From positions 62,001-126,000 of the forward strand of contig JASBVF010000002.1 of the NCBI GenBank assembly GCA_030147525.1: a DNA stretch of 64,000 nucleotides. Direction: 5' to 3'. The stretch comes from Bacteroidota bacterium. Lineage in GTDB: Bacteria; Bacteroidota; Bacteroidia; Chitinophagales; Saprospiraceae. Shown one piece after another: positions 1-64,000 of the stretch. Below the pieces are notes generated by a model. That model saw only the letters and a program-made list of their open reading frames with translations. It was not told the origin of the DNA and ran no database searches. Numbering within the stretch: the first letter of the stretch is position 1; each line of letters starts with the position of its first letter. A program made the translations under genes and the position numbers.

Positions 1-1119
1 CCGGCGACCTCTACCGAACAAAACCCCACCGTCACTTTTGAAAATGCCGGTACGTTCGACGTAACCCTGAATGTGATAACTGCGGATGGCAATGCTTACA
101 CTGTTAACCGTCCGAATTTCATCACGGTCAATTCGGCTCCGGCAGCTAATTTTGACTACGATGTTACGGGCGCAGTGGTGAATTTCACCAACCTCTCAAC
201 AGGCGGTGGCGACTACTCCTGGACCTTTGGCGACGGCACCTCTTCTTCCAGCCAAAACCCTTCCCACACCTTTCAGGAAACCGGCATATTCACCGTTTCA
301 TTAACAGCAACCAATGAGTGCGGCACAGCTTCCTTTACGCAGGATGTTTTGATTCTTGACATTCCGCCAACAGCTAATTTCAATGTAAGCACTTCCGCCG
401 GTTGTACTCCATTGACAGTTCAGTTCACCGATATCTCAGCCGGCAGCCCCGACACCTGGGCATGGCAGTTCCCCGGAGGTACGCCCGCTACTTCCACCGA
501 ACAAAACCCGTCGGTAACCTACACGCAGGCAGGCACCTTCAGCGTGCAGCTGACCGTTTCAAACGGCGCAGGCCAAAGTCAGGTAACGCAGAGCCAGTTC
601 ATCGAAGTGGGAGTAGGACCGGTTGCACTTTTTGAAGCTGACGTCAATGGTAACATTGTTACCCTATCCAATAACTCGACTGATGCAACGAACTTCGAAT
701 GGAGTTTTGGCGATGGTACAACCAGCACAGAAGCAAGCCCGGTTCACACCTACACCGCTCCCGGCGACTACGAAATCACGCTGACAGCGACCAATGCTTG
801 CGGCTTTGCCGCCTTCACGCAAACGGTCAGCATCCAGGTTTCTTCGACTGTGGACCTGGATGAAACCAGTTACACACTGACTGCTGCACCCAACCCGTTC
901 AGCGGCCAGGTTTTGGTTCAGTATGAACTGCGTAAAAACTTCAGCCAGGCGAATCTTTTGGTTTTCAATGTTTTGGGCAAACAGGTGAGCAACGTGAACA
1001 TCGGGGCTGCCCGTGGCACTGTTCAACTGGGAGACGCCATCACGGAGAGTGGCATTTACTTCGTTCACCTCGTGGTGGATGGCAAGGCCGGTAAGGCTTT
1101 CCGTTTAGTGAAAATCTGA
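1..1119 (+). CDS. PKD-repeat surface protein with T9SS sorting domain (5' truncated)
   Basis: The reading frame is open from base 1, so this is the C-terminal part of a longer gene; 372 residues are visible. The first ~36 residues are the end of one PKD repeat. Three more follow at about residues 45-112, 122-200 and 205-275, with the hallmarks WTFGDGT, WQFPGGT and WSFGDGT and the closing pattern GxYxVxLTxxNxxG. From about residue 295 the motif AAPNPFSG opens a C-terminal sorting domain of T9SS type A, ending in the basic stretch GKAFRLVKI. PKD repeats are extracellular beta-sandwich modules, common in adhesins and secreted enzymes. The product is therefore expected to be exported through the outer membrane by T9SS and anchored or released. 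Any catalytic domain lies outside the window. A strong terminator follows directly. Confidence 0.9.
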   Translation, partial: PATSTEQNPTVTFENAGTFDVTLNVITADGNAYTVNRPNFITVNSAPAANFDYDVTGAVVNFTNLSTGGGDYSWTFGDGTSSSSQNPSHTFQETGIFTVSLTATNECGTASFTQDVLILDIPPTANFNVSTSAGCTPLTVQFTDISAGSPDTWAWQFPGGTPATSTEQNPSVTYTQAGTFSVQLTVSNGAGQSQVTQSQFIEVGVGPVALFEADVNGNIVTLSNNSTDATNFEWSFGDGTTSTEASPVHTYTAPGDYEITLTATNACGFAAFTQTVSIQVSSTVDLDETSYTLTAAPNPFSGQVLVQYELRKNFSQANLLVFNVLGKQVSNVNIGAARGTVQLGDAITESGIYFVHLVVDGKAGKAFRLVKI

Positions 1120-1141
1120 AACTGAGTTCTGTTTTCAGGCT

Positions 1142-1180
1142 AAAAAGCCGTCCCGGAGTGCGCTCCGGGACGGCTTTTTT
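1142..1180 (+). terminator. Rho-independent terminator of the PKD gene
   Basis: A perfect 12-bp stem (GCCGTCCCGGAG with CTCCGGGACGGC), a TGCG loop, an A run before and six T after. It lies 23 bases after the stop codon. Confidence 0.93.
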
Positions 1181-1296
1181 CGTATAGCCTTTCGTTTGTT
1201 TCGTCGAAGCCTGCTAAACCTTACCCCCCGGCAAGATGTTTGGGAATGTTGGTTACAGTTGTTATTTTACGATAATAAAAATCCACTCTTAAAAAT

Positions 1297-2544
1297 ATGC
1301 GTATCGGACCTTTTATTTTCCTCGCCATACTTGCAGGGCTGTTTTTTCTCCTCGACTGGTATGTCTTTCAAGGCATCAAGTCGCTGACGGCTCCCATGGA
1401 GAGCGTCGCACTTCGTCAAAGCATTCGATGGGGGCACTGGATCATCAGCATCGCACTGCCAATTTTCATCGCCGTGATTTACGTGAACATGGGCCGCATG
1501 AATTTTTATTTCACCACAGCAGGCAGCATTTTCACGACCATGCTGGTGACGAAGGTGGTGTTCGTGGCCGTGCTCATGGGTGGCGATATCTGGAGAGTAG
1601 CTGAAGGCGGATTTAATTGGCTATCGAGCAACAGCAGCCAGGAAGACTTTTTGCCTGAACGTCGCCGCTTCGTCAGCCAACTGGCATTGGGCATTGCAGC
1701 GATCCCGTTCACGTCGTTCCTCTACGGCATTACAAAGGGAAAATACAACTTCAAGGTACACCGGCACACGCTGTACTTCAAAGACCTGCCCGATGCGTTT
1801 GACGGCTTCACGATCACGCAGATTTCTGACGTACACTCCGGCAGTTTTCAGGATGCTGATGCTGTGAAGCGTGGTGTGGAGCTGGTGAATGCTCAAAACT
1901 CGGACCTGTTCGTTTTTACGGGCGACCTGGTGAACAGCGTGGCCTCCGAGTTCGACCCCTGGGTGGATATTTTTAAAGAAATCAAAGCGCCATTCGGGCA
2001 ATTTTCCATTCTCGGCAACCACGACTACGGCGACTACCACCGCTGGCCCTCGAAGGAAGCGAGAGCGCAGAATTTCGAAGCGCTGAAGCAGCAACACGCC
2101 AAAGCCAACTTCCGCCTGCTGCTCGACGAACACGTTGAACTTGAAAAAGACGGCCAGAAAATTGCCCTGCTCGGCGTTGAAAACTGGGGCCTCGGCTTCG
2201 GTCAGCGTGGCGACCTGAAAAAAGCAGTCGCCGGCGTACCGGACGATGCCTTTAAAGTCCTGCTTTCGCACGATCCCTCGCACTGGGATAACGAAGTGAA
2301 AAATTTCGACTCGCACATCCACCTCACCCTCTCCGGCCACACGCATGGCATGCAGATGGGTGTTGAAATTCCCGGCCTGAAATGGAGTCCGGTGAAATAC
2401 CGCTACCCCAAGTGGGCCGGCCTTTACGAAGAAAATGGCAAGCACATCAACGTGAACCGGGGCTTCGGGTTCCTTGGCTTCCACGGACGAGTGGGCATCT
2501 GGCCTGAAATTACGGTGCTTGAGTTGAAGAAGGCCATTGCCTGA
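1297..2544 (+). CDS. Membrane-anchored metallophosphoesterase
   Basis: A 415-residue calcineurin-like phosphoesterase. About four hydrophobic segments in the first 155 residues place it in the inner membrane. The metallophosphatase signature follows in order: ISDVH (about residue 175), GDLVNS, GNHDYGD, LLSHDP and LTLSGHTHG. These supply the Asp, His and Asn ligands of a two-metal centre. The layout resembles the YkuE/YaeI family of membrane phosphoesterases; the substrate cannot be read from sequence, and lipid or nucleotide phosphodiesters are both plausible. The ATG at 1297 gives the complete membrane part and follows an A/T-rich leader. The stop lies only 6 bases from the stop of the convergent MerT-like gene, with no terminator between them. 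Confidence 0.88.
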   Translation: MRIGPFIFLAILAGLFFLLDWYVFQGIKSLTAPMESVALRQSIRWGHWIISIALPIFIAVIYVNMGRMNFYFTTAGSIFTTMLVTKVVFVAVLMGGDIWRVAEGGFNWLSSNSSQEDFLPERRRFVSQLALGIAAIPFTSFLYGITKGKYNFKVHRHTLYFKDLPDAFDGFTITQISDVHSGSFQDADAVKRGVELVNAQNSDLFVFTGDLVNSVASEFDPWVDIFKEIKAPFGQFSILGNHDYGDYHRWPSKEARAQNFEALKQQHAKANFRLLLDEHVELEKDGQKIALLGVENWGLGFGQRGDLKKAVAGVPDDAFKVLLSHDPSHWDNEVKNFDSHIHLTLSGHTHGMQMGVEIPGLKWSPVKYRYPKWAGLYEENGKHINVNRGFGFLGFHGRVGIWPEITVLELKKAIA

Positions 2545-2550
2545 GCCTAT

Positions 2551-2973
2551 TCAACAACAATTTTCGCCCCGCTGAATGGGCGGGCATTTGACCGTTCCGT
2601 AACTGCAAAAAACACAGCAGTCGCCGGCTTTCGGTTTCAGAATTTTTTTACAGTTTTGACATTCGTAAAAATATTGGCAGGCATCTTCAGGCATGGTTTC
2701 CTTTTGTTGAAATCCGCAATTTGGACAAGTCACGGTGGACAGCAAAACCACCTGGTTCCGGTTTTTTCTTTTTTGATAAAATCGCCACCCTGCCAGCCCG
2801 AACGCCACCAGCGAAACCGCCCACAAGGCAGGCTGCCATTTTTCCGACCAACCAGAAGCTGAAGCTGCAGCACCGGTTCCGACCAATACTGCCAGCACCG
2901 GCCCGGCGCAACAAAGGAACGAAGCCAGCACCGCCAGCCCGCCGGTAGCGATCATCCATAACTGTTTTTTCAT
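2551..2973 (-). CDS. MerT-like membrane segment fused to a GDCCVxC domain
   Basis: 140 residues from the ATG at 2973; a TTG three codons upstream is less likely. The first ~70 residues have two hydrophobic helices with a vicinal cysteine pair in SFLCCAGPVLA, as in MerT-type mercuric ion transporters. The last ~65 residues match the GDCCVxC domain family: TCPNCG, ETMPEDACQYFYEC, CKKILKP, GDCCVFCSYG and CPPIQ. Small GDCCVxC proteins are usually separate. No merA or merP is nearby. The neighbours are arsM and arsR, which suggests a role with arsenic or another thiophilic metal. The C-terminal cysteines could take metal from, or pass it to, the membrane CC site. This joint function is inferred; the two parts are recognised from motifs only. 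Confidence 0.82.
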   Translation of the reverse strand: MKKQLWMIATGGLAVLASFLCCAGPVLAVLVGTGAAASASGWSEKWQPALWAVSLVAFGLAGWRFYQKRKNRNQVVLLSTVTCPNCGFQQKETMPEDACQYFYECQNCKKILKPKAGDCCVFCSYGTVKCPPIQRGENCC

Positions 2974-2990
2974 GCGTAGCAATTTTGGAA

Positions 2991-2998
2991 CAAAGTTA
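2991..2998 (-). promoter_or_regulatory. Candidate -7 element for the MerT-GDCCVxC gene
   Basis: On the minus strand the sequence is TAACTTTG, a full match to the Bacteroidetes -7 consensus TAnnTTTG, 18 bases before the ATG. No convincing -33 TTG is seen. Confidence 0.45.
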
Positions 2999-3001
2999 TC
3001 A

Positions 3002-3035
3002 GGGCTTGGGAAACTATAAAAATTCTCCCAAGCCC
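3002..3035 (-). terminator. Hairpin between arsM and the MerT-like gene
   Basis: A perfect 10-bp stem (GGGCTTGGGA with TCCCAAGCCC) with a 14-base A/T-rich loop, just after the arsM stop. There is no T run, so it is either a weak terminator or an mRNA 3'-end stabiliser. Some read-through from arsM is possible. Confidence 0.5.
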
Positions 3036-3043
3036 CGGTAATT

Positions 3044-3940
3044 TTAGCAGCAGTTGCTTTCAGGCCCGCAGCATGCTTCTTTTGACAGCGTAGCGAGGCT
3101 TACTTTAGGTTTTGATGAAACCTTGCGTTCCCGCTTCTCCCCCGGTTTTTCAGCAAAAACCGTGATGCTGAAAATGCCCGTTTTCGATGCGGCAAATGCC
3201 CGCAACTCGTCAGCCGTCAGGTATTCAAGCAAAATTTCATCGGGAATGAGGATGGGTTTTTGTTTCTGGATGGTCAGGTTGTTGAACCCCGCCGTCCGGA
3301 TGAGTTCCAGATATTCATCCATCTGCATGGCGCCAGCCACGCAACCGGCGTACATCTCGGCGGCTTCCTGCAATTTTTGCGGCAGTTCGCCCCGCAGCAC
3401 CACGTCGGAGATGCTGAAATGCCCACCGGGCCGCAGCACCCGCTTGATTTCATCAAAAACTTTTGCTTTGTCAGGCACGAGGTTGAGTACGCAATTGCTC
3501 ACCACCACATCCACGCTGTCGTTGCTCACGGGCAGGTCTTCGATGTCTCCCTGGCGGAATTCGACGTTGTTGAAACCCCGTTTTTCAGCATTCTGGCGGG
3601 CAAGCTCGATCATTTTCGGGGTGAAATCCACGCCGATGATCTTACCCGTTTCGCCGGCTTCCGCCCGTGCAACGAAACAGTCGTTTCCGGCACCGGAGCC
3701 GAGGTCGAGCACCGTGTCGCCCTCCTGGATTTGGGCGAATTCCGTCGGCAGGCCGCATCCGAGTCCGAGGTCAGCATCAGGGTTGTAGCCTTCGAGATCG
3801 GCGTAGCTGTCGGACATGATGTTGTAGGTGCCCGACGAGGTGGCTCCGCAACAGGAGGAGGCGTTGGCGGCTTTGTCCTGGCTGGCGATTTCCGAGTATT
3901 TTTCCCGAACGAGTGCTTTGATTTTTTCAGATGATTCCAT
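3044..3940 (-). CDS. arsM: Arsenite S-adenosylmethionine methyltransferase
   Basis: 298 residues from the ATG at 3940. ArsM moves methyl groups from SAM to trivalent arsenic in the cytoplasm, giving volatile or less toxic methylarsenicals. SAM motif I is VLDLGSGAGND (about residues 77-87), followed by GVDFTPKM and the NCVLNL post-motif. Three cysteines at about 62 (GLGCGLP), 150 (SNCVLNL) and 200 (YAGCVAG) fit the arsenite-binding triad of this family, including the 50-residue gap between the last two. A CC pair near residue 30 and the C-terminal CCGPESNCC are typical accessory cysteines. The gene follows arsR on the same strand and has its own operator palindrome upstream, so arsenite induction through ArsR is expected. 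Confidence 0.95.
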   Translation of the reverse strand: MESSEKIKALVREKYSEIASQDKAANASSCCGATSSGTYNIMSDSYADLEGYNPDADLGLGCGLPTEFAQIQEGDTVLDLGSGAGNDCFVARAEAGETGKIIGVDFTPKMIELARQNAEKRGFNNVEFRQGDIEDLPVSNDSVDVVVSNCVLNLVPDKAKVFDEIKRVLRPGGHFSISDVVLRGELPQKLQEAAEMYAGCVAGAMQMDEYLELIRTAGFNNLTIQKQKPILIPDEILLEYLTADELRAFAASKTGIFSITVFAEKPGEKRERKVSSKPKVSLATLSKEACCGPESNCC

Positions 3941-3969
3941 GTTGATCAATTTTAATTGGTGAAATTTTT

Positions 3970-3985
3970 ATCGTAAAAATGCGAT
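3970..3985 (-). promoter_or_regulatory. ArsR-type operator in front of arsM
   Basis: The palindrome ATCGTAAAAATGCGAT lies 30 bases upstream of the arsM ATG. It has the same core as the palindrome upstream of arsR, read in the opposite orientation. On the minus strand TTTG, 19 bases and TACGATAA form a partial promoter that overlaps it. Confidence 0.68.
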
Positions 3986-4009
3986 GAATTTAGACAAAAA
4001 AATAGCTGC

Positions 4010-4333
4010 TCAGCAGCAGTATTTTTTAGCATCGGTGAAAAAAGATGCCAGCATTTTTTCAAAACGATGAATCGTGTCCGGATTGATACAGTAGCAGGAC
4101 TTCACACCTTCCACTGTTCCCTGGATCAGGCCGGCTTCGAGCAGCACTTTCAGGTGCTGGGATACCGTGCTCTGGGCCAGGTCGATCACCTCCACGATTT
4201 CTCCGCAAACGCAGGTTTGGCGCTTAGCCAGTTCTTTTAAAATGGCAATCCTGGCCGGGTGCGACAGCGCCTTGGCGAGGGCTGCAAGCTCCTGCTCCTC
4301 TGTTCCGAATGCCTCTTTTTTGTGTACGGCCAT
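4010..4333 (-). CDS. arsR: ArsR/SmtB family arsenic-responsive repressor
   Basis: 107 residues from the ATG at 4333. The frame is open further upstream, but an extension would run through the promoter and operator. It has a winged helix-turn-helix fold: LAKALSHPARIAILKEL, then the recognition helix AQSTVSQHLKVL. The metal site TCVCGEI (Cys41, Cys43) matches the ELCVCDL-type arsenite box of ArsR proteins. More cysteines are at 80 and 82 (SCYC) and at the C-terminal end (YCC). ArsR proteins bind DNA without metal and release it on As(III) binding. The operator around its own -7 element indicates autoregulation, and a second copy before arsM extends the control. Confidence 0.94.
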   Translation of the reverse strand: MAVHKKEAFGTEEQELAALAKALSHPARIAILKELAKRQTCVCGEIVEVIDLAQSTVSQHLKVLLEAGLIQGTVEGVKSCYCINPDTIHRFEKMLASFFTDAKKYCC

Positions 4334-4350
4334 TTGTTTAGAATTAAATT

Positions 4351-4386
4351 CATCGCAAAAATACGATGAATATTTTTGAAAGCAAA
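4351..4386 (-). promoter_or_regulatory. arsR promoter with overlapping ArsR operator
   Basis: The minus strand reads TTTG (4383-4386), exactly 19 bases, then TATTTTTG (4356-4363). This is a full match to the Bacteroidetes promoter TTTG-N19-TAnnTTTG. The -7 box sits inside the palindrome CATCGCAAAAATACGATG (4351-4368), so a bound repressor would cover it. Confidence 0.82.
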
Positions 4387-4534
4387 TTTTGCTACATTTA
4401 TTTCTTGAAAAAATGCCGGAGTTGGTTGTTAAGTGCAAAATCTAACTTGACAAAACCGGAATGAATTGGAAGAATTTACCACTTTTACCAAAGGCATTGA
4501 AAATGCTTTATTTTTCATCTCAAACTTCACCACC

Positions 4535-5407
4535 ATGAAAAACTTCTTCACTTTTCTGCTCTTAGCCATTGCAGCCCAGGCCTTCACTCAGCAAGGTATT
4601 TTAAAAGAAAGCCTCAAAGCCAAAAGTAACATCCTCGGCAAGGATGTGAATTACTGCGTCTACCTGCCTTACGATTACCAAACCTCCAGCCGCAGCTACC
4701 CGGTACTCTACCTGTTCCACGGTTTTACCGACGATGAGACAGGCTGGGTGCAGTTTGGCGAAGCCAACTACATCGCCGACCGCACCATCGCCAGCGGGGA
4801 TGCGCCACCGATGATCATCGTCATGCCGGATGCGGGCGTGAGTTGGTATGTGAACAGCTACGACGGAAAGTCGAAGTGGGAGGATTTTTTCATCAAGGAA
4901 TTCATTCCGCACATCGAAGCAACGTACCGCGCACGTACGAAGAAGGAATTCCGGGCTGTTGCCGGGCTTTCGATGGGAGGCCACGGCAGTCTCATCATGT
5001 CTATCAAACATCCTGACCTGTTCACTGCCTGCGTTCCACTCAGCGCCGGGATCTGGACAGATGACGAAACGCTGAAAATGCCCAATGATCAATGGGACTA
5101 CGTAGTCGGGGAACCTTACGGCAAGGGATTGGAAGGCGAGGCCCGCCTCTCTGAACATTACCGTCAAAACTCCGTACTTAACCTCCTGAAAACCATTGAT
5201 GCGGAAGAGTTGAAAAAAGTACGCTATTACATCGACTGCGGCGACGATGATTTTTTAATTAAAGGGAATATGGAGTTGCACAGCCTGATGATCGACCAGG
5301 GCATTCCCCATGAATTCAGGGTAAGGGACGGCATTCATGACTGGACGTACTGGCGAACGGCATTACCGGAAGTATTGAAATTTGTGGGGGAAAGTTTTCA
5401 CCGGTGA
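4535..5407 (+). CDS. Secreted esterase D-type alpha/beta hydrolase
   Basis: 290 residues from the ATG at 4535, which begins a clear signal peptide (MKNFFTFLLLAIAAQAF, then TQQG). Upstream in-frame codons carry no signal sequence. The fold is that of the esterase D / feruloyl esterase group (as in XynZ or FrsA-like esterases): LYLFHGFTDDE forms the oxyanion region, GLSMGGHGS holds the nucleophile Ser146, DCGDDDF the acid near 238, and HDWTYW the catalytic His268. It probably cleaves short-chain or plant-derived esters in the periplasm or outside the cell. It is transcribed divergently from arsR but has no visible link to arsenic. A hairpin at 5431-5467 follows. Confidence 0.87.
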   Translation: MKNFFTFLLLAIAAQAFTQQGILKESLKAKSNILGKDVNYCVYLPYDYQTSSRSYPVLYLFHGFTDDETGWVQFGEANYIADRTIASGDAPPMIIVMPDAGVSWYVNSYDGKSKWEDFFIKEFIPHIEATYRARTKKEFRAVAGLSMGGHGSLIMSIKHPDLFTACVPLSAGIWTDDETLKMPNDQWDYVVGEPYGKGLEGEARLSEHYRQNSVLNLLKTIDAEELKKVRYYIDCGDDDFLIKGNMELHSLMIDQGIPHEFRVRDGIHDWTYWRTALPEVLKFVGESFHR

Positions 5408-5430
5408 CCGCCGGGAAAGAAGGTAAAGCC

Positions 5431-5467
5431 TAAAAAGAAAAGGGCCATCCGATAATTCGGACGGCCC
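5431..5467 (-). terminator. Terminator after the tRNA (may serve both strands)
   Basis: Stem AGGGCC/GGCCCT with an inner TCCGA/TCGGA helix. On the minus strand it is followed by TTTTCTTTTT. It lies just beyond the tRNA 3' end and also after the esterase stop on the other strand. Confidence 0.8.
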
Positions 5468-5475
5468 TGCCTTAG

Positions 5476-5548
<73 letters not shown>

Positions 5549-5649
5549 ATATTTATCTTTTTCGGACGCATTTGTCCGAAGCGGCTGCAAAGATAGGAAC
5601 GCATTTCGCACCGCCAAATATTTTTCAGCTATTTTTTAAAAACAGCTTT

Positions 5650-6231
5650 TCAGTTCTTTTTATTCAACATTTCCAAGACAGTTTTCGTGATGTCGAGGCT
5701 GTCGTTGGCGAGCAAAACAGGACTGCCGCTACCCGCTACGAGAATGTAATCATAGTTCATCTGCGTTTTCAACGAGTCGAGGTATCCCTTCACTTTGTTG
5801 GTGAATGCCAGATTGAAATCATCCGTTTCCTGCATCAGGTCGGTCGCCAGACGTTCTCTTTCGGCCATGATGGACTGCTCCTTTCTGGCGAGCCGTGTTT
5901 GCTCGTCTTCAGCAGCTTTGGGGGTCATGGTGCCGCTCTGGTACTTCTGCTGAAATGCGATTACTTCTTTCTCAAAAGCTTTGGCTCTCGATGTCAGCGA
6001 TGCCTCGGCTTCAGCCTGGCGCTTTTCAATTTCAGCTTTTTTCGTCTGGAAGGTTTCACTTTTCTCGTGGAGCGAATCGATGTTGAGGTAAACAATGCGA
6101 AGCGGTTCGTCTTTGGCTTCTTCCGTGGCAGCAGGTTTTTCATCAGCACCGGATGCAGCAAAACGATCTACATACAGGTAAGCAACTGCCAATAAGAGAA
6201 CAATATTCAGGATCAGTGATATGTTTTTCAT
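5650..6231 (-). CDS. OmpH/Skp-family periplasmic chaperone
   Basis: 193 residues. An N-terminal hydrophobic segment (SLILNIVLLLAVAYLYV) acts as signal or anchor. A short linker (ADEKPAATEEAKDEPL) is followed by IVYLNIDSLHEKSE, the usual opening of OmpH/Skp proteins. A long charged coiled coil comes next (about residues 65-145, KKAEIEKRQAEAEASL and onward), then a C-terminal beta part with YILVAGSGSPVLLAND. Skp-like proteins hold unfolded outer-membrane proteins in the periplasm. The retained anchor and acidic linker are common in Bacteroidota members. The gene stands alone rather than next to bamA. Confidence 0.85.
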   Translation of the reverse strand: MKNISLILNIVLLLAVAYLYVDRFAASGADEKPAATEEAKDEPLRIVYLNIDSLHEKSETFQTKKAEIEKRQAEAEASLTSRAKAFEKEVIAFQQKYQSGTMTPKAAEDEQTRLARKEQSIMAERERLATDLMQETDDFNLAFTNKVKGYLDSLKTQMNYDYILVAGSGSPVLLANDSLDITKTVLEMLNKKN

Positions 6232-6456
6232 CTTTATTTTTTTTTAAACGGCGCAAAGCTAAACATTTTTCATCCCTCAACCGCCGAAAAGTAAATCCTT
6301 TATTCTTCACCGATCTAAATGACCTTCACAGCCAAATAAAGACATATCTTCTTTGGCCTACCCGAATAAAAGAGCAATTTCCTTTGTTTTCAGTGACTAT
6401 ACTCACATCCCTACGTCTCCTTATACAAATATCCACGTTCCCATTAAGTTGGAAAA

Positions 6457-6490
6457 GCAAGGGCTGCCCGAAAAAGTTCGGGTAGCCCTT
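6457..6490 (-). terminator. Terminator of the first giant HYR gene
   Basis: Stem AAGGGCTGCCCGAA with TTCGGGTAGCCCTT and an AAAG loop, 39 bases beyond the stop of the gene at 6529. On the minus strand it is followed by GCTTTTCC, so the T run is short. Confidence 0.72.
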
Positions 6491-6528
6491 TGCTGATATC
6501 TACTTCTCCAAGTAATTTTTAAGTTCGG

Positions 6529-9500
6529 TTATCGCAACAATACCAGCTTGCCGGTTGATGCCTCTACGGGCGTTTGCAAGCGATAGTAGTAAGTTCCCTG
6601 ACCTGCAAGATCAGCGGCATTCAGCTGAAACTCATTGTAGCCTGCCTTGAAATTGCTCCGAACAGTCTTCACCATCCGGCCGGTAGCGTCGAATATACTC
6701 AGGGTTACCTCCCGTGTTTCGGGCAGGTAAAAGCCGATGACGGCGCTTTCCCGGAAAGGGTTCGGGCGGACCTGAACGCTGAGCAGCGCCGTTTGACCGG
6801 TGCTTGTTTCATCCAGAAATTCAAGATGAACACCAAGCATTTCACCTGTTTCGTGGTAAGCCTCCGCCCGTGTGTATCCGGAGCTGATGTGCAGGCTTTG
6901 ACTTAATTCCAGGTTTGTTTTTGACTCAAAAACAAGGCTGAACAGCACCGTTCCGTCAGGCAGGGTGTTACTTTTGAAATCATGCCACGAGGTCGTCAGG
7001 ACACCCTCGCCAAGCAGGCGGAACCCGAAGTTTTGCTCTGTCAGGGAAGTCAGTTCTCCCGGTTCAAAGCGCAGGAATTCCATTTTACCGGGATCAAAGA
7101 TCAGTGTAAACTGGTAGCCGGCAATTTCATTGAAATTTTCGACGGTGAAATCTACCCGGCATTCCTTGTCCGGCTCCACCTTCCGGTTGGCCGTTTTCAG
7201 CAACAGCATTTCACCGCTACGATCTTCGCCAGGCTCTGCGAATTGATTCGGTACGGCGGAGTCGTTTACGTCGCCAATTTTCACTGCTAAAAACTTCACG
7301 CTATCCATGTTCCCACTGAAGTTATTGATGTTGTAAACTTCCGGAAACGATGTCTGGAACGGATTCGCCGGATTCGGGAAGTTGAATGCCTCATCCACGA
7401 AACGCCAGCTTTCGTTGTTCGGGAAATAATCGTTGATGATCAAAACTGCACGCTGTAAATCCACCAGGTCAGAGGTGGTAACGCTGTTTGACCGGTTGAC
7501 GTCTGCTGCGATCATTTTGTAAGGCGAGGACAACATTTCAATACCCAGAATATGACGGCGAATGAGCACGATGTCGTAAGTGGTGACGCCGTTCAGCAGG
7601 TTGGTGTCCTTTTTGGGAGTAACTGTGTAATCACCATTCAGCGGCACGCCGGGGAAACTGAAATTGCCATTTGAGCCAGTGATCGATGGTTGTGAAATGC
7701 CGTCATTGATCGTCACGGTCACTGCCTCCACGTCGAAGCCCTGCTCATTGGCGATAGCCCCGCCAACACTGGCAATGAGTGGCCCGTTACACACCCCCAT
7801 GTTATCCTGCACGACGAGAAAAGTTTGACAAAAATCCTGATTGCCGGAGGCATCCGTCACCCACATCTGGATGGGATTCTGGCCGATATCGTCGCAGTCA
7901 AAGATTGCATTGGTATTGTTGACATCAGATGAAAACGAAAACTTGAGCGTTCCCGGACAGTTGTCGAAGCTACCTGCATTAAAATCAGAAGCCCATGTCT
8001 CGATCATGCCGTCATCAATGATGCCGTCGCCATCCGTGTCGATGCCCATCAGCTCCACGATGAGGCCGTTTTTGCAGTAGGGCGTAGGCTTTTTATCATC
8101 TTTCACCTGGATGGTGATCGAACAGGAAGCAGTGTTGTTGCAGCCGTCAGATGCAGTATAGGTAGCAGTGTAGTTACCCGGAGCTACGTTTAAAAACGGC
8201 CCGTAGCCACTGCCAAAACTGCTCGTCACGCTGACCGTCACGTTTTGGCTGCAATCCTGCACATTGGTCAGTGGGGGCAGCGTGACGGTAGCCTTGCAGT
8301 TTTGACCAACACCCACTGTCATGTTGGAAGGGCAGGTAAAAGTTGGCGGCGTGTTGTCCGTCACCATGATCGTTTGCGTGCCTTGCCAGAGTCCCGTTGT
8401 GCCTCCCGGCACGTAGGTACACCAGTTGATGACCTTCCAGGTGCGCACGATTTTAAAACAGGCTGGTGGTGAAACCACAAAAACCTGATCCGTATGACTA
8501 GTGGCCAACAGCTCACAATCGCTATTCGTAACGGGAGCATTGTAGGGCGCAGGCAAATTGGCCGGCGAAAGGCTGGCGATGGAAACGCATCCCGTCACAG
8601 CGTAATTCGGGGGAAAAGTGACCGAAACCGGCGTATTGTCCACCATGGTGATGGTTTGGTTGCAGGTCGTACTGCTGCTTCCAACTGTCGCTTTCCAGGT
8701 GCGGGTGATGGTGCCGACGTCGCACATGTTCAGGTTGTTTACGTCGGTGTAAGTAATATTGGGTGTTCCGCATGGTGCAGAGCCGGTGGCCTGCCCGGTC
8801 AGGGCGAGGTTGGCCGGGTCGTCGGTGCAGTTGATTGTTTTGTTGGCCGGGCATTGGATGGTTGGCGGGAAATTGTTGTTCACATGAACGATGACCATGC
8901 AGGTGTTTGCATTGCCGGAGGCATCCGTGGCTTTCATTTCCACCATGACGTCGTTGCCAATGTCCGCACAGCAGAATTTCACCGTAGGGCCAAACACCGG
9001 CTGTGTGCCGCAACCTGCCTGCATCCGCCGTACCGTGAGCGTGATGGGGCTGCAATTGTCATAGCTGCCATCGTCAAACGTCTGAGCGTGCACGGTTGCA
9101 GTGCCAAGGTTATTGAGTGAAACGACCGTCAGCTGATCGCACACCACCGTGGGTGCGTCGTCATCAATCACCGTGAGCTTGGAGGTGCAGCTGGACGAAT
9201 TGCCGCAGGCATCCGTTACGTTGTAAGTAATGGTGTAAACGCCCAGGTTCACGTTGTGAATGAGGCCGCCGTTACCGTTCACGAGCCCGGCAGGCGTATT
9301 CATGGTGGTGGTGAAAGTAGTCGAGCAATTGTCGGAAATTCCCACCTGAGGCAGCATCACGGAAGCTTTGCAGAAGATGGAACTGGTCGTTCCGACAGTC
9401 AGGTCGGGCGGACAAGTGAGGGTCGGTGGTTGCATATCCTTCACAGCGATGATCTGCACGTGGTTCAAAATAGTGCCGGTACACCAGGATGCAACCGTCC

Positions 9501-10398
9501 AGGTACGCAGGATTTTGTAGCTGTTCTGGCATATTGGAATTTGCTGATCACTGTAAGTCACTGCCATGTTGCAATAGCCTGTGCCGTTCGGAATCGGCTG
9601 GCCGTTGATCGAAGGTGCGCCAGTGTTTGCGGGTGCGGTGTTAGGATTTACGCAATTGAGTACCGGCGCAGCGATACCGTCCCGGTTGGGTGGAAACTGG
9701 ACATTCGCCGTGGTGGGTTGCAGCAGCTGAATTTTTTGCGTGCAGGAGCTGGTGTAACCACCCGCATCGGTTGCAATCCAGGTGCGGTTGATGACGGCAG
9801 AAAATGGCGTGGCACAACCATTGTTGACCACATTATTGTAAAATGACAGGTTAAAAGTTGAGCAATCGGTCACTACCGGCACGCCGGTAGCCGAGGTATC
9901 GGTAGCAGCTGTGCAAGCAACGGTTACATCCGGCGGACAGGTAAGCTGGGGAGGCAGTTTGTCCTGCACGTAAATGTTCCCCCAACATTGGTTGCCGGTA
10001 GCCAAATGCTTCACCTTCACGGACAAAGTCTGCCCGATGTAGGCAGCAGTTACGACCGGGCTGGTCGGAATGGGCGCCCCCGACTGGTTCATCACGGTCA
10101 CCTCGAATGCCTGCGGGCCGTTGGGCGAGCAAGTAGCCGGATTGTTAGGGCTCGACAAAATCATGGCGTAAGTGATTTCACCTTCGCAGGTATTTGGCAG
10201 AGAGACGTTCACGAGGTTGTGGCACGCCATTGTGCAGTAGGGTTGAGCAGTTAGTTTTAACGTAAAAAAACACATTCCTGCCAGGAGGAAGGCTACGTGT
10301 AAAGTTTTGAAATTCAAAACATTGGACAAAACGGGCGCTTGAGTGTAAGTGTGAGTGTCAGCCCAGTTTTTGAAAAAGAGTGTAATCTTTTTTTTCAT
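6529..10398 (-). CDS. Giant HYR-repeat protein with dockerin-like, cohesin-like and T9SS domains (giant 1)
   Basis: 1289 residues. An unusually long signal region ends near residue 51 (FTLKLTAQPYC). It is followed by roughly five to six Cys-containing HYR-type repeats with the openings LPPQLTCPPDVTV, QPPTLTCPPDLTV, FPPTIQCPANKTI and TPPTFTCPSNMTV, separated by GTITRTWKAT-type segments. A beta-sandwich similar to CNA-B/carboxypeptidase-regulatory domains follows at ~885-925. A dockerin-like calcium segment is at ~925-1000, with DVNRSNSVTTSDLVDLQRA and Asp966 as its first ligand. A cohesin-like domain lies at ~1061-1190 (AGYQFTLIFDPGKMEFL ... GVLTTSWHD). The T9SS sorting domain starts at RPNPF (~1206). 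It is expected on the cell surface or outside the cell. The other three giants share the layout. Binding roles are inferred from domain types. Confidence 0.88.
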   Translation of the reverse strand: MKKKITLFFKNWADTHTYTQAPVLSNVLNFKTLHVAFLLAGMCFFTLKLTAQPYCTMACHNLVNVSLPNTCEGEITYAMILSSPNNPATCSPNGPQAFEVTVMNQSGAPIPTSPVVTAAYIGQTLSVKVKHLATGNQCWGNIYVQDKLPPQLTCPPDVTVACTAATDTSATGVPVVTDCSTFNLSFYNNVVNNGCATPFSAVINRTWIATDAGGYTSSCTQKIQLLQPTTANVQFPPNRDGIAAPVLNCVNPNTAPANTGAPSINGQPIPNGTGYCNMAVTYSDQQIPICQNSYKILRTWTVASWCTGTILNHVQIIAVKDMQPPTLTCPPDLTVGTTSSIFCKASVMLPQVGISDNCSTTFTTTMNTPAGLVNGNGGLIHNVNLGVYTITYNVTDACGNSSSCTSKLTVIDDDAPTVVCDQLTVVSLNNLGTATVHAQTFDDGSYDNCSPITLTVRRMQAGCGTQPVFGPTVKFCCADIGNDVMVEMKATDASGNANTCMVIVHVNNNFPPTIQCPANKTINCTDDPANLALTGQATGSAPCGTPNITYTDVNNLNMCDVGTITRTWKATVGSSSTTCNQTITMVDNTPVSVTFPPNYAVTGCVSIASLSPANLPAPYNAPVTNSDCELLATSHTDQVFVVSPPACFKIVRTWKVINWCTYVPGGTTGLWQGTQTIMVTDNTPPTFTCPSNMTVGVGQNCKATVTLPPLTNVQDCSQNVTVSVTSSFGSGYGPFLNVAPGNYTATYTASDGCNNTASCSITIQVKDDKKPTPYCKNGLIVELMGIDTDGDGIIDDGMIETWASDFNAGSFDNCPGTLKFSFSSDVNNTNAIFDCDDIGQNPIQMWVTDASGNQDFCQTFLVVQDNMGVCNGPLIASVGGAIANEQGFDVEAVTVTINDGISQPSITGSNGNFSFPGVPLNGDYTVTPKKDTNLLNGVTTYDIVLIRRHILGIEMLSSPYKMIAADVNRSNSVTTSDLVDLQRAVLIINDYFPNNESWRFVDEAFNFPNPANPFQTSFPEVYNINNFSGNMDSVKFLAVKIGDVNDSAVPNQFAEPGEDRSGEMLLLKTANRKVEPDKECRVDFTVENFNEIAGYQFTLIFDPGKMEFLRFEPGELTSLTEQNFGFRLLGEGVLTTSWHDFKSNTLPDGTVLFSLVFESKTNLELSQSLHISSGYTRAEAYHETGEMLGVHLEFLDETSTGQTALLSVQVRPNPFRESAVIGFYLPETREVTLSIFDATGRMVKTVRSNFKAGYNEFQLNAADLAGQGTYYYRLQTPVEASTGKLVLLR

Positions 10399-10893
10399 CG
10401 GATTACTGAATTTGTTAAAGAATCGGTTCGTGGATATAATTTGTTAACAGCGGTCGAACTTCTTTCTTTCAATAAAAACCAGCCCGGGAAACAGCTGTGT
10501 CAATAGCCTTCCCGATGAACGGAATTATTTCAAACTGACAAAAGCACGCACGGCGGACTTGCCAGCATCAACAGCCTTGAAGGGGAAAATTCAAATTTTC
10601 CAATAGTTGTGGGTAGCGAAAGACAGGTGTAGCCAACCGGTTATTTGGCATGGATCAGCCGTGAATATTACGTGGCTGCACCGTTGCCAAATGCCTAATT
10701 GACGGCCCTGGCTTAGGGTAGATGTAAGCGTCTGTAATCAACTCCGGTCAGGAGATGAGGAACTTTGGCTTGACTTGTAATTGTGGAAGAAAATGAAAAA
10801 GGCTTGACAGCCAGGAAAGCGAGTGTGTAAAAATCGGTTTTGGACTTTTCATGGTGATGTTCACTTAAGGATTACAAAATCGGTTTGGTTATG
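10399..10893 (-). promoter_or_regulatory. Long non-coding leader of giant 1
   Basis: About 495 bases between the candidate start site and the ATG, with no convincing gene. It contains a box at 10858-10884, read on the minus strand as CCGATTTTGTAATCC then TTAAGTGAACAT, that resembles boxes in the other giant leaders. It also has a hairpin with five T on the minus strand (10474-10520) and the motif TTCTTTAACAAATT shortly before the ATG. Confidence 0.5.
10474..10520 (-). terminator. Weak leader hairpin with T run upstream of giant 1
   Basis: On the minus strand CGGGAA and TTCCCG can pair, with GCT/AGC inside, followed after seven bases by TTTTT. It lies about 75-120 bases before the giant 1 start codon. 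It is weaker than the equivalents upstream of giant 2 and the 145-aa gene. Confidence 0.33.
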
Positions 10894-10899
10894 TCGAAC

Positions 10900-10928
10900 A
10901 AAGGTAAGCGAAGGCAGGAATTTTCAAA
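10900..10928 (-). promoter_or_regulatory. Candidate promoter of giant 1
   Basis: The minus strand reads TTTG (10925-10928), about 17 bases, then TACCTTTG (10900-10907), which fits TTTG-N17-23-TAnnTTTG of Bacteroidetes. It implies a ~495-base leader. Confidence 0.6.
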
Positions 10929-10952
10929 ACGTTTTCAAATTATTTTTAATAT

Positions 10953-10986
10953 AAAAATCCCCTGCCTGCTGTTTGCAGACAAGGGA
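10953..10986 (-). terminator. Terminator of giant 2
   Basis: The minus strand reads TCCCTTGTCTGC, a short loop and GCAGGCAGGGGA, followed by TTTTTA. It has two internal mismatches, lies 88 bases past the giant 2 stop and sits just upstream of the giant 1 promoter. Confidence 0.78.
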
Positions 10987-11073
10987 CAATACTTAAAACG
11001 GTACTTTTTTTCCGGGTGATTGAGTGTTTATGGGGCAAACCCGACACAAACACTCAAACCCGCAAACACATTT

Positions 11074-14000
11074 CTATTGCAACAGAATCATCTTCTTCGT
11101 TGCGGTGTGGTCCTGCGCTTCCAACCGATAGAACAGCACGCCGCCCGAAGGCAGATCGCTCCGCTCAACCGTCACCTGGTTGTATCCTTCGCTAAAGTGC
11201 TGGTCGTAAGATTTCAGCACCTGTCCCGAAAGATCGTAGATGGTCAGTTTTGCCCACCCCGCTTCCGGTAAAGAGAAGCGGATGTGGGTCGCCTTTTTGA
11301 ATGGGTTAGGCTGGTTTTGGTACAGTTGAAAAGCAGTCCTTGTAGTCATCTCATTGTAGTTTGTGTATTCTAAGTTCAGGTTCAGGTCATTTTCTGCGCC
11401 GTCGTAAGCGAGCGCTTCCGTCATTCTGGAGTTCATTGCAAGCAGGTCATTCAAACGGCCTGTGCGGTTTGCTTTGAAAAGCAGGCTGAAAAGGGCGTCT
11501 TCTTTCGTCACGAACACAGGTTTGGTATCAAACCATGCCGCCGTGACGATACCGTCGGCAGGATTGGAAATCCCGAAGGACTGCTCCCCTGCCCTGGCCA
11601 AGACGCCCTCCTCGAGGCCTCGAAATTCCAGATCGTCAGTTTCAAATTCTAGCGTAAATTGTATTGCAATTAAATTTTGGTTGTCTTTTACCCGGAAAGG
11701 AATGATGAACTCCTCCCCTGCCTGTACCTCCCGATCTTCGAGCAGCAATGTCACTGCTTCTCCTCCGCTACGGTCGTCCGGACTGCTGCCGTTGAAGTTT
11801 ACACTGGCGCTGCAATTCAAATCGCCAATTTTCACGCCAATAAAATTCGCATCGAGTACATCCTGGCTGATATTGGCCACATCCACCACCTCCGGGAAAG
11901 CCGGCGAAAACGGATTAGACGGATTTGGGAACACGTAATCCTTTTTCACAAAGCGCCAGGAGGTGTTGTTTTGGAACTTGTCATTGATGTGGAGGATCAG
12001 TTTGCGAAGCTCCACAATGTCAAACGTTGTGACCATGCCGCTCCGGTTAACGTCGGCAGCAATGATTTTATACGGTGAAGTCAGCGGTGAAATACCCAAC
12101 ACATGCCGGCTCATCAGCACGAGATCGAAGGAGGTCACTCCGTTGAGGTAATCGTTGTCTTTTTCCGGTGAAATGGTGTAGGTGCCGCCATTCTGCAGCC
12201 CTCCAAGTTGGTAGGTTCCGTTAAGGTCCGTACCGGTAGCCATACCAGTGCTCACGGCATGAATGCTGACGCCGGGCAAAGATCCGCCGGTTTCGGTCTG
12301 TATTTCACCCGCCACCACAACCAGCGTATCATCCACCACCGGCGGACACAGCACCATGTTATCCTGAATAATAATATTGGTGATGCAGTAGTCACTGTTG
12401 CCTGCAAGGTCTGTCACCCAGAGCTCCACCAGGAAGTTTCCGATAAAATCACAGTCCAGGGTCAGGGCTGTCGCCGTTGGCGGCTGGGCCTGCCCGACGA
12501 AGCCGATGTTGTATTTCAGTTGTGATTTTGGCGTGCAGTTATCGAAGCTGTTGAAATTAAGCTGCGTCGCATTGATTGTCGCCATGATCTGGCCGCCCAT
12601 TTCCTGCAATTCAGCGACAATACCGGTGTTGCAGTACGGTGTCGGTTTAACCAGGTCGGTCACGGTGATTTTAGTTGAGCATGTGGACTTATTGCCACAG
12701 CCGTCTTTCACCGTAAAAGTGACGGTATTGATTCCCTGCGGGTAATTTCCGCTGGCGTTAGCGCCGTTGTAAGGGGAAGTATTGGTAAAAGTCAGATTTG
12801 TGCTGCAATCAGTCGCTGTTACGGACGGCAGGTTTACAAAAGCAACTCCGCAATCAGCACCCACACTCACCACCGTATCGGCCGGACAGGAAGTAATAAC
12901 CGGCGGCAGGTTGTCCATGATGGCGATTATCTGTTGATGAGTCCATCTTCCAACGGATGGGTTCGCCGGATTGTACTGGCACCAGTCTATGATTGTCCAG
13001 GTCCTTACAATTTTATAGCAGGCAGGATACGAGATATAAAACAACTGATCAGAATAGCTTGTCGCAAGCATAGCGCAGTTCGTCGCTGGCACCACCGGCA
13101 CGCTGTAATTCACCGGCGAAGTAGGTAAATCTTCCGGATCGAAATTATCCGCCGTCATGCAGACGTTGAAAACCGTGTAGTCAGGTGGCCACTGAATCGT
13201 CGAACCATTGTACGGATTGCTGTTCACCACTGTAATCGTCTGGGTACAAGACATGGAATTGCCACTTTGGTCTGTTGCGGTGAACGTTCTCGTGATCGTT
13301 CCTTCACCGCAGTTGCCAATGTTGATCTCCGAAACTTCCTCCGTGGTCGGTTCGCAGTTTTCAATCACTGTTGGCATTCCAAAAATCGACAGGTCGGAGT
13401 AATCATCCGTACATTCAATGGTTTGAGGCGCCGGGCAGATGATGATGGGTGGCAGTTTGTCCTGCACGATCACGAAATTCATGCAATCGGTAAACGAGGC
13501 GGGATTGACCAGCTCGCTCACCCGTAGCACGACCATGACGGTATCGCCCACATCGTCGCAGTTGAATGAAACGGACGAGGCAAAGTTGACACCGTCCCTG
13601 CTCGCAGTGAATACCAACGGGCTACAGTTGTCCGTACTTCCATCGTCAAAAACTGATGCAGGTAAAACGGCCACTCCTGTATTCGGTAGTCCCACCACCT
13701 TAAATTCGTCACAAATCGCAGTTGGCGTTTCAGTATCCGCTACGATCAGTACCGTGGTGCAGGTTGAGGCATTGAAACAACTATCCGTTGCTGTGTAAAC
13801 CAGCGAATGTGTCCCTTTCGGAATATTCTGAAGACCGGCAAAGCCCGTTATTTCAGATGAAACAAAGTACGGGCTGCAATTATCCGTCACTGTCGGAGCA
13901 GGCGGTGTAATGTCAGCGTTGCAAAAGCCATCATCCGTCGAAACAGTCAGCGTATCCAGACAGGTGATGACCGGAGGCGTTGTATCCTCGAATTTTATTT

Positions 14001-14895
14001 GTTGAATGCCCTGCTTCACCTCGCTCAGCACGCAGTTGTTGCTGACCGTCCATTCCCGCAGAATCAACAGATTACCGCCGCAAGTAGTCAGTGTGTCATC
14101 TTCCCAAACAACCGTAAAGTTACAGAAGCCGCCCGATTGAAGCGGATTGCCGTCAAGCGTTGGAAAGCCGGTCACTGACGGGTCAGCCGACGGAGACGCA
14201 CAGTCAATGATGGTCATGCCGGGAATGGTAACCATGGAAGTGTCCGGTTTCAAAATATGAATCACCTGGTCGCAGGTTGCGGTATTGCCGCCGGCATCCG
14301 TTACGGTCCAGGTTCGGGTTATCATGTTGATGAACATAGGATCGGCACAGTTCTGCGCAGGAGAATCTACGTAGCTTGTATCAGGGTTACCATCGCAGTT
14401 ATCATTGAACTCGATGGGCGCCAGGTCAGCAGGGTCAAGCGAAGCATTGCAGGCCACGGTGTCGTTGGGACATTCCGTGATGGAAGGCGGCTGCTTGTCT
14501 TCGACCAAGTAGAAAGAGCTGCAACTGTTGCCTGTTGTGATATTTTTTACTTCAATTTCAATAATCGTATTCAAGTGAGGGAAAACGGGAATATCGACAA
14601 TATCGACATCAAAGGCGATGGTATCGCCCAGCAAGGTCCTGGCAATCAGCCAGAAAGAATCGGTACAGCCGCCCGAGTTCGTAACGAATGTATCCACCAC
14701 TACGGTAGCGATACAATCCTGTCCGGGAGAAATATTGCCGGGACTTTGAGGAGAGCCGTTGGGGCAGGCCAGTGTACAATTTTGAGCTGACAGGTTTGAA
14801 AAAAGCAGGCATACAAACACGCAGCTCAACACGATCGAGGCAATCCTTCCGGGAGCCGCCCCGATACTTCGTGGGTGAAAAATGTTCTGTTTCAT
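11074..14895 (-). CDS. Giant HYR-repeat protein with dockerin-like, cohesin-like and T9SS domains (giant 2)
   Basis: 1273 residues with a signal peptide (VLSCVFVCLLFSNLSAQ, end near 38). HYR-type repeats follow with openings such as QPPSITECPNDTVAC, TPPVITCLDTLTV, LPPIIICPAPQTIEC and LPPVITSCPADTVV, alternating with DGGNTATCDQ-type segments. A CNA-B-like domain with GVSIHAVSTG leads into a dockerin-like segment (LNGVTSFDLVLMSRHVLG, then ADVNRSGMVTTFDIVELRK with Asp947). A cohesin-like domain follows from ~1045 (IAIQFTLEFETDDLEFR ... GIVTAAWFDT), then a T9SS domain from QPNPFKKATH (~1188). It is closer to giant 1 in length and make-up than to giants 3 and 4. It has its own promoter region, leader and terminator. 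An extracellular structural or adhesive role is likely. Confidence 0.88.
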   Translation of the reverse strand: MKQNIFHPRSIGAAPGRIASIVLSCVFVCLLFSNLSAQNCTLACPNGSPQSPGNISPGQDCIATVVVDTFVTNSGGCTDSFWLIARTLLGDTIAFDVDIVDIPVFPHLNTIIEIEVKNITTGNSCSSFYLVEDKQPPSITECPNDTVACNASLDPADLAPIEFNDNCDGNPDTSYVDSPAQNCADPMFINMITRTWTVTDAGGNTATCDQVIHILKPDTSMVTIPGMTIIDCASPSADPSVTGFPTLDGNPLQSGGFCNFTVVWEDDTLTTCGGNLLILREWTVSNNCVLSEVKQGIQQIKFEDTTPPVITCLDTLTVSTDDGFCNADITPPAPTVTDNCSPYFVSSEITGFAGLQNIPKGTHSLVYTATDSCFNASTCTTVLIVADTETPTAICDEFKVVGLPNTGVAVLPASVFDDGSTDNCSPLVFTASRDGVNFASSVSFNCDDVGDTVMVVLRVSELVNPASFTDCMNFVIVQDKLPPIIICPAPQTIECTDDYSDLSIFGMPTVIENCEPTTEEVSEINIGNCGEGTITRTFTATDQSGNSMSCTQTITVVNSNPYNGSTIQWPPDYTVFNVCMTADNFDPEDLPTSPVNYSVPVVPATNCAMLATSYSDQLFYISYPACYKIVRTWTIIDWCQYNPANPSVGRWTHQQIIAIMDNLPPVITSCPADTVVSVGADCGVAFVNLPSVTATDCSTNLTFTNTSPYNGANASGNYPQGINTVTFTVKDGCGNKSTCSTKITVTDLVKPTPYCNTGIVAELQEMGGQIMATINATQLNFNSFDNCTPKSQLKYNIGFVGQAQPPTATALTLDCDFIGNFLVELWVTDLAGNSDYCITNIIIQDNMVLCPPVVDDTLVVVAGEIQTETGGSLPGVSIHAVSTGMATGTDLNGTYQLGGLQNGGTYTISPEKDNDYLNGVTSFDLVLMSRHVLGISPLTSPYKIIAADVNRSGMVTTFDIVELRKLILHINDKFQNNTSWRFVKKDYVFPNPSNPFSPAFPEVVDVANISQDVLDANFIGVKIGDLNCSASVNFNGSSPDDRSGGEAVTLLLEDREVQAGEEFIIPFRVKDNQNLIAIQFTLEFETDDLEFRGLEEGVLARAGEQSFGISNPADGIVTAAWFDTKPVFVTKEDALFSLLFKANRTGRLNDLLAMNSRMTEALAYDGAENDLNLNLEYTNYNEMTTRTAFQLYQNQPNPFKKATHIRFSLPEAGWAKLTIYDLSGQVLKSYDQHFSEGYNQVTVERSDLPSGGVLFYRLEAQDHTATKKMILLQ

Positions 14896-14929
14896 TGTGA
14901 CTAAAATTTGTTAATAGATCTGGATTATT

Positions 14930-14977
14930 AAAAAAACCATGACAGCAGACGACAGGAAATACCTGTCCGCCTCATGG
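14930..14977 (-). terminator. Terminator-like hairpin in the leader of giant 2 (attenuator candidate)
   Basis: On the minus strand CCATGA pairs with TCATGG around an inner GACAGG/CCTGTC helix, followed at once by seven T. It ends only ~35 bases before the giant 2 start codon. No gene ends here, so it would stop transcription before giant 2 unless read through. Confidence 0.65.
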
Positions 14978-14999
14978 CACGCAAAGCCATAAGTCAGTT

Positions 15000-15028
15000 G
15001 CCAAGTCATTGTTTTTCAATGACTTGGC
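15000..15028. repeat. Perfect 12-bp hairpin in the giant 2 leader
   Basis: GCCAAGTCATTG, a TTTTT loop, then CAATGACTTGGC. The right arm (15020-15031, TGACTTGGCTTT) can also pair with 14983-14996 (AAAGCCATAAGTCA) with a two-base bulge, so two alternative folds are possible. Confidence 0.6.
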
Positions 15029-15400
15029 TTTATCAAAACAGAACTACTTAAGAGGATTCGGTTCCGTGGCAGACGAAAAATGCCTCAGGAGTCTGACAGA
15101 ACCAGAGTGGAGAAAATCGGTAGCTTTCTCAAAGTCCGAATAGTGCTCCTAACGATTGTGTAGTAGTCTCTAAAGTAGTCAGTGCTACAGCCTAATTTGT
15201 GGTTGTGTAAAGCTTTGGATGTGAAAACCTAACTGAAGAATGTAAGATGTGCTTGTTTCGGAGAAGCCTTTGAAGAAGTTGTTTCAGGAATAATGCATTC
15301 AATATTTTTATAATACAAAAAATCGTGCCTAAAATGAAACGTGGGAGAAGCAGACCTGAAAGATTAGCTAATCACTGCCAGTTTTACTCATCTTTTTTAT

Positions 15401-15438
15401 AAAAAAAGCCCTCCTCCTGCACGAAGCGGAGAAAGGCC
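15401..15438 (-). terminator. Terminator of giant 3
   Basis: On the minus strand GCCTTTCTCC pairs with GGAGGAGGGC (with two G-U pairs) around a 10-base loop, followed by seven T. The same element, slightly changed, follows giant 4 at 23666-23703. Confidence 0.88.
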
Positions 15439-15570
15439 ATCCCAAAAACCGATTTAAGTTTAAATCTCTTAATTCGGCTTCCGGTCTATTTTTTATCACT
15501 TGTCAGTCTTGCAACCAGCAGCTTGCAATTCTGAAATTGCTAACTGCTGGTTACTGACTGACTGTTGGTT

Positions 15571-18500
15571 TTAATCAACCAAAATCATCTTGCGAGTTGC
15601 TGAATCAGTGTCTGTATCCAGGCGGTAGTACATCACACCCGTTGCGCCCAGCTCACCACGCTTCAGAGAAACCTGGTTGTAACCTTTAACGGCGTCAACT
15701 TTGATGACTTTCACTACTTTTCCTTGTACGTCGCTGATGGTCAGCTTTGCTGAAGTTGCTTCGGGCAGGTAGAATCCAATGTTGGTTTCGGTTGCGAATG
15801 GGTTCGGTGTATTTTGGTACAGCTCGAATCCGCCTGCTGCCAACTGGTTGTTGAAGGACATCGCAACGTTCATCAACTCAGCATTGGCATTGTAAGCTTC
15901 TGCTACCGTGTAACGGCTGTTGATATTGATCAGGTTGCTCATGCGGCCGCTGCGGAGTGCCTTGAACGTCAGACCGAATACGACTTCGTCTTTCGCCAAT
16001 TGCTTCGCTTCGTCAGCGTTCCAGCTTGTCGTCAGGACGCCTTCTTTTGCCATTGTCATACCGAAATTGGATACATCGGCCAGGCCAGGTACAACTTCTA
16101 CTAACTCAAGCGCTTGCTTGTCAAAGTTCAAAGTGAACTGGTAACCACTTACGTTGAAATCAGTCGCTTTGAAATTAACCGTGTAAGTATTTCCTGCTTC
16201 AACTGTTACGTCGTCAGCATTCAACACCAGATCACCTACCATGGTACGGTCATCCGGGTTGTCAGTCAGGTTCACTGCTGCGCTACCGTTTACGTCACCG
16301 ATTTTCACAGCAACGAAATCGTTAGCCAATGAGTTGACCGATACGTTGTTCAGGTTAATTACCTCTGGGAATTGCGTTGCAAACGGATTAGCCGGGTTGG
16401 CAAATACGTGGCTCTTCTTCACAAATCTCCAGGAAGTATTGTTCGGGAAGTTCGTGTTGATGAACAGGATCAGTTTGCGGATTTCAACAAGGTCAAATGT
16501 GGTAACACTGTTTGACCTGTTAGCATCAGCTGCAATGATCTTGTACGGAGAATCCAACAACTGCACACCAAGGATGTGCTTGCTGATCAATACCAGGTCG
16601 AATGTAGACACGCCGTTCAGCGGATTAACATCGAGTACCGGCGTGATCGTGAAGTCATTTCCAGAAGGTACGTTCACGTTGTAAGCACCGTTGGCGTTAG
16701 TGGTCGTATTGTTACCAAAGCCGCCAGGACTGTTGAGGTTGATGCTCACACCCTGTACACCCTGGTTAGCTGCGGTAGCAACTTTACCAGCGATTTGAGG
16801 ATCATCGTTGCAAGCACCCATGTTATCCTGGATGATAATGAAGGTCTCGCAGAAATCCTGGTTACCGGCGAGGTCAGTTACCCAAATCTGAACCGGCTGC
16901 TGGCCGAGATCATCACAAGTGTAAGTTTTGCTGGTGTTGTTGACGTTCGAGGAGAACGACAACTTCAGCTGGCTCTGTGACGTACAATTGTCGAAGCTAC
17001 CTGCATTGAAGTCTGATGCCCAGATCTGGATCATACCCGTTTGCATGATTTCGATCACAAGTCCGTTCTTGCAGTAAGGCGTTGGCTTCTTGCAATCTTT
17101 CACTGTTACAGTAGTGTTGCAATCTTTCTGGTTGTTACAGTTATCGATTGCTTTGTAGCGTACTTCGTAAGTGCCGGGAGCAACGTTAACATATGGGCCG
17201 AAGCCATTCAACCAAACTCCACCAATTTTGATCTGAGCAGTAACCGTAACGTTCTGGCTGCAATCTGTGATCTGTGGCGTAGGCAACAGAATTGTTCCTC
17301 CGCAAGAATTGTCAACGATGCATACATCAGGAATTTGGCAGCCGTTGGTGAATACAGGATCAACTGTATCGTTCACTTTGATTACCTGCTGGTAAGTGAT
17401 GTAGCCATCCCATGGGTCAGTATCAGGATCAGTGTCAGGATCAGTTGACTGGGTAGCTTGTGCTGCACCAGGCTTAGACTTAGGAGACACTCTCCAGCTG
17501 TCACGGAATGTACGGGTATCACAGTCGCCATCGCCATCGAAGTCACATGGTTCAGTTGGGAATGCCAACTGGAATGCACGCTCAGATGATTCAACAACTT
17601 CCTGATCGATGTGAGTACCAACAACACACCAGTTAATGAGTGTCCAGGTACGCAGGATCTTGTAGCAAGCATCAGGAACTACTGTGAATACTTCATCTTT
17701 GAAAGATACACCTACGAGTTCGCAAGTTTCACCAAAGATTTTAGGCTCACCGAAGTTCGGAACGTTAGTTCCACAGTTCACAGTAATATCAGCTGGGAAT
17801 TCAACAACCCAGTCAGAAACGTGGTCAACAAAGATGGTCTGGTTACATGGCTGAGTGCCGCTGTTACCGGCGCCGTCCTTGGCAGTCCAGGTACGAGTGA
17901 TAGTACCCTCGAGGCACTGATCGAGATTGATATTCGTGTTGCAGGTAATGTCTACCTGGCAGTTGTCGTAGAATGAAGGCTCACCGAAACCGGCAGCAGT
18001 CAATGCAGCACACTGCTGAGCACCTGTCAGACCCTGAAGTTGAGTCTCGAAGTTGTTAGCATAGTTGTCGCAAGTGATACGGGTGTTAGGTGGGCAGCTC
18101 ACAAGGATCGGAGGCAACTTGTCAGTTACCTGTACAGTCACCATGCAAGTGTTGTAGTTGAACGGATAGTTAGCAGTTGCAGAAAGCAACAGACCAGGCG
18201 TACCGTCGCAACCCAATGCTGGCTGGTTGATAGAAGTAAAGAATGGAGCAGGATCGCTATCCAGGACCAGTACGATTACTGTCTCGTTTCCAATATCAGA
18301 GCAGCAGAAATCACGTGATGGGTAGTAGCAACGGTTGAAGATGTTCGGGCTGAAAGAGTCGTCCATCTTCGCAATCAGGAAGTATACCGGAGCACAGTTG
18401 TCGTAGCTACCATCGTCCAGGTTGTGAGCGAAAAGCGTAGAGCAGCTTCCGCCGGTTCCTACGCTGTTATTGGTAACAGAAACTTCAGTGATTTCATCAC

Positions 18501-21500
18501 AAATAGCCACTGGTGGAACTTTGTCACGCAGTGTGTAGATAGCATCGTCAAATGCCTGGTTGCCACAGCCGTCAACAGCATAGTAGCGAGCCAGGTATTT
18601 GGCAGGAATACCATTGATGTAGAGCGGAATGTTCGGGAACAAACCACCGTTGGTAGGGATCGTTGCAATGATGGTAACAGGCTGATTAGCTGCGTTAACC
18701 GTCCACAATTCAGTAGTCAAACCAGTTACACCTGAGCAGTTATCAGCAATACCAGTTGCCGGTGGAACCACAACAGTACCTTTACATACGGCGTGTGGGC
18801 CGCTGTTAGGTGGTGTGCTTGCGTTGAAAACGTTGATTGTTGCATCAGCAGGAGCTGTGATAGTAGGAGCTGACTCATCTACGACTTTGATCACCTGATT
18901 CACCTGACGGATAGCAACCGGGTTTGCACACCAGTCGATCAAGGTCCACTTGCGTAAAATCTTGAAGCTACCAGGACAAACATTGATGACGATGTCTTCA
19001 TGCTCGTAGCTGATACCACAGATAGCATTCAAAGGCTTACCATTTACAGTAGGCAGGCCAGAACCAGTCAGGGCAAATACGTCAGCGTTCTCAAGACCAG
19101 GAGTGGCCGTGGGCGAAGAAGTACAGGCACCTTGCTTGGTATTGTTGATAGCAGGATTGTCAACGTTAACAGAACCATTCAGTGCGTTGTCGTTACAAGT
19201 GTGGTTGTAGCAAGTCATTTCCAGCTGTGAAGCGGTAACCGCATCACAATCAGCGAGGTACGGATGAAGAGCAGTAGCTGCCGTAATGTTCTGGTATGCA
19301 TTGTATTGCTCACAAGACCACTTGATGTCCTTTGGTGCATCCACGTTAGTGATAGCAGGACGCTGGTAAGTGATTTTCTGTGTGCAGCTTGATGAATTGC
19401 CATAATTATCCTTAGCAGTCCAGGTTCTGATGGTAGTCTTACTTGGGCCACCACATGCACCGGGTGTATTGCTGTCCATATAGGTCAACCTTCCATTAGC
19501 AAGGGTAGCTTCTCCACTGCAATTATCCATTGCCGGCACGGCAGGAAGATCAACAGTAACAATCAAACCAACGATTTCAACGACACCGTCGTCACCACCT
19601 ACGTTGTCGCTGATGGTAAATTTCCAGGTGCCGCTGGCATTTTTTCCATCAAACACAGAAAGTACGGTGTTCGATTGTACGCCTGGTAAAATCAGACACT
19701 GGGTAGGAGCACCGCCTGCGTTGAGTGCAGCGCATTGGGTCAAACCACCTGCACCTTCGTCATCCCAGGTAACGTCAATCGGCCATTCAGAACCGAAGCA
19801 ACCTGTTAACGAGAATACATCGGCAGTTGTACCGTCCGGGCTTGTTACCACCATGTTGAGGTCAGGTAACCACGTGTGGCCAGTCAGTTTAATCCGGGCA
19901 TTTACATCCAAAACGGGCGTACCTGCCGGGAAGTATGAATAGTCAAATGAATATTCCTGAATATCAGGAATCGGAGCACCAGGCTCGCCGATCGGGTTAT
20001 TCAAACCTTCGTAAATGATAGGCTGTGGGCCTACGATAGCAGGCGCAGGAGCCAAAACAGGGTCTTCCGTACAGGCAATTATCTGGTCACGACATACAAT
20101 GACCGGAGCGATTTTGTCTTCAACCTTGATTTTACCCCAGCAAGAGTTGCCGGTTACTTTGTCCGTTACTTTAACGGTCCACTGTGGGCCGATGAAGCTT
20201 GCATTGATCGTATTGCCAAGGTTAGCGCCAAGCGGGCTCAAAATCATTACAGTATAGCGAGAATCATAGCAGCCGTAAGGGCCACCTTCGAGGATCATAT
20301 CAGCGCCGATAACACCGGAGCAGGTGGCATCCAAAGAAGCCTGAACCAGGTTGTTACAAACCAGCGTTGTGGTTGGGTTCGGATATTCGTTGACTGTTAC
20401 TTTGAACGAACAGGTAGAAGTTCCGCCAATACCGTTAGGGATGGTGAAAGTGTTGGTCGTTACACCGATTCCGAATGGCGAACCACTTGGAAGACCGGCA
20501 GTTTGCGTAGGCGTCAGCAAAATGGAAGCCGGACCGGAGAAGTTGGTAATAGTCGTATTACCTGGGCCGAAGATGTTATCCAATGTGCGCTGAGAGAAAC
20601 CAAATACATCACCGGCACTTACGTTGACTGAAACCGTACCGGTTTGAGTCAATACAAATCCGTTGACAACAGGCGTAAATACACCGTTAACCGTGTAGCC
20701 AAACGGATCGAAGAAACCCGCATCAACAGTTGAATAGTTATAGGTAAAGGTAACCGTTCCGGTAAAGGTAATTGGAATGGTATAGTTAGTCTGACCGGCA
20801 GTACCTGTGCCGTTGTCAGAACCATTGAGTGTGATACTCGCCGGTGCGCCGGCAGTATTCACTCCACCGTTGGAGTTAACAAGACCAACTGTCCAGTTTG
20901 CAGGAGCAAATGCCCCCTGGAAACCGCTCACTGTGCCTGCCTGCGTACAGTCACCTGAAGTGGTAATGTTGTAATTAATGAAAGACTCACAATCACCTGC
21001 GCCCAGGGTCTTCACGATGTCGGCAGGGCAATTCACTTTACAGAGGTTGCACTTTGCAGGAGCCGTGAAAAAGTTGGGCAGCGTAACTGCACTCGCAGGG
21101 TCCGCTGAGAAGGAAGCATTTACGTTGACAGGTAAACTGTTAGAAGTCAAACCAGTCAAAACAACCGTTTGAGGGCTGCCGGTGATCGGGAATGATTGAC
21201 CGTTTACGAGCAAAGTACCGGTAGTCGGCGGATTGAGGTAAGTCAATGTCAGCGACTGCGTGTAGAGGTTGGTTGCCGGATCGCAGGCAGTTTGTGCACC
21301 CAAAGCGATGTTGGTGATTGACGCTAATTGCGAAGCAGTCAATGTAAAAGGACCAGTCGCAGAACCAAAACCGTGTACTAAAACCCGGTAAGTTGTGTTG
21401 GCGCCGGTAGTCGTTACGGCGACCTGAGACTGTAGGCCACAGGCATCGTCGTTACCAGCCACACAACTCAATGCAGCACAAGTACCAGTGAAAACAGTAA

Positions 21501-22152
21501 GCTTGCTATCGTAAGTAGTGCCGGTACAGGTATTCAGAATAACCCGGTTTCTTCCGTTACCAACGTTGTTGGTGAAGGTGTACCAAACACCAGGAGCGGT
21601 GTTGGAAGTACCACAAAATGCGGTGTTATCCAGTGTTGCGTTTACTGTTGTCCCTGTAGTGGCAGAAGGCACAACGATTGCCGTTGCGTTTGCACAAAGG
21701 TCGTTAGCCGGTGGCGCCGGAGGAACACAGCTAGTACAGCCTACTGTCAAGGTATGACAGACTGCATCCGTTGCACATGCGGCATTCACGTTCACGTGAA
21801 CATAAACAGGACCGCTAACTGTTACGGTTGCACTTACCGGAGAAAAGCCAAAAGCAAGTACAGTACCACCGGGAGTGCCCTGACGAATAGTCAGGTAGTT
21901 GCCTGCACCACCGGTACCTGTAAACTGGTAAGTCTGACCTGCTACAGCATTGTTCACCGTGCTATACTCTCCCGCATAGGCACAGGTGGTAATTGTGATG
22001 GGTGTGGGCGTAGTTGGAGCATTTGCTGTCCCAAAAGCAGTACCGTTTGTACACTGTCCGTTTGACTTAAAAGAAAAAGCCATACCGAACAGCGCTACCA
22101 AAACGAAACTCCTAAGCACCACTTTGCTATAAGTAGCGTTGAATTTTTTCAT
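15571..22152 (-). CDS. Giant HYR-repeat protein, duplicated type, with P-domain-like, dockerin-like, cohesin-like and T9SS domains (giant 3)
   Basis: 2193 residues. A signal peptide ends near residue 33 (MAFSFKSNGQC). The head (~34-280) is an extracellular beta region with PPANDLCANATAI and GVWYTFTNNVG, like pre-peptidase C-terminal modules. HYR-type repeats follow. At ~730-865 a region resembles the proprotein-convertase P-domain (LTGHTWLPDLNMVVTSPDG, then SGTWKFTISDNVGGDDG). Further repeats and a Cys-rich centre come next, with a DPDT repeat near 1584. The C-terminal part is a CNA-B-like domain, a dockerin-like segment (ADANRSNSVTTFDLVEIRK, Asp ~1875), a cohesin-like domain from ~1971 (VSGYQFTLNFDKQALEL) and T9SS from TPNPFATET (~2107). 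From about residue 590 on it aligns almost throughout with giant 4. The 141-aa gene lies 92 bases upstream on the same strand, probably in one operon. Confidence 0.9.
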   Translation of the reverse strand: MKKFNATYSKVVLRSFVLVALFGMAFSFKSNGQCTNGTAFGTANAPTTPTPITITTCAYAGEYSTVNNAVAGQTYQFTGTGGAGNYLTIRQGTPGGTVLAFGFSPVSATVTVSGPVYVHVNVNAACATDAVCHTLTVGCTSCVPPAPPANDLCANATAIVVPSATTGTTVNATLDNTAFCGTSNTAPGVWYTFTNNVGNGRNRVILNTCTGTTYDSKLTVFTGTCAALSCVAGNDDACGLQSQVAVTTTGANTTYRVLVHGFGSATGPFTLTASQLASITNIALGAQTACDPATNLYTQSLTLTYLNPPTTGTLLVNGQSFPITGSPQTVVLTGLTSNSLPVNVNASFSADPASAVTLPNFFTAPAKCNLCKVNCPADIVKTLGAGDCESFINYNITTSGDCTQAGTVSGFQGAFAPANWTVGLVNSNGGVNTAGAPASITLNGSDNGTGTAGQTNYTIPITFTGTVTFTYNYSTVDAGFFDPFGYTVNGVFTPVVNGFVLTQTGTVSVNVSAGDVFGFSQRTLDNIFGPGNTTITNFSGPASILLTPTQTAGLPSGSPFGIGVTTNTFTIPNGIGGTSTCSFKVTVNEYPNPTTTLVCNNLVQASLDATCSGVIGADMILEGGPYGCYDSRYTVMILSPLGANLGNTINASFIGPQWTVKVTDKVTGNSCWGKIKVEDKIAPVIVCRDQIIACTEDPVLAPAPAIVGPQPIIYEGLNNPIGEPGAPIPDIQEYSFDYSYFPAGTPVLDVNARIKLTGHTWLPDLNMVVTSPDGTTADVFSLTGCFGSEWPIDVTWDDEGAGGLTQCAALNAGGAPTQCLILPGVQSNTVLSVFDGKNASGTWKFTISDNVGGDDGVVEIVGLIVTVDLPAVPAMDNCSGEATLANGRLTYMDSNTPGACGGPSKTTIRTWTAKDNYGNSSSCTQKITYQRPAITNVDAPKDIKWSCEQYNAYQNITAATALHPYLADCDAVTASQLEMTCYNHTCNDNALNGSVNVDNPAINNTKQGACTSSPTATPGLENADVFALTGSGLPTVNGKPLNAICGISYEHEDIVINVCPGSFKILRKWTLIDWCANPVAIRQVNQVIKVVDESAPTITAPADATINVFNASTPPNSGPHAVCKGTVVVPPATGIADNCSGVTGLTTELWTVNAANQPVTIIATIPTNGGLFPNIPLYINGIPAKYLARYYAVDGCGNQAFDDAIYTLRDKVPPVAICDEITEVSVTNNSVGTGGSCSTLFAHNLDDGSYDNCAPVYFLIAKMDDSFSPNIFNRCYYPSRDFCCSDIGNETVIVLVLDSDPAPFFTSINQPALGCDGTPGLLLSATANYPFNYNTCMVTVQVTDKLPPILVSCPPNTRITCDNYANNFETQLQGLTGAQQCAALTAAGFGEPSFYDNCQVDITCNTNINLDQCLEGTITRTWTAKDGAGNSGTQPCNQTIFVDHVSDWVVEFPADITVNCGTNVPNFGEPKIFGETCELVGVSFKDEVFTVVPDACYKILRTWTLINWCVVGTHIDQEVVESSERAFQLAFPTEPCDFDGDGDCDTRTFRDSWRVSPKSKPGAAQATQSTDPDTDPDTDPWDGYITYQQVIKVNDTVDPVFTNGCQIPDVCIVDNSCGGTILLPTPQITDCSQNVTVTAQIKIGGVWLNGFGPYVNVAPGTYEVRYKAIDNCNNQKDCNTTVTVKDCKKPTPYCKNGLVIEIMQTGMIQIWASDFNAGSFDNCTSQSQLKLSFSSNVNNTSKTYTCDDLGQQPVQIWVTDLAGNQDFCETFIIIQDNMGACNDDPQIAGKVATAANQGVQGVSINLNSPGGFGNNTTTNANGAYNVNVPSGNDFTITPVLDVNPLNGVSTFDLVLISKHILGVQLLDSPYKIIAADANRSNSVTTFDLVEIRKLILFINTNFPNNTSWRFVKKSHVFANPANPFATQFPEVINLNNVSVNSLANDFVAVKIGDVNGSAAVNLTDNPDDRTMVGDLVLNADDVTVEAGNTYTVNFKATDFNVSGYQFTLNFDKQALELVEVVPGLADVSNFGMTMAKEGVLTTSWNADEAKQLAKDEVVFGLTFKALRSGRMSNLININSRYTVAEAYNANAELMNVAMSFNNQLAAGGFELYQNTPNPFATETNIGFYLPEATSAKLTISDVQGKVVKVIKVDAVKGYNQVSLKRGELGATGVMYYRLDTDTDSATRKMILVD
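17418..17447 (-). repeat. 12-bp coding tandem repeat (Asp-Pro-Asp-Thr)
   Basis: The unit coding for DPDT is present one time more here (STDPDTDPDTDPWDG) than at the matching place in giant 4 near 25705 (STDPDTDPWDG). This is an in-frame copy-number difference between the duplicates. Confidence 0.75.
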
Positions 22153-22244
22153 GAGATTCTATTTAGAATTCTTTATATTTTTAATTTTTGGATAAGTTCT
22201 TTTGAATAGAAAAATGGCAAGCCACCGTTCATTCAAGACAATCA

Positions 22245-22670
22245 CTAAGGAGTCGTTAAGAATGATTTAATCTGTAACTGCAGTGTCCTGAATTGCTGTG
22301 CATCCGCTGAGTTATTCAGGTTAAATCCCAACTTTAATGTGTTGATTGCGTCATCGTAAACCTGGGAGACAGGCTTACCCTGGTTTAGTCCACTCATCAT
22401 TTCTTTGTAGGCCAGTACTTCAAAGTACTTTTTCTTGTAGGCAGGTGAGTCAGGTTGCAAACTGTTGAGTTCAGCATTCAAAACCGGAAGTTTTTGCTGA
22501 AGCTTAACATTTGCCTGCTGAGCACCTATGAAGTTAGGTTGCTTGGTAGAGGTAGAGCTACTACCGACAAGCGTACCTGACTGCGCTGTGGCTACACCAA
22601 CTCCTAAAAATAGGAGGAGAGCGATAAGCCCAAGCGAATTCAGGATAAACTTGAAATTCACATTTCTCAT
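22245..22670 (-). CDS. Small secreted protein paired with giant 3
   Basis: 141 residues of unknown family. A signal peptide (LGLIALLLFLGVGVATAQS) ends near residue 31. It is followed by a Ser/Thr-rich stretch (SGTLVGSSSTSTKQP) and a mature domain of ~95 residues predicted to be helical (QQANVKLQQKLPVLNAELN, YFEVLAYKEMMSGLNQG, DAQQFRTLQLQIKSFL). It has no cysteines. It shares with the 145-aa protein at 30274 the VNFK start, the FLGV...AQS signal end, the TL/SS spacer and a C-terminal helical domain, so the two look like distant paralogs. Each sits 70-95 bases upstream of a giant gene on the same strand. Export, and a partner role with the giant protein, are inferred from this repeated arrangement. 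Confidence 0.8.
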   Translation of the reverse strand: MRNVNFKFILNSLGLIALLLFLGVGVATAQSGTLVGSSSTSTKQPNFIGAQQANVKLQQKLPVLNAELNSLQPDSPAYKKKYFEVLAYKEMMSGLNQGKPVSQVYDDAINTLKLGFNLNNSADAQQFRTLQLQIKSFLTTP

Positions 22671-23523
22671 AAGATTGAAAAATTTAGGTTAAAGAATATT
22701 GATTAATGATAATATCAGATTCGTCGAAGTCCTTTTCAAACAATTGGTAACCAACCCTTTACAAACTGCAAAAGCACTGGTAGTGCTTCACTGAGCACGA
22801 GCCAATGCCTTAACTGGTAATGAATAAAATATGTGTAAGATTCTTTTTCAATGGATTATAACTTGCGAAAAAAATATAATACCTAACTATACCTACTCAT
22901 ATTGAAATACTTCTTTTGAAGAAGTTGCTAATACATAGAAATGACACCCTAACAACCTGTCATTCAGATCATTGAGAAATATGCAGCCAAATAAGTATAC
23001 TGTAAAAAGCTACTTATTACAGGCATATAAAGCGCATCAATGCTCACAGTCTTGTCGTGAACATTAAGCAAGCTTTTAATCTCAGCTATACAGCATCAAT
23101 AAAAGCTACCAGACTTTCAAGTGAAAAATTGTTGCCTCAATTAAGCAGACTGGAATCTTGAATCCTGGAGAAATAAATCACCTGAACAGGCAATCTATTT
23201 TAATGGAAGTAAAATAAGAGTATCACAAAATGAGAAGGGAATAAGATACTCTTTTTCAGCAGCCTGGCTGCCTTTTACGTTCATGGATTAGGATTATAAT
23301 CTGTTATAACTGATTAAGTATATGTGTTTTGAAAGGGTGTTTTTCCGTGAGAAGTATAGTTTGAAAAACAACGTTTAAGCGGCAAATTCAGGTAATTAAT
23401 CCCTTTCAATAAGACAGAAAATACTTCAGTCTAAAAAACAATTAAAGATACGCCCGCACCCAATCTGTACCTAATTTTTAACATTAAAAATTGATTAAAT
23501 TGAAACCCGCTAATAATAATTAT
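22671..23523 (-). promoter_or_regulatory. Long non-coding leader of the 141-aa/giant 3 operon
   Basis: About 850 bases with no convincing gene. The box at 23279-23302 (minus strand CAGATTATAATCCTAATCC then ATGAACGT) matches those in the 30711 and giant 1 leaders. A second site, CAAGTTATAATCC, is at 22853-22865, next to GTGTAAGATTC, which recurs in the 30712 leader. TTCTTTAACC lies close to the start codon. Confidence 0.5.
22765..22788 (-). terminator. Weak leader hairpin upstream of the 141-aa gene
   Basis: On the minus strand AAGCACT, a three-base loop and AGTGCTT, followed by TTTGCAGTTTGTAA. It is about 100 bases before the start codon, at a position like the stronger element at 30781-30822. 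The T run is short. Confidence 0.35.
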
Positions 23524-23529
23524 ATGGAA

Positions 23530-23537
23530 CAAATATA
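23530..23537 (-). promoter_or_regulatory. Candidate -7 element for the 141-aa/giant 3 operon
   Basis: The minus strand reads TATATTTG, matching TAnnTTTG. No exact -33 TTG at the right distance. It lies downstream of the two terminators that close the giant 4 unit, as expected for a new promoter. Confidence 0.4.
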
Positions 23538-23615
23538 AGATTACAACAGCAGCCGGAAAAGCAGCCGTTCGATTAGCTGCAATACATGGTTGAACGAAGG
23601 ATGAGTTGAAAAAAG

Positions 23616-23649
23616 AAAAGGCCGGGAGTTTGGTTACTCCCGGCCTTTT
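23616..23649. terminator. Strong bidirectional terminator behind giant 4
   Basis: Perfect 14-bp stem AAAAGGCCGGGAGT with ACTCCCGGCCTTTT and loop TTGGTT. It is the second of two terminators after giant 4 and has no copy behind giant 3. Confidence 0.88.
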
Positions 23650-23665
23650 ATATGTTGATTTGAAT

Positions 23666-23703
23666 AAAAAAAGCCCCCCTCCAACACTCAGCGGAGAGAG
23701 GCC
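23666..23703 (-). terminator. Terminator of giant 4
   Basis: On the minus strand GCCTCTCTCC pairs with GGAGGGGGGC and seven T follow. It is the counterpart of 15401-15438 and belongs to the duplicated segment. Confidence 0.88.
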
Positions 23704-26700
23704 ATCCCAAAAACCGATTTAAGTATTTATCTCTTAAAATGGTTCCCGGATTTTTATTTCAGATCCAATCGCTTTGAAGCTTTTGGGCGGTTGGCGTTTG
23801 ACCGTTAGCTGCAGGCTTTCGCCAGCTGCTAACAGCCAAGTGCCAATCGCTATCATTGAATTTAATCAACCAAAATCATCTTGCGAGTCGCTGAATCAGA
23901 GTCTGTATCCAGACGGTAGTACATCACGCCGGTTGCGCCCAGCTCACCACGCTTCAGAGAAACCTGGTTGTAACCTTTAACGGCATCAACTTTAATGACT
24001 TTCACTACTTTGCCTTGTACGTCGCTGATTGTCAGCGTTGCAGAAGTTGCTTCGGGCAGATAGAATCCAATGTTGGTCTCAGTTGCGAATGGGTTCGGTG
24101 TATTTTGGTACAGCTCGAATCCACCTGCTGCCAACTGGTTGTTGAAGGACATTGCAACGTTCATCAACTCAGCATTAGCATTGTAAGCTTCTGCTGCCGT
24201 GTAACGGCTGTTGATGTTGATCAGGTTGCTCAAGCGACCGCTGCTCAACGCTTTGAAGGTCAATCCAAAGACAACTTCGTCTTTAGCCAACTGCTTCGCT
24301 TCGTCGCTGTTCCAGCTTGTCGTGATAACACCTTCTTTTACCATCGTCAGACCGAAGTTAGATACGTCGGCCAGGCCAGGTACAACTTCTACTAACTCAA
24401 GAGCTTGCTTGTCAAAGTTCAAAGTGAACTGGTAACCACTTACGTTGAAATCAGTTGCTTTGAAATTAACAGTGTAAGTATTTCCTGCTTCAACTGTTAC
24501 GTCGTCAGCATTCAACACCAGGTCACCTACCATGGTACGATCGTCAGCGCTACCAATCAGGTTCACTGCTGCGCTACCGTTAACGTCACCGATTTTCACA
24601 GCAACGAAATCGTTAGTCAATGCATCAGCCGTCAGGTTGTTCAGGTTGATCACCTCTGGGAATTGTGCAGAGAACGGATTAGCCGGGTTGGCAAATGTGT
24701 GGCTCTTCTTCACAAATCTCCATGAAGTATTGTTCGGGAAGTCCGTGTTGATGAACAGGATCAGTTTGCGGATTTCAACAAGGTCAAATGTGGTTACACT
24801 GTTTGACTTGTTAGCATCAGCTGCAATGATCTTGTATGGAGAATCCAACAATTGTACACCAAGGATGTGCTTGCTGATCAATACCAGGTCGAATGTAGAC
24901 ACGCCATTCAGCGGGTTCTCATCCAATACCGGAGTGATAGTGTAGTCACCGTTGGCAGGTACGTTTACGTTGTATGCACCGTTAACGTTAGTTACTGTGT
25001 TAGCACCGAAACCACTTGGGCTGTTTACATTGATGCTTACGCCTTCAACGCCTTCGTTGTCTTCAGTAGCAGTAACACCAGCGATCTGAGGATCGTCATC
25101 ACAAGCACCCATGTTATCTTGAACGATAATGAAGGTCTCGCAGTAATCCTGGTTGCCGGCGAGGTCAGTCACCCACATTTGGATTGGCTGCTGGCCAAGG
25201 TCATCGCAAGTGAAAGTAGCACCAGTGTTGTTAACGTTAGCAGAGAATGACAGCTTCAGCTGGTTCTGTGCAGTACAGTTGTCGAAGCTACCAGCATCGA
25301 AATCAGAAGCCCAGACATCAACCATACCTGTCTGCATCAGTTCGATCACGAGACCGTTCTTGCAGTAAGGAGTTGGCTTCTTGCAATCTTTCACTGTTAC
25401 AGTGGTGTTGCAATCTTTCTGGTTGTTACAGTTGTCGATTGCTTTGTAGCGTACTTCGTAAGTACCAGGAGCAACGTTTACGTATGGGCCGAAGCCGTTC
25501 AACCAAACACCGCCGATTCTGATCTGAGCAGTAACAGTTACGTTAGCGCTGCAATCAGTGATTTCAGGTGTAGGCAGAAGTACTGTTCCACCGCAAGTGT
25601 TGTCTTCGATACAAACATCAGGAATCTGGCAGCCGTTGGTGAATACAGGATCAACTGTATCGTTCACCTTGATAGTCTGCTGGTAAGTGATGTAGCCATC
25701 CCATGGGTCAGTGTCAGGATCAGTTGACTGGGTAGCTTGTGCTGCACCAGGCTTAGATTTTGGAGACACTCTCCAGCTATCACGGAATGTACGAGTATCA
25801 CAGTCGCCGTCACCATCGAAGTCACATGGCTCAGTTGGGAATGCCAACTGGAATGCACGCTCAGATGATTCAACAACTTCCTGATCGATGTGAGTACCAA
25901 CAACACACCAGTTGATAACAGTCCAAGTACGCAGGATCTTGTAGCAAGCATCAGGAACAACATTGAATACTTCATCTTTGAAGGATACACCTACGAGTTC
26001 GCAAGTTTCGCCGAAGATCTCAGGCTCACCGAAATCAGGAACGTTAGTTCCACAGTTTACAGTGATGTCAGCAGGGAATTCAACAACCCAGTCAGAAACG
26101 TGGTCTACGAAGATGGTCTGGTTACATGGCTGAGTGCCGCTGTTACCGGCGCCGTCTTTAGCAGTCCAAGTACGAGTGATAGTACCTTCGAGGCACTGAT
26201 CGAGGTTGATATTCGTGTTGCAGGTAACGTCTACCTGGCAGTTGTCGTAGAATGAAGGCTCACCGAAACCAGCAGCAGTCAATGCAGCACATGCCTGAGC
26301 ACCAGTCAGACCCTGGAGTTGAGTCTCAAGGTTAGAAGCATAGTTGTCGCAAGTGATGCGGGTGTTTGGTGGACAGCTTACGAGGATCGGAGGCAACTTA
26401 TCAGTTACCTGTACAGTCACCATGCAAGTGTTGTAGTTGAACGGATAGTTAGCAGTTGCAGAAAGCAACAGACCAGGCGTACCGTCGCAACCCAATGCTG
26501 GCTGGTTGATAGTAGTGAAGAATGGAGTAGGATCGCTATCCAATACAAGCAGGATCACAGTTTGGTCTCCGATGTCTTCACAGCAGAAGTCACGTGATGG
26601 GTAGTAGCAACGGTTGAAGATGTTCGGGCTGAAAGAGTCGTCCATCTTCGCCATCAGGAAGTATACTGGAGCACAGTTGTCGTAGCTACCATCGTCCAGG

Positions 26701-28660
26701 TTGTGGGCGAACAGAGTAGAGCAGCTTCCGCCAGTTCCTACGCTGTTGTTGGTAACAGATACTTCAGTGATTTCGTCGCATACAGCTACTGGTGGAACTT
26801 TGTCACGCAGTGTGTAGATAGCATCGTCAAATGACTGGTTGCCACAGCCGTCAACAGCATAGTAGCGTACCAGGTATTTGGCAGGAAGACCGTTGATGTA
26901 GAGTGGAATGTTCTGGAACAAGCCACCGTTAGTAGCGATCGTTCCAATCTGAGTAACAGGCTGGTTAGCAGCGTTAACTGTCCAAATCTCAGTAGTCAAA
27001 CCAGTTACACCTGAGCAGTTGTCAGCAATACCAGTTGCTGGTGGAACAACTACAGTACCTTTACATACGGCGTGTGGGCCGCTGTTAGGTGGTGTGCTTG
27101 CGTTGAAAACGTTGATCGTTGCATCAGCAGGAGCTGTGATAGTAGGAGCTACTTCATCAACCACCTTGATAACCTGATTTACTTCACGTACAGCAACTGG
27201 GTTTGCACACCAGTCGATCAATGTCCACTTACGAACGATCTTGAATGTACCTGGGCAAATGTTAACCAGGATATCTTCGTGCTCGTAGCCGATACCGCAG
27301 ATAGCAACCAGTGGCTTGCCTTCAACAGTTGGAAGACCAGAACCAGTCAATGCAAATACGTCAGCGTTCTCAAGACCAGGAGTAGCGAAAGGAGAAGAAG
27401 TACAAGCACCCTGCTTAGTGTTGTTGATAGCAGGATTGTCAACGTTAGCAGCACCGTTCAGTGCGTTGTCGTTGCAAGTGTGGTTGTAGCAAGTCATTTC
27501 CAGCAGTTCTGCTGTAGCAGCATCGCAATCAGCGAGGTACGGGTGCAGAGCAGTAGCTGAAGTAATATTCGGGTATGCATTGTACTGCTCGCAAGACCAC
27601 TTAATGTCAGTAGGAGCAGCTACGTCGTCGATAGTTGGACGCTCGAAAGTAATAGTCTGCGTACAGCTGGCAGAGTTGCCATAGTTGTCAGTAGCAGTCC
27701 ATGTTCTTACAGTAGTCTTACTTGGACCACCACAAGCGCCTGGAGTAGAGCTGTCGATGTAAGTCAACTTACCATTAGCAAGTGTAATTGGTGTAGTACA
27801 GTTGTCCATCGGAGCGATAGCTGGCAAGTTAACAGTAACAGCCAAACCAACTTCTTCGATAAGACCATCATCAGCAGCAAAGTTGTCAGAAATAGTGATT
27901 GTCCAATCACCACCTGCGTTTTCGCCATCGAAGCCATCCAACACCTGGCAAGAAGCACCAGGAGCACAAACTGGCTGGATAGGAGCACCACCGGCATTCA
28001 ACTGAACACAAAGTGTCAGGTTACCAGCACCTTCATCATCAAACCATACGTCGATTGGCCATTCAGCGCCAAAGCAACCAGTCAAAGTGAAGATATCAAC
28101 AGTGGTACCACCTGGGTTTTCAACAACGATATCAAGGTCAGGCAACCAAGTGTGGCCAGTCAGCTTGATCCGTGCGTCAACATCCAAAGTTGGCGTACCA
28201 GCAGGGATATAGTTATAGTCGAAAGTGTAAACACGTGGAGAAGTACCAGGACCGTTCTCGATAATCTCGTTTGGCTGCTGAAGCAGGATCTGAGGACCAA
28301 CCAAAGCCGGAGCTGGATCGAGTGGTGCGGTTTCAGTACAAGCAACAGTTACGTCACGGCACTCAAGTGTTGGAGCAAGCTTGTCTTCAACAACGATTTT
28401 ACCCCAGCAAGAGTTACCAGTTTGGTTATCAGTAACTTTAACAGTCCACTGTGGGCCGATGTGAGAAGCGTTAACAACGTTGCCGAGGTTAGCACCGAGT
28501 GGGCTCAATACCATTACAGTGTAACGAGTATCGTAGCAACCGTAAGGACCACCTTCGAGGATTTGATCTGCGCCAAGTGTAGCAGAGCAAGATGCATCCA
28601 GAGATACCTGTACGAGGTCGTTACAAACCAAAGTAGTAGTTGGGTTTGCAAACTCGATAA
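23666..28660 (-). repeat. Duplicated segment, copy 2 (C-terminal three quarters of giant 4 plus terminator)
   Basis: Partner of 15401-20390. Similarity starts at the HYR repeat with TQTAGLPSGS and LVCN and runs through the stop codon into the terminator. The two N-terminal heads outside it are unrelated. Confidence 0.82.
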
Positions 28661-30200
28661 CAGTTACGTCGAAGCAGCAGTTACCAACGTTACCTTGTAC
28701 GTCAGTGATAGTGAAGCAGTTGGTAGTTGTACCAATCGGGAACTCAGAACCTGAAGGAAGACCTGCAGTTTGAGTTGGCTCTGGATCAACAGAAAGACCC
28801 TGATAAGTCACAGAACCGTTGAACACACGTGGGTTGAAAGTAAAGCCCCAAGGAGTGTTGGAAGCAGACCCCAGGTTCAAAGTGATCGTACCGTCAGTGT
28901 ATGTCTGGTTTGCACCGTTACCGTTTGTATAGTTGTGAGCTGCAGAAATAGCCTGCAGAGCGATACCTGTAACACCAGGCTGAATTACGAAGCTGGTAGA
29001 AGCAGGTGTAATTGTTCCGTTACCTGGGAAAGGACCAGAGAAAGGACCAGTGGTAGCATCAGCTGTAGCAGTCAGCGTCCATGCGCCGGCATTGCTTTGG
29101 AAACCAACATAAGTACCTGGCTTGGTGTAAACGTTCACCATAGTACCGGTAGAAATGTTCATTCCGAACTCAGTGATAGTCAATGGAGCACCAGAAAGGT
29201 TGTTGATTTCAAAGTAAACCATACCACCAACTGAACCACCGTTACCACCATTGTTGATCGTAGCCAAAGTGGCAGAAGGACCAACGAAAGGACAGTTGTC
29301 AGTAGCAGTTACACTGTAGTTAACGAATGCAGAGCACTCGCCAGCACCGAGGTTAATGAAAATTGGAGCTGGGCAGTGAACCACAGGATCAACCTGGTCA
29401 GATACGTTAACGATCAATTCATCGTCATCGAGGAATCCACCAGCTGAATTACGCAATACAAAATTGATTGTATTAGGACCTGAAGGCAGACCTGAAATAG
29501 TAAGCGGACCGGCGAGCGGTACAGCTACTGTTGTAGTAACACCACCTACAGTGTAAGAAAGTGTACCACCGTCAGCACAACCAGCAGGAGCGATAGTAGG
29601 TGTGATTTGTACAGAAGCAGTACAATCATTAGCACCTGTGCTTGCGTTAAGGTCTGGACCTGCATCAACTGTACATGGCTCAACAGCAGTGATCTGAGCA
29701 GCCCAACCTGAGAAGGTAACAGAACCGTCAGAATCAAATGCAAACGTCAAAGCACCAGTAGCGCCCATTGCACGGACCGTATTTGGTGCGATGTTGTTAG
29801 GTGCTGTAGATCCCCACCATCCACCGTTACCGAATGGGTTCGGAGCACCGATTGGGAAACCGTTTGAAGATGCAATTTTAGGAGAAGCGATGGAAGGACC
29901 ATCGTAAACGTACAATGCATCCCAGTTTGCTTCTGTTTGGAAGGAAGAGAAGACAGCCTGTACTTTGTTAGCAGGTACGTTTGGTGAAAACGTAGTTCTG
30001 TTTGCGGCAAAGGAGCCATAGCCGTTACCATAGTTACCAGCAGGGCCACCGTTGTCGTAGTAGTTGTAAAATGCAGGAGGCGTCACTGTAAAGTCCTGGC
30101 CGCCAGTAGAGTGGTTAACGTTCGTCTGAGCGTTACCTTGACTCCACATCAGCATGCCTAAGAGGACAACTCCCAAGTATGTCAACGTTCTTTTTTTCAT
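23862..30200 (-). CDS. Giant HYR-repeat protein, duplicated type, with CUB-like head, P-domain-like, dockerin-like, cohesin-like and T9SS domains (giant 4)
   Basis: 2112 residues. A signal peptide ends near 25 (LGMLMWSQGNAQ). The head (~30-175) resembles a CUB domain: YDNGGPAGNYGNGYGS, then WDALYVYDGPS and GALTFAFDSDGSV. HYR-type repeats follow with DPVVHCPAPIFINLGAGEC. A P-domain-like region lies at ~657-790 (LTGHTWLPDLDIVVENPGG, DWTITISDNFAADDG). From there the order equals giant 3: Cys-rich repeats, CNA-B-like domain, dockerin-like segment (ADANKSNSVTTFDLVEIRK), cohesin-like domain (VSGYQFTLNFDKQALEL) and the sorting domain TPNPFATET to the end. The 145-aa secreted protein is 73 bases upstream. 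CUB domains often bind carbohydrate or protein ligands, so the different heads may give the duplicates different targets; this is inferred. Confidence 0.9.
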   Translation of the reverse strand: MKKRTLTYLGVVLLGMLMWSQGNAQTNVNHSTGGQDFTVTPPAFYNYYDNGGPAGNYGNGYGSFAANRTTFSPNVPANKVQAVFSSFQTEANWDALYVYDGPSIASPKIASSNGFPIGAPNPFGNGGWWGSTAPNNIAPNTVRAMGATGALTFAFDSDGSVTFSGWAAQITAVEPCTVDAGPDLNASTGANDCTASVQITPTIAPAGCADGGTLSYTVGGVTTTVAVPLAGPLTISGLPSGPNTINFVLRNSAGGFLDDDELIVNVSDQVDPVVHCPAPIFINLGAGECSAFVNYSVTATDNCPFVGPSATLATINNGGNGGSVGGMVYFEINNLSGAPLTITEFGMNISTGTMVNVYTKPGTYVGFQSNAGAWTLTATADATTGPFSGPFPGNGTITPASTSFVIQPGVTGIALQAISAAHNYTNGNGANQTYTDGTITLNLGSASNTPWGFTFNPRVFNGSVTYQGLSVDPEPTQTAGLPSGSEFPIGTTTNCFTITDVQGNVGNCCFDVTVIEFANPTTTLVCNDLVQVSLDASCSATLGADQILEGGPYGCYDTRYTVMVLSPLGANLGNVVNASHIGPQWTVKVTDNQTGNSCWGKIVVEDKLAPTLECRDVTVACTETAPLDPAPALVGPQILLQQPNEIIENGPGTSPRVYTFDYNYIPAGTPTLDVDARIKLTGHTWLPDLDIVVENPGGTTVDIFTLTGCFGAEWPIDVWFDDEGAGNLTLCVQLNAGGAPIQPVCAPGASCQVLDGFDGENAGGDWTITISDNFAADDGLIEEVGLAVTVNLPAIAPMDNCTTPITLANGKLTYIDSSTPGACGGPSKTTVRTWTATDNYGNSASCTQTITFERPTIDDVAAPTDIKWSCEQYNAYPNITSATALHPYLADCDAATAELLEMTCYNHTCNDNALNGAANVDNPAINNTKQGACTSSPFATPGLENADVFALTGSGLPTVEGKPLVAICGIGYEHEDILVNICPGTFKIVRKWTLIDWCANPVAVREVNQVIKVVDEVAPTITAPADATINVFNASTPPNSGPHAVCKGTVVVPPATGIADNCSGVTGLTTEIWTVNAANQPVTQIGTIATNGGLFQNIPLYINGLPAKYLVRYYAVDGCGNQSFDDAIYTLRDKVPPVAVCDEITEVSVTNNSVGTGGSCSTLFAHNLDDGSYDNCAPVYFLMAKMDDSFSPNIFNRCYYPSRDFCCEDIGDQTVILLVLDSDPTPFFTTINQPALGCDGTPGLLLSATANYPFNYNTCMVTVQVTDKLPPILVSCPPNTRITCDNYASNLETQLQGLTGAQACAALTAAGFGEPSFYDNCQVDVTCNTNINLDQCLEGTITRTWTAKDGAGNSGTQPCNQTIFVDHVSDWVVEFPADITVNCGTNVPDFGEPEIFGETCELVGVSFKDEVFNVVPDACYKILRTWTVINWCVVGTHIDQEVVESSERAFQLAFPTEPCDFDGDGDCDTRTFRDSWRVSPKSKPGAAQATQSTDPDTDPWDGYITYQQTIKVNDTVDPVFTNGCQIPDVCIEDNTCGGTVLLPTPEITDCSANVTVTAQIRIGGVWLNGFGPYVNVAPGTYEVRYKAIDNCNNQKDCNTTVTVKDCKKPTPYCKNGLVIELMQTGMVDVWASDFDAGSFDNCTAQNQLKLSFSANVNNTGATFTCDDLGQQPIQMWVTDLAGNQDYCETFIIVQDNMGACDDDPQIAGVTATEDNEGVEGVSINVNSPSGFGANTVTNVNGAYNVNVPANGDYTITPVLDENPLNGVSTFDLVLISKHILGVQLLDSPYKIIAADANKSNSVTTFDLVEIRKLILFINTDFPNNTSWRFVKKSHTFANPANPFSAQFPEVINLNNLTADALTNDFVAVKIGDVNGSAAVNLIGSADDRTMVGDLVLNADDVTVEAGNTYTVNFKATDFNVSGYQFTLNFDKQALELVEVVPGLADVSNFGLTMVKEGVITTSWNSDEAKQLAKDEVVFGLTFKALSSGRLSNLININSRYTAAEAYNANAELMNVAMSFNNQLAAGGFELYQNTPNPFATETNIGFYLPEATSATLTISDVQGKVVKVIKVDAVKGYNQVSLKRGELGATGVMYYRLDTDSDSATRKMILVD

Positions 30201-30273
30201 GAGAAAAAATTTGTTAGTTAGTTAAAGAATGTAAATTTTTAAACAGCTTCGGGTTGGAAGCACTTGCAAAAAA

Positions 30274-30711
30274 TCAGACTTTCAAAAGATTGACAGCCTG
30301 CTGCTTAAGTGATTGTGCTACGGGCTGTGAAACGCCGTACTGATCACTGTTGATTGTAATCGCAGCGCTCACAATAGATTGTGGTACAGCGCCTCCGGAC
30401 ATAAGCTGCTCCAGAATGAGCGTGTGGTAACGAGCTTCGTTCATCAGTGCGTTGATAGCACTTTGAGGAAGACCGCCAGTCGTAATGTCATCTTTGATTT
30501 CCTCTAAACGAGCCTGGAGAATCACCAGCGCCTCATCTACAGAAACAAAGTTGCCTTGAAGTGGAGCCATCAGGGTCTTGTTCACACCAGGAGTAGCTTG
30601 GCTACTTGTCAAGGTGTTGGACTGTGCACCCGCTTGCTCTACTCCCAAAAAGAGGAAAGTCAACATGACGGTAAGCGCCAAAAAGACTTTCTTAAAATTC
30701 ACTTTTTTCAT
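30274..30711 (-). CDS. Small secreted protein paired with giant 4
   Basis: 145 residues, family not recognised. A signal peptide (FLALTVMLTFLFLGVEQAGAQS) ends near residue 30. A spacer (NTLTSSQATPGVNKTLM) leads to a helical domain (VDEALVILQARLEEIKDD, SAINALMNEARYHTLILEQL, then VAQSLKQQAVNLLKV). No cysteines and no lipobox. The start MKKVNFKK, the FLFLGV core and the AQSNTL signal end resemble the 141-aa protein upstream of giant 3; the mature halves have diverged more. Its position at the head of the operon, behind an attenuator-like hairpin, means it is translated before giant 4. It could be a chaperone, cap or minor subunit of the surface structure, but nothing in the sequence decides this. 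Confidence 0.8.
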   Translation of the reverse strand: MKKVNFKKVFLALTVMLTFLFLGVEQAGAQSNTLTSSQATPGVNKTLMAPLQGNFVSVDEALVILQARLEEIKDDITTGGLPQSAINALMNEARYHTLILEQLMSGGAVPQSIVSAAITINSDQYGVSQPVAQSLKQQAVNLLKV

Positions 30712-31220
30712 GAGATTAGAAATTTTAGTTATTAAATATTAAAAGTTAAAGAATAGCCTGAAAATCATAAGCTTACAAACAAAAAAAGGCATTAGCCACG
30801 CTTGATAGCGCAGGCTAATGCCATGCCTCATTTAAGAAGAGTATTGTGTGTAAGATTCGTATTCACGAGATTACAATTTGTTAAGATTATAATTTGCTAA
30901 TAGCGACGCAAGAGCACAGAATGCGCTTACGTTGTGTGTATGGTTAAAGAAATTCCTACTTGATGTCTTGCACAATGCTTAGAGAGCAGCAGGTCCTAAG
31001 CGGTAAATTGAAAACAGAAAAAATCACTCATCCTGGAAAACGCTGCCTGAATGCGGCAGCTTTGAATAGATGTCTTCGCTAAGTTGTGTAAATCGATAAT
31101 CGGGAAGACGCTGAATAGATCGGTAATGGGAAGGAATGTAAATACTTGTCATGTTCACGGATTTGGATTATAATCTGATTTCTATCGTTCGAATATCTTG
31201 ATTGATATATTCAATAAAAT
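30712..31220 (-). promoter_or_regulatory. Long non-coding leader of the 145-aa/giant 4 operon
   Basis: About 510 bases. It contains the box at 31151-31177 (minus strand CAGATTATAATCC, AAATCC, GTGAACAT), which matches the 141-aa and giant 1 leaders. Two direct copies of CAAATTRTAATC lie at 30869-30880 and 30884-30895. GTGTAAGATTC is at 30848-30858 and a terminator-like hairpin at 30781-30822. A possible 30-codon reading frame at 30739-30831 runs through that hairpin. Confidence 0.52.
30781..30822 (-). terminator. Intrinsic terminator inside the leader (attenuator candidate)
   Basis: On the minus strand GGCATTAGCC and GGCTAATGCC form a perfect 10-bp stem, topped by an inner CGCT/AGCG helix with loop ATCA, followed by seven T. 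It sits ~70 bases before the 145-aa start codon. No annotated gene ends here, so it should cut the leader transcript short unless overcome. Confidence 0.85.
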
Positions 31221-31226
31221 TCGATG

Positions 31227-31234
31227 CAAAGATA
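31227..31234 (-). promoter_or_regulatory. Candidate -7 element for the 145-aa/giant 4 operon
   Basis: The minus strand reads TATCTTTG, a full TAnnTTTG match, preceded by a T-rich stretch near -33 but without a clear TTG. It predicts a start near 31220. Confidence 0.5.
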
Positions 31235-31550
31235 ACGGCAACTGATTTCGAAAAACATACCCGATTAAAGGTATTTATTAAATTGTCGCTACTGTAATTC
31301 TTTCAAAAGTGCTTTAAACTCTAAAAAGCTTCGGCAAATGTATGCATTTAGATCAGAAGACGCAAAATATTCTTCCAGAAAAAAGTGATTCCCTGAACTT
31401 TTAACGCTGAACTATACGGCAAGACGTAAAAAATTCTCTTCCCATGGCTCGCCCTGCTTCACCGGTCACGGGGCTTTCTGCGTGCTTTTTTTTCTTCAAG
31501 CCTGTTTTCCGGCAGCATTTGTGTACATTTTCAATTTGCATTTTAATTAA

Positions 31551-31558
31551 TATTTTTG
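31551..31558 (+). promoter_or_regulatory. Candidate -7 element for the CRTAC1-type gene
   Basis: TATTTTTG matches TAnnTTTG and lies 24 bases before the ATG at 31583. It also argues against the TTG at 31556 as the start. Confidence 0.5.
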
Positions 31559-31582
31559 ACCCTCATTTTTTTTAAAACTTTA

Positions 31583-34500
31583 ATGAACATGTCCAATTAC
31601 TTTGGTTTCCCGCTGTATCTCCATCAGGGATTTTCAGTCAATAGTTTCCTTGTCTTTTTGATCTTTCTTGCCTCTTCCTGTAGTCGTATTTCTTCTGAAA
31701 GCGGCAGAAACAGTTCAGGTGAAGAAACACTGGTAGCAGAGTCGCCCCTGCTGAAACTGGTTTCAGCTGAAGAATCGGGGATCGACTTTCAAAATACCAT
31801 TCAGGAATCTTTCGAAAACAACATCACCACCAATATTAATATTTATAATGGTGGGGGCGTCGCTGTTGCTGATGTCAACAATGACGAGTTGCCAGATATT
31901 TACTTCGTTTCCAGCACCGGTAAAAACAAACTCTTTCTGAATCAGGGCAACCTGAAGTTCAAAGACATCACCGACGGTTCAGGACTTGAGGGTGAGCAGG
32001 GTTTTGAAACTGCCGTTACCGCTGTTGACATCAATGCGGACGGCTTTCTTGATTTTTACGTCTGCCGAGCCGGACCTATTGAAGATGAACACCGCAGAAA
32101 TAAGCTTTACATTAATAATGGTGATCTGACGTTCACCGAACAGGGAAAAGCGTATGGCATTGACGACTTCTCTGCCTCCACCGGCGCCAACTTCTTTGAC
32201 TTTGACCTTGATGGCGACCTTGATTTATATTTGCTCAACTACCCTACTGATTTTTCTTTCTGCAGTAAAATTGAAGTAAAGCCTTCCGCCGACGGCACGC
32301 ATTCCGTGCCTAACCTTGATCCGAAAGGGCCTTACGACTCTGACCGATTTTATCGCAACGATGGCGGAAAATTCACCGACATCTCCAAAGAGGCTGGCAT
32401 TCTCAATTTTGCTTACGGGCTAAGCGTCTCTGTCACTGACTTTAACCAGGATGGCTGGCCGGATGTGTATGTCGGCAACGACTTCATCCAACCCGACTTT
32501 TTATACATTAATAATAAGGATGGTAGTTTCTCTAACCAACTTGGGCAGTTTTTCCGCCACACCACTCAACATACCATGGGGACTGAAATCGCAGATTTTG
32601 ACAACGACGGTCTGCCCGACCTGCATGCCGTTGATATGCTGGCCACCAATCAATTCAGACAGAAAACCACTCAAAATGCCAATTCGCAAAGCAAATACAC
32701 CAGCCTGATCAGAAACGGGTATTTTGAGCCCGTCGTCCGCAACGTTCTTCAGCGCAACAACGGGAACGGCAGCTTCAGCGACATCGGCTGTATGGCCGGG
32801 ATTTATAAAACCGATTGGAGTTGGAGCGGTCTGCTCGCCGATTTTGACAACGACGGCTGGAAAGACCTCGCCATTACGAACGGATACAGGCGGGAAGTTT
32901 CCGACCTCGATTTTATTGAGTTTACTTTCCCACTGATCAGGGATAAAAATATACCTATCCGGGAGCAATTCGCCGATGTTTACGACTTCCTGAATATTAT
33001 TCCTACTTACAAACTTCGCAACTTCGTTTATCGAAACAACGGCGACTGGACCTTTGAAGACAAAACCGGCGATTGGTTTACCTCCAAAGCTTCCTGGTCC
33101 AACGGCGCTGCCTGGGCCGACCTCGACAATGACGGCGACATTGACTACATCGTGAGCAACCTGGAAGACCCCGCATTTATTTATCAAAATATGGCAAGCG
33201 ACCAGTCAACGGGAAACTACCTCCAGTTTAACCTGGAAGGAAGCGCACAAAACCCGAAAGGAATTGGAGCTTCCGTCACCATTCATTACGAAAATCAGCT
33301 TCAATACCTCGAAATGAATCCAACGAGGGGTATTTTTTCTTCCGTCGAGCACCTGCTTCATTTCGGACTTGGCAAGACCTCCCAGGTTGACAAGATAGTT
33401 GTACGATGGCCCAACGGACTTGCACAGACGATCACCAATGTGAAAGCCAACCAACGGTTAACACTCCGCTTTGAGGATGCCAATGAACCGGCTCCGGCTG
33501 CTATCGCTTCAGAATCTGCCCTTTTTCAGGACCGCAGCAGCGGCATCGGCATGAACTTCAGGCACATTGAAAATCCCTATAATGATTTTGAAAACCATTT
33601 CCTCCAGCCATGGAAACTCAGCGAGTTGGGGCCGATGATGGCGGTAGCGGATGTCAACGGAGATGGTTTGGATGACGTTTTCACTGGAAATGCTTTTGAT
33701 CAACCGGCCATGCTTTCTCTTCAAACCAAAGATGGCAGATTCACGCCGGCCTCCGTTGAAACCTGGGAAAAGTCCAAACTTTACGAAGATCACGGCGCCC
33801 TGTTTTTTGATGCAGACAGGGATGGAGACCAGGATTTATTCGTAGTGAGCGGCGGCGCTGAGGGCGCCGACGAACGAGCCTGGCAACACCGCCTGTACAT
33901 CAATGATGGCAAAGGTAATTTTGAAATGGTCAATGCCATTCCCCCGACCAGGTTTCCCGGATCGCAGGCAGCAGCCTACGATTACGACGGCGATGGCGAT
34001 CTTGACATATTTGTTGGCAGCCGGGTTGTACTCGGTAATTATCCTGCTACCCCAAAAAGCTACGTGCTACGCAACGAAGGCACCCACTTTGTGGATGTGA
34101 CCGACGAAGTAGCACCCGAATTTGGCAACGTAGGCATGGTCGCTGCCCTCGCATGGGTGAATATCGACCAAAACCCGGAGGCTGAGCTTATAGTGACAGG
34201 AGAATGGATGCCACTGACCGCTTTTAAAATTGTCAATGGCAAGCTCCAGAAAATGGATCCGGGCCCTCTTGGTTTTGAAAAATCAAACGGCCTTTGGAAC
34301 CAGTTAGTTGCCGCAGATGTGGACGGTGACGGCGACATGGACCTGGTAACCGGCAACATCGGAACAAATACCCGGTTCACTGCTTCAGCGGATAAGCCGC
34401 TGCTTTGCTATGGCAACGATTTTGACAACAATGGCAGCGTTGACCCCGTCATGGCGTATTACGAAGGTGAAAACATCTACCCGCTGGTTCGCAAGGATGT

Positions 34501-35005
34501 GATGATCAAGCAGATGCCATTTTTAAAGAAAAAATTCATCTACGCCAAGGATTACGCAAAAGCCACAGTGTCCGACATTTTTGGCGAAAAGGAAATAAAC
34601 TCCGGCATGGTTATGCAGGCGAATATGCTGGAAACCTGCTGGTGGGAAAACAAAGGCGGCCGCTTCGAGCGGCACGTTTTGCCCAATCAGGCACAAGTTG
34701 CTCCCGTCTTTGGAATTCTTGTTCATGATTTCAACAGCGACGGCCACCCTGACTTATTGCTGGCCGGTAACAAATATGGCATGGAAGTGGAAACCGGTCG
34801 GTGTGATGCCTCCAACGGCACGCTGCTGCTGGGAGACGGCAAGGGGGGTTTTAACTGGGTGAACAATACTCTCAGCGGTTTCTGGGCTACAAAAGAAGCC
34901 AGAGACCTTGCCCTGCTCAAAGGCGCTGCCGGGCGGGAATCCGTTATCGTCTCCAACAACAACAGCACATCTCAGGTGTACTCAATCAAAAAAGTTAACC
35001 AATAA
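31583..35005 (+). CDS. CRTAC1-family lipoprotein with FG-GAP/VCBS repeats and ASPIC/UnbV domain
   Basis: About 1140 residues from the ATG at 31583 (a second ATG is at 31589). The signal FLVFLIFLASSCSR has a lipobox-like end, so the protein is probably a lipoprotein of the outer membrane or surface. The body is two sets of FG-GAP/VCBS beta-propeller repeats with calcium-type motifs such as VADVNNDELPDIYF, FDLDGDLDLYLLN and DFDNDGLPDLH. Between them (~545-635) is an ASPIC/UnbV domain: NPKGIGASVTIHY, EHLLHFGLGK and VVRWPNGLAQTI. Such proteins are frequent in Bacteroidota next to SusCD-type or polymer-binding systems, with extracellular binding as the usual guess. It probably forms an operon with the small lipoprotein 34 bases downstream. 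A second family member lies at 35783-38017. Confidence 0.88.
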   Translation: MNMSNYFGFPLYLHQGFSVNSFLVFLIFLASSCSRISSESGRNSSGEETLVAESPLLKLVSAEESGIDFQNTIQESFENNITTNINIYNGGGVAVADVNNDELPDIYFVSSTGKNKLFLNQGNLKFKDITDGSGLEGEQGFETAVTAVDINADGFLDFYVCRAGPIEDEHRRNKLYINNGDLTFTEQGKAYGIDDFSASTGANFFDFDLDGDLDLYLLNYPTDFSFCSKIEVKPSADGTHSVPNLDPKGPYDSDRFYRNDGGKFTDISKEAGILNFAYGLSVSVTDFNQDGWPDVYVGNDFIQPDFLYINNKDGSFSNQLGQFFRHTTQHTMGTEIADFDNDGLPDLHAVDMLATNQFRQKTTQNANSQSKYTSLIRNGYFEPVVRNVLQRNNGNGSFSDIGCMAGIYKTDWSWSGLLADFDNDGWKDLAITNGYRREVSDLDFIEFTFPLIRDKNIPIREQFADVYDFLNIIPTYKLRNFVYRNNGDWTFEDKTGDWFTSKASWSNGAAWADLDNDGDIDYIVSNLEDPAFIYQNMASDQSTGNYLQFNLEGSAQNPKGIGASVTIHYENQLQYLEMNPTRGIFSSVEHLLHFGLGKTSQVDKIVVRWPNGLAQTITNVKANQRLTLRFEDANEPAPAAIASESALFQDRSSGIGMNFRHIENPYNDFENHFLQPWKLSELGPMMAVADVNGDGLDDVFTGNAFDQPAMLSLQTKDGRFTPASVETWEKSKLYEDHGALFFDADRDGDQDLFVVSGGAEGADERAWQHRLYINDGKGNFEMVNAIPPTRFPGSQAAAYDYDGDGDLDIFVGSRVVLGNYPATPKSYVLRNEGTHFVDVTDEVAPEFGNVGMVAALAWVNIDQNPEAELIVTGEWMPLTAFKIVNGKLQKMDPGPLGFEKSNGLWNQLVAADVDGDGDMDLVTGNIGTNTRFTASADKPLLCYGNDFDNNGSVDPVMAYYEGENIYPLVRKDVMIKQMPFLKKKFIYAKDYAKATVSDIFGEKEINSGMVMQANMLETCWWENKGGRFERHVLPNQAQVAPVFGILVHDFNSDGHPDLLLAGNKYGMEVETGRCDASNGTLLLGDGKGGFNWVNNTLSGFWATKEARDLALLKGAAGRESVIVSNNNSTSQVYSIKKVNQ

Positions 35006-35039
35006 ATAATCATTTCTGACTTTCAAAAATTACTAAACG

Positions 35040-35690
35040 ATGAAACAAATTATTTTCTGGTCCTTCATTTCAATTCTCGCATTCTGCTCCTGTAAACAAA
35101 ACGGGAAAAATGTCGATACCACTGCAACCTCGGCTGTCATCATGCCTCCCGTGGTCGATGGCGGAATCCTGACTTCCATCGACACAGCAAGGCTAACGCT
35201 TGTGGACAGTATGGTTTACACCATTGACACGACCGGAAACAAGCCCGGAAACGACATTACTTTTAATCCAAACATTTATTCCGAAAAGGACAATATCCGG
35301 TATTTCAAAAAAGATGGCGAACTCAGGCGCATGGTCGTGAACTACTTCATAGATGATAAAAATAAGGAGACACGTTCCATTTTTTATTGGAAAGACGGCA
35401 AACCACTATTCGTTCGGCACAGGGAATGGCATAAATTCCCCAATCCAAAACCATTGTCGATGGAAGTCCTTACTTTTTTTGAAGATGGCAAGGTCGTGGC
35501 GATCGTTGACCGGGAAACAGCGCTGCAACCCAATGAACCGCCTTCCGCACTTTATCCTGTACCGCTTCAGATTTCAAAAAGAAGCCTGGAAGATGTGGTG
35601 AAAGAGTATTCTCAGTACCGGGATCCTGCCCTCAAAGCGCTCGAGGAGTTCGAGAAGAATGGCGTTCAAAAAACAGACACTTTAAAATGA
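35040..35690 (+). CDS. Hypothetical lipoprotein
   Basis: 216 residues. The N-terminus MKQIIFWSFISILAFCSCKQ has a lipobox-like end with Cys near residue 18. The mature part is charged and mixed alpha/beta, with DNIRYFKKDGELRRMVV, SIFYWKDGKPLFVRHRE and VLTFFEDGKVVAIVDRE. These are strand-turn repeats similar to MORN-like or toxin-antitoxin-independent periplasmic repeat proteins. I do not recognise a family. It follows the CRTAC1-type gene by 34 bases on the same strand and is probably co-transcribed with it. Confidence 0.75.
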   Translation: MKQIIFWSFISILAFCSCKQNGKNVDTTATSAVIMPPVVDGGILTSIDTARLTLVDSMVYTIDTTGNKPGNDITFNPNIYSEKDNIRYFKKDGELRRMVVNYFIDDKNKETRSIFYWKDGKPLFVRHREWHKFPNPKPLSMEVLTFFEDGKVVAIVDRETALQPNEPPSALYPVPLQISKRSLEDVVKEYSQYRDPALKALEEFEKNGVQKTDTLK

Positions 35691-35698
35691 CCCTCACT

Positions 35699-35741
35699 GT
35701 TTGTTAATCCGCCTGATGAAATTGCGGGCGGATTAACAAAC
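35699..35741. terminator. Hairpin between convergent genes, no T run
   Basis: TTTGTTAATCCGCC pairs with GGCGGATTAACAAA around a 13-base loop. It lies just after the stop at 35690 and before the stop of the minus-strand gene at 35783. Confidence 0.6.
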
Positions 35742-35782
35742 CTGCGGAGCCAGCGGAATGCCGGAACGGCTTCTTACTTCAA

Positions 35783-38017
35783 TCAATTCGCCTTTGCGGC
35801 AACACTGCCTTTCAATACAATTGCCATCCGGTCCAGCACCGTCACTTTGTCACTTCCTTCCTTAATTTTTATAAAACGATCCATCGGCACATCAGTGTAA
35901 ACCGACTTCGCTGGTCCCGGTTGCGCCCAACGGACTTCCACCGATTCAATTTTCTCCGCCGGCCCCAGACCGATCTCCTGCCGCAAACTCGCCGAACCGA
36001 AACTTGCACCCGTGCTGACTGACATCCAGATCGTTCGTTTGGCGCCTCCTTTTTGAATAACGTTGACAGCAATTTTAGAGCCGATGGCATCCCGGTTGCA
36101 GGTTGTACCTTCCAGCTCGATGTTGATCCAGTGGTTGCCCTGCGTACCCGGATTTTCAAATAAAAGATTGGCTGAAATATCGCCTTCGAAAGCTCCACCC
36201 ATCACCTCATAAATGTCCTGGTCGCCGTCGTTGTCAATATCCCCAAACGCAACACCGTGGCCCTTTTGGATATGGGCAAAACCATTCATGGAAATCTCCT
36301 CGAAACGCTTGCCGGCAACGTTGCGGAACATGCGGTTGGGAACCAGGCTTCTGAAATCCGGCTTGCCGGTGCCGAGGTAAAAATCCAGCCAGCCGTCGTT
36401 GTCCAGGTCGCCAAAATTGCAGCCCATGGCGTAAGTAATTTTATCAAGGCCGGCCTGCTTCGCCACGTCGGTAAACTTTTCATTGCCGTCGTTATGATAC
36501 AGGCGAAACCAATCGCCCTCAGGTTGCTGCCCCAGGTAATCCCGCAGCAAATCGCCGGCTGCGTCCTGCTGGAGATTTAACCCATAACCAACTACTACGA
36601 TGTCTTCCAGTCCGTCGCTGTCGTAGTCAAAAAGCCAGGTGGGGAAACTTAGCTGCGGATTTATAACGCCTGCCCTGACAGCAACATCTTCAAAGACGCC
36701 ATTGCCCCGGTTGATCAACAGGTTGTTAGCGCCAGCCATATTACTCAGAAAAATATCGGGCAAACGGTCGTTGTTGACATCACCTGCCGCACAGCCTTTG
36801 TAATAACTCTGAAAATCAACTTTCAATGGAGAGGCAACATTCGTGAAGGTGCCGTTACGGTTGTTTTTGTATAATTCATTAGGATGAAAAGTCTTGCCGG
36901 GAAAGCTTTCGTTCGCAATGTAGAGGTCCAGCCAGCCGTCGGCATCGAAATCCATCCAAACGCCCGTCTGGGTCGGGTGGAAAGACAACAGACCGGCCTC
37001 AATCGTCACATCGGTGAAGGTGCCGTCGCCATTGTTGCGAAGTAACGAATTTGGATGCGTCCCGCCAGCCAGCCAGCCACCCCGCAGAATGAAAACATCC
37101 CGGTCGCCGTCGTTGTCGTAGTCAGCATGCAAGGTGTTCAGCCCACTCACGATACCATCAAGGTTGGCTTCATGTGTACGCTCCGTAAAAGTGCCGTCAC
37201 CATTATTTTTAAAAAAACGAACCGGATCGCTCAAGCCGTAGGAGGTCATGAACAAATCGAGATTCCCATCCTGGTCAAAATCCTCGATGCAAACGCCGCC
37301 GGAAAGGCCCATCACGTCGAGCCCCAGCGGAATGGCGATGTCTCTGAACTTCAGGTCGCCTTTTGATTCAAAAAGCCTCGTCGGCACCAGCCACTTTGCC
37401 GGCACACCATCAGGGTAAAGCCCAAGGTTCATGTAGGCGATATTCAGCAACCAACGGGTCTGGAGATCTTCCGGGAAGGCTGTCAGAATTTGCTCGTAAA
37501 TTTTGATCGCCGTCTCCGGCCCCGACTTGAATTTGTACACCCCTTCGCCTTGAATGGGCAGAATGCATGACTCGGCATTGTGTTGCTGAATACAGTTTTG
37601 CTGTTCTCCGAGGCGCAGGTAACTCAGGGCCAGCAGCTCGAAAAGGACCTTATTCCCCTCGTTCATTTGATTTTGCACCATTGTTACTGCTTCGGCAAAT
37701 TGGATGGTTGCAGCTTCCGTTTTCCCGGCATACAGCAATTGCTCGCCGTATTTGAATTTGGCAACAGCGAGCTGATCCGGCGGCAGATCGGCTTCGATCT
37801 GCTGCCGGATCATTTCCGCTTTTCGGGTATTCAGGTGGTAGCACAGGTCAGGGTCTGCGTTTACGGCAATGCTGTCGAGGATGGCAATCATCCGCTGATG
37901 CCCGGAAGTAGAGGCGGGAGGAAGGCTTTTTTCCTGGCTGGGTTCATTCTTGCAGGCAAGAAAAAATAAAGTGGTGAAGGCTAAAAATGCGAGACCTGGT
38001 GAAAATAGTTTTGGCAT
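35783..38017 (-). CDS. CRTAC1-family lipoprotein with TPR-like N-terminus
   Basis: 744 residues from the ATG at 38017; an upstream GTG is less likely because the lipoprotein signal starts at the ATG (MPKLFSPGLAFLAFTTLFFLAC). Residues ~40-220 are helical with a TPR-like look (KYGEQLLYAGKTEAATIQFAE, FELLALSYLRLGE, IYEQILTAFPEDLQTRWLLN). FG-GAP/VCBS repeats follow with FDQDGNLDLFMTSYG, DYDNDGDRDVFIL and DFDADGWLDLYIAN. An ASPIC/UnbV domain is near the C-terminus (RDAIGSKIAVNVIQ, GLGPAEKIESVEVRW). It is probably exported and lipid-anchored. The ligand is unknown. It is convergent with the other CRTAC1-type unit. Confidence 0.88.
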   Translation of the reverse strand: MPKLFSPGLAFLAFTTLFFLACKNEPSQEKSLPPASTSGHQRMIAILDSIAVNADPDLCYHLNTRKAEMIRQQIEADLPPDQLAVAKFKYGEQLLYAGKTEAATIQFAEAVTMVQNQMNEGNKVLFELLALSYLRLGEQQNCIQQHNAESCILPIQGEGVYKFKSGPETAIKIYEQILTAFPEDLQTRWLLNIAYMNLGLYPDGVPAKWLVPTRLFESKGDLKFRDIAIPLGLDVMGLSGGVCIEDFDQDGNLDLFMTSYGLSDPVRFFKNNGDGTFTERTHEANLDGIVSGLNTLHADYDNDGDRDVFILRGGWLAGGTHPNSLLRNNGDGTFTDVTIEAGLLSFHPTQTGVWMDFDADGWLDLYIANESFPGKTFHPNELYKNNRNGTFTNVASPLKVDFQSYYKGCAAGDVNNDRLPDIFLSNMAGANNLLINRGNGVFEDVAVRAGVINPQLSFPTWLFDYDSDGLEDIVVVGYGLNLQQDAAGDLLRDYLGQQPEGDWFRLYHNDGNEKFTDVAKQAGLDKITYAMGCNFGDLDNDGWLDFYLGTGKPDFRSLVPNRMFRNVAGKRFEEISMNGFAHIQKGHGVAFGDIDNDGDQDIYEVMGGAFEGDISANLLFENPGTQGNHWINIELEGTTCNRDAIGSKIAVNVIQKGGAKRTIWMSVSTGASFGSASLRQEIGLGPAEKIESVEVRWAQPGPAKSVYTDVPMDRFIKIKEGSDKVTVLDRMAIVLKGSVAAKAN

Positions 38018-38107
38018 TTTCCGGTTGGTTGAAAGTTGATGAAAGAAAAATTTTATCTGCTTGGGCACTTCGGTTTTTGCCTCTGATGGCGCCGATTCAA
38101 TCGGTTT

Positions 38108-38150
38108 TACTCCACGGATTTTTTATTTTTCATAAAAAATCCGTGGAGTA
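38108..38150. repeat. Perfect 19-bp inverted repeat
   Basis: Left arm TACTCCACGGATTTTTTAT, five-base loop, then the exact reverse complement. It lies between the 160-aa lipoprotein gene (stop at 38199) and the CRTAC1-type start and probably ends the former's transcript. Confidence 0.85.
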
Positions 38151-38198
38151 CATCCCGACAGCCCAATACAATTAACTGCTTGGGGTTTGGTTCAGAAA

Positions 38199-38681
38199 TC
38201 AGTTGGCTTTTACAAACCCCTTCATTCCTCCGCCCCCACCAACTACGAAATACTGCAGCGTGTCGTTATCCATTTTTACAATCGTACAGCAGGTTCTTTC
38301 CTTGCCATTATCGAGGTAAAAACAAATATCCGAGTTGGTCAGGTTGCAGACCGTGCAGTCCGTAGGAGAACCCCACACACCCTTGTCCACGACTTTCCCG
38401 TCCGCTACGATGGTGTACTTCATGTCCCCTGCATCGCTGCCCAGAAGCTGCAACTGCTTTCCTGACTCGGTGTAGGAAGTCCAGTTGCCGGCAAGCTGAT
38501 TCGTCATGGTTGCGTTAACAGGCGAAGCATTGACTTCAGCCATACGCCTGGCAGCGTCTGCCGGTAATTCGGTTTCGCTAGTAGCATCGGATTCGCCGGA
38601 TGCCTGATCGCCAGTGCCTTCCTGGCAGGCAAACAGCATACAGCACAGCACAAAAAATGTGAATTGCAGAAATGATTTCAT
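38199..38681 (-). CDS. Hypothetical lipoprotein
   Basis: 160 residues. The signal FTFFVLCCMLFACQEG has a lipobox-like end with Cys near 20. An acidic Ser/Thr-rich linker follows (GDQASGESDATSETELP). The mature domain begins with ALAGNWTSYTESGKQLQLLG-type lipocalin-like text (seen as NQLAGNWTSYTESGKQ) and continues with strands such as MKYTIVADGKVVDKGVW and DICFYLDNGKERTCCTI. It has six cysteines in the second half (TDCTVC, ICF, RTCCTI). The family is not recognised; a small beta-barrel copper- or ligand-binding lipoprotein is possible but unproved. It is transcribed alone and bounded by a 19-bp inverted repeat. Confidence 0.75.
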   Translation of the reverse strand: MKSFLQFTFFVLCCMLFACQEGTGDQASGESDATSETELPADAARRMAEVNASPVNATMTNQLAGNWTSYTESGKQLQLLGSDAGDMKYTIVADGKVVDKGVWGSPTDCTVCNLTNSDICFYLDNGKERTCCTIVKMDNDTLQYFVVGGGGGMKGFVKAN

Positions 38682-39113
38682 AAAAAAATTAAGTGAAGTG
38701 ATAACTGGTGAAAAAATTAGTTCAAAAAAGCAGCCAAAGGTCAGCCTTCTTTTTTAAATCTTTCAAGTTTTTTTCAAATATGAGTTTGTCCTGACAAGTA
38801 CTTCATTCGGGCATCAAAATCGCTGATGACACAGGAGTTCTCCGTTTGCGTGCAGCTTTGATTGAAATTTGATTTCTCAAAAAAGCAAAGGCGCTGAACA
38901 TTCAGACAAGCACCCGTAGAAACTGTGTTATTTTTCCGGCAGTTCTTCAAATATGATCACCAAACCAATAACCCGGCCACAGCGAATACAGGAAACGCCT
39001 GCCATTACTCATTTCTTATTTAAAAGCAGCCATTCAAACCTCATTTTACCGGCTGCAAAGGTATCTTTGACGTTCCGATTCTTTTATCAGCCACATTACA
39101 AATACCTGAAACT
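38682..39113. other. Intergenic region without a gene
   Basis: 432 A/T-rich bases between divergent genes. I see no credible ORF or RNA gene. The only clear signal is the -7 match at 39062-39069. Confidence 0.5.
39062..39069 (+). promoter_or_regulatory. Candidate -7 element for the S9 peptidase gene
   Basis: TATCTTTG, a full TAnnTTTG match, 44 bases before the ATG. The -33 region has no TTG. Confidence 0.5.
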
Positions 39114-41552
39114 ATGCAACGAATCACCATTTTAATGCTCACAATTTTAGGGTCGTTCCTGACCAAAGAACTGACTGCACAATCCGCCGGCGGTTACCAA
39201 ACCCCGCCCAAAGCCATCGCTGACCTGATTGACGCCGCCCCGACACCGGGCATCTCGCTCAGTCCCGATCATCAGTGGATGCTGCAAATGGAGCGCCCCA
39301 GCCTGCCTTCCATCGAGGAAGTGGCGCAGGAGGAACTCCGCCTCGCCGGCATTCGCATCAATCCCCGGACAAATGGCGCCAGCCGTTCGTCGTACTACAT
39401 CGGACTGATGCTACGATCCATGCAATCCAAAAAATTTGAACCGACCGCCATCAGCGGCCTGCCGGAAAATGCCAGAATCGAAAACGTAAGCTGGTCGCCG
39501 GACGGCAGCACCATCGCATTTCTGAACACCGTCACTGATGGCATCGAACTTTGGGCCATCGACGTTAAAACTGCCCGTGCCCGTCGCCTGACCGGCGCTG
39601 TGGTCAACGATGCGCTACGGAGTCCGTACACTTGGTTTTCTGACGGTAAAACATTGATCTACAAACAGATACCAAACACCCGTGGCCCCGTGCCACAGAA
39701 ACCTACCATACCCGCCGGCCCAACCATCCAGGTCAATGACGGCGTGGCAGCACCCGTCAGAACCTACCAGGATTTGCTGAATAATAAATTTGATGAAACG
39801 CTGTTCGAGTATTTCACTACAGCCACGTTGACCGTACTGGACCTTGCCACCGGCAAGGAATCACCGTTCGCCACCGGTATTTTCAGCAGTGTTTCGCCCT
39901 CGCCCGACGGTAACTACGTTCTGATTTCAGAAGTGAAAAAACCATTTTCCTACATCGTACCGTACTACCGTTTTCCTTCAACCGTAACGATCTACGACCG
40001 CAGCGGCAAAATCATCCGACAGGTAGCCAACCTGCCGGCCGCTGAGAACATCCCAACTGGTTTCGGCGCCGTGGCGGAAGGCCCCAGAAGCTTCACCTGG
40101 CGCTCCGACAAGCCCGCCTCGCTTTACTGGGTGGAAGCGCAGGACGGCGGTGATCCCAAAAAAGAAGCCGCCATCCGGGATAAAATGTTTCACCTTGAAG
40201 CCCCCTTCAGCGGCAAGCCTGTAGAGGGCATCACTTTCAGCCTGCGCTACGGCGGTGTCACCTGGGGAAATGATAACCTGGCACTTGCCTACGAAAACTG
40301 GTGGTCAACCCGCCGGGAGATTACCCGCCGCTGGCAGCCCGGCAATGCCGCAGCAGCGCCCGAAGTACTCTTCGACCGCTCCTCCGAAGACCGGTACAAC
40401 GACCCCGGCAATTTTGAAACAAAAAGAAATCAGTTTGGCGAGTATGTTTTGATGACCGCCGATAACGGCCAAACCCTTTTCCTTACCGGCCAGGGCGCTT
40501 CGCCGGAAGGCAACCGGCCTTTCGTTGATAAATTTAATTTGAAAGCAAAGAAAACCGAGCGGCTTTGGCGTTCGGAGGCGCCGTACTACGAGTCGCCTGT
40601 TTCCATCCTGGACGAGTCGAAGGGCATCGTGCTGACGCAGCGGGAAGCCAACTACGAGCCGCCGAATTTTTTCCTTCGGAATGTGAAAAACGGCAGCCTC
40701 ACGCAGGTGACGTATTTCCCCAACCCCTTCGAGTCGCTGAAGGGTGTTTCAAAGGAACTCATTAAATTCAAACGGGCCGATGGGTTGGAAATGACCGGAA
40801 CGCTCTACCTGCCTGCCAATTACAACAAAGAAAAAGACGGCCGCCTGCCGGTGCTGATGTGGGCCTATCCCCGTGAGTACAAAAGTGCTGACGCCGCCGG
40901 ACAGGTGACCGGTTCGCCTTACTCGTTCATCCGCACGAGCTGGGCATCACCGGTACTTTGGGTGACGCAGGGTTACGCCGTATTCGACAATGTGGCCATG
41001 CCTGTCATCGGCGAGGGAGAGGAAGAGCCGAATGAAAAATTCGTCGAACAACTGCGGGCCAACGCAGAGGCTGCCATCAACACCATCGTGGAAATGGGAG
41101 TCGGCGACCGGGACCGGATTGGCGTGGGTGGCCACTCTTACGGCGCTTTCATGACCGCTAACTTACTGGCACACACGGACTTATTCGCTGCCGGTATCGC
41201 CCGTAGCGGCGCCTACAACCGCACGCTGACACCCTTCGGCTTTCAAGCGGAAGAACGCACTTACTGGGAAACGCCGGAGACGTATTACAAAATGTCGCCC
41301 TTCAATTTTGCCGATAAAATCAAGGAACCCATGCTGCTCATTCACGGCGAGGCCGACAACAATTCCGGCACTTTCCCTATCCAAAGTGAGCGGATGTACG
41401 CAGCCATGAAAGGCCACGGCGCCACCGTCCGGCTGGTGATGCTGCCCGGCGAAAGCCACGGTTACCGTGCGAAAGAATCGATCATGCACATGGCCTGGGA
41501 AATGGATCAGTGGCTGGATAAATTTGTGAAACAAGCTGAGGCGAAACCATAA
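39114..41552 (+). CDS. Secreted S9 family (prolyl oligopeptidase-type) peptidase
   Basis: 812 residues with a signal peptide (ILMLTILGSFLTKELTAQ). Residues ~30-530 form a WD/beta-propeller-like N-terminal domain (VSWSPDGSTIAFLN, SVSPSPDGNYVLISE). The C-terminal alpha/beta hydrolase domain carries the catalytic triad: Ser675 in GGHSYGAFM, Asp748 in HGEADNNSG and His782 in ESHGY. The features RADGLEMTGTLYLPANY and LPVLMWAYPREYK recall the glutamyl-endopeptidase-like subgroup of S9 rather than true prolyl oligopeptidases. It probably degrades peptides in the periplasm. It is a single gene followed by a large inverted repeat that overlaps its stop codon. Confidence 0.9.
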   Translation: MQRITILMLTILGSFLTKELTAQSAGGYQTPPKAIADLIDAAPTPGISLSPDHQWMLQMERPSLPSIEEVAQEELRLAGIRINPRTNGASRSSYYIGLMLRSMQSKKFEPTAISGLPENARIENVSWSPDGSTIAFLNTVTDGIELWAIDVKTARARRLTGAVVNDALRSPYTWFSDGKTLIYKQIPNTRGPVPQKPTIPAGPTIQVNDGVAAPVRTYQDLLNNKFDETLFEYFTTATLTVLDLATGKESPFATGIFSSVSPSPDGNYVLISEVKKPFSYIVPYYRFPSTVTIYDRSGKIIRQVANLPAAENIPTGFGAVAEGPRSFTWRSDKPASLYWVEAQDGGDPKKEAAIRDKMFHLEAPFSGKPVEGITFSLRYGGVTWGNDNLALAYENWWSTRREITRRWQPGNAAAAPEVLFDRSSEDRYNDPGNFETKRNQFGEYVLMTADNGQTLFLTGQGASPEGNRPFVDKFNLKAKKTERLWRSEAPYYESPVSILDESKGIVLTQREANYEPPNFFLRNVKNGSLTQVTYFPNPFESLKGVSKELIKFKRADGLEMTGTLYLPANYNKEKDGRLPVLMWAYPREYKSADAAGQVTGSPYSFIRTSWASPVLWVTQGYAVFDNVAMPVIGEGEEEPNEKFVEQLRANAEAAINTIVEMGVGDRDRIGVGGHSYGAFMTANLLAHTDLFAAGIARSGAYNRTLTPFGFQAEERTYWETPETYYKMSPFNFADKIKEPMLLIHGEADNNSGTFPIQSERMYAAMKGHGATVRLVMLPGESHGYRAKESIMHMAWEMDQWLDKFVKQAEAKP

Positions 41553-41620
41553 CGATAAACGATGAACTATGAATGATGAACGGAGCTTTGTTCATCATTC
41601 ATCGTTCATCGTTTATCGTT
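41551..41620. repeat. 31-bp inverted repeat spanning two convergent stop codons
   Basis: The left arm (41551-41581) and right arm (41590-41620) are complementary except one position, with loop GGAGCTTT. Each arm is made of near-repeats of GATGAAC/GATAAAC. The outer ends overlap the stop codons of both flanking genes. Confidence 0.88.
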
Positions 41621-43859
41621 ATTCAAGCACCTGCCTCAGCCGCTCCAGGCTCTCCAAACTTTCCGGCGAGCCAATCGCACGGACGAGGTCCTCCCGCTCC
41701 CGCCTGGTCAGGTAAAATGAAATGGGCGAGTCTTTCAGCTCTTCGCTCGGATGATAAGTAAAGCGGATGATCTCAAAATGTTCCCGGCCGAGCAAATCGT
41801 AGATAAAACCGAGGTTATTGTCGTGCTCGTAGTCTTGCAGGCTCATGACCTTGAAAGCTATCTCCAGCGGGTTCAGGATGGTTTCAAAAACACCCTGATT
41901 TTTGCTGGACTGAATCTCCCGCTGCCGGTCAAATGCCCGCACCACGACAAACACCACGCCGCCGGTATTCTCCTGGATCCAATCTTTAAAAACGTGAATG
42001 AAACGGGTTGCTGATTTCAACCCGAAATTGTCCCGGAAACCTGCATCGAGCACCTCCACCGGCGGGTCGCTGGGCAGGTAAACATTGGGTAAAACGTAAG
42101 GGTACGTAGCGTTCATGCGTAGTGCTGTTGTAAACCGAAGGTTATCAGCACCTTGCGGAGCGAACAACCATCCAAAATCCACAGCATCCACCTGCACCGA
42201 ATGCGGCACATTCACCCCTGCCGGCTCCACCATCATGTAACTCACCGGCTGGGAAGAAATGACCAGGCGCCTCCCGTCATTGACGATGGAAGGCGTGATG
42301 AAAACCATGGGAATGACAGCCTCACGCTCGGGCTGCCGGTAATCGCCAATGGTTTTGTCCAGCACATACCCGGTATTTTCGTTCAGTGTTTTTTCAAAAA
42401 TATAGCCCCGGTCTTTTTTATAGCTGTAGCCGCCTTGCTCGAAGGTTGCCCAGGGTAGGAAAAGGTCATTGGTGACAATGGTGAAAGAGATGGGATTGAG
42501 CAAATCTTTGGAAATATTCTGAACATGGATGGGGTCGTAGGGATCTGTGTTTTCACCATTTTTTTGCCGCAAGACAAGCTCCCGGAAGTAAGTCGTTCCC
42601 ATCATTCCGCCCGAAGCTCCGGAAATCAGCATGGTGTGCTCAAGGAACTGCCCGTCGGTAAATTTTCCGGCACTTTGCAGCACCTGCGTAGCCCAGGTCG
42701 CAGCCTTCAGCCCGCCACCGCTCACGCAGAAAAAAACCATTTTGGGCTTACCCTTTCCCGGTTTGCTGACTTTTTGTTTCCATTTTTCTAAAATTTCCAG
42801 CGTTGCAAGCCGGTCGGACATGATCGTTTCCTCGTTGCAAACTGACTGGAGTGTATCTGCGTCATAAACCGCCGGAGCCGTCCCATAATCCATTCCGTAA
42901 GCCTTGTTTTTATGATGAAAAATATCGAAACGGGTCACCTGATTGATAACGATCATCAAAACGATGATGGCCGTTATCCGCCATTTGTTGAACCAGTAGG
43001 AAATGGCGCCGCCAATAGCGATCACCACACTCGCCAGTAAAAAAACGCTCGCCCCGGTCGGAAGCCGGAAAGCAGGCTGATCCATCAGCGCACCCAGTAA
43101 AACCAGAATAACCAGCGTGAATAACTGCACAATGAGTACATTAATGTGATTCTGCCGAAAAACCCGCAACAACAGCCGGGCATCGTAATGTGCCACACTA
43201 CGCACGATACGGGGCCGGAAACTTTCATTGAGGTAAGTATCAACCCGCCATTGGTTCCGGTTGAGCTTGATGTCTTCGATGATGGGAATATCCTCCTTCC
43301 CGGGAACAATGGCTCCCCCCAGACTTTGTGGTTTTTCTATTTTCAGCAGGCTGAAAATATCTTTGTTCGTAAAATTGAAATAAACGGAAATGATCAGCAC
43401 CAGCGTGATAAATCCTGCCATAAACCCTGCACTGTTCCACAGCACCTGGCTCAAATGGCCCAACTCATAGTAAAGCCCGAATCTTATTTGACAAAAAAGA
43501 AAAAGCGCCGCAAAGCACAGCGGCACAATGAGGTTATTAAATGCAAACTTCGTGAAAGGCCTCGCCAGCGAAGCCAGAAAAGAAAACCGGTAGGCACTCA
43601 GCAGATAGCTCGTCAGATTCCAGCTCATCACCAATGCTCCGAATCCGATACCAACGTAAAAAAAACTCATAAACCCTACCTCGCCCATGTATTCCGGCGA
43701 AAGAAAAAGATAGCGCAGACCGAACTTCCCCCCCAGGTCACCCGTTACCATCATTCCCAACAGCAACCAGGTGGCCAATAGCAACAGGTTGCTGCGCAGG
43801 TGCAAAATGAGCAGCTGGAATGGAAAAGAATAAATAAAATCGGTCATCCATTTTCGCAT
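41619..43859 (-). CDS. Multi-pass membrane protein with patatin-like phospholipase domain
   Basis: 746 residues from the ATG at 43859; a TTG 40 codons upstream adds a polar extension without support. Residues ~10-330 contain six or more membrane helices (LLLLATWLLLGMMV, LIVPLCFAALFLFC, VLIVQLFTLVILVLLGAL). The C-terminal half is patatin-like: oxyanion loop CVSGGGLKAA (~370), nucleophile Ser416 in SGASGGMMG and Asp605 in DAGFRDNFG, which together make the Ser-Asp dyad. Patatin-like enzymes hydrolyse acyl lipids. The long membrane part suggests action on membrane phospholipids at the inner membrane face. Substrate and physiological role are unknown. It is convergent with the S9 peptidase gene. 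Confidence 0.85.
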   Translation of the reverse strand: MRKWMTDFIYSFPFQLLILHLRSNLLLLATWLLLGMMVTGDLGGKFGLRYLFLSPEYMGEVGFMSFFYVGIGFGALVMSWNLTSYLLSAYRFSFLASLARPFTKFAFNNLIVPLCFAALFLFCQIRFGLYYELGHLSQVLWNSAGFMAGFITLVLIISVYFNFTNKDIFSLLKIEKPQSLGGAIVPGKEDIPIIEDIKLNRNQWRVDTYLNESFRPRIVRSVAHYDARLLLRVFRQNHINVLIVQLFTLVILVLLGALMDQPAFRLPTGASVFLLASVVIAIGGAISYWFNKWRITAIIVLMIVINQVTRFDIFHHKNKAYGMDYGTAPAVYDADTLQSVCNEETIMSDRLATLEILEKWKQKVSKPGKGKPKMVFFCVSGGGLKAATWATQVLQSAGKFTDGQFLEHTMLISGASGGMMGTTYFRELVLRQKNGENTDPYDPIHVQNISKDLLNPISFTIVTNDLFLPWATFEQGGYSYKKDRGYIFEKTLNENTGYVLDKTIGDYRQPEREAVIPMVFITPSIVNDGRRLVISSQPVSYMMVEPAGVNVPHSVQVDAVDFGWLFAPQGADNLRFTTALRMNATYPYVLPNVYLPSDPPVEVLDAGFRDNFGLKSATRFIHVFKDWIQENTGGVVFVVVRAFDRQREIQSSKNQGVFETILNPLEIAFKVMSLQDYEHDNNLGFIYDLLGREHFEIIRFTYHPSEELKDSPISFYLTRREREDLVRAIGSPESLESLERLRQVLE

Positions 43860-43985
43860 GGTAAGGGCGTTTTTTATCGGAGTTCGTAATTCGGCCTTTG
43901 AGTTAGGTCCACCGTTGATTGATTCGATTTTAACCAGGTTTGAAACAACATTTGCCGAACGGCTGATTGTTTCTGCCAAGCTATG

Positions 43986-43993
43986 TACTTTTG
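43986..43993 (+). promoter_or_regulatory. Candidate -7 element for pth
   Basis: TACTTTTG matches TAnnTTTG, with a TTG 16 bases upstream, slightly closer than the usual 17-23. It predicts a ~80-base leader. Confidence 0.45.
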
Positions 43994-44078
43994 CGCCTCA
44001 AAAATAGCCTACTCACCAAAAGTGAACTTTTTTCAAAAAATACTTGAGCGTTTTTTCACGAAAACAGAACCTGACCCA

Positions 44079-44639
44079 ATGAAGTATCTCATTGCCGGCC
44101 TCGGAAATATGGGCGCCGATTACGATAATACCCGCCACAACGTTGGCTTCGAAGTGGTGGACCTGCTGGCCAAAGAGTTTGACACCACCTTCAAAAACGA
44201 TACGCTGGGCGACATCGCTGAGTTTCGTCACAAAGGCCGCACTTTTATTTTGCTGAAGCCTTCCACCTACATGAATCTCAGTGGAAAAGCCGTGCGTTAC
44301 TGGCTCCAGAAACAAAACATTCCGAAAGAAAATCTCCTCGTCGTGCTGGACGACCTGAACCTGCCCTTCGGTAAAATGCGACTGCGGGCCAAAGGCAGCG
44401 ACGGCGGTCACAACGGACTGAAAAGTATTGACCAATTAACAGGTGGCAATAATTACGCCCGGTTGCGCATCGGCATCGGCGATGAGTTTCATAAAGGCCA
44501 ACAGGTGAACTATGTTCTTGGCGAATGGAGCAAAGAAGAACAGGAAAGTTTACCTGATATTTTAAAAAAAGCCGCCGAAGGCGTGAAGGCTTTCGGCACG
44601 CTGGCGATCAACTTTGCCATGAACCAGGTGAATGGGTGA
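44079..44639 (+). CDS. pth: Peptidyl-tRNA hydrolase
   Basis: 186 residues from the ATG at 44079; the frame extends upstream but family members begin at MKYLIAGLGN. Pth frees tRNA from peptidyl-tRNA that dropped off the ribosome and is essential in most bacteria. The key elements are GLGNMGADYDNTRHNVGF (Asn and catalytic His), KPSTYMNLSG, VLDDLNLPFGKMRLR with the catalytic Asp, and GSDGGHNGLKSI. The length is normal. It ends in TGA at the edge of an 8-bp tandem array, and the HAD nucleotidase follows on the same strand. Confidence 0.96.
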   Translation: MKYLIAGLGNMGADYDNTRHNVGFEVVDLLAKEFDTTFKNDTLGDIAEFRHKGRTFILLKPSTYMNLSGKAVRYWLQKQNIPKENLLVVLDDLNLPFGKMRLRAKGSDGGHNGLKSIDQLTGGNNYARLRIGIGDEFHKGQQVNYVLGEWSKEEQESLPDILKKAAEGVKAFGTLAINFAMNQVNG

Positions 44640-44640
44640 G

Positions 44641-44701
44641 TGGGAGAATGGGAGAATGGGAGAATGAGAGAATGGGAGAATGGGAGAATGGGAGAATGGG
44701 A
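44641..44701 (+). repeat. 8-bp tandem array (TGGGAGAA) between pth and the HAD gene
   Basis: Seven full copies plus a partial one begin two bases after the pth stop. The fourth copy has TGAGAGAA. Because 8 is not a multiple of 3, any change in copy number shifts frames that run through it. Confidence 0.92.
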
Positions 44702-44725
44702 TTTATATTTCAAATGACTGTAAAA

Positions 44726-45373
44726 ATGAATAATAAACAACCAAAAAATTCGATTCCTGACGCCGTCGTGACCGGTAAAACGCCGATGGAACAGTACTAC
44801 GAAAATTCCTCTAAGACCAAAAAGCGCATCGCCCTCGACATGGACGAGGTCATTGCAGACGTCTATCCAAAGTTCCTCGATTTTTATGAGCGGGACTTTG
44901 GCGAACGGCCTGACAAATCGGTGTGGTGGGGTAAAAAAATCTACCAGCTTCCCAACGCCGGCCACATCCGGGGATACTTGCACGAAGAAGGTTTTTTCGC
45001 TAACCTGCCCGTCATGGAAGGCAGTCAGGAGGTGGTAAAATGGCTCACGGAGCACTACGACGTCTTCGCCGTCACGGCAGCCACGGAGTTCCGCAATTCG
45101 CTGCGGGACAAACTCGACTGGCTGGAAGAGCATTTCCCATTCATCGGCTGGCAACGACTCGTACTCTGCGGTGACAAAAGCATCATTAACGCTGACTACA
45201 TGATCGACGACCACGGCTGGAACCTGGAACATTTCAAAGGCAAAGGCCTCCTCTTCACCGCCACGCACAACCTCGAAGAAAATCGCTTCACACGGGTGAA
45301 CAACTGGGCGGAAGTACGGTCATTTTTTGAACATGAGCTGAAATTGAACGGACAGCTGACCATGGCCGGGTAG
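44726..45373 (+). CDS. 5'-nucleotidase-like HAD-family phosphatase (5' nucleotidase, deoxy C type)
   Basis: 215 residues from the ATG at 44726. Other possible starts are the ATG at 44714 and a GTG at 44636 that overlaps the pth stop and reads through the tandem array. HAD motif I is ALDMDEVIADV with both catalytic aspartates, near residue 33. VTAATEF supplies motif II, LVLCGDKSIINADYMIDDH motif III/IV, and GLLFTATHN the later loop. This matches the NT5C/YorS-type nucleotidases, which remove 5' phosphates from (deoxy)nucleotides. The first ~25 residues before motif I are polar and longer than usual. It may be co-transcribed with pth. Confidence 0.83.
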   Translation: MNNKQPKNSIPDAVVTGKTPMEQYYENSSKTKKRIALDMDEVIADVYPKFLDFYERDFGERPDKSVWWGKKIYQLPNAGHIRGYLHEEGFFANLPVMEGSQEVVKWLTEHYDVFAVTAATEFRNSLRDKLDWLEEHFPFIGWQRLVLCGDKSIINADYMIDDHGWNLEHFKGKGLLFTATHNLEENRFTRVNNWAEVRSFFEHELKLNGQLTMAG

Positions 45374-45384
45374 TTGTTTTTTTG

Positions 45385-45804
45385 ATGAAAAACTTCATCC
45401 GAAATATCAAAAAAAACTCCCTGCTTCAGGCTAAGTTTTTCACATCCTCCGTCATCGCCACAGCGGTGGATTACGCTCTTTTTTTTCTGTTGGCCTGGAC
45501 AATTTTTGACCCCGTAACGGCCCATGCCATCTCCTACCCCATTGCTGTCGTTTTTAATTTTTACCTGCAGAAACGCTTCATTTTCAATCTGAAACGCAGC
45601 ACACGGGCGGCTTTTGTTATTTCGATGATGTTTTCAACCATCGGATGGGGGCTCGGTGTAGCGATGATGTTTTTGCTGGTAAAAATTCCTGTGCTCGGTC
45701 AGTGGCCGGTACTCGCCAAAATCATTGTGACGGGAGTGCTGTTCTTCTTCAATTTTTATACAAAACGATACGCATTCGAGGGGCGAATTTTTAAGGCAGA
45801 TTAA
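45385..45804 (+). CDS. GtrA-like membrane protein
   Basis: 139 residues from the ATG at 45385. Four membrane helices are visible in the GtrA pattern: FFTSSVIATAVDYALFFLL, AHAISYPIAVVFNFYLQKRFIF, TRAAFVISMMFSTIGWGLG and LAKIIVTGVLFFFNFYTKRY. The NFYLQKRFIF motif and the conserved FNFYTKRYAF ending are typical. GtrA-like proteins are thought to flip or support undecaprenyl-linked sugars for glycosylation of cell-surface polymers; the partner glycosyltransferase is not nearby. The gene starts 11 bases after the HAD gene on the same strand. Confidence 0.87.
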   Translation: MKNFIRNIKKNSLLQAKFFTSSVIATAVDYALFFLLAWTIFDPVTAHAISYPIAVVFNFYLQKRFIFNLKRSTRAAFVISMMFSTIGWGLGVAMMFLLVKIPVLGQWPVLAKIIVTGVLFFFNFYTKRYAFEGRIFKAD

Positions 45805-45832
45805 AAAACAGGCTGGTGAAACCGGCCTGTTC
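45802..45832 (-). terminator. Terminator for the 143-aa gene (usable from both sides)
   Basis: The minus strand forms a GAACAGGCCGG/CCAGCCTGTT stem with one mismatch and a TTTCA loop, followed by six T. It lies in the gap between convergent genes. Confidence 0.85.
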
Positions 45833-45871
45833 AGAATGCTGAAAATTGCAGTTATCGCTGGGCGGAAGCCC

Positions 45872-46303
45872 TCAGCCTTCCTTCTTATAGCCAAGCACCC
45901 AACCCACGACGCCGCCGGTAATGGCCGCCATCACTGCCGCAATTAGCGAATCGGCCAAAGCCCCCGTCAGATTCACCACTTTCCACATGGAGTACATGCT
46001 CAAATTCATGCTGAGTGCTATCAGAAAACCAATGAGCACTCCTCCCATCGCCCCCCCTGCGAATGTGGAAACATTGGCCCACCGGCCAAAAATAATCGCC
46101 AGCAGCAGCGCATACAGCAGACAGCTAAGAGCGATCGCCCACATGATCATGGGGGTTCTGGTGATCGCTGCCACCGTTTCGGTGCTGAGCTCGGGAAAAG
46201 AATTGGCAAAATCAGTTAGCAGAACGCCATAAATCAGCCCTCCAAGCAGGAAGTTGACGACCCCTCCCGCCAAAGCGCTGAGTAAAATTTTGTTAGTACT
46301 CAT
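45872..46303 (-). CDS. Hypothetical four-helix membrane protein
   Basis: 143 residues, almost all hydrophobic, with four predicted membrane helices: ILLSALAGGVVNFLLGGLIYGVLL, MIMWAIALSCLLYALLLAIIF, FAGGAMGGVLIGFLIALSMNL and SLIAAVMAAITGGVVGWVLGY. The Gly-rich helices and the short periplasmic loop after helix 1 recall DUF1761-type proteins, but I cannot confirm the family. The role is unknown. It is transcribed away from ligA. Confidence 0.72.
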   Translation of the reverse strand: MSTNKILLSALAGGVVNFLLGGLIYGVLLTDFANSFPELSTETVAAITRTPMIMWAIALSCLLYALLLAIIFGRWANVSTFAGGAMGGVLIGFLIALSMNLSMYSMWKVVNLTGALADSLIAAVMAAITGGVVGWVLGYKKEG

Positions 46304-46518
46304 CTCGCATTGATTTTAGTGATGAAATATTTTTTGTTTGGCGAATTTAAAATTTCAACATGCATCCATTCCGCTTTTTTTTAATTTTAAAAAACATTCA
46401 TACTGCCATAATTCTCATCATTGAAATGAAAATTTTAAAACATGGCTAAAAGCTTGTCTCCGGCGCTTCAATCTCCAAAAGAGAAAAACGTAACTTGCCC
46501 AAAAATTTCACCTGAAAT

Positions 46519-48660
46519 ATGTACTCGAAAGAAGAACAACGCCACCTTTTCGACCTTTCAAAAAAGCTCCTCGAAGCGCCTGAGCCTTCTGACTTCGCAG
46601 CTGCCACCGATCAGTCAGCCCAACTTCGCCAAACCATCGTGTACCACGAATGGCGTTACTACGCCCTGAACGACCCCGTCATCAGCGACTACGAGTACGA
46701 CATGCTCTACAAAAAACTGGAAGGCCTTGAAAATCGCTTCCCCGAACTCCGGTCGCCAGAGTCGCCCACGCAGCGGGTCAGCAGCGACCTGACCGAAGAC
46801 TTCGCAACTGTTGAGCACCTCACGCCTATGCTTTCGCTCGACAACAGCTACAATGCCGAAGATCTCAAAGACTTCGACGAGCGTATCAAAAACTACCTAG
46901 GCCTGCCGCTCGACCTGGAAATCGAGTACTGCGTAGAGCCAAAGTTCGATGGCGGCACCATTGCTCTCGTTTACGAAAACGACCAGCTCATCAGGGCTGC
47001 CACCCGTGGCAACGGGCAAATGGGCGACGAAATAACGCCCAATATCCGCACGCTGCGCTCCGTGCCGCTGCGGGCCGGTTTTTCCGAAACCGGTATTGTG
47101 AAAGCAGAACTCCGTGGCGAAGCCATCATCCGCAAGGATGTTTTTGAAAAAATGAATGAGCAACGGGCCACCGACGGCCTCTCGCTCTTCGCCAACCCCC
47201 GCAACGCCGCCACCGGCGGCCTGCGTACAAAAGACCCTTCGGAAACGGCCAGCCGGCGCATCGAGGCATTCATTTACCAGCTCGGCTACGCAGAAACCGC
47301 TGACGGAAGTAACGCCCTCGACCTGCTGAAAACCCACGACGACACCGTTGAGTTGCTCAGTAAAATCGGCTTCAAAGTGCCCTTGAAAAAAGCGGGAGAC
47401 GGCGAACGCAAGGTTTGCAAAAACATCGCTGAAGCAGCCGAATTTTGTATGCATTGGCAAAAAAAGCGGGACAGCTATGCCTACGAAATCGACGGCATGG
47501 TCGTCAAAGTGAACAGCTTCGAGCTACAGCGCCGGGTCGGCTCCACGGCGCACCACCCTCGTTGGGCGATTGCCTTCAAATTCAAGGCAAAGCAAGCGAC
47601 GACCAGGCTGGTTCACGTCGATTTTCAGGTGGGTAAAGTTGGCAGCATCACACCGGTTGCCAAGCTGGAGCCGGTGCAGCTGGCCGGCGTCACCGTGTCG
47701 AGCGTTTCACTGCACAATGAAGATTTTATCAGAAATAAAGACATCCGCCTCGGCGACACCGTGCTCGTCGAGCGGGCGGGCGACGTGATTCCGTACATTG
47801 TGAAACCGATGGAGGAATTGCGGGACGGCTCGGAGCAGGAAATTCAATTTCCCAAAAACTGTCCGGTCTGCAATTCTCCGCTCGTGCGGGCCGAAGACGA
47901 GGCCGCCTGGCGCTGCGAAAACCCGGATTGCGAAGCGCAAATCATTCAGCGCATGATCCATCACGTGAGCAAAAACGCCATGGATATTGACGGGTTTGGC
48001 GAAAGCCAGATCGAAAAATTTTACCGGCTGGGCTGGCTGCGCTCCCTCGCCGATATCTACCGGCTTGACTACGAGCAAATTGCACAGCTGGATGGCTTCG
48101 GTGAAAAATCAGCAGCGAACCTGAAAGCTGCCATCGAGAAAGCCAAACAAAATCCAATTTACCGGCTTCTACACAGCCTGAGCATTCATCACCTGGGCAT
48201 CAAGGCGAGTAAAATCCTGGCCGCTGAAATCGGGCATGTGCTGGAATTAAAGGACTGGGATGAAGAGCGTTTCACCCGTATCCACAACATCGGCAAAGTG
48301 CTCACGCACAACGTCATCAGGTTTTTTCAAAATGAAAAAAATGTGGAACTCCTGCGTGAAATGGAAGAACTCGGCGTAAACATGACACAAACGGAAGAAG
48401 ACCGCCCGAAAACCGTCAGCGCTGACGCTCCGCTGGCAGGCAAAACGATACTTTTCACCGGCACGCTTTCAAGAATGGGACGCAAGGAGGCACAGGCCAA
48501 AGCCGAAGCCGCCGGCGCCAAAAACATCAGCGCCGTCAGCGGCAACCTGAATATTCTGGTAGCAGGCGAGGCAGCTGGAAGTAAGCTGAAAAAAGCCCAG
48601 GCACTGGGCACTGTTCAGATACTGACAGAAGACGAGTTTTTGGCGCTAATCGGCGAGTAA
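46519..48660 (+). CDS. ligA: NAD-dependent DNA ligase
   Basis: 713 residues, somewhat longer than the usual ~670. LigA seals nicks in replication and repair using NAD. Domain Ia has HEWRYYALNDPVISDYEYD. The adenylation motif is EPKFDGGT with Lys142. An OB fold follows (KVGSITPVAKLEPVQLAGV), then a four-Cys zinc site (CPVC ... CENPDC), helix-hairpin-helix repeats (LDGFGEKSAANLKAAIE) and a C-terminal BRCT domain (LAGKTILFTGTLSRMGRKEA). All core motifs look intact. It is followed 45 bases later by the flavoprotein gene. Confidence 0.97.
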   Translation: MYSKEEQRHLFDLSKKLLEAPEPSDFAAATDQSAQLRQTIVYHEWRYYALNDPVISDYEYDMLYKKLEGLENRFPELRSPESPTQRVSSDLTEDFATVEHLTPMLSLDNSYNAEDLKDFDERIKNYLGLPLDLEIEYCVEPKFDGGTIALVYENDQLIRAATRGNGQMGDEITPNIRTLRSVPLRAGFSETGIVKAELRGEAIIRKDVFEKMNEQRATDGLSLFANPRNAATGGLRTKDPSETASRRIEAFIYQLGYAETADGSNALDLLKTHDDTVELLSKIGFKVPLKKAGDGERKVCKNIAEAAEFCMHWQKKRDSYAYEIDGMVVKVNSFELQRRVGSTAHHPRWAIAFKFKAKQATTRLVHVDFQVGKVGSITPVAKLEPVQLAGVTVSSVSLHNEDFIRNKDIRLGDTVLVERAGDVIPYIVKPMEELRDGSEQEIQFPKNCPVCNSPLVRAEDEAAWRCENPDCEAQIIQRMIHHVSKNAMDIDGFGESQIEKFYRLGWLRSLADIYRLDYEQIAQLDGFGEKSAANLKAAIEKAKQNPIYRLLHSLSIHHLGIKASKILAAEIGHVLELKDWDEERFTRIHNIGKVLTHNVIRFFQNEKNVELLREMEELGVNMTQTEEDRPKTVSADAPLAGKTILFTGTLSRMGRKEAQAKAEAAGAKNISAVSGNLNILVAGEAAGSKLKKAQALGTVQILTEDEFLALIGE

Positions 48661-48705
48661 TGTTTATTTTCGCCGTTCATCTAAAAAAAACAACCCACGC
48701 ACGCA

Positions 48706-49953
48706 ATGAAGAAAACCGACATCTGCATCGTCGGCGCAGGCCCCGGCGGCGCTGCTACAGCCCTGAAGCTCAGCCATTTGAACATCCCCTGCATCCTGGT
48801 TGACAAAGCAATTTTCCCCCGTGACAAAATCTGTGGCGACGCCATCAGCGGCAAAGCTGCCACGATTCTCCGGCGTATCGATCCGGCCATCATGGAGCGC
48901 TTCAATGCCGACCTGTCCATGCAAACTGACATTTGGGGTATTCGTTTTGTTTCACCTAACAACCGGGTAGTGGAAGTACCCTACCGTGTTGGCTACAATC
49001 CAAAAACTGATGAAAAGCAAGGCTACGTTTCCAAACGAATCGACTTTGACAACTGGCTCGTGGATGAAGTGAAACGACGTGACAACATTGAGCTGCACGA
49101 GGGTATTTCCATCGATAACTACGAAAAAACGGAATCCGGTTACCGCATTTCAAACAAGGATCAATCCTTTGATGTGGAAGCCCGCATCCTCATCGTGGCC
49201 AATGGCGCCAACTCCAATTTTTCCCGCCACCACGCAGGATTGGAGAAGGATGAAAAACACCACGCCGGCGCTGTTCGGGCTTACTACCGCAACGTGACCG
49301 GCATGCATCCGGACGGCTTCATCGAGCTTCATTTTTTGAAAGAAATCAACCCCGGTTACCTCTGGATTTTCCCGCTGCCGGGCGGCTACGCCAATGTCGG
49401 CCTGGGCATGCGCACAGACTACATCAGCAAGCGCCGCTACAACCTGAAAACAGGTCTGACCGACCTCCTCGAGCGCCATCCTGAACTGCGGGAACGATTC
49501 AAAAATGCCGAACTGCAAGGCAAAATCACCGGCTACGGGCTTCCACTCGGCTCGAAAAAAAGGCAGCTTTCCGGCGATCATTTCATGCTGATCGGCGACG
49601 CAGGGCACCTGATCGACCCCCTCAGCGGAGAGGGTATCGGCAATGCGATTTACAGCGGCGTGATCGCTGCCGAGTTGGCGCAGCAGTGTTTTGAAAAAAA
49701 TGATTTTTCCGCAAAATTCATGGAAGCCTACGACGTGCGTGTAGCAAGGGTGCTGGGAAAGGAAATGGAAATCAGCTACCGCCTGCAGCAGATGATGGCC
49801 CGGCCTTGGCTGGTTAATTTTCTGGCGAATGTGGCCGCACGAAACCGGGGGCTCATCGACACCATTTCAAAAATGTACACAGACATGGATGTGCGGAAAA
49901 AGGCTTTGAACCCACTTTTTTGGGGAAAAATACTGATGGGCAAAAAAGTATAA
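48706..49953 (+). CDS. Geranylgeranyl reductase-family FAD oxidoreductase
   Basis: 415 residues. The N-terminal dinucleotide fold DICIVGAGPGGAATAL binds FAD. FPRDKICGDAISGKA is the signature of the geranylgeranyl reductase group. GDAGHLIDPLSGEGIGNAI (~295-313) is the second FAD motif. Members reduce the double bonds of isoprenoid chains or act on related lipids. In a non-photosynthetic Bacteroidota cell, a menaquinone- or lipid-linked substrate is more likely than chlorophyll phytol. The protein is soluble or peripherally bound. The gene follows ligA on the same strand and ends at a terminator. Confidence 0.88.
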   Translation: MKKTDICIVGAGPGGAATALKLSHLNIPCILVDKAIFPRDKICGDAISGKAATILRRIDPAIMERFNADLSMQTDIWGIRFVSPNNRVVEVPYRVGYNPKTDEKQGYVSKRIDFDNWLVDEVKRRDNIELHEGISIDNYEKTESGYRISNKDQSFDVEARILIVANGANSNFSRHHAGLEKDEKHHAGAVRAYYRNVTGMHPDGFIELHFLKEINPGYLWIFPLPGGYANVGLGMRTDYISKRRYNLKTGLTDLLERHPELRERFKNAELQGKITGYGLPLGSKKRQLSGDHFMLIGDAGHLIDPLSGEGIGNAIYSGVIAAELAQQCFEKNDFSAKFMEAYDVRVARVLGKEMEISYRLQQMMARPWLVNFLANVAARNRGLIDTISKMYTDMDVRKKALNPLFWGKILMGKKV

Positions 49954-49958
49954 AATGC

Positions 49959-49999
49959 AAAATGCGGAACTTTCAGGATTGAAAATTCCGCATTTTTTT
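49959..49999 (+). terminator. Terminator after the flavoprotein gene
   Basis: AAAATGCGGAA pairs with TTCCGCATTTT and is followed by a T run to 49999. It starts six bases past the stop. Confidence 0.9.
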
Positions 50000-50068
50000 G
50001 CGCTTCAATTCTCGAAGAGACAGGTCAGTCACTTCCCGGCACCTGGTCAGTTACCGGTCAGCGAACGA

Positions 50069-50758
50069 CTAATAGTCATCATCATCTCCACCATCATCGC
50101 CGCCGTCATCGAACACATCCGGCTGCTCTTCCGAGCCACCAGCCTTGTCGAAGTCAACGTCGTCCGCATCATCGTCGCCGCCGCCATCGTAAGCGTATTC
50201 CTTGTCGAAGTCAAAATCGAGATCATCGTCGTCTTCAATATTGACCGGCTTCGCAGGAGGAGTAGCTTTCGGTTTGCGAATAACTTTGGTGATGATTTTC
50301 GGTGTGGAAGGTGCTTTTTCCACCTTTTCCTTTACTTCCGGCGGCACTGCTTTTTTCTCTGTTTGCTTGGGCGCCTCGGTTGCGAGCGCCGTTTTTGCCT
50401 CCACGCTTTTGGTAGCGGTAGGTACAGCGAGCAGCCTGCGCTTGTCGATCAGCTGGCCGGTAACCATGCAGATGCCGTAGGTTTTATTTTTGATGCGGAC
50501 TTGTGCATTTTCGAGATCCTGAATGTACTTCCGCTGGCGGATGGCCATGTTATTTAAAAACTCGATATCGTTGTTGGTACTGCTATCATCCATCCAATCG
50601 CCGCCGTGGTCATCGCCACTGTTTTCGGTAATTTCCAGGATTTGCTCCTGCAGATACCCCAACTCTTCTTTTGCAGTGTCCAGCTTCTTCTCAACGATGG
50701 CCCGGAATTCTTCCAGGTCTGCATCGGAGTATCTAACTGTCGTTACGTTTTGATCCAT
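50069..50758 (-). CDS. TraR/DksA-like protein without zinc cysteines, acidic tail
   Basis: 229 residues. The first ~125 residues match the DksA/TraR group: a coiled coil (FRAIVEKKLDTAKEELGYLQEQI) with a conserved NDIEFLNNMAIRQRKYI segment, then YGICMVTGQLIDKRRLLAVPTAT. The classical C4 zinc finger is missing: only one Cys remains, and the CxxC end is replaced by TATKSVEAK, as in other Bacteroidota members. A Pro/Lys-rich linker (KEKVEKAPSTPKIITKVI) precedes a very acidic tail rich in Asp (DDDDLDFDFDKEY, DDGGDDGGDDDDY). DksA proteins act in the RNA polymerase secondary channel; the tail may tune that interaction. It is a single gene, transcribed away from the neighbouring DUF2279 gene's start. 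Confidence 0.82.
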   Translation of the reverse strand: MDQNVTTVRYSDADLEEFRAIVEKKLDTAKEELGYLQEQILEITENSGDDHGGDWMDDSSTNNDIEFLNNMAIRQRKYIQDLENAQVRIKNKTYGICMVTGQLIDKRRLLAVPTATKSVEAKTALATEAPKQTEKKAVPPEVKEKVEKAPSTPKIITKVIRKPKATPPAKPVNIEDDDDLDFDFDKEYAYDGGGDDDADDVDFDKAGGSEEQPDVFDDGGDDGGDDDDY

Positions 50759-50954
50759 TATTTAAAAAATTCGTTTCTGGTTGTTAGGTGGCGCAAAATA
50801 AGGGCAAAAAAATGAATTGAAGATGAAAAAATCAACTACTCATTTTCGTCAGCGCCAATTTATTAAATTTTAAAAGCTTTCAAAATAACCCTCAATAAGT
50901 CACTATTTGACAAAATGTTCAAAATTACCTTTGCTGATGTTCTTTTTTCCGATT

Positions 50955-51992
50955 TTACCAATGGAGATAATGAAATTTCATTTTGCCTAGCGTGTTCATT
51001 TCAAGCGCAGGCGCCGGTAGCTTTACCCAGTTTAAAAGGCCCAAGGTAAACTTCAGCCAGCGGTGCCGGGTCGGTATTTTTGTCCAGTCAATATCCGGTG
51101 AAAGATAAAACTGCCGGTAACGAGGATACACCTCGGGGTCGAGAACAAAAGTAGCGCCATCCTCTGTCGTCCATTTATTTTCGAAGCCACCGTAGATATT
51201 GCCGGCACCGTAGCCTGCAGCAACGTTGAGCCACTTAGGAAAACGGGTCGATTTCTTATTGTTCAAAAACGAGTGAATATTGGTAGAGCCCCAAACCGTC
51301 AGTGCATTATAGTCTTTTAGAATAACATGAAAAAAATTGGTACCGTAAAGACCCGCTGCCCGATTGTCGAGCGTCGTGACATCAGTGCCATCCGTTGCAA
51401 AAACTGGCTCCTGTGAGTAGTCGGGCCGGACTCCGGAGACTTTCATCAAAATCCGCTGCTCTTTCCAGAGTAATTCCTGCGCTGCAAAAAGTCCAACACC
51501 CAGCGTATTGAAACCAATATCACCCAATGAAAACCCCCACTCCTCTGAAAAGCCGTCCATCACTTCGATGGTTGCCTGCAATCCTGTCCCCACGGCCATA
51601 GCCGTCCACATGGCCGACCGGCGGTTCATGCCCGTCCAGCTAGCCCCTTTGAAAGCGTAATTGCATTCGATATACGCTGCGAACAGGTGCCCGGCCTTGT
51701 CCATATCATTCCACTCACCCCAGTCGTTGAAAGTATGAAAATGGGTAAGTGGGTAATCCTTGTACCAGGCATGCCACAATGCTACGGAAATACCCGAATA
51801 AACTGCGGCGCCCGTGCCGGCGGTCAGCCAGAAACGGCCTTTGTGAAAAGTAGTTGCGGGCTCAAGCGAAAATAGCCTGACATTTTCAGAGAGACCGGAG
51901 GCCAGGCTGTCCTGCGGGGCAGCAGGCTGTGAAAAAACAGGCGCCCAGAGCCAAATGGCAATCGTGAGGGTTATGAGACAGTATTTCATCAT
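50955..51992 (-). CDS. DUF2279 family periplasmic/outer-membrane protein
   Basis: 345 residues from the ATG at 51992 (another ATG follows at once). A signal peptide runs to about residue 21 (LTIAIWLWAPVFSQ). The central part has the DUF2279 layout: FWLTAGTGAAVYSGISVALWHAWY, then WNDMDKAGHLFAAY and an Arg-Asn-rich helix with GFSEEWGFSLGDIGFNTLG. The C-terminal part has LNVAAGYGAGNIYGGFENK. DUF2279 proteins are predicted periplasmic or outer-membrane-associated and have no established function. The gene is transcribed alone, tail to tail with nothing nearby. Confidence 0.85.
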   Translation of the reverse strand: MMKYCLITLTIAIWLWAPVFSQPAAPQDSLASGLSENVRLFSLEPATTFHKGRFWLTAGTGAAVYSGISVALWHAWYKDYPLTHFHTFNDWGEWNDMDKAGHLFAAYIECNYAFKGASWTGMNRRSAMWTAMAVGTGLQATIEVMDGFSEEWGFSLGDIGFNTLGVGLFAAQELLWKEQRILMKVSGVRPDYSQEPVFATDGTDVTTLDNRAAGLYGTNFFHVILKDYNALTVWGSTNIHSFLNNKKSTRFPKWLNVAAGYGAGNIYGGFENKWTTEDGATFVLDPEVYPRYRQFYLSPDIDWTKIPTRHRWLKFTLGLLNWVKLPAPALEMNTLGKMKFHYLHW

Positions 51993-52160
51993 TGGAACAA
52001 AGAAAAAGGTATTATAGGTGATGCACAACGAATTCTTGCCAGTTTTTTACCTACTCGTCTTCCATGTTTGTGAATTCATCAAAAACTGACAACTTTTCCT
52101 GCCGGAAAATATTAGCTTTACCAGAAAGCACTATCATACTAAAACCTAAAAATCTTACTA

Positions 52161-52976
52161 ATGAATAAAAAAACCATCTCAACCATTGTCTTTGCCTTCA
52201 TCGGCTTCATTCTTTTTCTCATCCTGACAAGCTCGACCTTCCTGACGATTGATGCAGGTGAGCGTGGCGTTATTTTCCGTCCGTTCAGCGGAGGGCTCGA
52301 CAAAGAAAATGTTTTTCTTCCCGGTTTCCACGTCGTTGCACCCTGGAATTCGATGTACGTATATGACGTTCGTGAAAACCAGATCGAAGAAGAAATGGAA
52401 GTACTTTCCAGCAACGGTCTGACTATCAAAGTGGATGTTACCGTGCGTGTACACCCGGAGTACGACAAAATCGGTTACCTGCACGAAAATTTTGGTAAAG
52501 ATTACCTGAACTCCCTCGTCCGTCCGGAAGTTCGCTCCGCCGTCAGGCAGGTGATCGGCCGTTTCCAACCGGAAGAACTTTACTCATCCAGGCGGGAAGA
52601 AGTTCAATCGATGATTCAGAAAGATATCGAATCGAACCTGAGCAAGAATTTCGTGACGCTGAAGGCGACCCTGATTCGTGACATTGCGCTGCCGGAGCGG
52701 GTGGTCAATGCCATCGAGGAAAAAATTCAGGCGGAGCAGCTTGCGCTGAAATACGAATACATCCTGCAACAGGAGCGCAAGGAGGCCGAACGGAAAATCA
52801 TCGAGGCGGAAGCCAAATCGAGGTCCAACCAGATTCTCAATGCCAGTTTGACGGATAAAATCCTGAAAGACAAGGGAATCGAAGCCACCCTGAAGCTTTC
52901 CGAATCCACGAACACAAAAGTGATTGTCGTGGGAGGCGGTGGCGATGGTTTACCCCTGATCCTGGGTGGAAATTAA
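52161..52976 (+). CDS. Prohibitin/SPFH-family membrane protein
   Basis: 271 residues. One N-terminal membrane helix (IVFAFIGFILFLILTSSTFL) is followed by an SPFH/band-7 domain with TIDAGERGVIFRPFSGG, PGFHVVAPWNSMYVYDVRE and RPEVRSAVRQVIGRF. A C-terminal coiled coil (EEKIQAEQLALKYEYILQQ, KEAERKIIEAEAKSRSNQIL) drives ring assembly in the prohibitin family. It probably forms large membrane-bound rings facing the periplasm that influence proteases or membrane order. It is a single gene with a loose hairpin downstream. Confidence 0.9.
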   Translation: MNKKTISTIVFAFIGFILFLILTSSTFLTIDAGERGVIFRPFSGGLDKENVFLPGFHVVAPWNSMYVYDVRENQIEEEMEVLSSNGLTIKVDVTVRVHPEYDKIGYLHENFGKDYLNSLVRPEVRSAVRQVIGRFQPEELYSSRREEVQSMIQKDIESNLSKNFVTLKATLIRDIALPERVVNAIEEKIQAEQLALKYEYILQQERKEAERKIIEAEAKSRSNQILNASLTDKILKDKGIEATLKLSESTNTKVIVVGGGGDGLPLILGGN

Positions 52977-52987
52977 AAAAATCGGAC

Positions 52988-53053
52988 ATCAGGAATCGGG
53001 TTTTAGTTTTTGATTATCAACGACTTACGGCTAAAGCCCCATTCCTGATTTTC
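52988..53053 (+). terminator. Large-loop hairpin after the prohibitin gene
   Basis: ATCAGGAATCGGG can pair with CCCCATTCCTGAT (one mismatch) across a ~36-base loop, followed by TTTTCAATTTT. Probably a terminator. Confidence 0.5.
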
Positions 53054-53075
53054 AATTTTCACATCGGTCAACCAC

Positions 53076-53516
53076 ATGTCTGAAGACTGCCTTTTTCCTA
53101 TCTCCAGCGCTAAGCAATTGGTCGAAGGTTTCACCAATTGCACCCTTCCAAAATCAGAATGGACGCACGAAGCACACCTGATTACCGGCCTTTATCTGCT
53201 TGCTCATTTTAACGAAAAAGCACTGCCTGAAATGCGCCGGCGGCTATGCCGTTACAACGAATCCGTGGGCGGTGTCAACGACGACCACAACGGTTACCAT
53301 GAAACGATGACGGTGTTTTGGCTTTGGCTTTTGAAAAAGCATTTCACCGGGAAAGACGGCAGGGTGCATTGGAATCAGGAAACGCTGGACGATCTGATTT
53401 TTGATGAAAATATGGTGGAGCGCAACATCTGGCTGGAATACTACTCGAAAGAGCGGATGATGTCGGTAGAAGCAAGGAGGGCTTTTTTAGCACCGGATTT
53501 AAAGGCGCTTGCGTGA
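53076..53516 (+). CDS. Hypothetical conserved protein
   Basis: 146 residues, cytoplasmic by composition. The stretch LPKSEWTHEAHLITGLYLLAH, followed by RRRLCRYNESVGGVNDDHNGYHETMTVFW, resembles a group of small uncharacterised proteins found in many bacteria that share the WTHEAHL and NGYHET motifs. The two His clusters could form a metal site; I see no known enzyme signature. The gene stands alone between two hairpins. Confidence 0.75.
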   Translation: MSEDCLFPISSAKQLVEGFTNCTLPKSEWTHEAHLITGLYLLAHFNEKALPEMRRRLCRYNESVGGVNDDHNGYHETMTVFWLWLLKKHFTGKDGRVHWNQETLDDLIFDENMVERNIWLEYYSKERMMSVEARRAFLAPDLKALA

Positions 53517-53525
53517 GCTTAAAAA

Positions 53526-53565
53526 AAAACGGGTGCTGCGATTTCTATTTCACAGCACCCGTTTT
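53526..53565. terminator. Strong bidirectional terminator
   Basis: AAAACGGGTGCTG pairs with CAGCACCCGTTTT, with A and T runs outside. It separates the convergent genes at 53076 and 53589. Confidence 0.92.
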
Positions 53566-53588
53566 ATTTTTCTTTGAAACTGGCAACA

Positions 53589-54131
53589 TCAATCCTTGTT
53601 TTCGCTGGGCCGCCAGGCAATCGTCTCGATCAGGTCTTCCATGAACTTTTCGAATTCTTTCAGTTTTTCCGGGGCGTCGTGCGTATCCTTGACGGTTTTT
53701 TCCATATCGCCGATCCGGATGTAAATGACAGTCGTTGGCAGGTCGGCAACTTTCACACCGGTGGGGTATTGATTTTCGAAATCGAGAAATTTCACTTCGT
53801 GTACCTTTTCCCTGATTCTTTTAAGATCACTTTCTTTCACCATGCCTTCGTACCAGCCTTTTCGCTCAACGTTCATCCGGCCGTACCAGGTCGCTTTGCC
53901 ATCCGAGAAAATCTGTACCTGGTAAACCGGACAGGTACCGTAGCAGGGTGTTTTCTGGTAGCCTGCAAATTGATATGCCTCCTCTGCAGGTTCCGCAGCT
54001 GGTGGTTCTGGCTTGGGTTTGACCACTTCGGCGGGCTCAGTATTTCCAACGTTTTCTGCCTGTTTACGGTGGCAGGAAGTCATTGCGGCAGCAACTAAAA
54101 AAATGGCAAGGAGAAGGATGTTGGTTTTCAT
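53589..54131 (-). CDS. DUF6438-type lipoprotein
   Basis: 180 residues from the ATG at 54131. The signal LLLAIFLVAAAMTSCHRK has a lipobox with Cys near 20. A Pro/Glu/Ala-rich linker follows (EPAEVVKPKPEPPAAEP). The mature domain starts with YQKTPCYGTCPVYQVQIFSD and continues with GKATWYGRMNVERKGWY, the pattern of DUF6438 proteins with two conserved cysteines. These are probably outer-membrane lipoproteins; the function is not known. A 17-bp inverted repeat separates it from yidC, which reads in the same direction upstream. Confidence 0.83.
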   Translation of the reverse strand: MKTNILLLAIFLVAAAMTSCHRKQAENVGNTEPAEVVKPKPEPPAAEPAEEAYQFAGYQKTPCYGTCPVYQVQIFSDGKATWYGRMNVERKGWYEGMVKESDLKRIREKVHEVKFLDFENQYPTGVKVADLPTTVIYIRIGDMEKTVKDTHDAPEKLKEFEKFMEDLIETIAWRPSENKD

Positions 54132-54150
54132 AATCAGTTTGTTTCGTGTC

Positions 54151-54192
54151 GAAGCGTCCAAAGTTTGTTGGCAGGCAAACTTTGGACGCTTC
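54151..54192. repeat. Perfect 17-bp inverted repeat
   Basis: GAAGCGTCCAAAGTTTG, an 8-base loop, then its exact reverse complement, between the yidC stop and the DUF6438 start. There is no T run on either strand. Confidence 0.88.
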
Positions 54193-54233
54193 CAGCGAAG
54201 ATAACCCGGATTTGACAATTGTGTCTGCCGGAA

Positions 54234-56150
54234 TTACTTCTTCTTTTTTGACTTAGCGGCAGCTTCCCGTTGAGCGGCAACGGCTTGCTGTTGTTTCAGC
54301 GCTTCCTCCAAACGGGCCTGGAATCCGCCTTTTTTCTTTGGTTTCTTCCGATAAGCTTCGAGTTGTTCCTTTATTTTATCGTGATCAATGATGAAGTTTT
54401 TGGTCACGAGCGTCTGCGTCACGTTAAGGATATTACTAAAAACAAGGTAACAGGTCAGACCGGAAGCGAAGTTATTGAAGAAAAACAGGAAGAACAGCGG
54501 CATGAGATACTGCATCCACTTCATCATCTTGGCGTTGGCGCCACCGCCACCCATGCTGGCCATGTCCATCTGCTGCATGTTGTAGTGGGTGTAAAGCACC
54601 GTCGTAACGGCCCACAGCAGGGTAAAAAGGCTGACGTGCTGGCCATAAAAAGGAATTTCGAATGGAAGCCAAAATGCAGCATCATAGCTCGAAAGGTCCG
54701 TTGCCCAGAGGAAATTCGCCTGTCGGAACTCAATCGATGCCGGGAAAAACCGGTACAACGCCAGCCACACCGGCATCTGCAACACGACCGGCATACAGCC
54801 GCCCAGAGGATTGACTCCAAATTCCCGGTACATTTTCATGCTTTCCATTTGAATTTGCGTCTGGTCATCCTTGTGTTTTTCACGCAATGCGTTGAGCTGG
54901 GGTTTGAGGGCAGCCATTTTTGCCTGCGAATGCAACATCTTGTAACTCAGCGGATAAAGCAACAATTTTACTATCAACGTAAGCGCAAGAATCACGATAC
55001 CTTTCACGCCGATAAAAGAATGCAGGAAGTTAAACAGCGGCCTGACGATCCAACGGTTTGCAGTACCGATGATGCTGGTACCAAACGGAATGATATCTTC
55101 CAACTCTGAGCCGTACGCCCGCAGCGATTCGAAATCTTTGGGTCCAAGGTAAAATTCCATGGGATAGACCTCCTGCTCGCCAAACGGGACCTGGATGTCA
55201 GTAATCAACTTTTTTAGGTCGTCGTTTTCCGGTTCCAGCACTTCCGTTGTGAAAGTACCACCTTTGAAAGGTGCTTCTTTTGTCATCAGCACACTGGCGA
55301 AAAACTGGTTGGAATGCGCTACCCACTTCACTTTCTGGCCGGAAAGATCTTCCTGGTCACTGGAAGTACAGGAGCAGTAATCATAGTCATCTTCAACAGG
55401 TTTGTAATAAACTGTCGTATAATTCCGCTCGTATTGATCGTTTTGCTCCAGTTTGTCGAGGTAGTTGATCCAGCGGAGTTGGAGCGCACCGTCAGTCTGG
55501 TCAAGAACACTTTCGAGGCCTTTGAAACGCAGCTGGTACTGCACGGCATAGCTGCCGGGCTCTACCTTGTAAACCTGCTCGAAATAGCGGCCGGCACCAG
55601 CCTCCGCCCGGAAGACGATCGTATTTTTATCTTCTTTCAAAGGTTTGAAAAACAGCCTTTCACTGCTCAGTTTGCCAGCCACACCAGCCACCGGCAGCAT
55701 GTACTCAAAGCGGTTTTTATCATCTTCCAGCAATTTCAGCGGAAGCTTGATTTCATTGTGGTTTGAGTCCAGCAGCACTTTAAAATGCTCTTTGAGTTCA
55801 ACTTCTTTGATGCGCCCGCCCTTGTTGGTAAAAAGGATGCGCATCACGTCGTTTTCCAGCACTTCAATTTTTTCCTGCCCGATGGCAGCTGGAGCAAACG
55901 CACCATACTCGCCGGAAACCTGCATTTGCTGCTGAGCCAGGGCCGCAGAGTCCTGGAGTACGGAGTCTGGCACTTCGATGTTTTGCAGTTGCGCAAGGCT
56001 GTCGGCTCTTGCCTGCTCTAATTGACGAAGCGAGTCAAGTTTTGCCTGCCGTTCGGCCTCCAATGCCTTTTGTTCGGGCGCCATGAAAATCTGCATGGCG
56101 ATGAGCAAGCCGAAAATGAGAAGAAAACCGATGAGTGTATTTCTGTCCAT
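54234..56150 (-). CDS. yidC: Membrane protein insertase
   Basis: 638 residues from the ATG at 56150; codons upstream are not part of the family. YidC inserts and folds inner-membrane proteins with or without Sec. The N-terminal helix (NTLIGFLLIFGLLIAMQIF) is followed by a Gln/Ala-rich linker, then the large periplasmic beta domain (~90-370). The insertase core starts at FLHSFIGVKGIVILALTLIVKLLLYPLSYK and includes YREFGVNPLGGCMPVVLQMPVW and the later helices. The C-terminal tail is Lys-rich and Gln-rich (ALKQQQAVAAQREAAAKSKKKK), suited to ribosome contact. A terminator-like hairpin lies ~260 bases upstream of its start codon. Confidence 0.96.
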   Translation of the reverse strand: MDRNTLIGFLLIFGLLIAMQIFMAPEQKALEAERQAKLDSLRQLEQARADSLAQLQNIEVPDSVLQDSAALAQQQMQVSGEYGAFAPAAIGQEKIEVLENDVMRILFTNKGGRIKEVELKEHFKVLLDSNHNEIKLPLKLLEDDKNRFEYMLPVAGVAGKLSSERLFFKPLKEDKNTIVFRAEAGAGRYFEQVYKVEPGSYAVQYQLRFKGLESVLDQTDGALQLRWINYLDKLEQNDQYERNYTTVYYKPVEDDYDYCSCTSSDQEDLSGQKVKWVAHSNQFFASVLMTKEAPFKGGTFTTEVLEPENDDLKKLITDIQVPFGEQEVYPMEFYLGPKDFESLRAYGSELEDIIPFGTSIIGTANRWIVRPLFNFLHSFIGVKGIVILALTLIVKLLLYPLSYKMLHSQAKMAALKPQLNALREKHKDDQTQIQMESMKMYREFGVNPLGGCMPVVLQMPVWLALYRFFPASIEFRQANFLWATDLSSYDAAFWLPFEIPFYGQHVSLFTLLWAVTTVLYTHYNMQQMDMASMGGGGANAKMMKWMQYLMPLFFLFFFNNFASGLTCYLVFSNILNVTQTLVTKNFIIDHDKIKEQLEAYRKKPKKKGGFQARLEEALKQQQAVAAQREAAAKSKKKK

Positions 56151-56406
56151 TAATTGGTTATTGAATGTTGATTGCTGAAAGATGATTGTCAAACGGTGAT
56201 CGTTGGACGCCGGCAGATTTTTAACACCGGTGAACAAAGACCTCTAACAAATGACAGTGAAAAAGGGTGTCAGCTATTTGTCTGGAAAGCCTCCGGTGCA
56301 AATCACGCCCGCAAGTTCCCGTTTTCAAAAGTTGCGCAAAGGTAAAATTTTCCCTGTTTGGCAGGTACAGACATGGACGATTGTCCTTTTTTCAGGGAAG
56401 AATGGC

Positions 56407-56439
56407 AAAAAAAAGCGCAGAGCTGGTAACACTGCGCTT
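56407..56439 (-). terminator. Orphan intrinsic terminator upstream of yidC
   Basis: On the minus strand AAGCGCAG pairs with CTGCGCTT, followed by a run of eight T (two of them within the stem). No minus-strand gene lies just upstream, so it ends either an attenuated yidC leader or a small RNA. Confidence 0.82.
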
Positions 56440-56651
56440 CAAACGTTTTTGTGTTTAGTCGTTTAAATATCGTCATTGTTTTCAGGCAAAAACCTCTCCT
56501 AAAACGGCAGGAGTTTAAAAAAACTGCCATCCGGCGCCGGATTCAATGTTTAAAATATTGATTATCAAAAACATAAATAACCCGGCCTGATTACTGACGC
56601 CAAAAAAATTTATTTTTTAATCGCCGGATGCCTCCACCCAACCGATCCTGT

Positions 56652-56659
56652 TACCTTTG
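56652..56659 (+). promoter_or_regulatory. Candidate -7 element for the SMUG2-like gene
   Basis: TACCTTTG fits TAnnTTTG, 22 bases before the ATG. No -33 TTG is visible. Confidence 0.5.
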
Positions 56660-56681
56660 AAGCTCACGCAAACCCAATCAC

Positions 56682-57368
56682 ATGACGCAGCTAAACGCAT
56701 CCCTCAAACAACACTTTGATCAACTCTCCAAACATCTTCCCGCACTGCCGGATGAAGTCGAATGGCTGCTGCCACTCAGCGAAAACCCTGAAACCAAAAG
56801 GGTTTTCGAACTTTTTCTCGATAAATATTACGCTGATATCCAATCACGGACATTGATCCTCGGCATCAACCCTGGCCGCTTCGGGGCAGGCGTCACCAAT
56901 GTCGCATTCACTGATCCGGTGCACCTTGAACAGGAATGCGATATCAAAAACTCATTTCACAAAAGAGAGGAACTTTCTGCTCAGTTCATTTACAAGGTGG
57001 TGCATGCTTTTGGCAGCGTTGAGGATTTTTATCAGCGGTTTTTCATCAACTCCGTCGTCCCGTTTGGATTTGTGAAAGGCGGGAAAAACTACAATTACTA
57101 CGACGAAAAACCGCTGCAGGAGGCCATGCTCCCCTTCATCCGTTTTCACCTGAACGGACTGCTGAAGCTCGGCATGAACAAAAAGGTTTGCTTTTGCCTT
57201 GGCGAGGGAAAAAACTTCAAGTTTTTATCAAAATTCAACGAGCAGGAGGGCTTTTTTGAAAAAATAGTACCCCTCTCCCACCCTCGGTTCATCATGCAAT
57301 ACCGAAGGAAGATGGTCGATGAGTTCGTTGAAAATTATCTGGAGGCTTTGGGGGGATTGAAGGATTGA
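56682..57368 (+). CDS. SMUG2-type uracil-DNA glycosylase family protein
   Basis: 228 residues, cytoplasmic. ILGINPGRFGAGVTNVAFTDP is the active-site region of the uracil-DNA glycosylase superfamily (GINPG motif), and PLSHPRF near residue 205 corresponds to the second motif (HPSP-like). Overall it resembles the SMUG2/DUF4918 group common in Bacteroidota, which probably removes damaged bases such as uracil from DNA. The final residues (GGLKD) are encoded by an 8-bp tandem array that begins inside the gene and covers the stop codon. It is convergent with the RsmB-like gene 22 bases away. Confidence 0.83.
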   Translation: MTQLNASLKQHFDQLSKHLPALPDEVEWLLPLSENPETKRVFELFLDKYYADIQSRTLILGINPGRFGAGVTNVAFTDPVHLEQECDIKNSFHKREELSAQFIYKVVHAFGSVEDFYQRFFINSVVPFGFVKGGKNYNYYDEKPLQEAMLPFIRFHLNGLLKLGMNKKVCFCLGEGKNFKFLSKFNEQEGFFEKIVPLSHPRFIMQYRRKMVDEFVENYLEALGGLKD

Positions 57369-57388
57369 AGGATTGGAGGATTGGAGGG
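57354..57388 (+). repeat. 8-bp tandem array (GGATTGAA/GGATTGGA) at a stop codon
   Basis: Four units covering the SMUG2-like stop codon and the gap to the convergent gene. It has the same 8-bp period as the array at 44641, with a different unit. Confidence 0.85.
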
Positions 57389-57390
57389 TA

Positions 57391-58608
57391 TTACGATTTG
57401 CGCTCCAGCAGCGCCATGAAAAATCCGTCAAAGCCATCCTGCGCCGGTGAGATTTTACGCTCTTCCAGCAGCTCGAAGCCAGGATGTGAGGCCAGAAATT
57501 TTTCTACCTGCCGTTCGTTTTCCGAAGGTAAAATGCTGCATGTGGCATACACCAACTGTCCGCCAACCTTAACCATTTTTGAATAATTTTCAAGAATGGA
57601 AGCCTGCGTAATCTTCACATTTTCAAGGAATTCCGATGAAAGTTTCCACTTCGCATCCGGGTTCCGGCGCAGCACGCCAAGCCCGGAGCAAGGCACGTCG
57701 AGCAGCAGACGGTCTGCAGAATTGTGCAATCTTTTGATGGTTTTCGAAGACTCAATCGGGCGAGCCTGTACGATGTGAACGCCGTTGCGTCGGGCACGAC
57801 GTTTCAGCTCTTCCAATTTCCACGCTTCCGTATCGAGGGCAATGATGCTGCCTTTGTTTTCCATCATGGCGGCGAGGTGAAGCGTCTTGCCACCAGCTCC
57901 GGCACAGGCATCGATGACCCGCATCCCCGGCTCAGCCCGCAAAAATGGAGCGATACACTGCGAGCCTGCATCCTGCACTTCAAAAAATCCTTTTTTGAAA
58001 AGTGGGCTTTGAAAAATATTACCCCGTCTCTTCAACACCAGCGCAACCGGCGAGAGCGAGGTTTCAGTGGTTTCCCAGCCTGCCTGCGCCAACTGCATTT
58101 TCAGGTCAGCCGGGCTGGTCTTCAACGAATTGGCTCGAATCACCACATCGGCCGGTTCGTTAAGCGCCCGGATTTCAGCATCCCACGCACTGCCTAACTC
58201 CGCCTCCGCTGCCTCATCCAGCCAGTCCGGGATGGATTGAATGATTCTTCTTTCGCTTTCCAGCTGTTTCTTTTGTTGAAAAATTTCATCGGCGGAAAGC
58301 CCCTCAAACTCCTCCCAGTCGGGCAGTTTTTCATTTTTCAATATCAGATTCACACCGAGCAACCGCACGAAATCTTTCTCTGCCAGTTCATGCGAATTTC
58401 CAATTTCCCAATTTCCAATTTCCAAAAGCAGCCGCCACCAGCGCACCATTTCGTACACATTTTCAGCAATGAAAGACCGATCCCGGCTACCCCACCGAGG
58501 ATTGGACTTGAGCAGGCGTTCGATGACCTTGTCAGCGTATTTGCCTTGCTTGAATATTTCAGCCAGTGCTTCCGCTACGGCGTTGACGAGTGGACGATGC
58601 AGTTTCAT
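57391..58608 (-). CDS. RsmB-like 16S rRNA/tRNA cytosine-C5 methyltransferase (NOL1/NOP2/Sun family)
   Basis: 405 residues. The N-terminal NusB-like helical part (LVNAVAEALAEIFKQGK) is followed by a PUA-less linker and the SAM methyltransferase core: VIDACAGAGGKTLHLA (motif I), LLLDVPCSGLGVLRRNPD with Cys307, and YATCSILPSENE with the catalytic Cys357. Both cysteines of this two-Cys family are present, so it should be active on rRNA or tRNA cytosine. An unusual stretch near residues 62-72 (LEIGNWEIGNS) is encoded by a short imperfect tandem repeat at 58395-58423. Confidence 0.9.
   Translation of the reverse strand: MKLHRPLVNAVAEALAEIFKQGKYADKVIERLLKSNPRWGSRDRSFIAENVYEMVRWWRLLLEIGNWEIGNSHELAEKDFVRLLGVNLILKNEKLPDWEEFEGLSADEIFQQKKQLESERRIIQSIPDWLDEAAEAELGSAWDAEIRALNEPADVVIRANSLKTSPADLKMQLAQAGWETTETSLSPVALVLKRRGNIFQSPLFKKGFFEVQDAGSQCIAPFLRAEPGMRVIDACAGAGGKTLHLAAMMENKGSIIALDTEAWKLEELKRRARRNGVHIVQARPIESSKTIKRLHNSADRLLLDVPCSGLGVLRRNPDAKWKLSSEFLENVKITQASILENYSKMVKVGGQLVYATCSILPSENERQVEKFLASHPGFELLEERKISPAQDGFDGFFMALLERKS
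58395..58423 (-). repeat. In-frame imperfect tandem repeat (GGAAATT unit) in the RsmB-like gene
   Basis: Units of 7-8 bp (GGAAATT, GGGAAATT) four times in a row, coding for LEIGNWEIGNS. The other two arrays of this kind in the window lie between genes. Confidence 0.75.
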
Positions 58609-58729
58609 GATGCGGCCAAGTTATCAATTTTGGCAAAACCGGTTTTTATTTTTACAAAATGAAAACCCCGGCCTCATGCCCGAAATCCGACAACTAACTA
58701 CCTTTACCGGATATCAAAATGAAAAATCA

Positions 58730-59845
58730 ATGGAAAAGTTAATCGTACCTGTCCTGCTTTTTTTCACCTGCGGGATATTTGCCCAACCACATTCCCATGT
58801 ACACGACCGGGCCATCCATTTTCCTGATGTGCCTGGTTATCAGACGCTTGTTACTGATTTTCACATCCACAGCGTATTTTCTGACGGCAGCGTCTGGCCC
58901 GACATACGGGTGCAGGAAGCAGCCCGTGACAGCCTCGATGCCATTTCGCTCACCGAACACCTGGAATACCAGCCGCACAAAGATGATATCCCTCATCCGG
59001 ACAGAAACAGAGCTTACCAGCTGGCTGAAAAATATGCCCGGCCTTACAACGTACTCGTCGTGCCGGGCTCCGAAATCACCCGTGACATGCCGCCTGGCCA
59101 CGCAAACGCCATTTTCATCACGGATGCCAACAAACTGCTGCAAGACGACCCGCTCGCCGTGTACCGGGAAGCCCGCCGGCAGGGCGCTTTCACATTTTGG
59201 AATCACCCAAACTGGGTTGCGCAGCAAAAAAATGGCATCGCCACGCTGACGGATATGCACCGACAACTCATCGCCGAAGGCCTGCTCCACGGCATCGAAG
59301 TCGTTAACGAAGTCACTTACTCAGACGAGGCGTTGCAAATCGCCCTCGACAACAATCTGACGATCATGGGCACCTCCGACATCCACGAATTGGTGGACTG
59401 GACTTTTAAAATTGCCGAAGGCGGACACCGCCCCGTCACGCTGGTTTTTGCGAAGGAAAAAACCGCTGATGCCATCAAAGAGGCGCTGTTCGACCGGCGA
59501 ACGGTGGCCTGGCACAACAACACGATGGTCGGCAGAAGCGAACATTTGCTACCGCTCATTCAAGCTTCCATCACCGTACAAAGCGCTGATTATCAGGGAC
59601 CTTCTTCTGTCGTCACCGTCGTTTTAAAAAATGACAGCGATGCAAATTTCATCCTGGCCAACCAAAGCGGTTTTACCTTTCACGACGATGCCGGCATCGT
59701 CATGTTGCACCCCAACGAAACGACAAAAATTTCGGTAAAAACACTGGAGCAACTACCCGAATTTGAGCTGAAATTCGAAGTATTGAACGCCGTTACGGCG
59801 CCGGGCAAACACCCTGAGATCAGTTTAAAAGTAAAAATTGAGTAA
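58730..59845 (+). CDS. Secreted PHP-domain phosphoesterase
   Basis: 371 residues from the ATG at 58730, which begins a signal peptide (LIVPVLLFFTCGIFAQP); the open frame further upstream crosses the neighbouring gene. A PHP metal-dependent domain is clear: DFHIHSVFSDG (~45-55), SLTEHLEY, VVPGSEITRD, GAFTFWNHPNW and MGTSDIHEL, which provide the His, Asp and Glu metal ligands. After ~260 comes an extra beta domain (AVAWHNNTMVGR-type text, VTVVLKNDSDANFILANQSG). It probably hydrolyses phosphate or phosphodiester bonds in the periplasm; the substrate is unknown. It is divergent from the RsmB-like gene and converges with PorP/SprF, with stop codons 2 bases apart. Confidence 0.86.
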   Translation: MEKLIVPVLLFFTCGIFAQPHSHVHDRAIHFPDVPGYQTLVTDFHIHSVFSDGSVWPDIRVQEAARDSLDAISLTEHLEYQPHKDDIPHPDRNRAYQLAEKYARPYNVLVVPGSEITRDMPPGHANAIFITDANKLLQDDPLAVYREARRQGAFTFWNHPNWVAQQKNGIATLTDMHRQLIAEGLLHGIEVVNEVTYSDEALQIALDNNLTIMGTSDIHELVDWTFKIAEGGHRPVTLVFAKEKTADAIKEALFDRRTVAWHNNTMVGRSEHLLPLIQASITVQSADYQGPSSVVTVVLKNDSDANFILANQSGFTFHDDAGIVMLHPNETTKISVKTLEQLPEFELKFEVLNAVTAPGKHPEISLKVKIE

Positions 59846-59847
59846 GA

Positions 59848-60906
59848 TTAAAAATACCTCGGATGGCTGGCCTTGTCCACCTCCCTCAGAAAATCATACC
59901 CCAGCATCAGTTCGAAGGAACCGTAGGTGTAAGGCGTGATAGCACCAAGCGGGTAGTCGTAGGCCATGCCGATACGAAGGCCGTTTTTCAGGTAAACCGC
60001 CGTCCAGATATCAAAGGAGTCGGCACTGCTTCGTTTGGGACTGTTCGCAGGTTGTGAAAATGCGGCGAAAGCAGAGCGGAAGGAAGCGCCGATCCACAGT
60101 TTTTGCTGAAAAAGCAAGGATAAATCAACGTCAAATGTGGCAGGCCCTCCAATCTCCCTGACCAGGCTTCCCTGTTTGAAAAATTCATTGAAAAAGCCTA
60201 CGCTTTTAATCAAAAATGAAGGTTTGAGAACCAGGCCTTCCCCCCTGAGCGGGATGGCCCCTCCGGAGGTGATGTAAAAATGCCGGTAGGTTTTGGCCCA
60301 TTTCCGGATAAAATCTTCTTCTTCTGCAGCGAGGCTTCGCAGGTTAAAGTGGGCAAGATGAGGGATGGAAACCCCGGCGTAAAATTTTTCGGTATAAAAA
60401 AAAGCTCCGGCGCCGAAGTCGGGTACCCAAAGCGTTGGGTTTGCGCCTTTGAAGGCATTGTCCAGTTCACGGGCGTCCTTGAAACTCAGGTTATCCCAGT
60501 CGGCTCTCCAATTCATGACACCAGCCTGCATGCCGAGCGAAAGCGTTCCATTTCCAAATGCAATGCGGTAGGCGTAGAGCAGACTGGCAAGCGTAGTCTG
60601 GCGGGCGCCGATACGGTCGTTCACAAAGTTCACCCCCAGCCCTACTTTCCTGTTCACCGGCGAGTGCAGCGAAAAAGTTTGCGTCACTGGCCTGCCGTCA
60701 TAACCTCCGCCTTCGCCCCACCCAAACCACTGGTCCCGGTAAAGTGCAACCGCTGAAAGATATTCCCGGCTACCGGTGTAGCCCGGATTGTACACCAGCG
60801 TATTGAACATGTAACTAGTAAACTGCGGCTCCTGCTGGGCATTGGCCGGCATTTCAAAAAAGAAGGAAAATAAAATCCAAACCAATAGCCATTTCCTCAG
60901 AGCCAT
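59848..60906 (-). CDS. PorP/SprF-family outer-membrane protein
   Basis: 352 residues from the ATG at 60906; upstream codons give a longer reading frame without a signal sequence, while this start begins MALRKWLLVWILFSFFF with cleavage near PANAQQ. The hallmark QEPQFTSYMFNTLVYNPGYTGSRE is followed by RDQWFGWG and repeated barrel strands typical of PorP/SprF: LGVNFVNDRIGARQT, LSLGMQAGVMNWRADWDNL and LRIGMAYDYPLG. Such proteins help T9SS deliver or anchor sorting-domain cargo at the outer membrane. The usual partner is a large adhesin with a type B sorting domain next door. None is adjacent here; the giants at 6529-30200 carry type A-like domains, so a link is only suggestive. Confidence 0.9.
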   Translation of the reverse strand: MALRKWLLVWILFSFFFEMPANAQQEPQFTSYMFNTLVYNPGYTGSREYLSAVALYRDQWFGWGEGGGYDGRPVTQTFSLHSPVNRKVGLGVNFVNDRIGARQTTLASLLYAYRIAFGNGTLSLGMQAGVMNWRADWDNLSFKDARELDNAFKGANPTLWVPDFGAGAFFYTEKFYAGVSIPHLAHFNLRSLAAEEEDFIRKWAKTYRHFYITSGGAIPLRGEGLVLKPSFLIKSVGFFNEFFKQGSLVREIGGPATFDVDLSLLFQQKLWIGASFRSAFAAFSQPANSPKRSSADSFDIWTAVYLKNGLRIGMAYDYPLGAITPYTYGSFELMLGYDFLREVDKASHPRYF

Positions 60907-61390
60907 GCTCTGCCGGAGCCGGTTTGACAAGGCGCCAAACTTGTAGGAATATCGCAATGGTTTCATCCAATGGGTGAATTTAGTGATGCGGGGGGATGCT
61001 TCCGCCAGCTTTGAGCCGTACGGAATTCGATCTTTTAAATAGAAAATACGTGCCGTTTTTGCAATGGCAGGGTTTGAGCACATGTGTCTGTTCAGCTGCT
61101 TGTTTAAATGCTGGTAAGTAATGGTCAAAAATTGTGCCCCAGGTAAGGATGTGGAATTTGCCGGACAAAGATAGAAGCTTGCCGGTGGGAAAAAAATGAA
61201 AAGCTTTTTTAGCATCTGGTTTCGAAGAAATTGATGGCCGGGCCGCCTGTGTTTCAGGCCTTTCCAGCGGAAAGACCGAAGTGAAAAGGGTTAGACAAAA
61301 TTTCATGTGAAATAAATTGGGCTGTGCTCAATATTTTGCCCGGCAACAGAAATTTGTTTGCTTTGGGAAAATTTAAAACGAGAGACAACT

Positions 61391-62980
61391 ATGGCCAGCA
61401 TCAATCAACTTTCAATCCTGTTCGCTTTCCTTTTTTTATGTAAAACCGCCACCGCCCAGGTCGCTAAAGCCCCGCCCCGCTCTGAAGGCGACGGCCCCTA
61501 CACTCAACTCATCATCCGTGGCGTCACCCTCATCAACGGCAACTGCGCACCGCCCATCGGCCCGGTGGACATCGTAGTGGAGCAAAACAAAATCACAGCG
61601 ATCAAAAACGTCGGCTACCCCGGTGTGCCCATCGACACGGCAGGCCGCCCGAAACTAAAACCCGGCGGCCATGAACTCAACTGCGAAGGCATGTACCTCC
61701 TGCCCGGTTTCGTGGACCTGCACGGCCACATCGGCGGCCGTGCGCAGGGCGCTGACGCCGAATACGTTTTCAAACTCTGGATGGGACACGGCATCACCAC
61801 CGTCCGGGACCCCGCCTGCGGCAATGGGCTGGATTGGGTTTTAGACCAAAAAAAACTAAGCGCCGAGAATAAAATCACCGCTCCCCGCCTTGAAGCCTAC
61901 ACCGTTTTCGGGCAGGGCGACGGCGAGTACCCGACCACCCCGGAAGCCGCCCGTGCATGGGTTCGTGAAAACGCCAAACGGGGCGCTGACGGCATCAAAT
62001 TTTTCGGCGCAGCCCCGGAGATCATGGCGGCCGCTTTGGATGAAAATAAAAAACTTGGCCTGCGCTCCGCCTGTCACCACGCCCAGATGGACGTCGCCGG
62101 CTGGAACGTGCTCAACTCCGCCCGTGCCGGCCTCACCTCGATGGAACACTGGTACGGCCTGCCCGAAGCCCTCTTCGCCGACCGAACCGTGCAGCACTAC
62201 CCGCCCGGCTACAACTACCTCAACGAACAAAACCGCTTCGAGGAGGCCGGCAAACTCTGGAAACAGGCCGCCCCGCCTTACTCCGATCATTGGAACAAGG
62301 TCATGCAGGAACTGCTCGACCTCGATTTCACCCTCGACCCCACGTTCAACATTTACGAAGCCAACCGTGACCTGCACCGGGCTCGCCGGGCCGAGTGGCA
62401 CGAGGAGTACACGCTGCCTTCGCTCTGGCGGTTTTACGCTCCGAACCGCATCTCGCACGGCAGCTACTGGTTCAACTGGGGCACCGAGCAGGAGGTCGCC
62501 TGGAAGGAAAACTACCGCCTCTGGATGACCTTCATCAACGAGTACAAAAACCGGGGCGGGCGGGTCACCGCCGGTTCCGACAGCGGTTTCATCTACCAGC
62601 TCTACGGCTTCGCCTACATCCGGGAACTGGAACTGCTGCGGGAGGCCGGTTTTCACCCGCTCGAAGTCATCCAATCCGCCACACTCAACGGCGCTGAAGC
62701 GCTCGGCATGGCCGACCAGATCGGAACGGTGCAGGTGGGTAAACTCGCCGACTTCGTGATCGTGGAGGAAAATCCGCTGGCCAATTTGCAGGTACTCTAC
62801 GGCACCGGCGCTGTAAAATTGAACGAAAACAACGAAGCCATCCGGGCCGGTGGCGTGAAATACACCGTGAAGGACGGCATCATCTACGACGCTAAAAAAC
62901 TACTGGCGGACGTGCGGGAGATGGTACGGAAGGCGAAGAGCGAGGAGAAGTTTGAGATTAAACAGCCGGGGTCGGAATAA
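61391..62980 (+). CDS. Secreted amidohydrolase-family protein
   Basis: 529 residues from the ATG at 61391, with a signal peptide (SILFAFLFLCKTATAQ). The amidohydrolase pattern is evident: GVTLINGNCAPPIGPVDIVVEQNKI at the start of the composite domain, LPGFVDLHGHIGG with the metal-binding His pair (HGH), GADGIKFFG for the bridging Lys region, HHAQMDVAGW, SMEHWYG and TAGSDSGFIY with the late Asp. The order and C-terminal HG-type end (QVGKLADFVIVEENPLANLQ) fit imidazolonepropionase/prolidase-like members of the superfamily. The substrate is unknown. Gene ends 77 bases before the small unknown gene. Confidence 0.87.
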   Translation: MASINQLSILFAFLFLCKTATAQVAKAPPRSEGDGPYTQLIIRGVTLINGNCAPPIGPVDIVVEQNKITAIKNVGYPGVPIDTAGRPKLKPGGHELNCEGMYLLPGFVDLHGHIGGRAQGADAEYVFKLWMGHGITTVRDPACGNGLDWVLDQKKLSAENKITAPRLEAYTVFGQGDGEYPTTPEAARAWVRENAKRGADGIKFFGAAPEIMAAALDENKKLGLRSACHHAQMDVAGWNVLNSARAGLTSMEHWYGLPEALFADRTVQHYPPGYNYLNEQNRFEEAGKLWKQAAPPYSDHWNKVMQELLDLDFTLDPTFNIYEANRDLHRARRAEWHEEYTLPSLWRFYAPNRISHGSYWFNWGTEQEVAWKENYRLWMTFINEYKNRGGRVTAGSDSGFIYQLYGFAYIRELELLREAGFHPLEVIQSATLNGAEALGMADQIGTVQVGKLADFVIVEENPLANLQVLYGTGAVKLNENNEAIRAGGVKYTVKDGIIYDAKKLLADVREMVRKAKSEEKFEIKQPGSE

Positions 62981-63033
62981 AAACCGGTTTAACCGGCACA
63001 AAATTGAAGTGAGCAAAACTCCTTCGCCTTTGT

Positions 63034-63041
63034 TATTTTTG
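63034..63041 (+). promoter_or_regulatory. Candidate -7 element for the 79-aa gene
   Basis: TATTTTTG matches TAnnTTTG, 16 bases before the ATG; no -33 TTG at normal distance. Confidence 0.45.
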
Positions 63042-63057
63042 TAAAAAAAATTTCAAA

Positions 63058-63297
63058 ATGAATGCACTGGAATTACGTGGCGCTTTCGTCAGCCTGCTTT
63101 CAGAAGTTGAAGACGTCGAGTTGCTTCGGCGGATGCTGGAAAGTTGTGTTGAAATCCTGAAAAAAGTGGACGCACTCGACGACCTGCCGCCCGAAGTGAT
63201 CGAAGCCCTCGAAAAAGCTGAGCAAGATGAAGACCTCAGCGATACCATCACGAATGAAACAGCCTTCAAAATGTTCCGTGAATGGCAAAAACAATAG
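63058..63297 (+). CDS. Small hypothetical protein
   Basis: 79 residues, acidic, mainly helical: MNALELRGAFVSLLSEVED, LLRRMLESCVEILKKVDAL, then PPEVIEALEKAEQDEDLSD and TAFKMFREWQKQ. The opening resembles the small antitoxin-like proteins of Bacteroidota that start with LELR and precede RelE-type toxins. No toxin follows here: the next gene is on the other strand and unrelated. Its own TAnnTTTG site supports expression. Function open. Confidence 0.68.
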   Translation: MNALELRGAFVSLLSEVEDVELLRRMLESCVEILKKVDALDDLPPEVIEALEKAEQDEDLSDTITNETAFKMFREWQKQ

Positions 63298-63318
63298 TCT
63301 GGAAACGGAAAGCCTAAC

Positions 63319-64000
63319 TCACACCTTCCCCAACAACCACTCCCGCTCCGCCAGCGCCTTCGCCTCCATGATTTCGCTCCGCAATTTTTCCCTCGCCGCC
63401 CGGTCGCCTGCCGGTGTTTGCAGCAGTTTTTTGGTGAAACGGATCAGGTTCAGGTAATTCTGCCGCAGGTAGCCCACGTCCCGGCGGCGGCGCAGGAAAG
63501 CCTGGAAACTATCGAGCAACGAGTCGAGAGCGGTGAGTTCGCCGAGTTCGAAGTAGCTGCGCAGCAGCATGCGGCGGGCATCGAGCTGGTGCAGCAGGTC
63601 GTCGAATTCCGTTTGCGTGAGCAGCTCCAGCACCCGGCCGTAGTCCGAGCGGCGGAAGTGCAGCGAGGCGAGGTTGAACAGGTAAGCGCTCTCCCGGTGG
63701 CGTGACTCCAGCGAGTCCCTGTATTTTTTTAAAAAATCCTCCACCCAGTCGAAAGCTTTCAGGCCCAGCCCGGCGTTGGCGATGTTGTTGTAGGTGAAAC
63801 GGGAGAGCACGCCGCCATCCGTAAACACTTCATTTTCAAGGCCTTCCCGGTAAATTTCAAACACTTGCCGCAGGTAAAATTCATGCCCGCCCGCTTCCCG
63901 CTGCGTGTTGATCTGCCGGATGCAGTAGTTCACAGCCAGCGTGTAAATGTCCCGCATTTCCGCCTTCGGGAACTGCTGAAAATGTTGCCGCATCTCCTCC
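63319..64000 (-). CDS. Hypothetical helical-repeat protein (5' truncated)
   Basis: The frame is open to the window end; the ATG at 63993 is preceded by in-frame GAG GAG, so the true start is probably beyond base 64000. About 226 residues are visible, strongly helical with TPR-like features: YTLAVNYCIRQINTQREAG, YRQVFEIYREGLENE-type helices, YLFNLASLHFRRSDYGRVLELL and RRMLLRSYFELGELTALDSLL. The C-terminus is RSEIMEAKALAEREWLLGKV. It may belong to a larger cytoplasmic protein of Bacteroidota with no known role. No catalytic motif is present in the visible part. Confidence 0.75.
   Translation of the reverse strand, partial: EEMRQHFQQFPKAEMRDIYTLAVNYCIRQINTQREAGGHEFYLRQVFEIYREGLENEVFTDGGVLSRFTYNNIANAGLGLKAFDWVEDFLKKYRDSLESRHRESAYLFNLASLHFRRSDYGRVLELLTQTEFDDLLHQLDARRMLLRSYFELGELTALDSLLDSFQAFLRRRRDVGYLRQNYLNLIRFTKKLLQTPAGDRAAREKLRSEIMEAKALAEREWLLGKV

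Follow-up and report, generated by a model that had tools for sequence, protein, structure and literature searches.

Four giant proteins encoded side by side in the window, a 64,000-nt stretch of a Saprospiraceae genome, each carry a dockerin and a cohesin on one chain that also ends in a T9SS sorting domain. We give even credence to the proposal that these giants belong to a genome-wide, T9SS-borne, non-enzymatic cohesin–dockerin surface system of Saprospiraceae, and the bacterium probably builds a cellulosome-like surface coat from proteins that are not enzymes. Cohesin–dockerin pairs, which have been studied mainly in cellulosomes, rank with the strongest protein clasps known. What is new here is that the cohesin and dockerin halves also occur apart in the genome. 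Domain identity, fixed domain order, gene clusters, distribution and the predicted arrangement within one chain were computed and are described in turn.

The Array of Giant Proteins

The initial annotation had described four neighboring giants that end in one shared order, and four minus-strand ORFs are found at that place (Table 1), all ending in the order X module (CnaB-like), dockerin, cohesin and T9SS sorting domain. This cassette occupies the last ~410 residues of the giants and is real, beyond chance. The calcium-loop strings quoted in that annotation are present in all four giants. Its cohesin string agrees with the sequence of giants 1, 3, and 4; giant 2 has IAIQFTLEFE there. In giant 3, a P_proprotein domain (Pfam) lies mid-chain, and the HYR match is under the Pfam cut-off.

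The order is fixed well beyond the array. Among 149 distinct X-dockerin units with an intact 3′ end (own profile, E < 1e-20; four further ORFs cut by the sequence end were left out), 136 are followed by one cohesin (fused copies) and 13 stop within 4–22 residues (free dockerins); the loci were chosen by similarity to the cassette, the cohesins or a dockerin-only giant, so 136:13 should not be read as a census. In none of the 149 units does anything other than one cohesin or the chain end follow the X-dockerin.

NCBIfam TIGR04183 (T9SS type A sorting domain) scores over its cut-off in all four giants, and Por_Secre_tail matches 86 of 94 aligned tails (E ≤ 0.01, looser than the Pfam cut-offs; the 94 include the window's own four). 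The T9SS sortase PorU is encoded in the genome (1289.6 bits). As expected of T9SS cargo, TIGR04183 is thus found in the giants and CHU_C in two scaffoldin-like proteins described below, with PorU present; the giants appear to be displayed on the cell surface.

Table 1. Positions in the window of the four giants and of their C-terminal modules.
Feature	Position	Strand	Content or evidence
Giant 1	6529..10398	-	1289 aa ORF; HYR repeats, X module, dockerin, cohesin, T9SS type A sorting domain
Giant 1 sorting domain, T9SS type A	6535..6780	-	Pfam, NCBIfam, profile
Giant 1 cohesin	6814..7209	-	Profile match; under Pfam cut-off
Giant 1 dockerin	7435..7611	-	Profile match; under Pfam cut-off, segment over
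Giant 2	11074..14895	-	1273 aa ORF; architecture as in giant 1
Giant 2 sorting domain, T9SS type A	11080..11331	-	Pfam, NCBIfam, profile
Giant 2 cohesin	11359..11754	-	Over Pfam cut-off; profile match
Giant 2 dockerin	11986..12162	-	Over Pfam cut-off; profile match
Giant 3	15571..22152	-	2193 aa ORF; C-terminal tail as in giants 1 and 2
Giant 3 sorting domain, T9SS type A	15574..15828	-	NCBIfam, profile
Giant 3 cohesin	15844..16236	-	Over Pfam cut-off; Foldseek
Giant 3 conserved post-dockerin segment (SWRFV...NPF...FPE...KIGDVN)	16279..16458	-	pLDDT, invariant residues
Giant 3 dockerin	16459..16635	-	Profile match; whole protein under Pfam cut-off, segment over
Giant 3 X module (CnaB/CarboxypepD_reg-like)	16636..16803	-	Model strands; Pfam 26.6 bits (cut-off 32.3)
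Giant 4	23862..30200	-	2112 aa ORF; tail ~90% identical to giant 3 tail
Giant 4 sorting domain, T9SS type A	23865..24119	-	NCBIfam, profile
Giant 4 cohesin	24135..24527	-	Over Pfam cut-off
Giant 4 dockerin	24750..24926	-	Profile match; under Pfam cut-off

Cohesin and Dockerin Domains

In the Pfam search, Cohesin (PF00963) scores 20.9, 28.4, 38.8, and 38.3 bits in giants 1–4, respectively (cut-off 24.1; three of four pass), and matches 75 of the 94 aligned tails (E ≤ 0.01). A profile of the tails matches solved cohesins (4ums_A, E 1.6e-4; 4uyp_A, E 9.6e-4) and did better than a single-sequence search of solved structures, which gave weak matches only (best E 0.24). The 50 Foldseek matches listed for the dockerin–cohesin model are all cohesins or cohesin-bearing chains, by title except for 2o4e; among them is chain I of 4fl4, the Coh-X-Doc chain. 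TM scores normalised by target are 0.40–0.63 for single-cohesin chains, and the beta-sandwich fold of cohesins is present.

Dockerin_1 (PF00404) scores 18.5, 23.3, 15.9, and 13.6 bits in the whole proteins (cut-off 22.9), and only giant 2 passes; scored as separate segments against the genome, giants 1–3 are over the cut-off and giant 4 is not among the matches listed. CarboxypepD_reg, which represents the CnaB-like module, does not reach its cut-off (32.3) in giants 1, 2, or 4 in the whole-protein scan, where giant 3 is unlisted. Scanned one by one at E ≤ 0.01, 90 of the 94 tails match Dockerin_1, though weakly, and 73 match CarboxypepD_reg. Solved dockerins are matched by the tail profile with E values between 1e-4 and 7e-4 (4dh2_B, E 1.1e-4; 4uyq_B, E 5e-4). 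The earlier assignment of both domains to one predicted T9SS-secreted chain is borne out by these Pfam, NCBIfam, and solved-structure profile matches.

The giant 3 tail model has three dockerin helices (67–78, 86–92, 102–112), and in the full-tail AlphaFold2 model the post-dockerin segment reaches pLDDT 97–98 at tail residues 111–170. The duplicated F-hand feature of type I dockerins is present, with two loops in which D69 and D104 are invariant. Dockerins bind calcium through loop positions 1, 3, 5, and 12 in both loops. Loop 2 has the complete ligand set (D93, N95, S97, D104); in loop 1 the set of four is incomplete, position 5 being mostly L or M instead of D. At position 10, Thr is found in 126 (loop 1) and 122 (loop 2) of the 136 fused dockerins and, in both loops, in all 13 free ones; the predicted recognition positions are therefore alike in fused and free dockerins.

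The degenerate loop 1, like the weak covariation described below, would suit a reading in which the cohesin-like domain (an Ig-like sandwich) and the dockerin-like domain (an EF-hand spacer) serve as structural folds only and their mutual binding has been lost; many cohesin-like domains outside cellulosomes have no known partner. This reading is improbable: the recognition-loop residues are conserved, cohesin residue Q222 is present in 135 of 135 tails, free halves lie in linked genes, and the cassette and scaffoldin-type cohesins co-occur.

Arrangement Within One Chain

The AlphaFold2 models of giant 3 have a pTM of 0.83 (whole tail) and 0.88 (dockerin–linker–cohesin alone), compared with 0.43–0.60 that we estimate for independent bodies. 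The dockerin and cohesin of one chain are thus predicted to take a defined arrangement, favoring a self-docked default, and a single-chain prediction fits self-docking and domain-swapped trans docking alike. The predicted contact face could be non-canonical. When the X module is left out of the model, pLDDT falls to 75–78 in some stretches of the linker and to 59 at the joint. Of the 136 fused copies, 134 have an arginine in the joint, and in 115 of 135 it occupies the aligned column; of the segments that precede cohesins in ORFs lacking X-dockerin, 5 of 88 have one. Among the top 100 pairs of a mean-field DCA (135 tails, Neff 118), dockerin–cohesin pairs occur at 0.93 times and linker–cohesin pairs at 1.44 times expectation, and the top pairs involve K88, which is altered in 8 of 136 sequences; the covariation is weak and is carried by few of the sequences. 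The initial annotation regarded packing of the two segments within one chain, with no free binding face, as contrary to its proposal; the defined arrangement comes close to that outcome, as a result that concerns packing and not the binding face.

The high pTM, the short joint of narrow length and the joint arginine would all agree with a purely intramolecular lock, in which each dockerin is always bound by its own cohesin and forms a rigid, calcium-stabilised stalk base with no inter-chain network. We consider this rather unlikely, as it leaves no role for tandem-cohesin proteins or contig-linked dockerin-only giants, and free and fused dockerins share recognition residues.

The profile matches of dockerin and cohesin are 14–18 residues apart in 129 of 136 distinct copies, both at the same C-terminal end, and given this geometry the head-to-tail fibre that the initial annotation had proposed as one possibility is not supported. 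Because the modules are neighbors at one end, pairing in trans would give a comb or carpet and not a fibre. Such a comb or carpet could arise by cross-linking of giants, the dockerin of one binding the cohesin of its neighbor. The presence of both modules on each chain, at 15 places in one genome, speaks for this possibility, and the defined in-chain arrangement of the AlphaFold2 models speaks against it, as does the location of the modules for any linear version; on balance it is unlikely.

Separate Cohesin and Dockerin Proteins

One protein of the genome combines a single cohesin with a T9SS-A domain. Two others are tandem-cohesin proteins with 3 and 5 cohesins (Pfam itself passes three stretches in each), SprB repeats, and CHU_C type B domains. 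Such tandem arrays are typical of scaffoldins; the genus matches listed have 3–5 cohesins, and a cut ORF of locus L084 has six. Giants and scaffoldin-like proteins seem to carry cohesins of different subfamilies, which may therefore serve different partners. Dockerin-only giants have chains that end right after the dockerin, and neither a cohesin nor a sorting signal was found in them.

These genes form two clusters. The first, which is conserved, comprises a giant, the one-cohesin T9SS protein, the tandem-cohesin type B T9SS protein, and PorP/SprF. Of the 14 genomes of the genus, 11 have these genes on a single contig in the order giant, one-cohesin, tandem-cohesin (for G009 and G010, coordinates served to match the one-cohesin gene, which comes from loci L129 and L081). 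In G013, the giant and one-cohesin genes share a contig and the tandem-cohesin gene is on another; among the matches listed, the trio was not found in G006 and G011 (80% and 85% complete). PorP/SprF adjoins the tandem-cohesin gene in 8 of 8 cases tested (neighbors picked by eye). In the second cluster, the five-cohesin protein is paired with a dockerin-only giant: a cohesin gene of 1877–1900 aa and a dockerin-only giant share a contig in 6 of the 14 genomes, with five cohesins counted in four of these and at least 3–4 among the matches listed in the other two.

Pfam detected no carbohydrate-binding module on the two scaffoldin-like proteins (E ≤ 0.1) and no catalytic domain in the four window giants or the dockerin-only giant of C34. 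Among the giants scanned whole (these five and that of C31), the dockerin-bearing polysaccharide-degrading enzymes of cellulosomes are thus not represented. One alpha-amylase-family protein of the genome carries a dockerin, which by eye has other residues at the recognition positions.

A Model for Surface Assembly

A structural system, as the initial annotation suggested, is favored because the genome holds a larger cohesin/dockerin system, including the tandem-cohesin proteins and the dockerin-only giant; the part of that suggestion that is not supported is its head-to-tail geometry. For the system as a whole, we infer anchoring, binding, calcium dependence, partner choice and a coat as follows. 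The giants would exit by T9SS and, judging from the family, their C-terminal sorting domain would fix them at the outer membrane. At the protein's base, the calcium-loaded dockerin would pair with a cohesin, by default that of its own chain, so that the tail is locked into a single rigid body. Pairing in trans would involve the tandem-cohesin proteins (type B T9SS, beside PorP/SprF) as anchored scaffoldins that hold dockerin-only giants and may exchange with self-docked ones. The HYR adhesin stalks would then form a lateral coat or brush, which is neither an enzyme complex nor a head-to-tail fibre.

A more specific version is offered tentatively. Saprospiraceae would have a T9SS-based, cellulosome-like assembly of adhesins in which PorP/SprF-linked scaffoldins with at least three cohesins display many HYR giants, docking to a T9SS-exported cohesin is the sole way for giants that lack a sorting signal to reach or remain on the surface, and the built-in cohesin of most giants keeps their own dockerin closed until exchange. 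Export of dockerin-only giants by docking, if it occurs, would be a new way to use T9SS.

Comparison With Known Systems

SprB and SprF are partners (a T9SS type B adhesin and a PorP/SprF protein). The tandem-cohesin locus resembles them in its SprB repeats, CHU_C type B domain, and adjacent PorP/SprF gene; to our knowledge, however, SprB has no cohesins, whereas three or more head the tandem-cohesin protein. In CipA Coh9-X-DocII (PDB 4fl4; X-dockerin of type II/III scaffoldins), a CnaB-like X likewise directly precedes the dockerin and a cohesin is on the same chain, but the order is Coh-X-Doc instead of X-Doc-Coh and dockerin sequence similarity is weak. Both modules also occur on one chain in Archaeoglobus fulgidus, and noncellulosomal cohesin/dockerin modules were reportedly treated by Peer et al. 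in 2009.

We know of no T9SS domain or HYR stalk in ScaC-type adaptors. These Ruminococcus flavefaciens proteins resemble the giants in having a single dockerin and a single cohesin on one secreted chain (PMC4081043); here, in contrast, 15 places occur in one genome and the cohesin follows the dockerin, at the sorting end. ANME archaea combine a dockerin with up to five cohesins on one chain in noncellulosomal proteins for which adhesion is suggested; the setting is an archaeal surface with ABC-transporter binding and S-layer proteins, and the excerpts mention neither T9SS nor PorP/SprF (PMC9012536; PMC5244752). The initial annotation knew of no described system with its exact layout; the combination of dockerin and cohesin on one chain had already been described (PMC4081043; PMC9012536). 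In Candidatus Stygibacter (Cloacimonadota), a putative T9SS scaffoldin with tandem cohesins and a T9SS-type C-terminal domain occurs along with dockerin proteins, of which those listed are mostly enzymes, the scaffoldin having CBMs (PMC8542988); the clients here are HYR giants, most with their own cohesin.

Among the part of the open-licence literature matches viewed, no description of cohesin–dockerin assemblies in Saprospiraceae was found, which is weak evidence of absence. A term search of a genome survey of cellulosome bacteria gave no mention of T9SS or Saprospiraceae in the text covered (PMC11557425), and a seagrass-banquette metagenome study assigns cohesin-related genes to two Bacteroidetes MAGs (PMC8547425). 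The role of cohesin–dockerin pairs outside cellulosomes is described as an open question (PMC5244752; PMC9012536). The present system is family-wide and multi-copy, in T9SS bacteria; since natural versions of each half lie in linked genes, a non-cellulosomal role is testable with small recombinant modules.

Distribution and Duplication

The cassette profile matches 56 of 61 Saprospiraceae genomes and, among 39 genomes from the order's remaining families, one (a match at E ≤ 1e-10 need not be a whole cassette, as in G035, with one match at E 4e-12); the present genome has 15 such places. Lewinella cohaerens, a cultured member of the family, also has the cassette. No match was found in plasmid records. 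In the 47 same-family genomes outside the genus, 37 have both the cassette and a scaffoldin-type cohesin, five the cassette only, none the cohesin only and five neither (Fisher p 1.6e-4, without kinship correction and with a cohesin in both profiles). The five cassette-only genomes, in which no scaffoldin-type cohesin is found at E 1e-20, include G015 and G032, with 15 and 22 cassette-profile matches, respectively. A whole scaffoldin-like protein as query matches 96 of 100 genomes (E ≤ 1e-30), a count that was not used for tandem-cohesin distribution since many matches are in the SprB-repeat part.

Eight direct-repeat families are present in the array. Giants 3 and 4 hold six of them, one of which recurs in giant 1; a seventh lies in the stretches that directly follow giants 3 and 4, and the eighth is found in giants 1 and 2. 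These repeats show duplication only.

Domain Organization of the Giant Proteins

ORF calls place the four giant genes on the minus strand at the positions read in the initial annotation (see table), and Pfam, NCBIfam, and a profile of relatives confirm its observation that dockerin and cohesin share one chain, in the order HYR repeats, CnaB-like X module, dockerin, cohesin, and T9SS sorting domain. Pfam scores are modest when each protein is scanned singly. The two families that had been assigned by eye are recovered in part in the whole giants: Cohesin exceeds its cut-off in giants 2–4 and falls below it in giant 1, and Dockerin_1 passes in giant 2 and not in giants 1, 3, and 4. HYR passes in giants 1, 2, and 4 and is below cut-off in giant 3 (19.7 vs. 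21.7), CarboxypepD_reg (a stand-in for the X module) is under cut-off wherever listed (giant 3 is unlisted), and the T9SS type A domain passes the NCBIfam cut-off in all four. Doubt arising from the modest scores is mostly removed because aligned tails of relatives match Dockerin_1 (90 of 94) and Cohesin (75 of 94) at E ≤ 0.01, four of the 94 being the window's own. In sequence searches, the profile of these tails picks up solved dockerins and solved cohesins. Giants 3 and 4 have nearly duplicate tails (90% identity); both proteins also have a mid-chain match to the proprotein-convertase P-domain (22.0 and 20.5 bits, respectively; cut-off 21).

Features of the giant array and of loci with related modules
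Sequence	Position	Strand	Size	Description
Window	6529–10398	−		Giant 1
Window	11074–14895	−		Giant 2
Window	15571–22152	−		Giant 3
Window	22245–22670	−	141 aa	Small protein directly upstream of giant 3; signal-peptide-like start
Window	23862–30200	−		Giant 4
Window	30274–30711	−	145 aa	Small protein directly upstream of giant 4; signal-peptide-like start
Window	31556–35005	+		FG-GAP/ASPIC-UnbV protein adjoining the array
Window	35783–38068	−		FG-GAP/ASPIC-UnbV protein adjoining the array
L030 (own contig C56)	4638–5246	−	~200 aa	One cohesin
L030 (own contig C56)	5324–5926	−	~200 aa	One cohesin; adjoins the preceding gene
L031 (own contig C51)	1623–4904	+		Alpha-amylase-family protein, dockerin at end
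L032 (own contig C46)	136–1638	−	501 aa	Dockerin at end
L199 (own contig C48)	2284–7236	−	1651 aa	SprB repeats, type B T9SS domain

Predicted Fold of the Tail

The AlphaFold2 model of the giant 3 tail (410 residues, 94 sequences; mean pLDDT 93.7, pTM 0.83) shows the dockerin as three helices and the cohesin region with nine strands. The 60-residue segment directly after the dockerin is well ordered in this model and contains several invariant residues. Dockerin–linker–cohesin alone (264 residues) is predicted with pLDDT 92.1 and pTM 0.88, the weak spots being parts of the linker (pLDDT 75–78) and the joint (59). All 50 Foldseek matches listed for this shorter model are cohesins or cohesin-bearing chains; for the full tail, cohesins are at the top and other proteins are mixed into the list. 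The dockerin has two loops, with a complete ligand set in loop 2 and no position 5 ligand in loop 1. Loop positions 10–11, the recognition positions, are T-F/Y in loop 1 and T-F/L in loop 2.

Dockerin-Only and Cohesin-Only Genes

Among 149 distinct X–dockerin units with an intact 3′ end in all loci fetched (four more, cut by the sequence end, are excluded), one cohesin follows in 136, the ORF stops within 4–22 residues in 13, and a module other than cohesin follows in none; as the loci were collected by similarity to these proteins, the 136:13 ratio is not a census. By our profile, a T9SS-A match is present in 135 of the fused copies, and SprB repeats and Pfam Por_Secre_tail follow the cohesin in the remaining one (contig C31).

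The separate halves lie in linked genes. On contig C54 of the window's own genome, a giant is followed by a 284-residue ORF (one cohesin and a T9SS-A domain), a 1541-residue ORF (three cohesins, SprB repeats, and a CHU_C type B domain), and PorP/SprF, with gaps of 65 and 88 bp among the first three. Among the matches listed, this trio of giant, one-cohesin, and tandem-cohesin genes shares a contig in 11 of 14 genus genomes, a count for which the one-cohesin gene of genomes G009 and G010 was taken from loci L129 and L081. On contig C34, PorP/SprF is accompanied by two further genes. One ORF (1892 residues) has a type B domain and five cohesins, of which Pfam passes three; the other encodes a 1089-residue HYR giant whose chain terminates immediately behind the dockerin, and neither a cohesin nor a sorting domain was found in it. 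Such a pair of tandem-cohesin gene and dockerin-only giant shares a contig in 6 of 14 genomes among the matches listed, with five cohesins counted in four of these pairs. PorP/SprF adjoins the tandem-cohesin gene in all eight cases in which the neighbor was tested.

Other arrangements were also observed. Locus L201 (genome G003, contig 146) has three giants in a row (dockerin-only, dockerin–cohesin, dockerin-only). No sorting domain was found in either L030 cohesin protein; the start of one of them looks, by eye, like that of a lipoprotein. Among the matches listed, 10 of 14 genus genomes, including the own genome, have two cohesin ORFs of 194–322 aa on one contig. The L199 protein has one cohesin by the scaffoldin profile (2e-23) and none by Pfam; ORFs of 1529–1588 aa with a single listed match in 12 of the 13 other genus genomes are candidate counterparts.

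Distribution

Of the 27 cassette-profile matches in the own genome, 15 mark places where a single ORF encodes both dockerin and cohesin, one is a dockerin-only giant, and the remaining 11 are cohesin-only, spread over five ORFs. At E ≤ 1e-10, the cassette is matched in 57 of 100 genomes (own genome included), namely 14/14 in the genus, 42/47 in the rest of the family (G035 by a single, possibly partial match of 4e-12), and 1/39 in other families of the order. In a phylum sample, 7 of 395 genomes match at E ≤ 1e-20 (five of the same family, two others). Among the 78 named loci of the related-locus search (best of 567), 54 are titled Saprospiraceae, four come from Lewinella cohaerens, one is labeled Cyclobacteriaceae, and one Chitinophagales.

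Possible Dockerin–Cohesin Pairing

Four indirect signs suggest that the dockerin and cohesin of these proteins belong together. Both modules are found joined in a single chain and also separately, in genes that are linked. Cassette and scaffoldin-type cohesins co-occur in the 47 same-family genomes outside the genus: the latter are present in 37 of 42 cassette-matching genomes and absent from all five cassette-less ones (Fisher p = 1.6e-4, kinship ignored; both profiles contain cohesin, though thresholds differ). Fused and free dockerins have similar recognition positions. The pTM of 0.88 far exceeds the 0.43–0.60 that we estimate for mutually independent bodies. Against pairing, covariation gives no clear signal, the cohesins of the giants seem to form a subfamily apart from the scaffoldin-type ones, and at E 1e-20 no scaffoldin-type cohesin is found in genomes G015 and G032, which have 15 and 22 cassette-profile matches, respectively.

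Probable Self-Docking and Possible Docking Between Chains

Dockerin unit and cohesin are connected by a short joint of narrow length range (14–18 residues separate the profile matches in 129 of 136 fused copies). An arginine is present in the joint of 134 of these 136 copies, and in 115 of 135 it stands at the aligned column; segments before cohesins in ORFs lacking X–dockerin have an arginine in 5 of 88, though scored more leniently. Common descent could also have produced both the narrow length and the arginine. Together with the pTM, these features favor self-docking as the probable default state of the giants, and the location of dockerin-only giants near tandem-cohesin genes argues that docking in trans may also occur. 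From these two lines we favor a mixed scheme in which giants closed on their own cohesin would exchange with anchored scaffoldins, and the product would be a lateral adhesin coat. The initial interpretation is supported in part: a structural assembly is favored, and the head-to-tail fiber does not follow from the anatomy of the giants.

Relation to Known Systems

Ruminococcus flavefaciens adaptors share with the giants one cohesin and one dockerin per chain (PMC4081043), ANME archaea have a dockerin with several cohesins (PMC9012536) and an abundance of HYR, cohesin, and dockerin that is linked to adhesion (PMC5244752), and a scaffoldin with a T9SS-type domain is proposed alongside dockerin enzymes in Cloacimonadota (PMC8542988). 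Among the matches listed for the open-licence literature, none combines HYR giants, an X–Doc–Coh–T9SS cassette, scaffoldin-like proteins linked to PorP/SprF, and clients that lack a sorting signal. The giants' system would belong, as a variant, with the noncellulosomal cohesin–dockerin proteins. The larger cohesin–dockerin system around the four giants holds more interest than these proteins by themselves.

Other Dockerins and Neighboring Genes

No sorting domain was found in the L031 and L032 dockerin proteins. By eye, their recognition positions differ (A-I and V-L, in both repeats), and these dockerins possibly serve other partner classes. The two small proteins upstream of giants 3 and 4 are related to each other and have no match in a Pfam scan; their relatives occur in L071, L072, and L138, loci that also contain giants.
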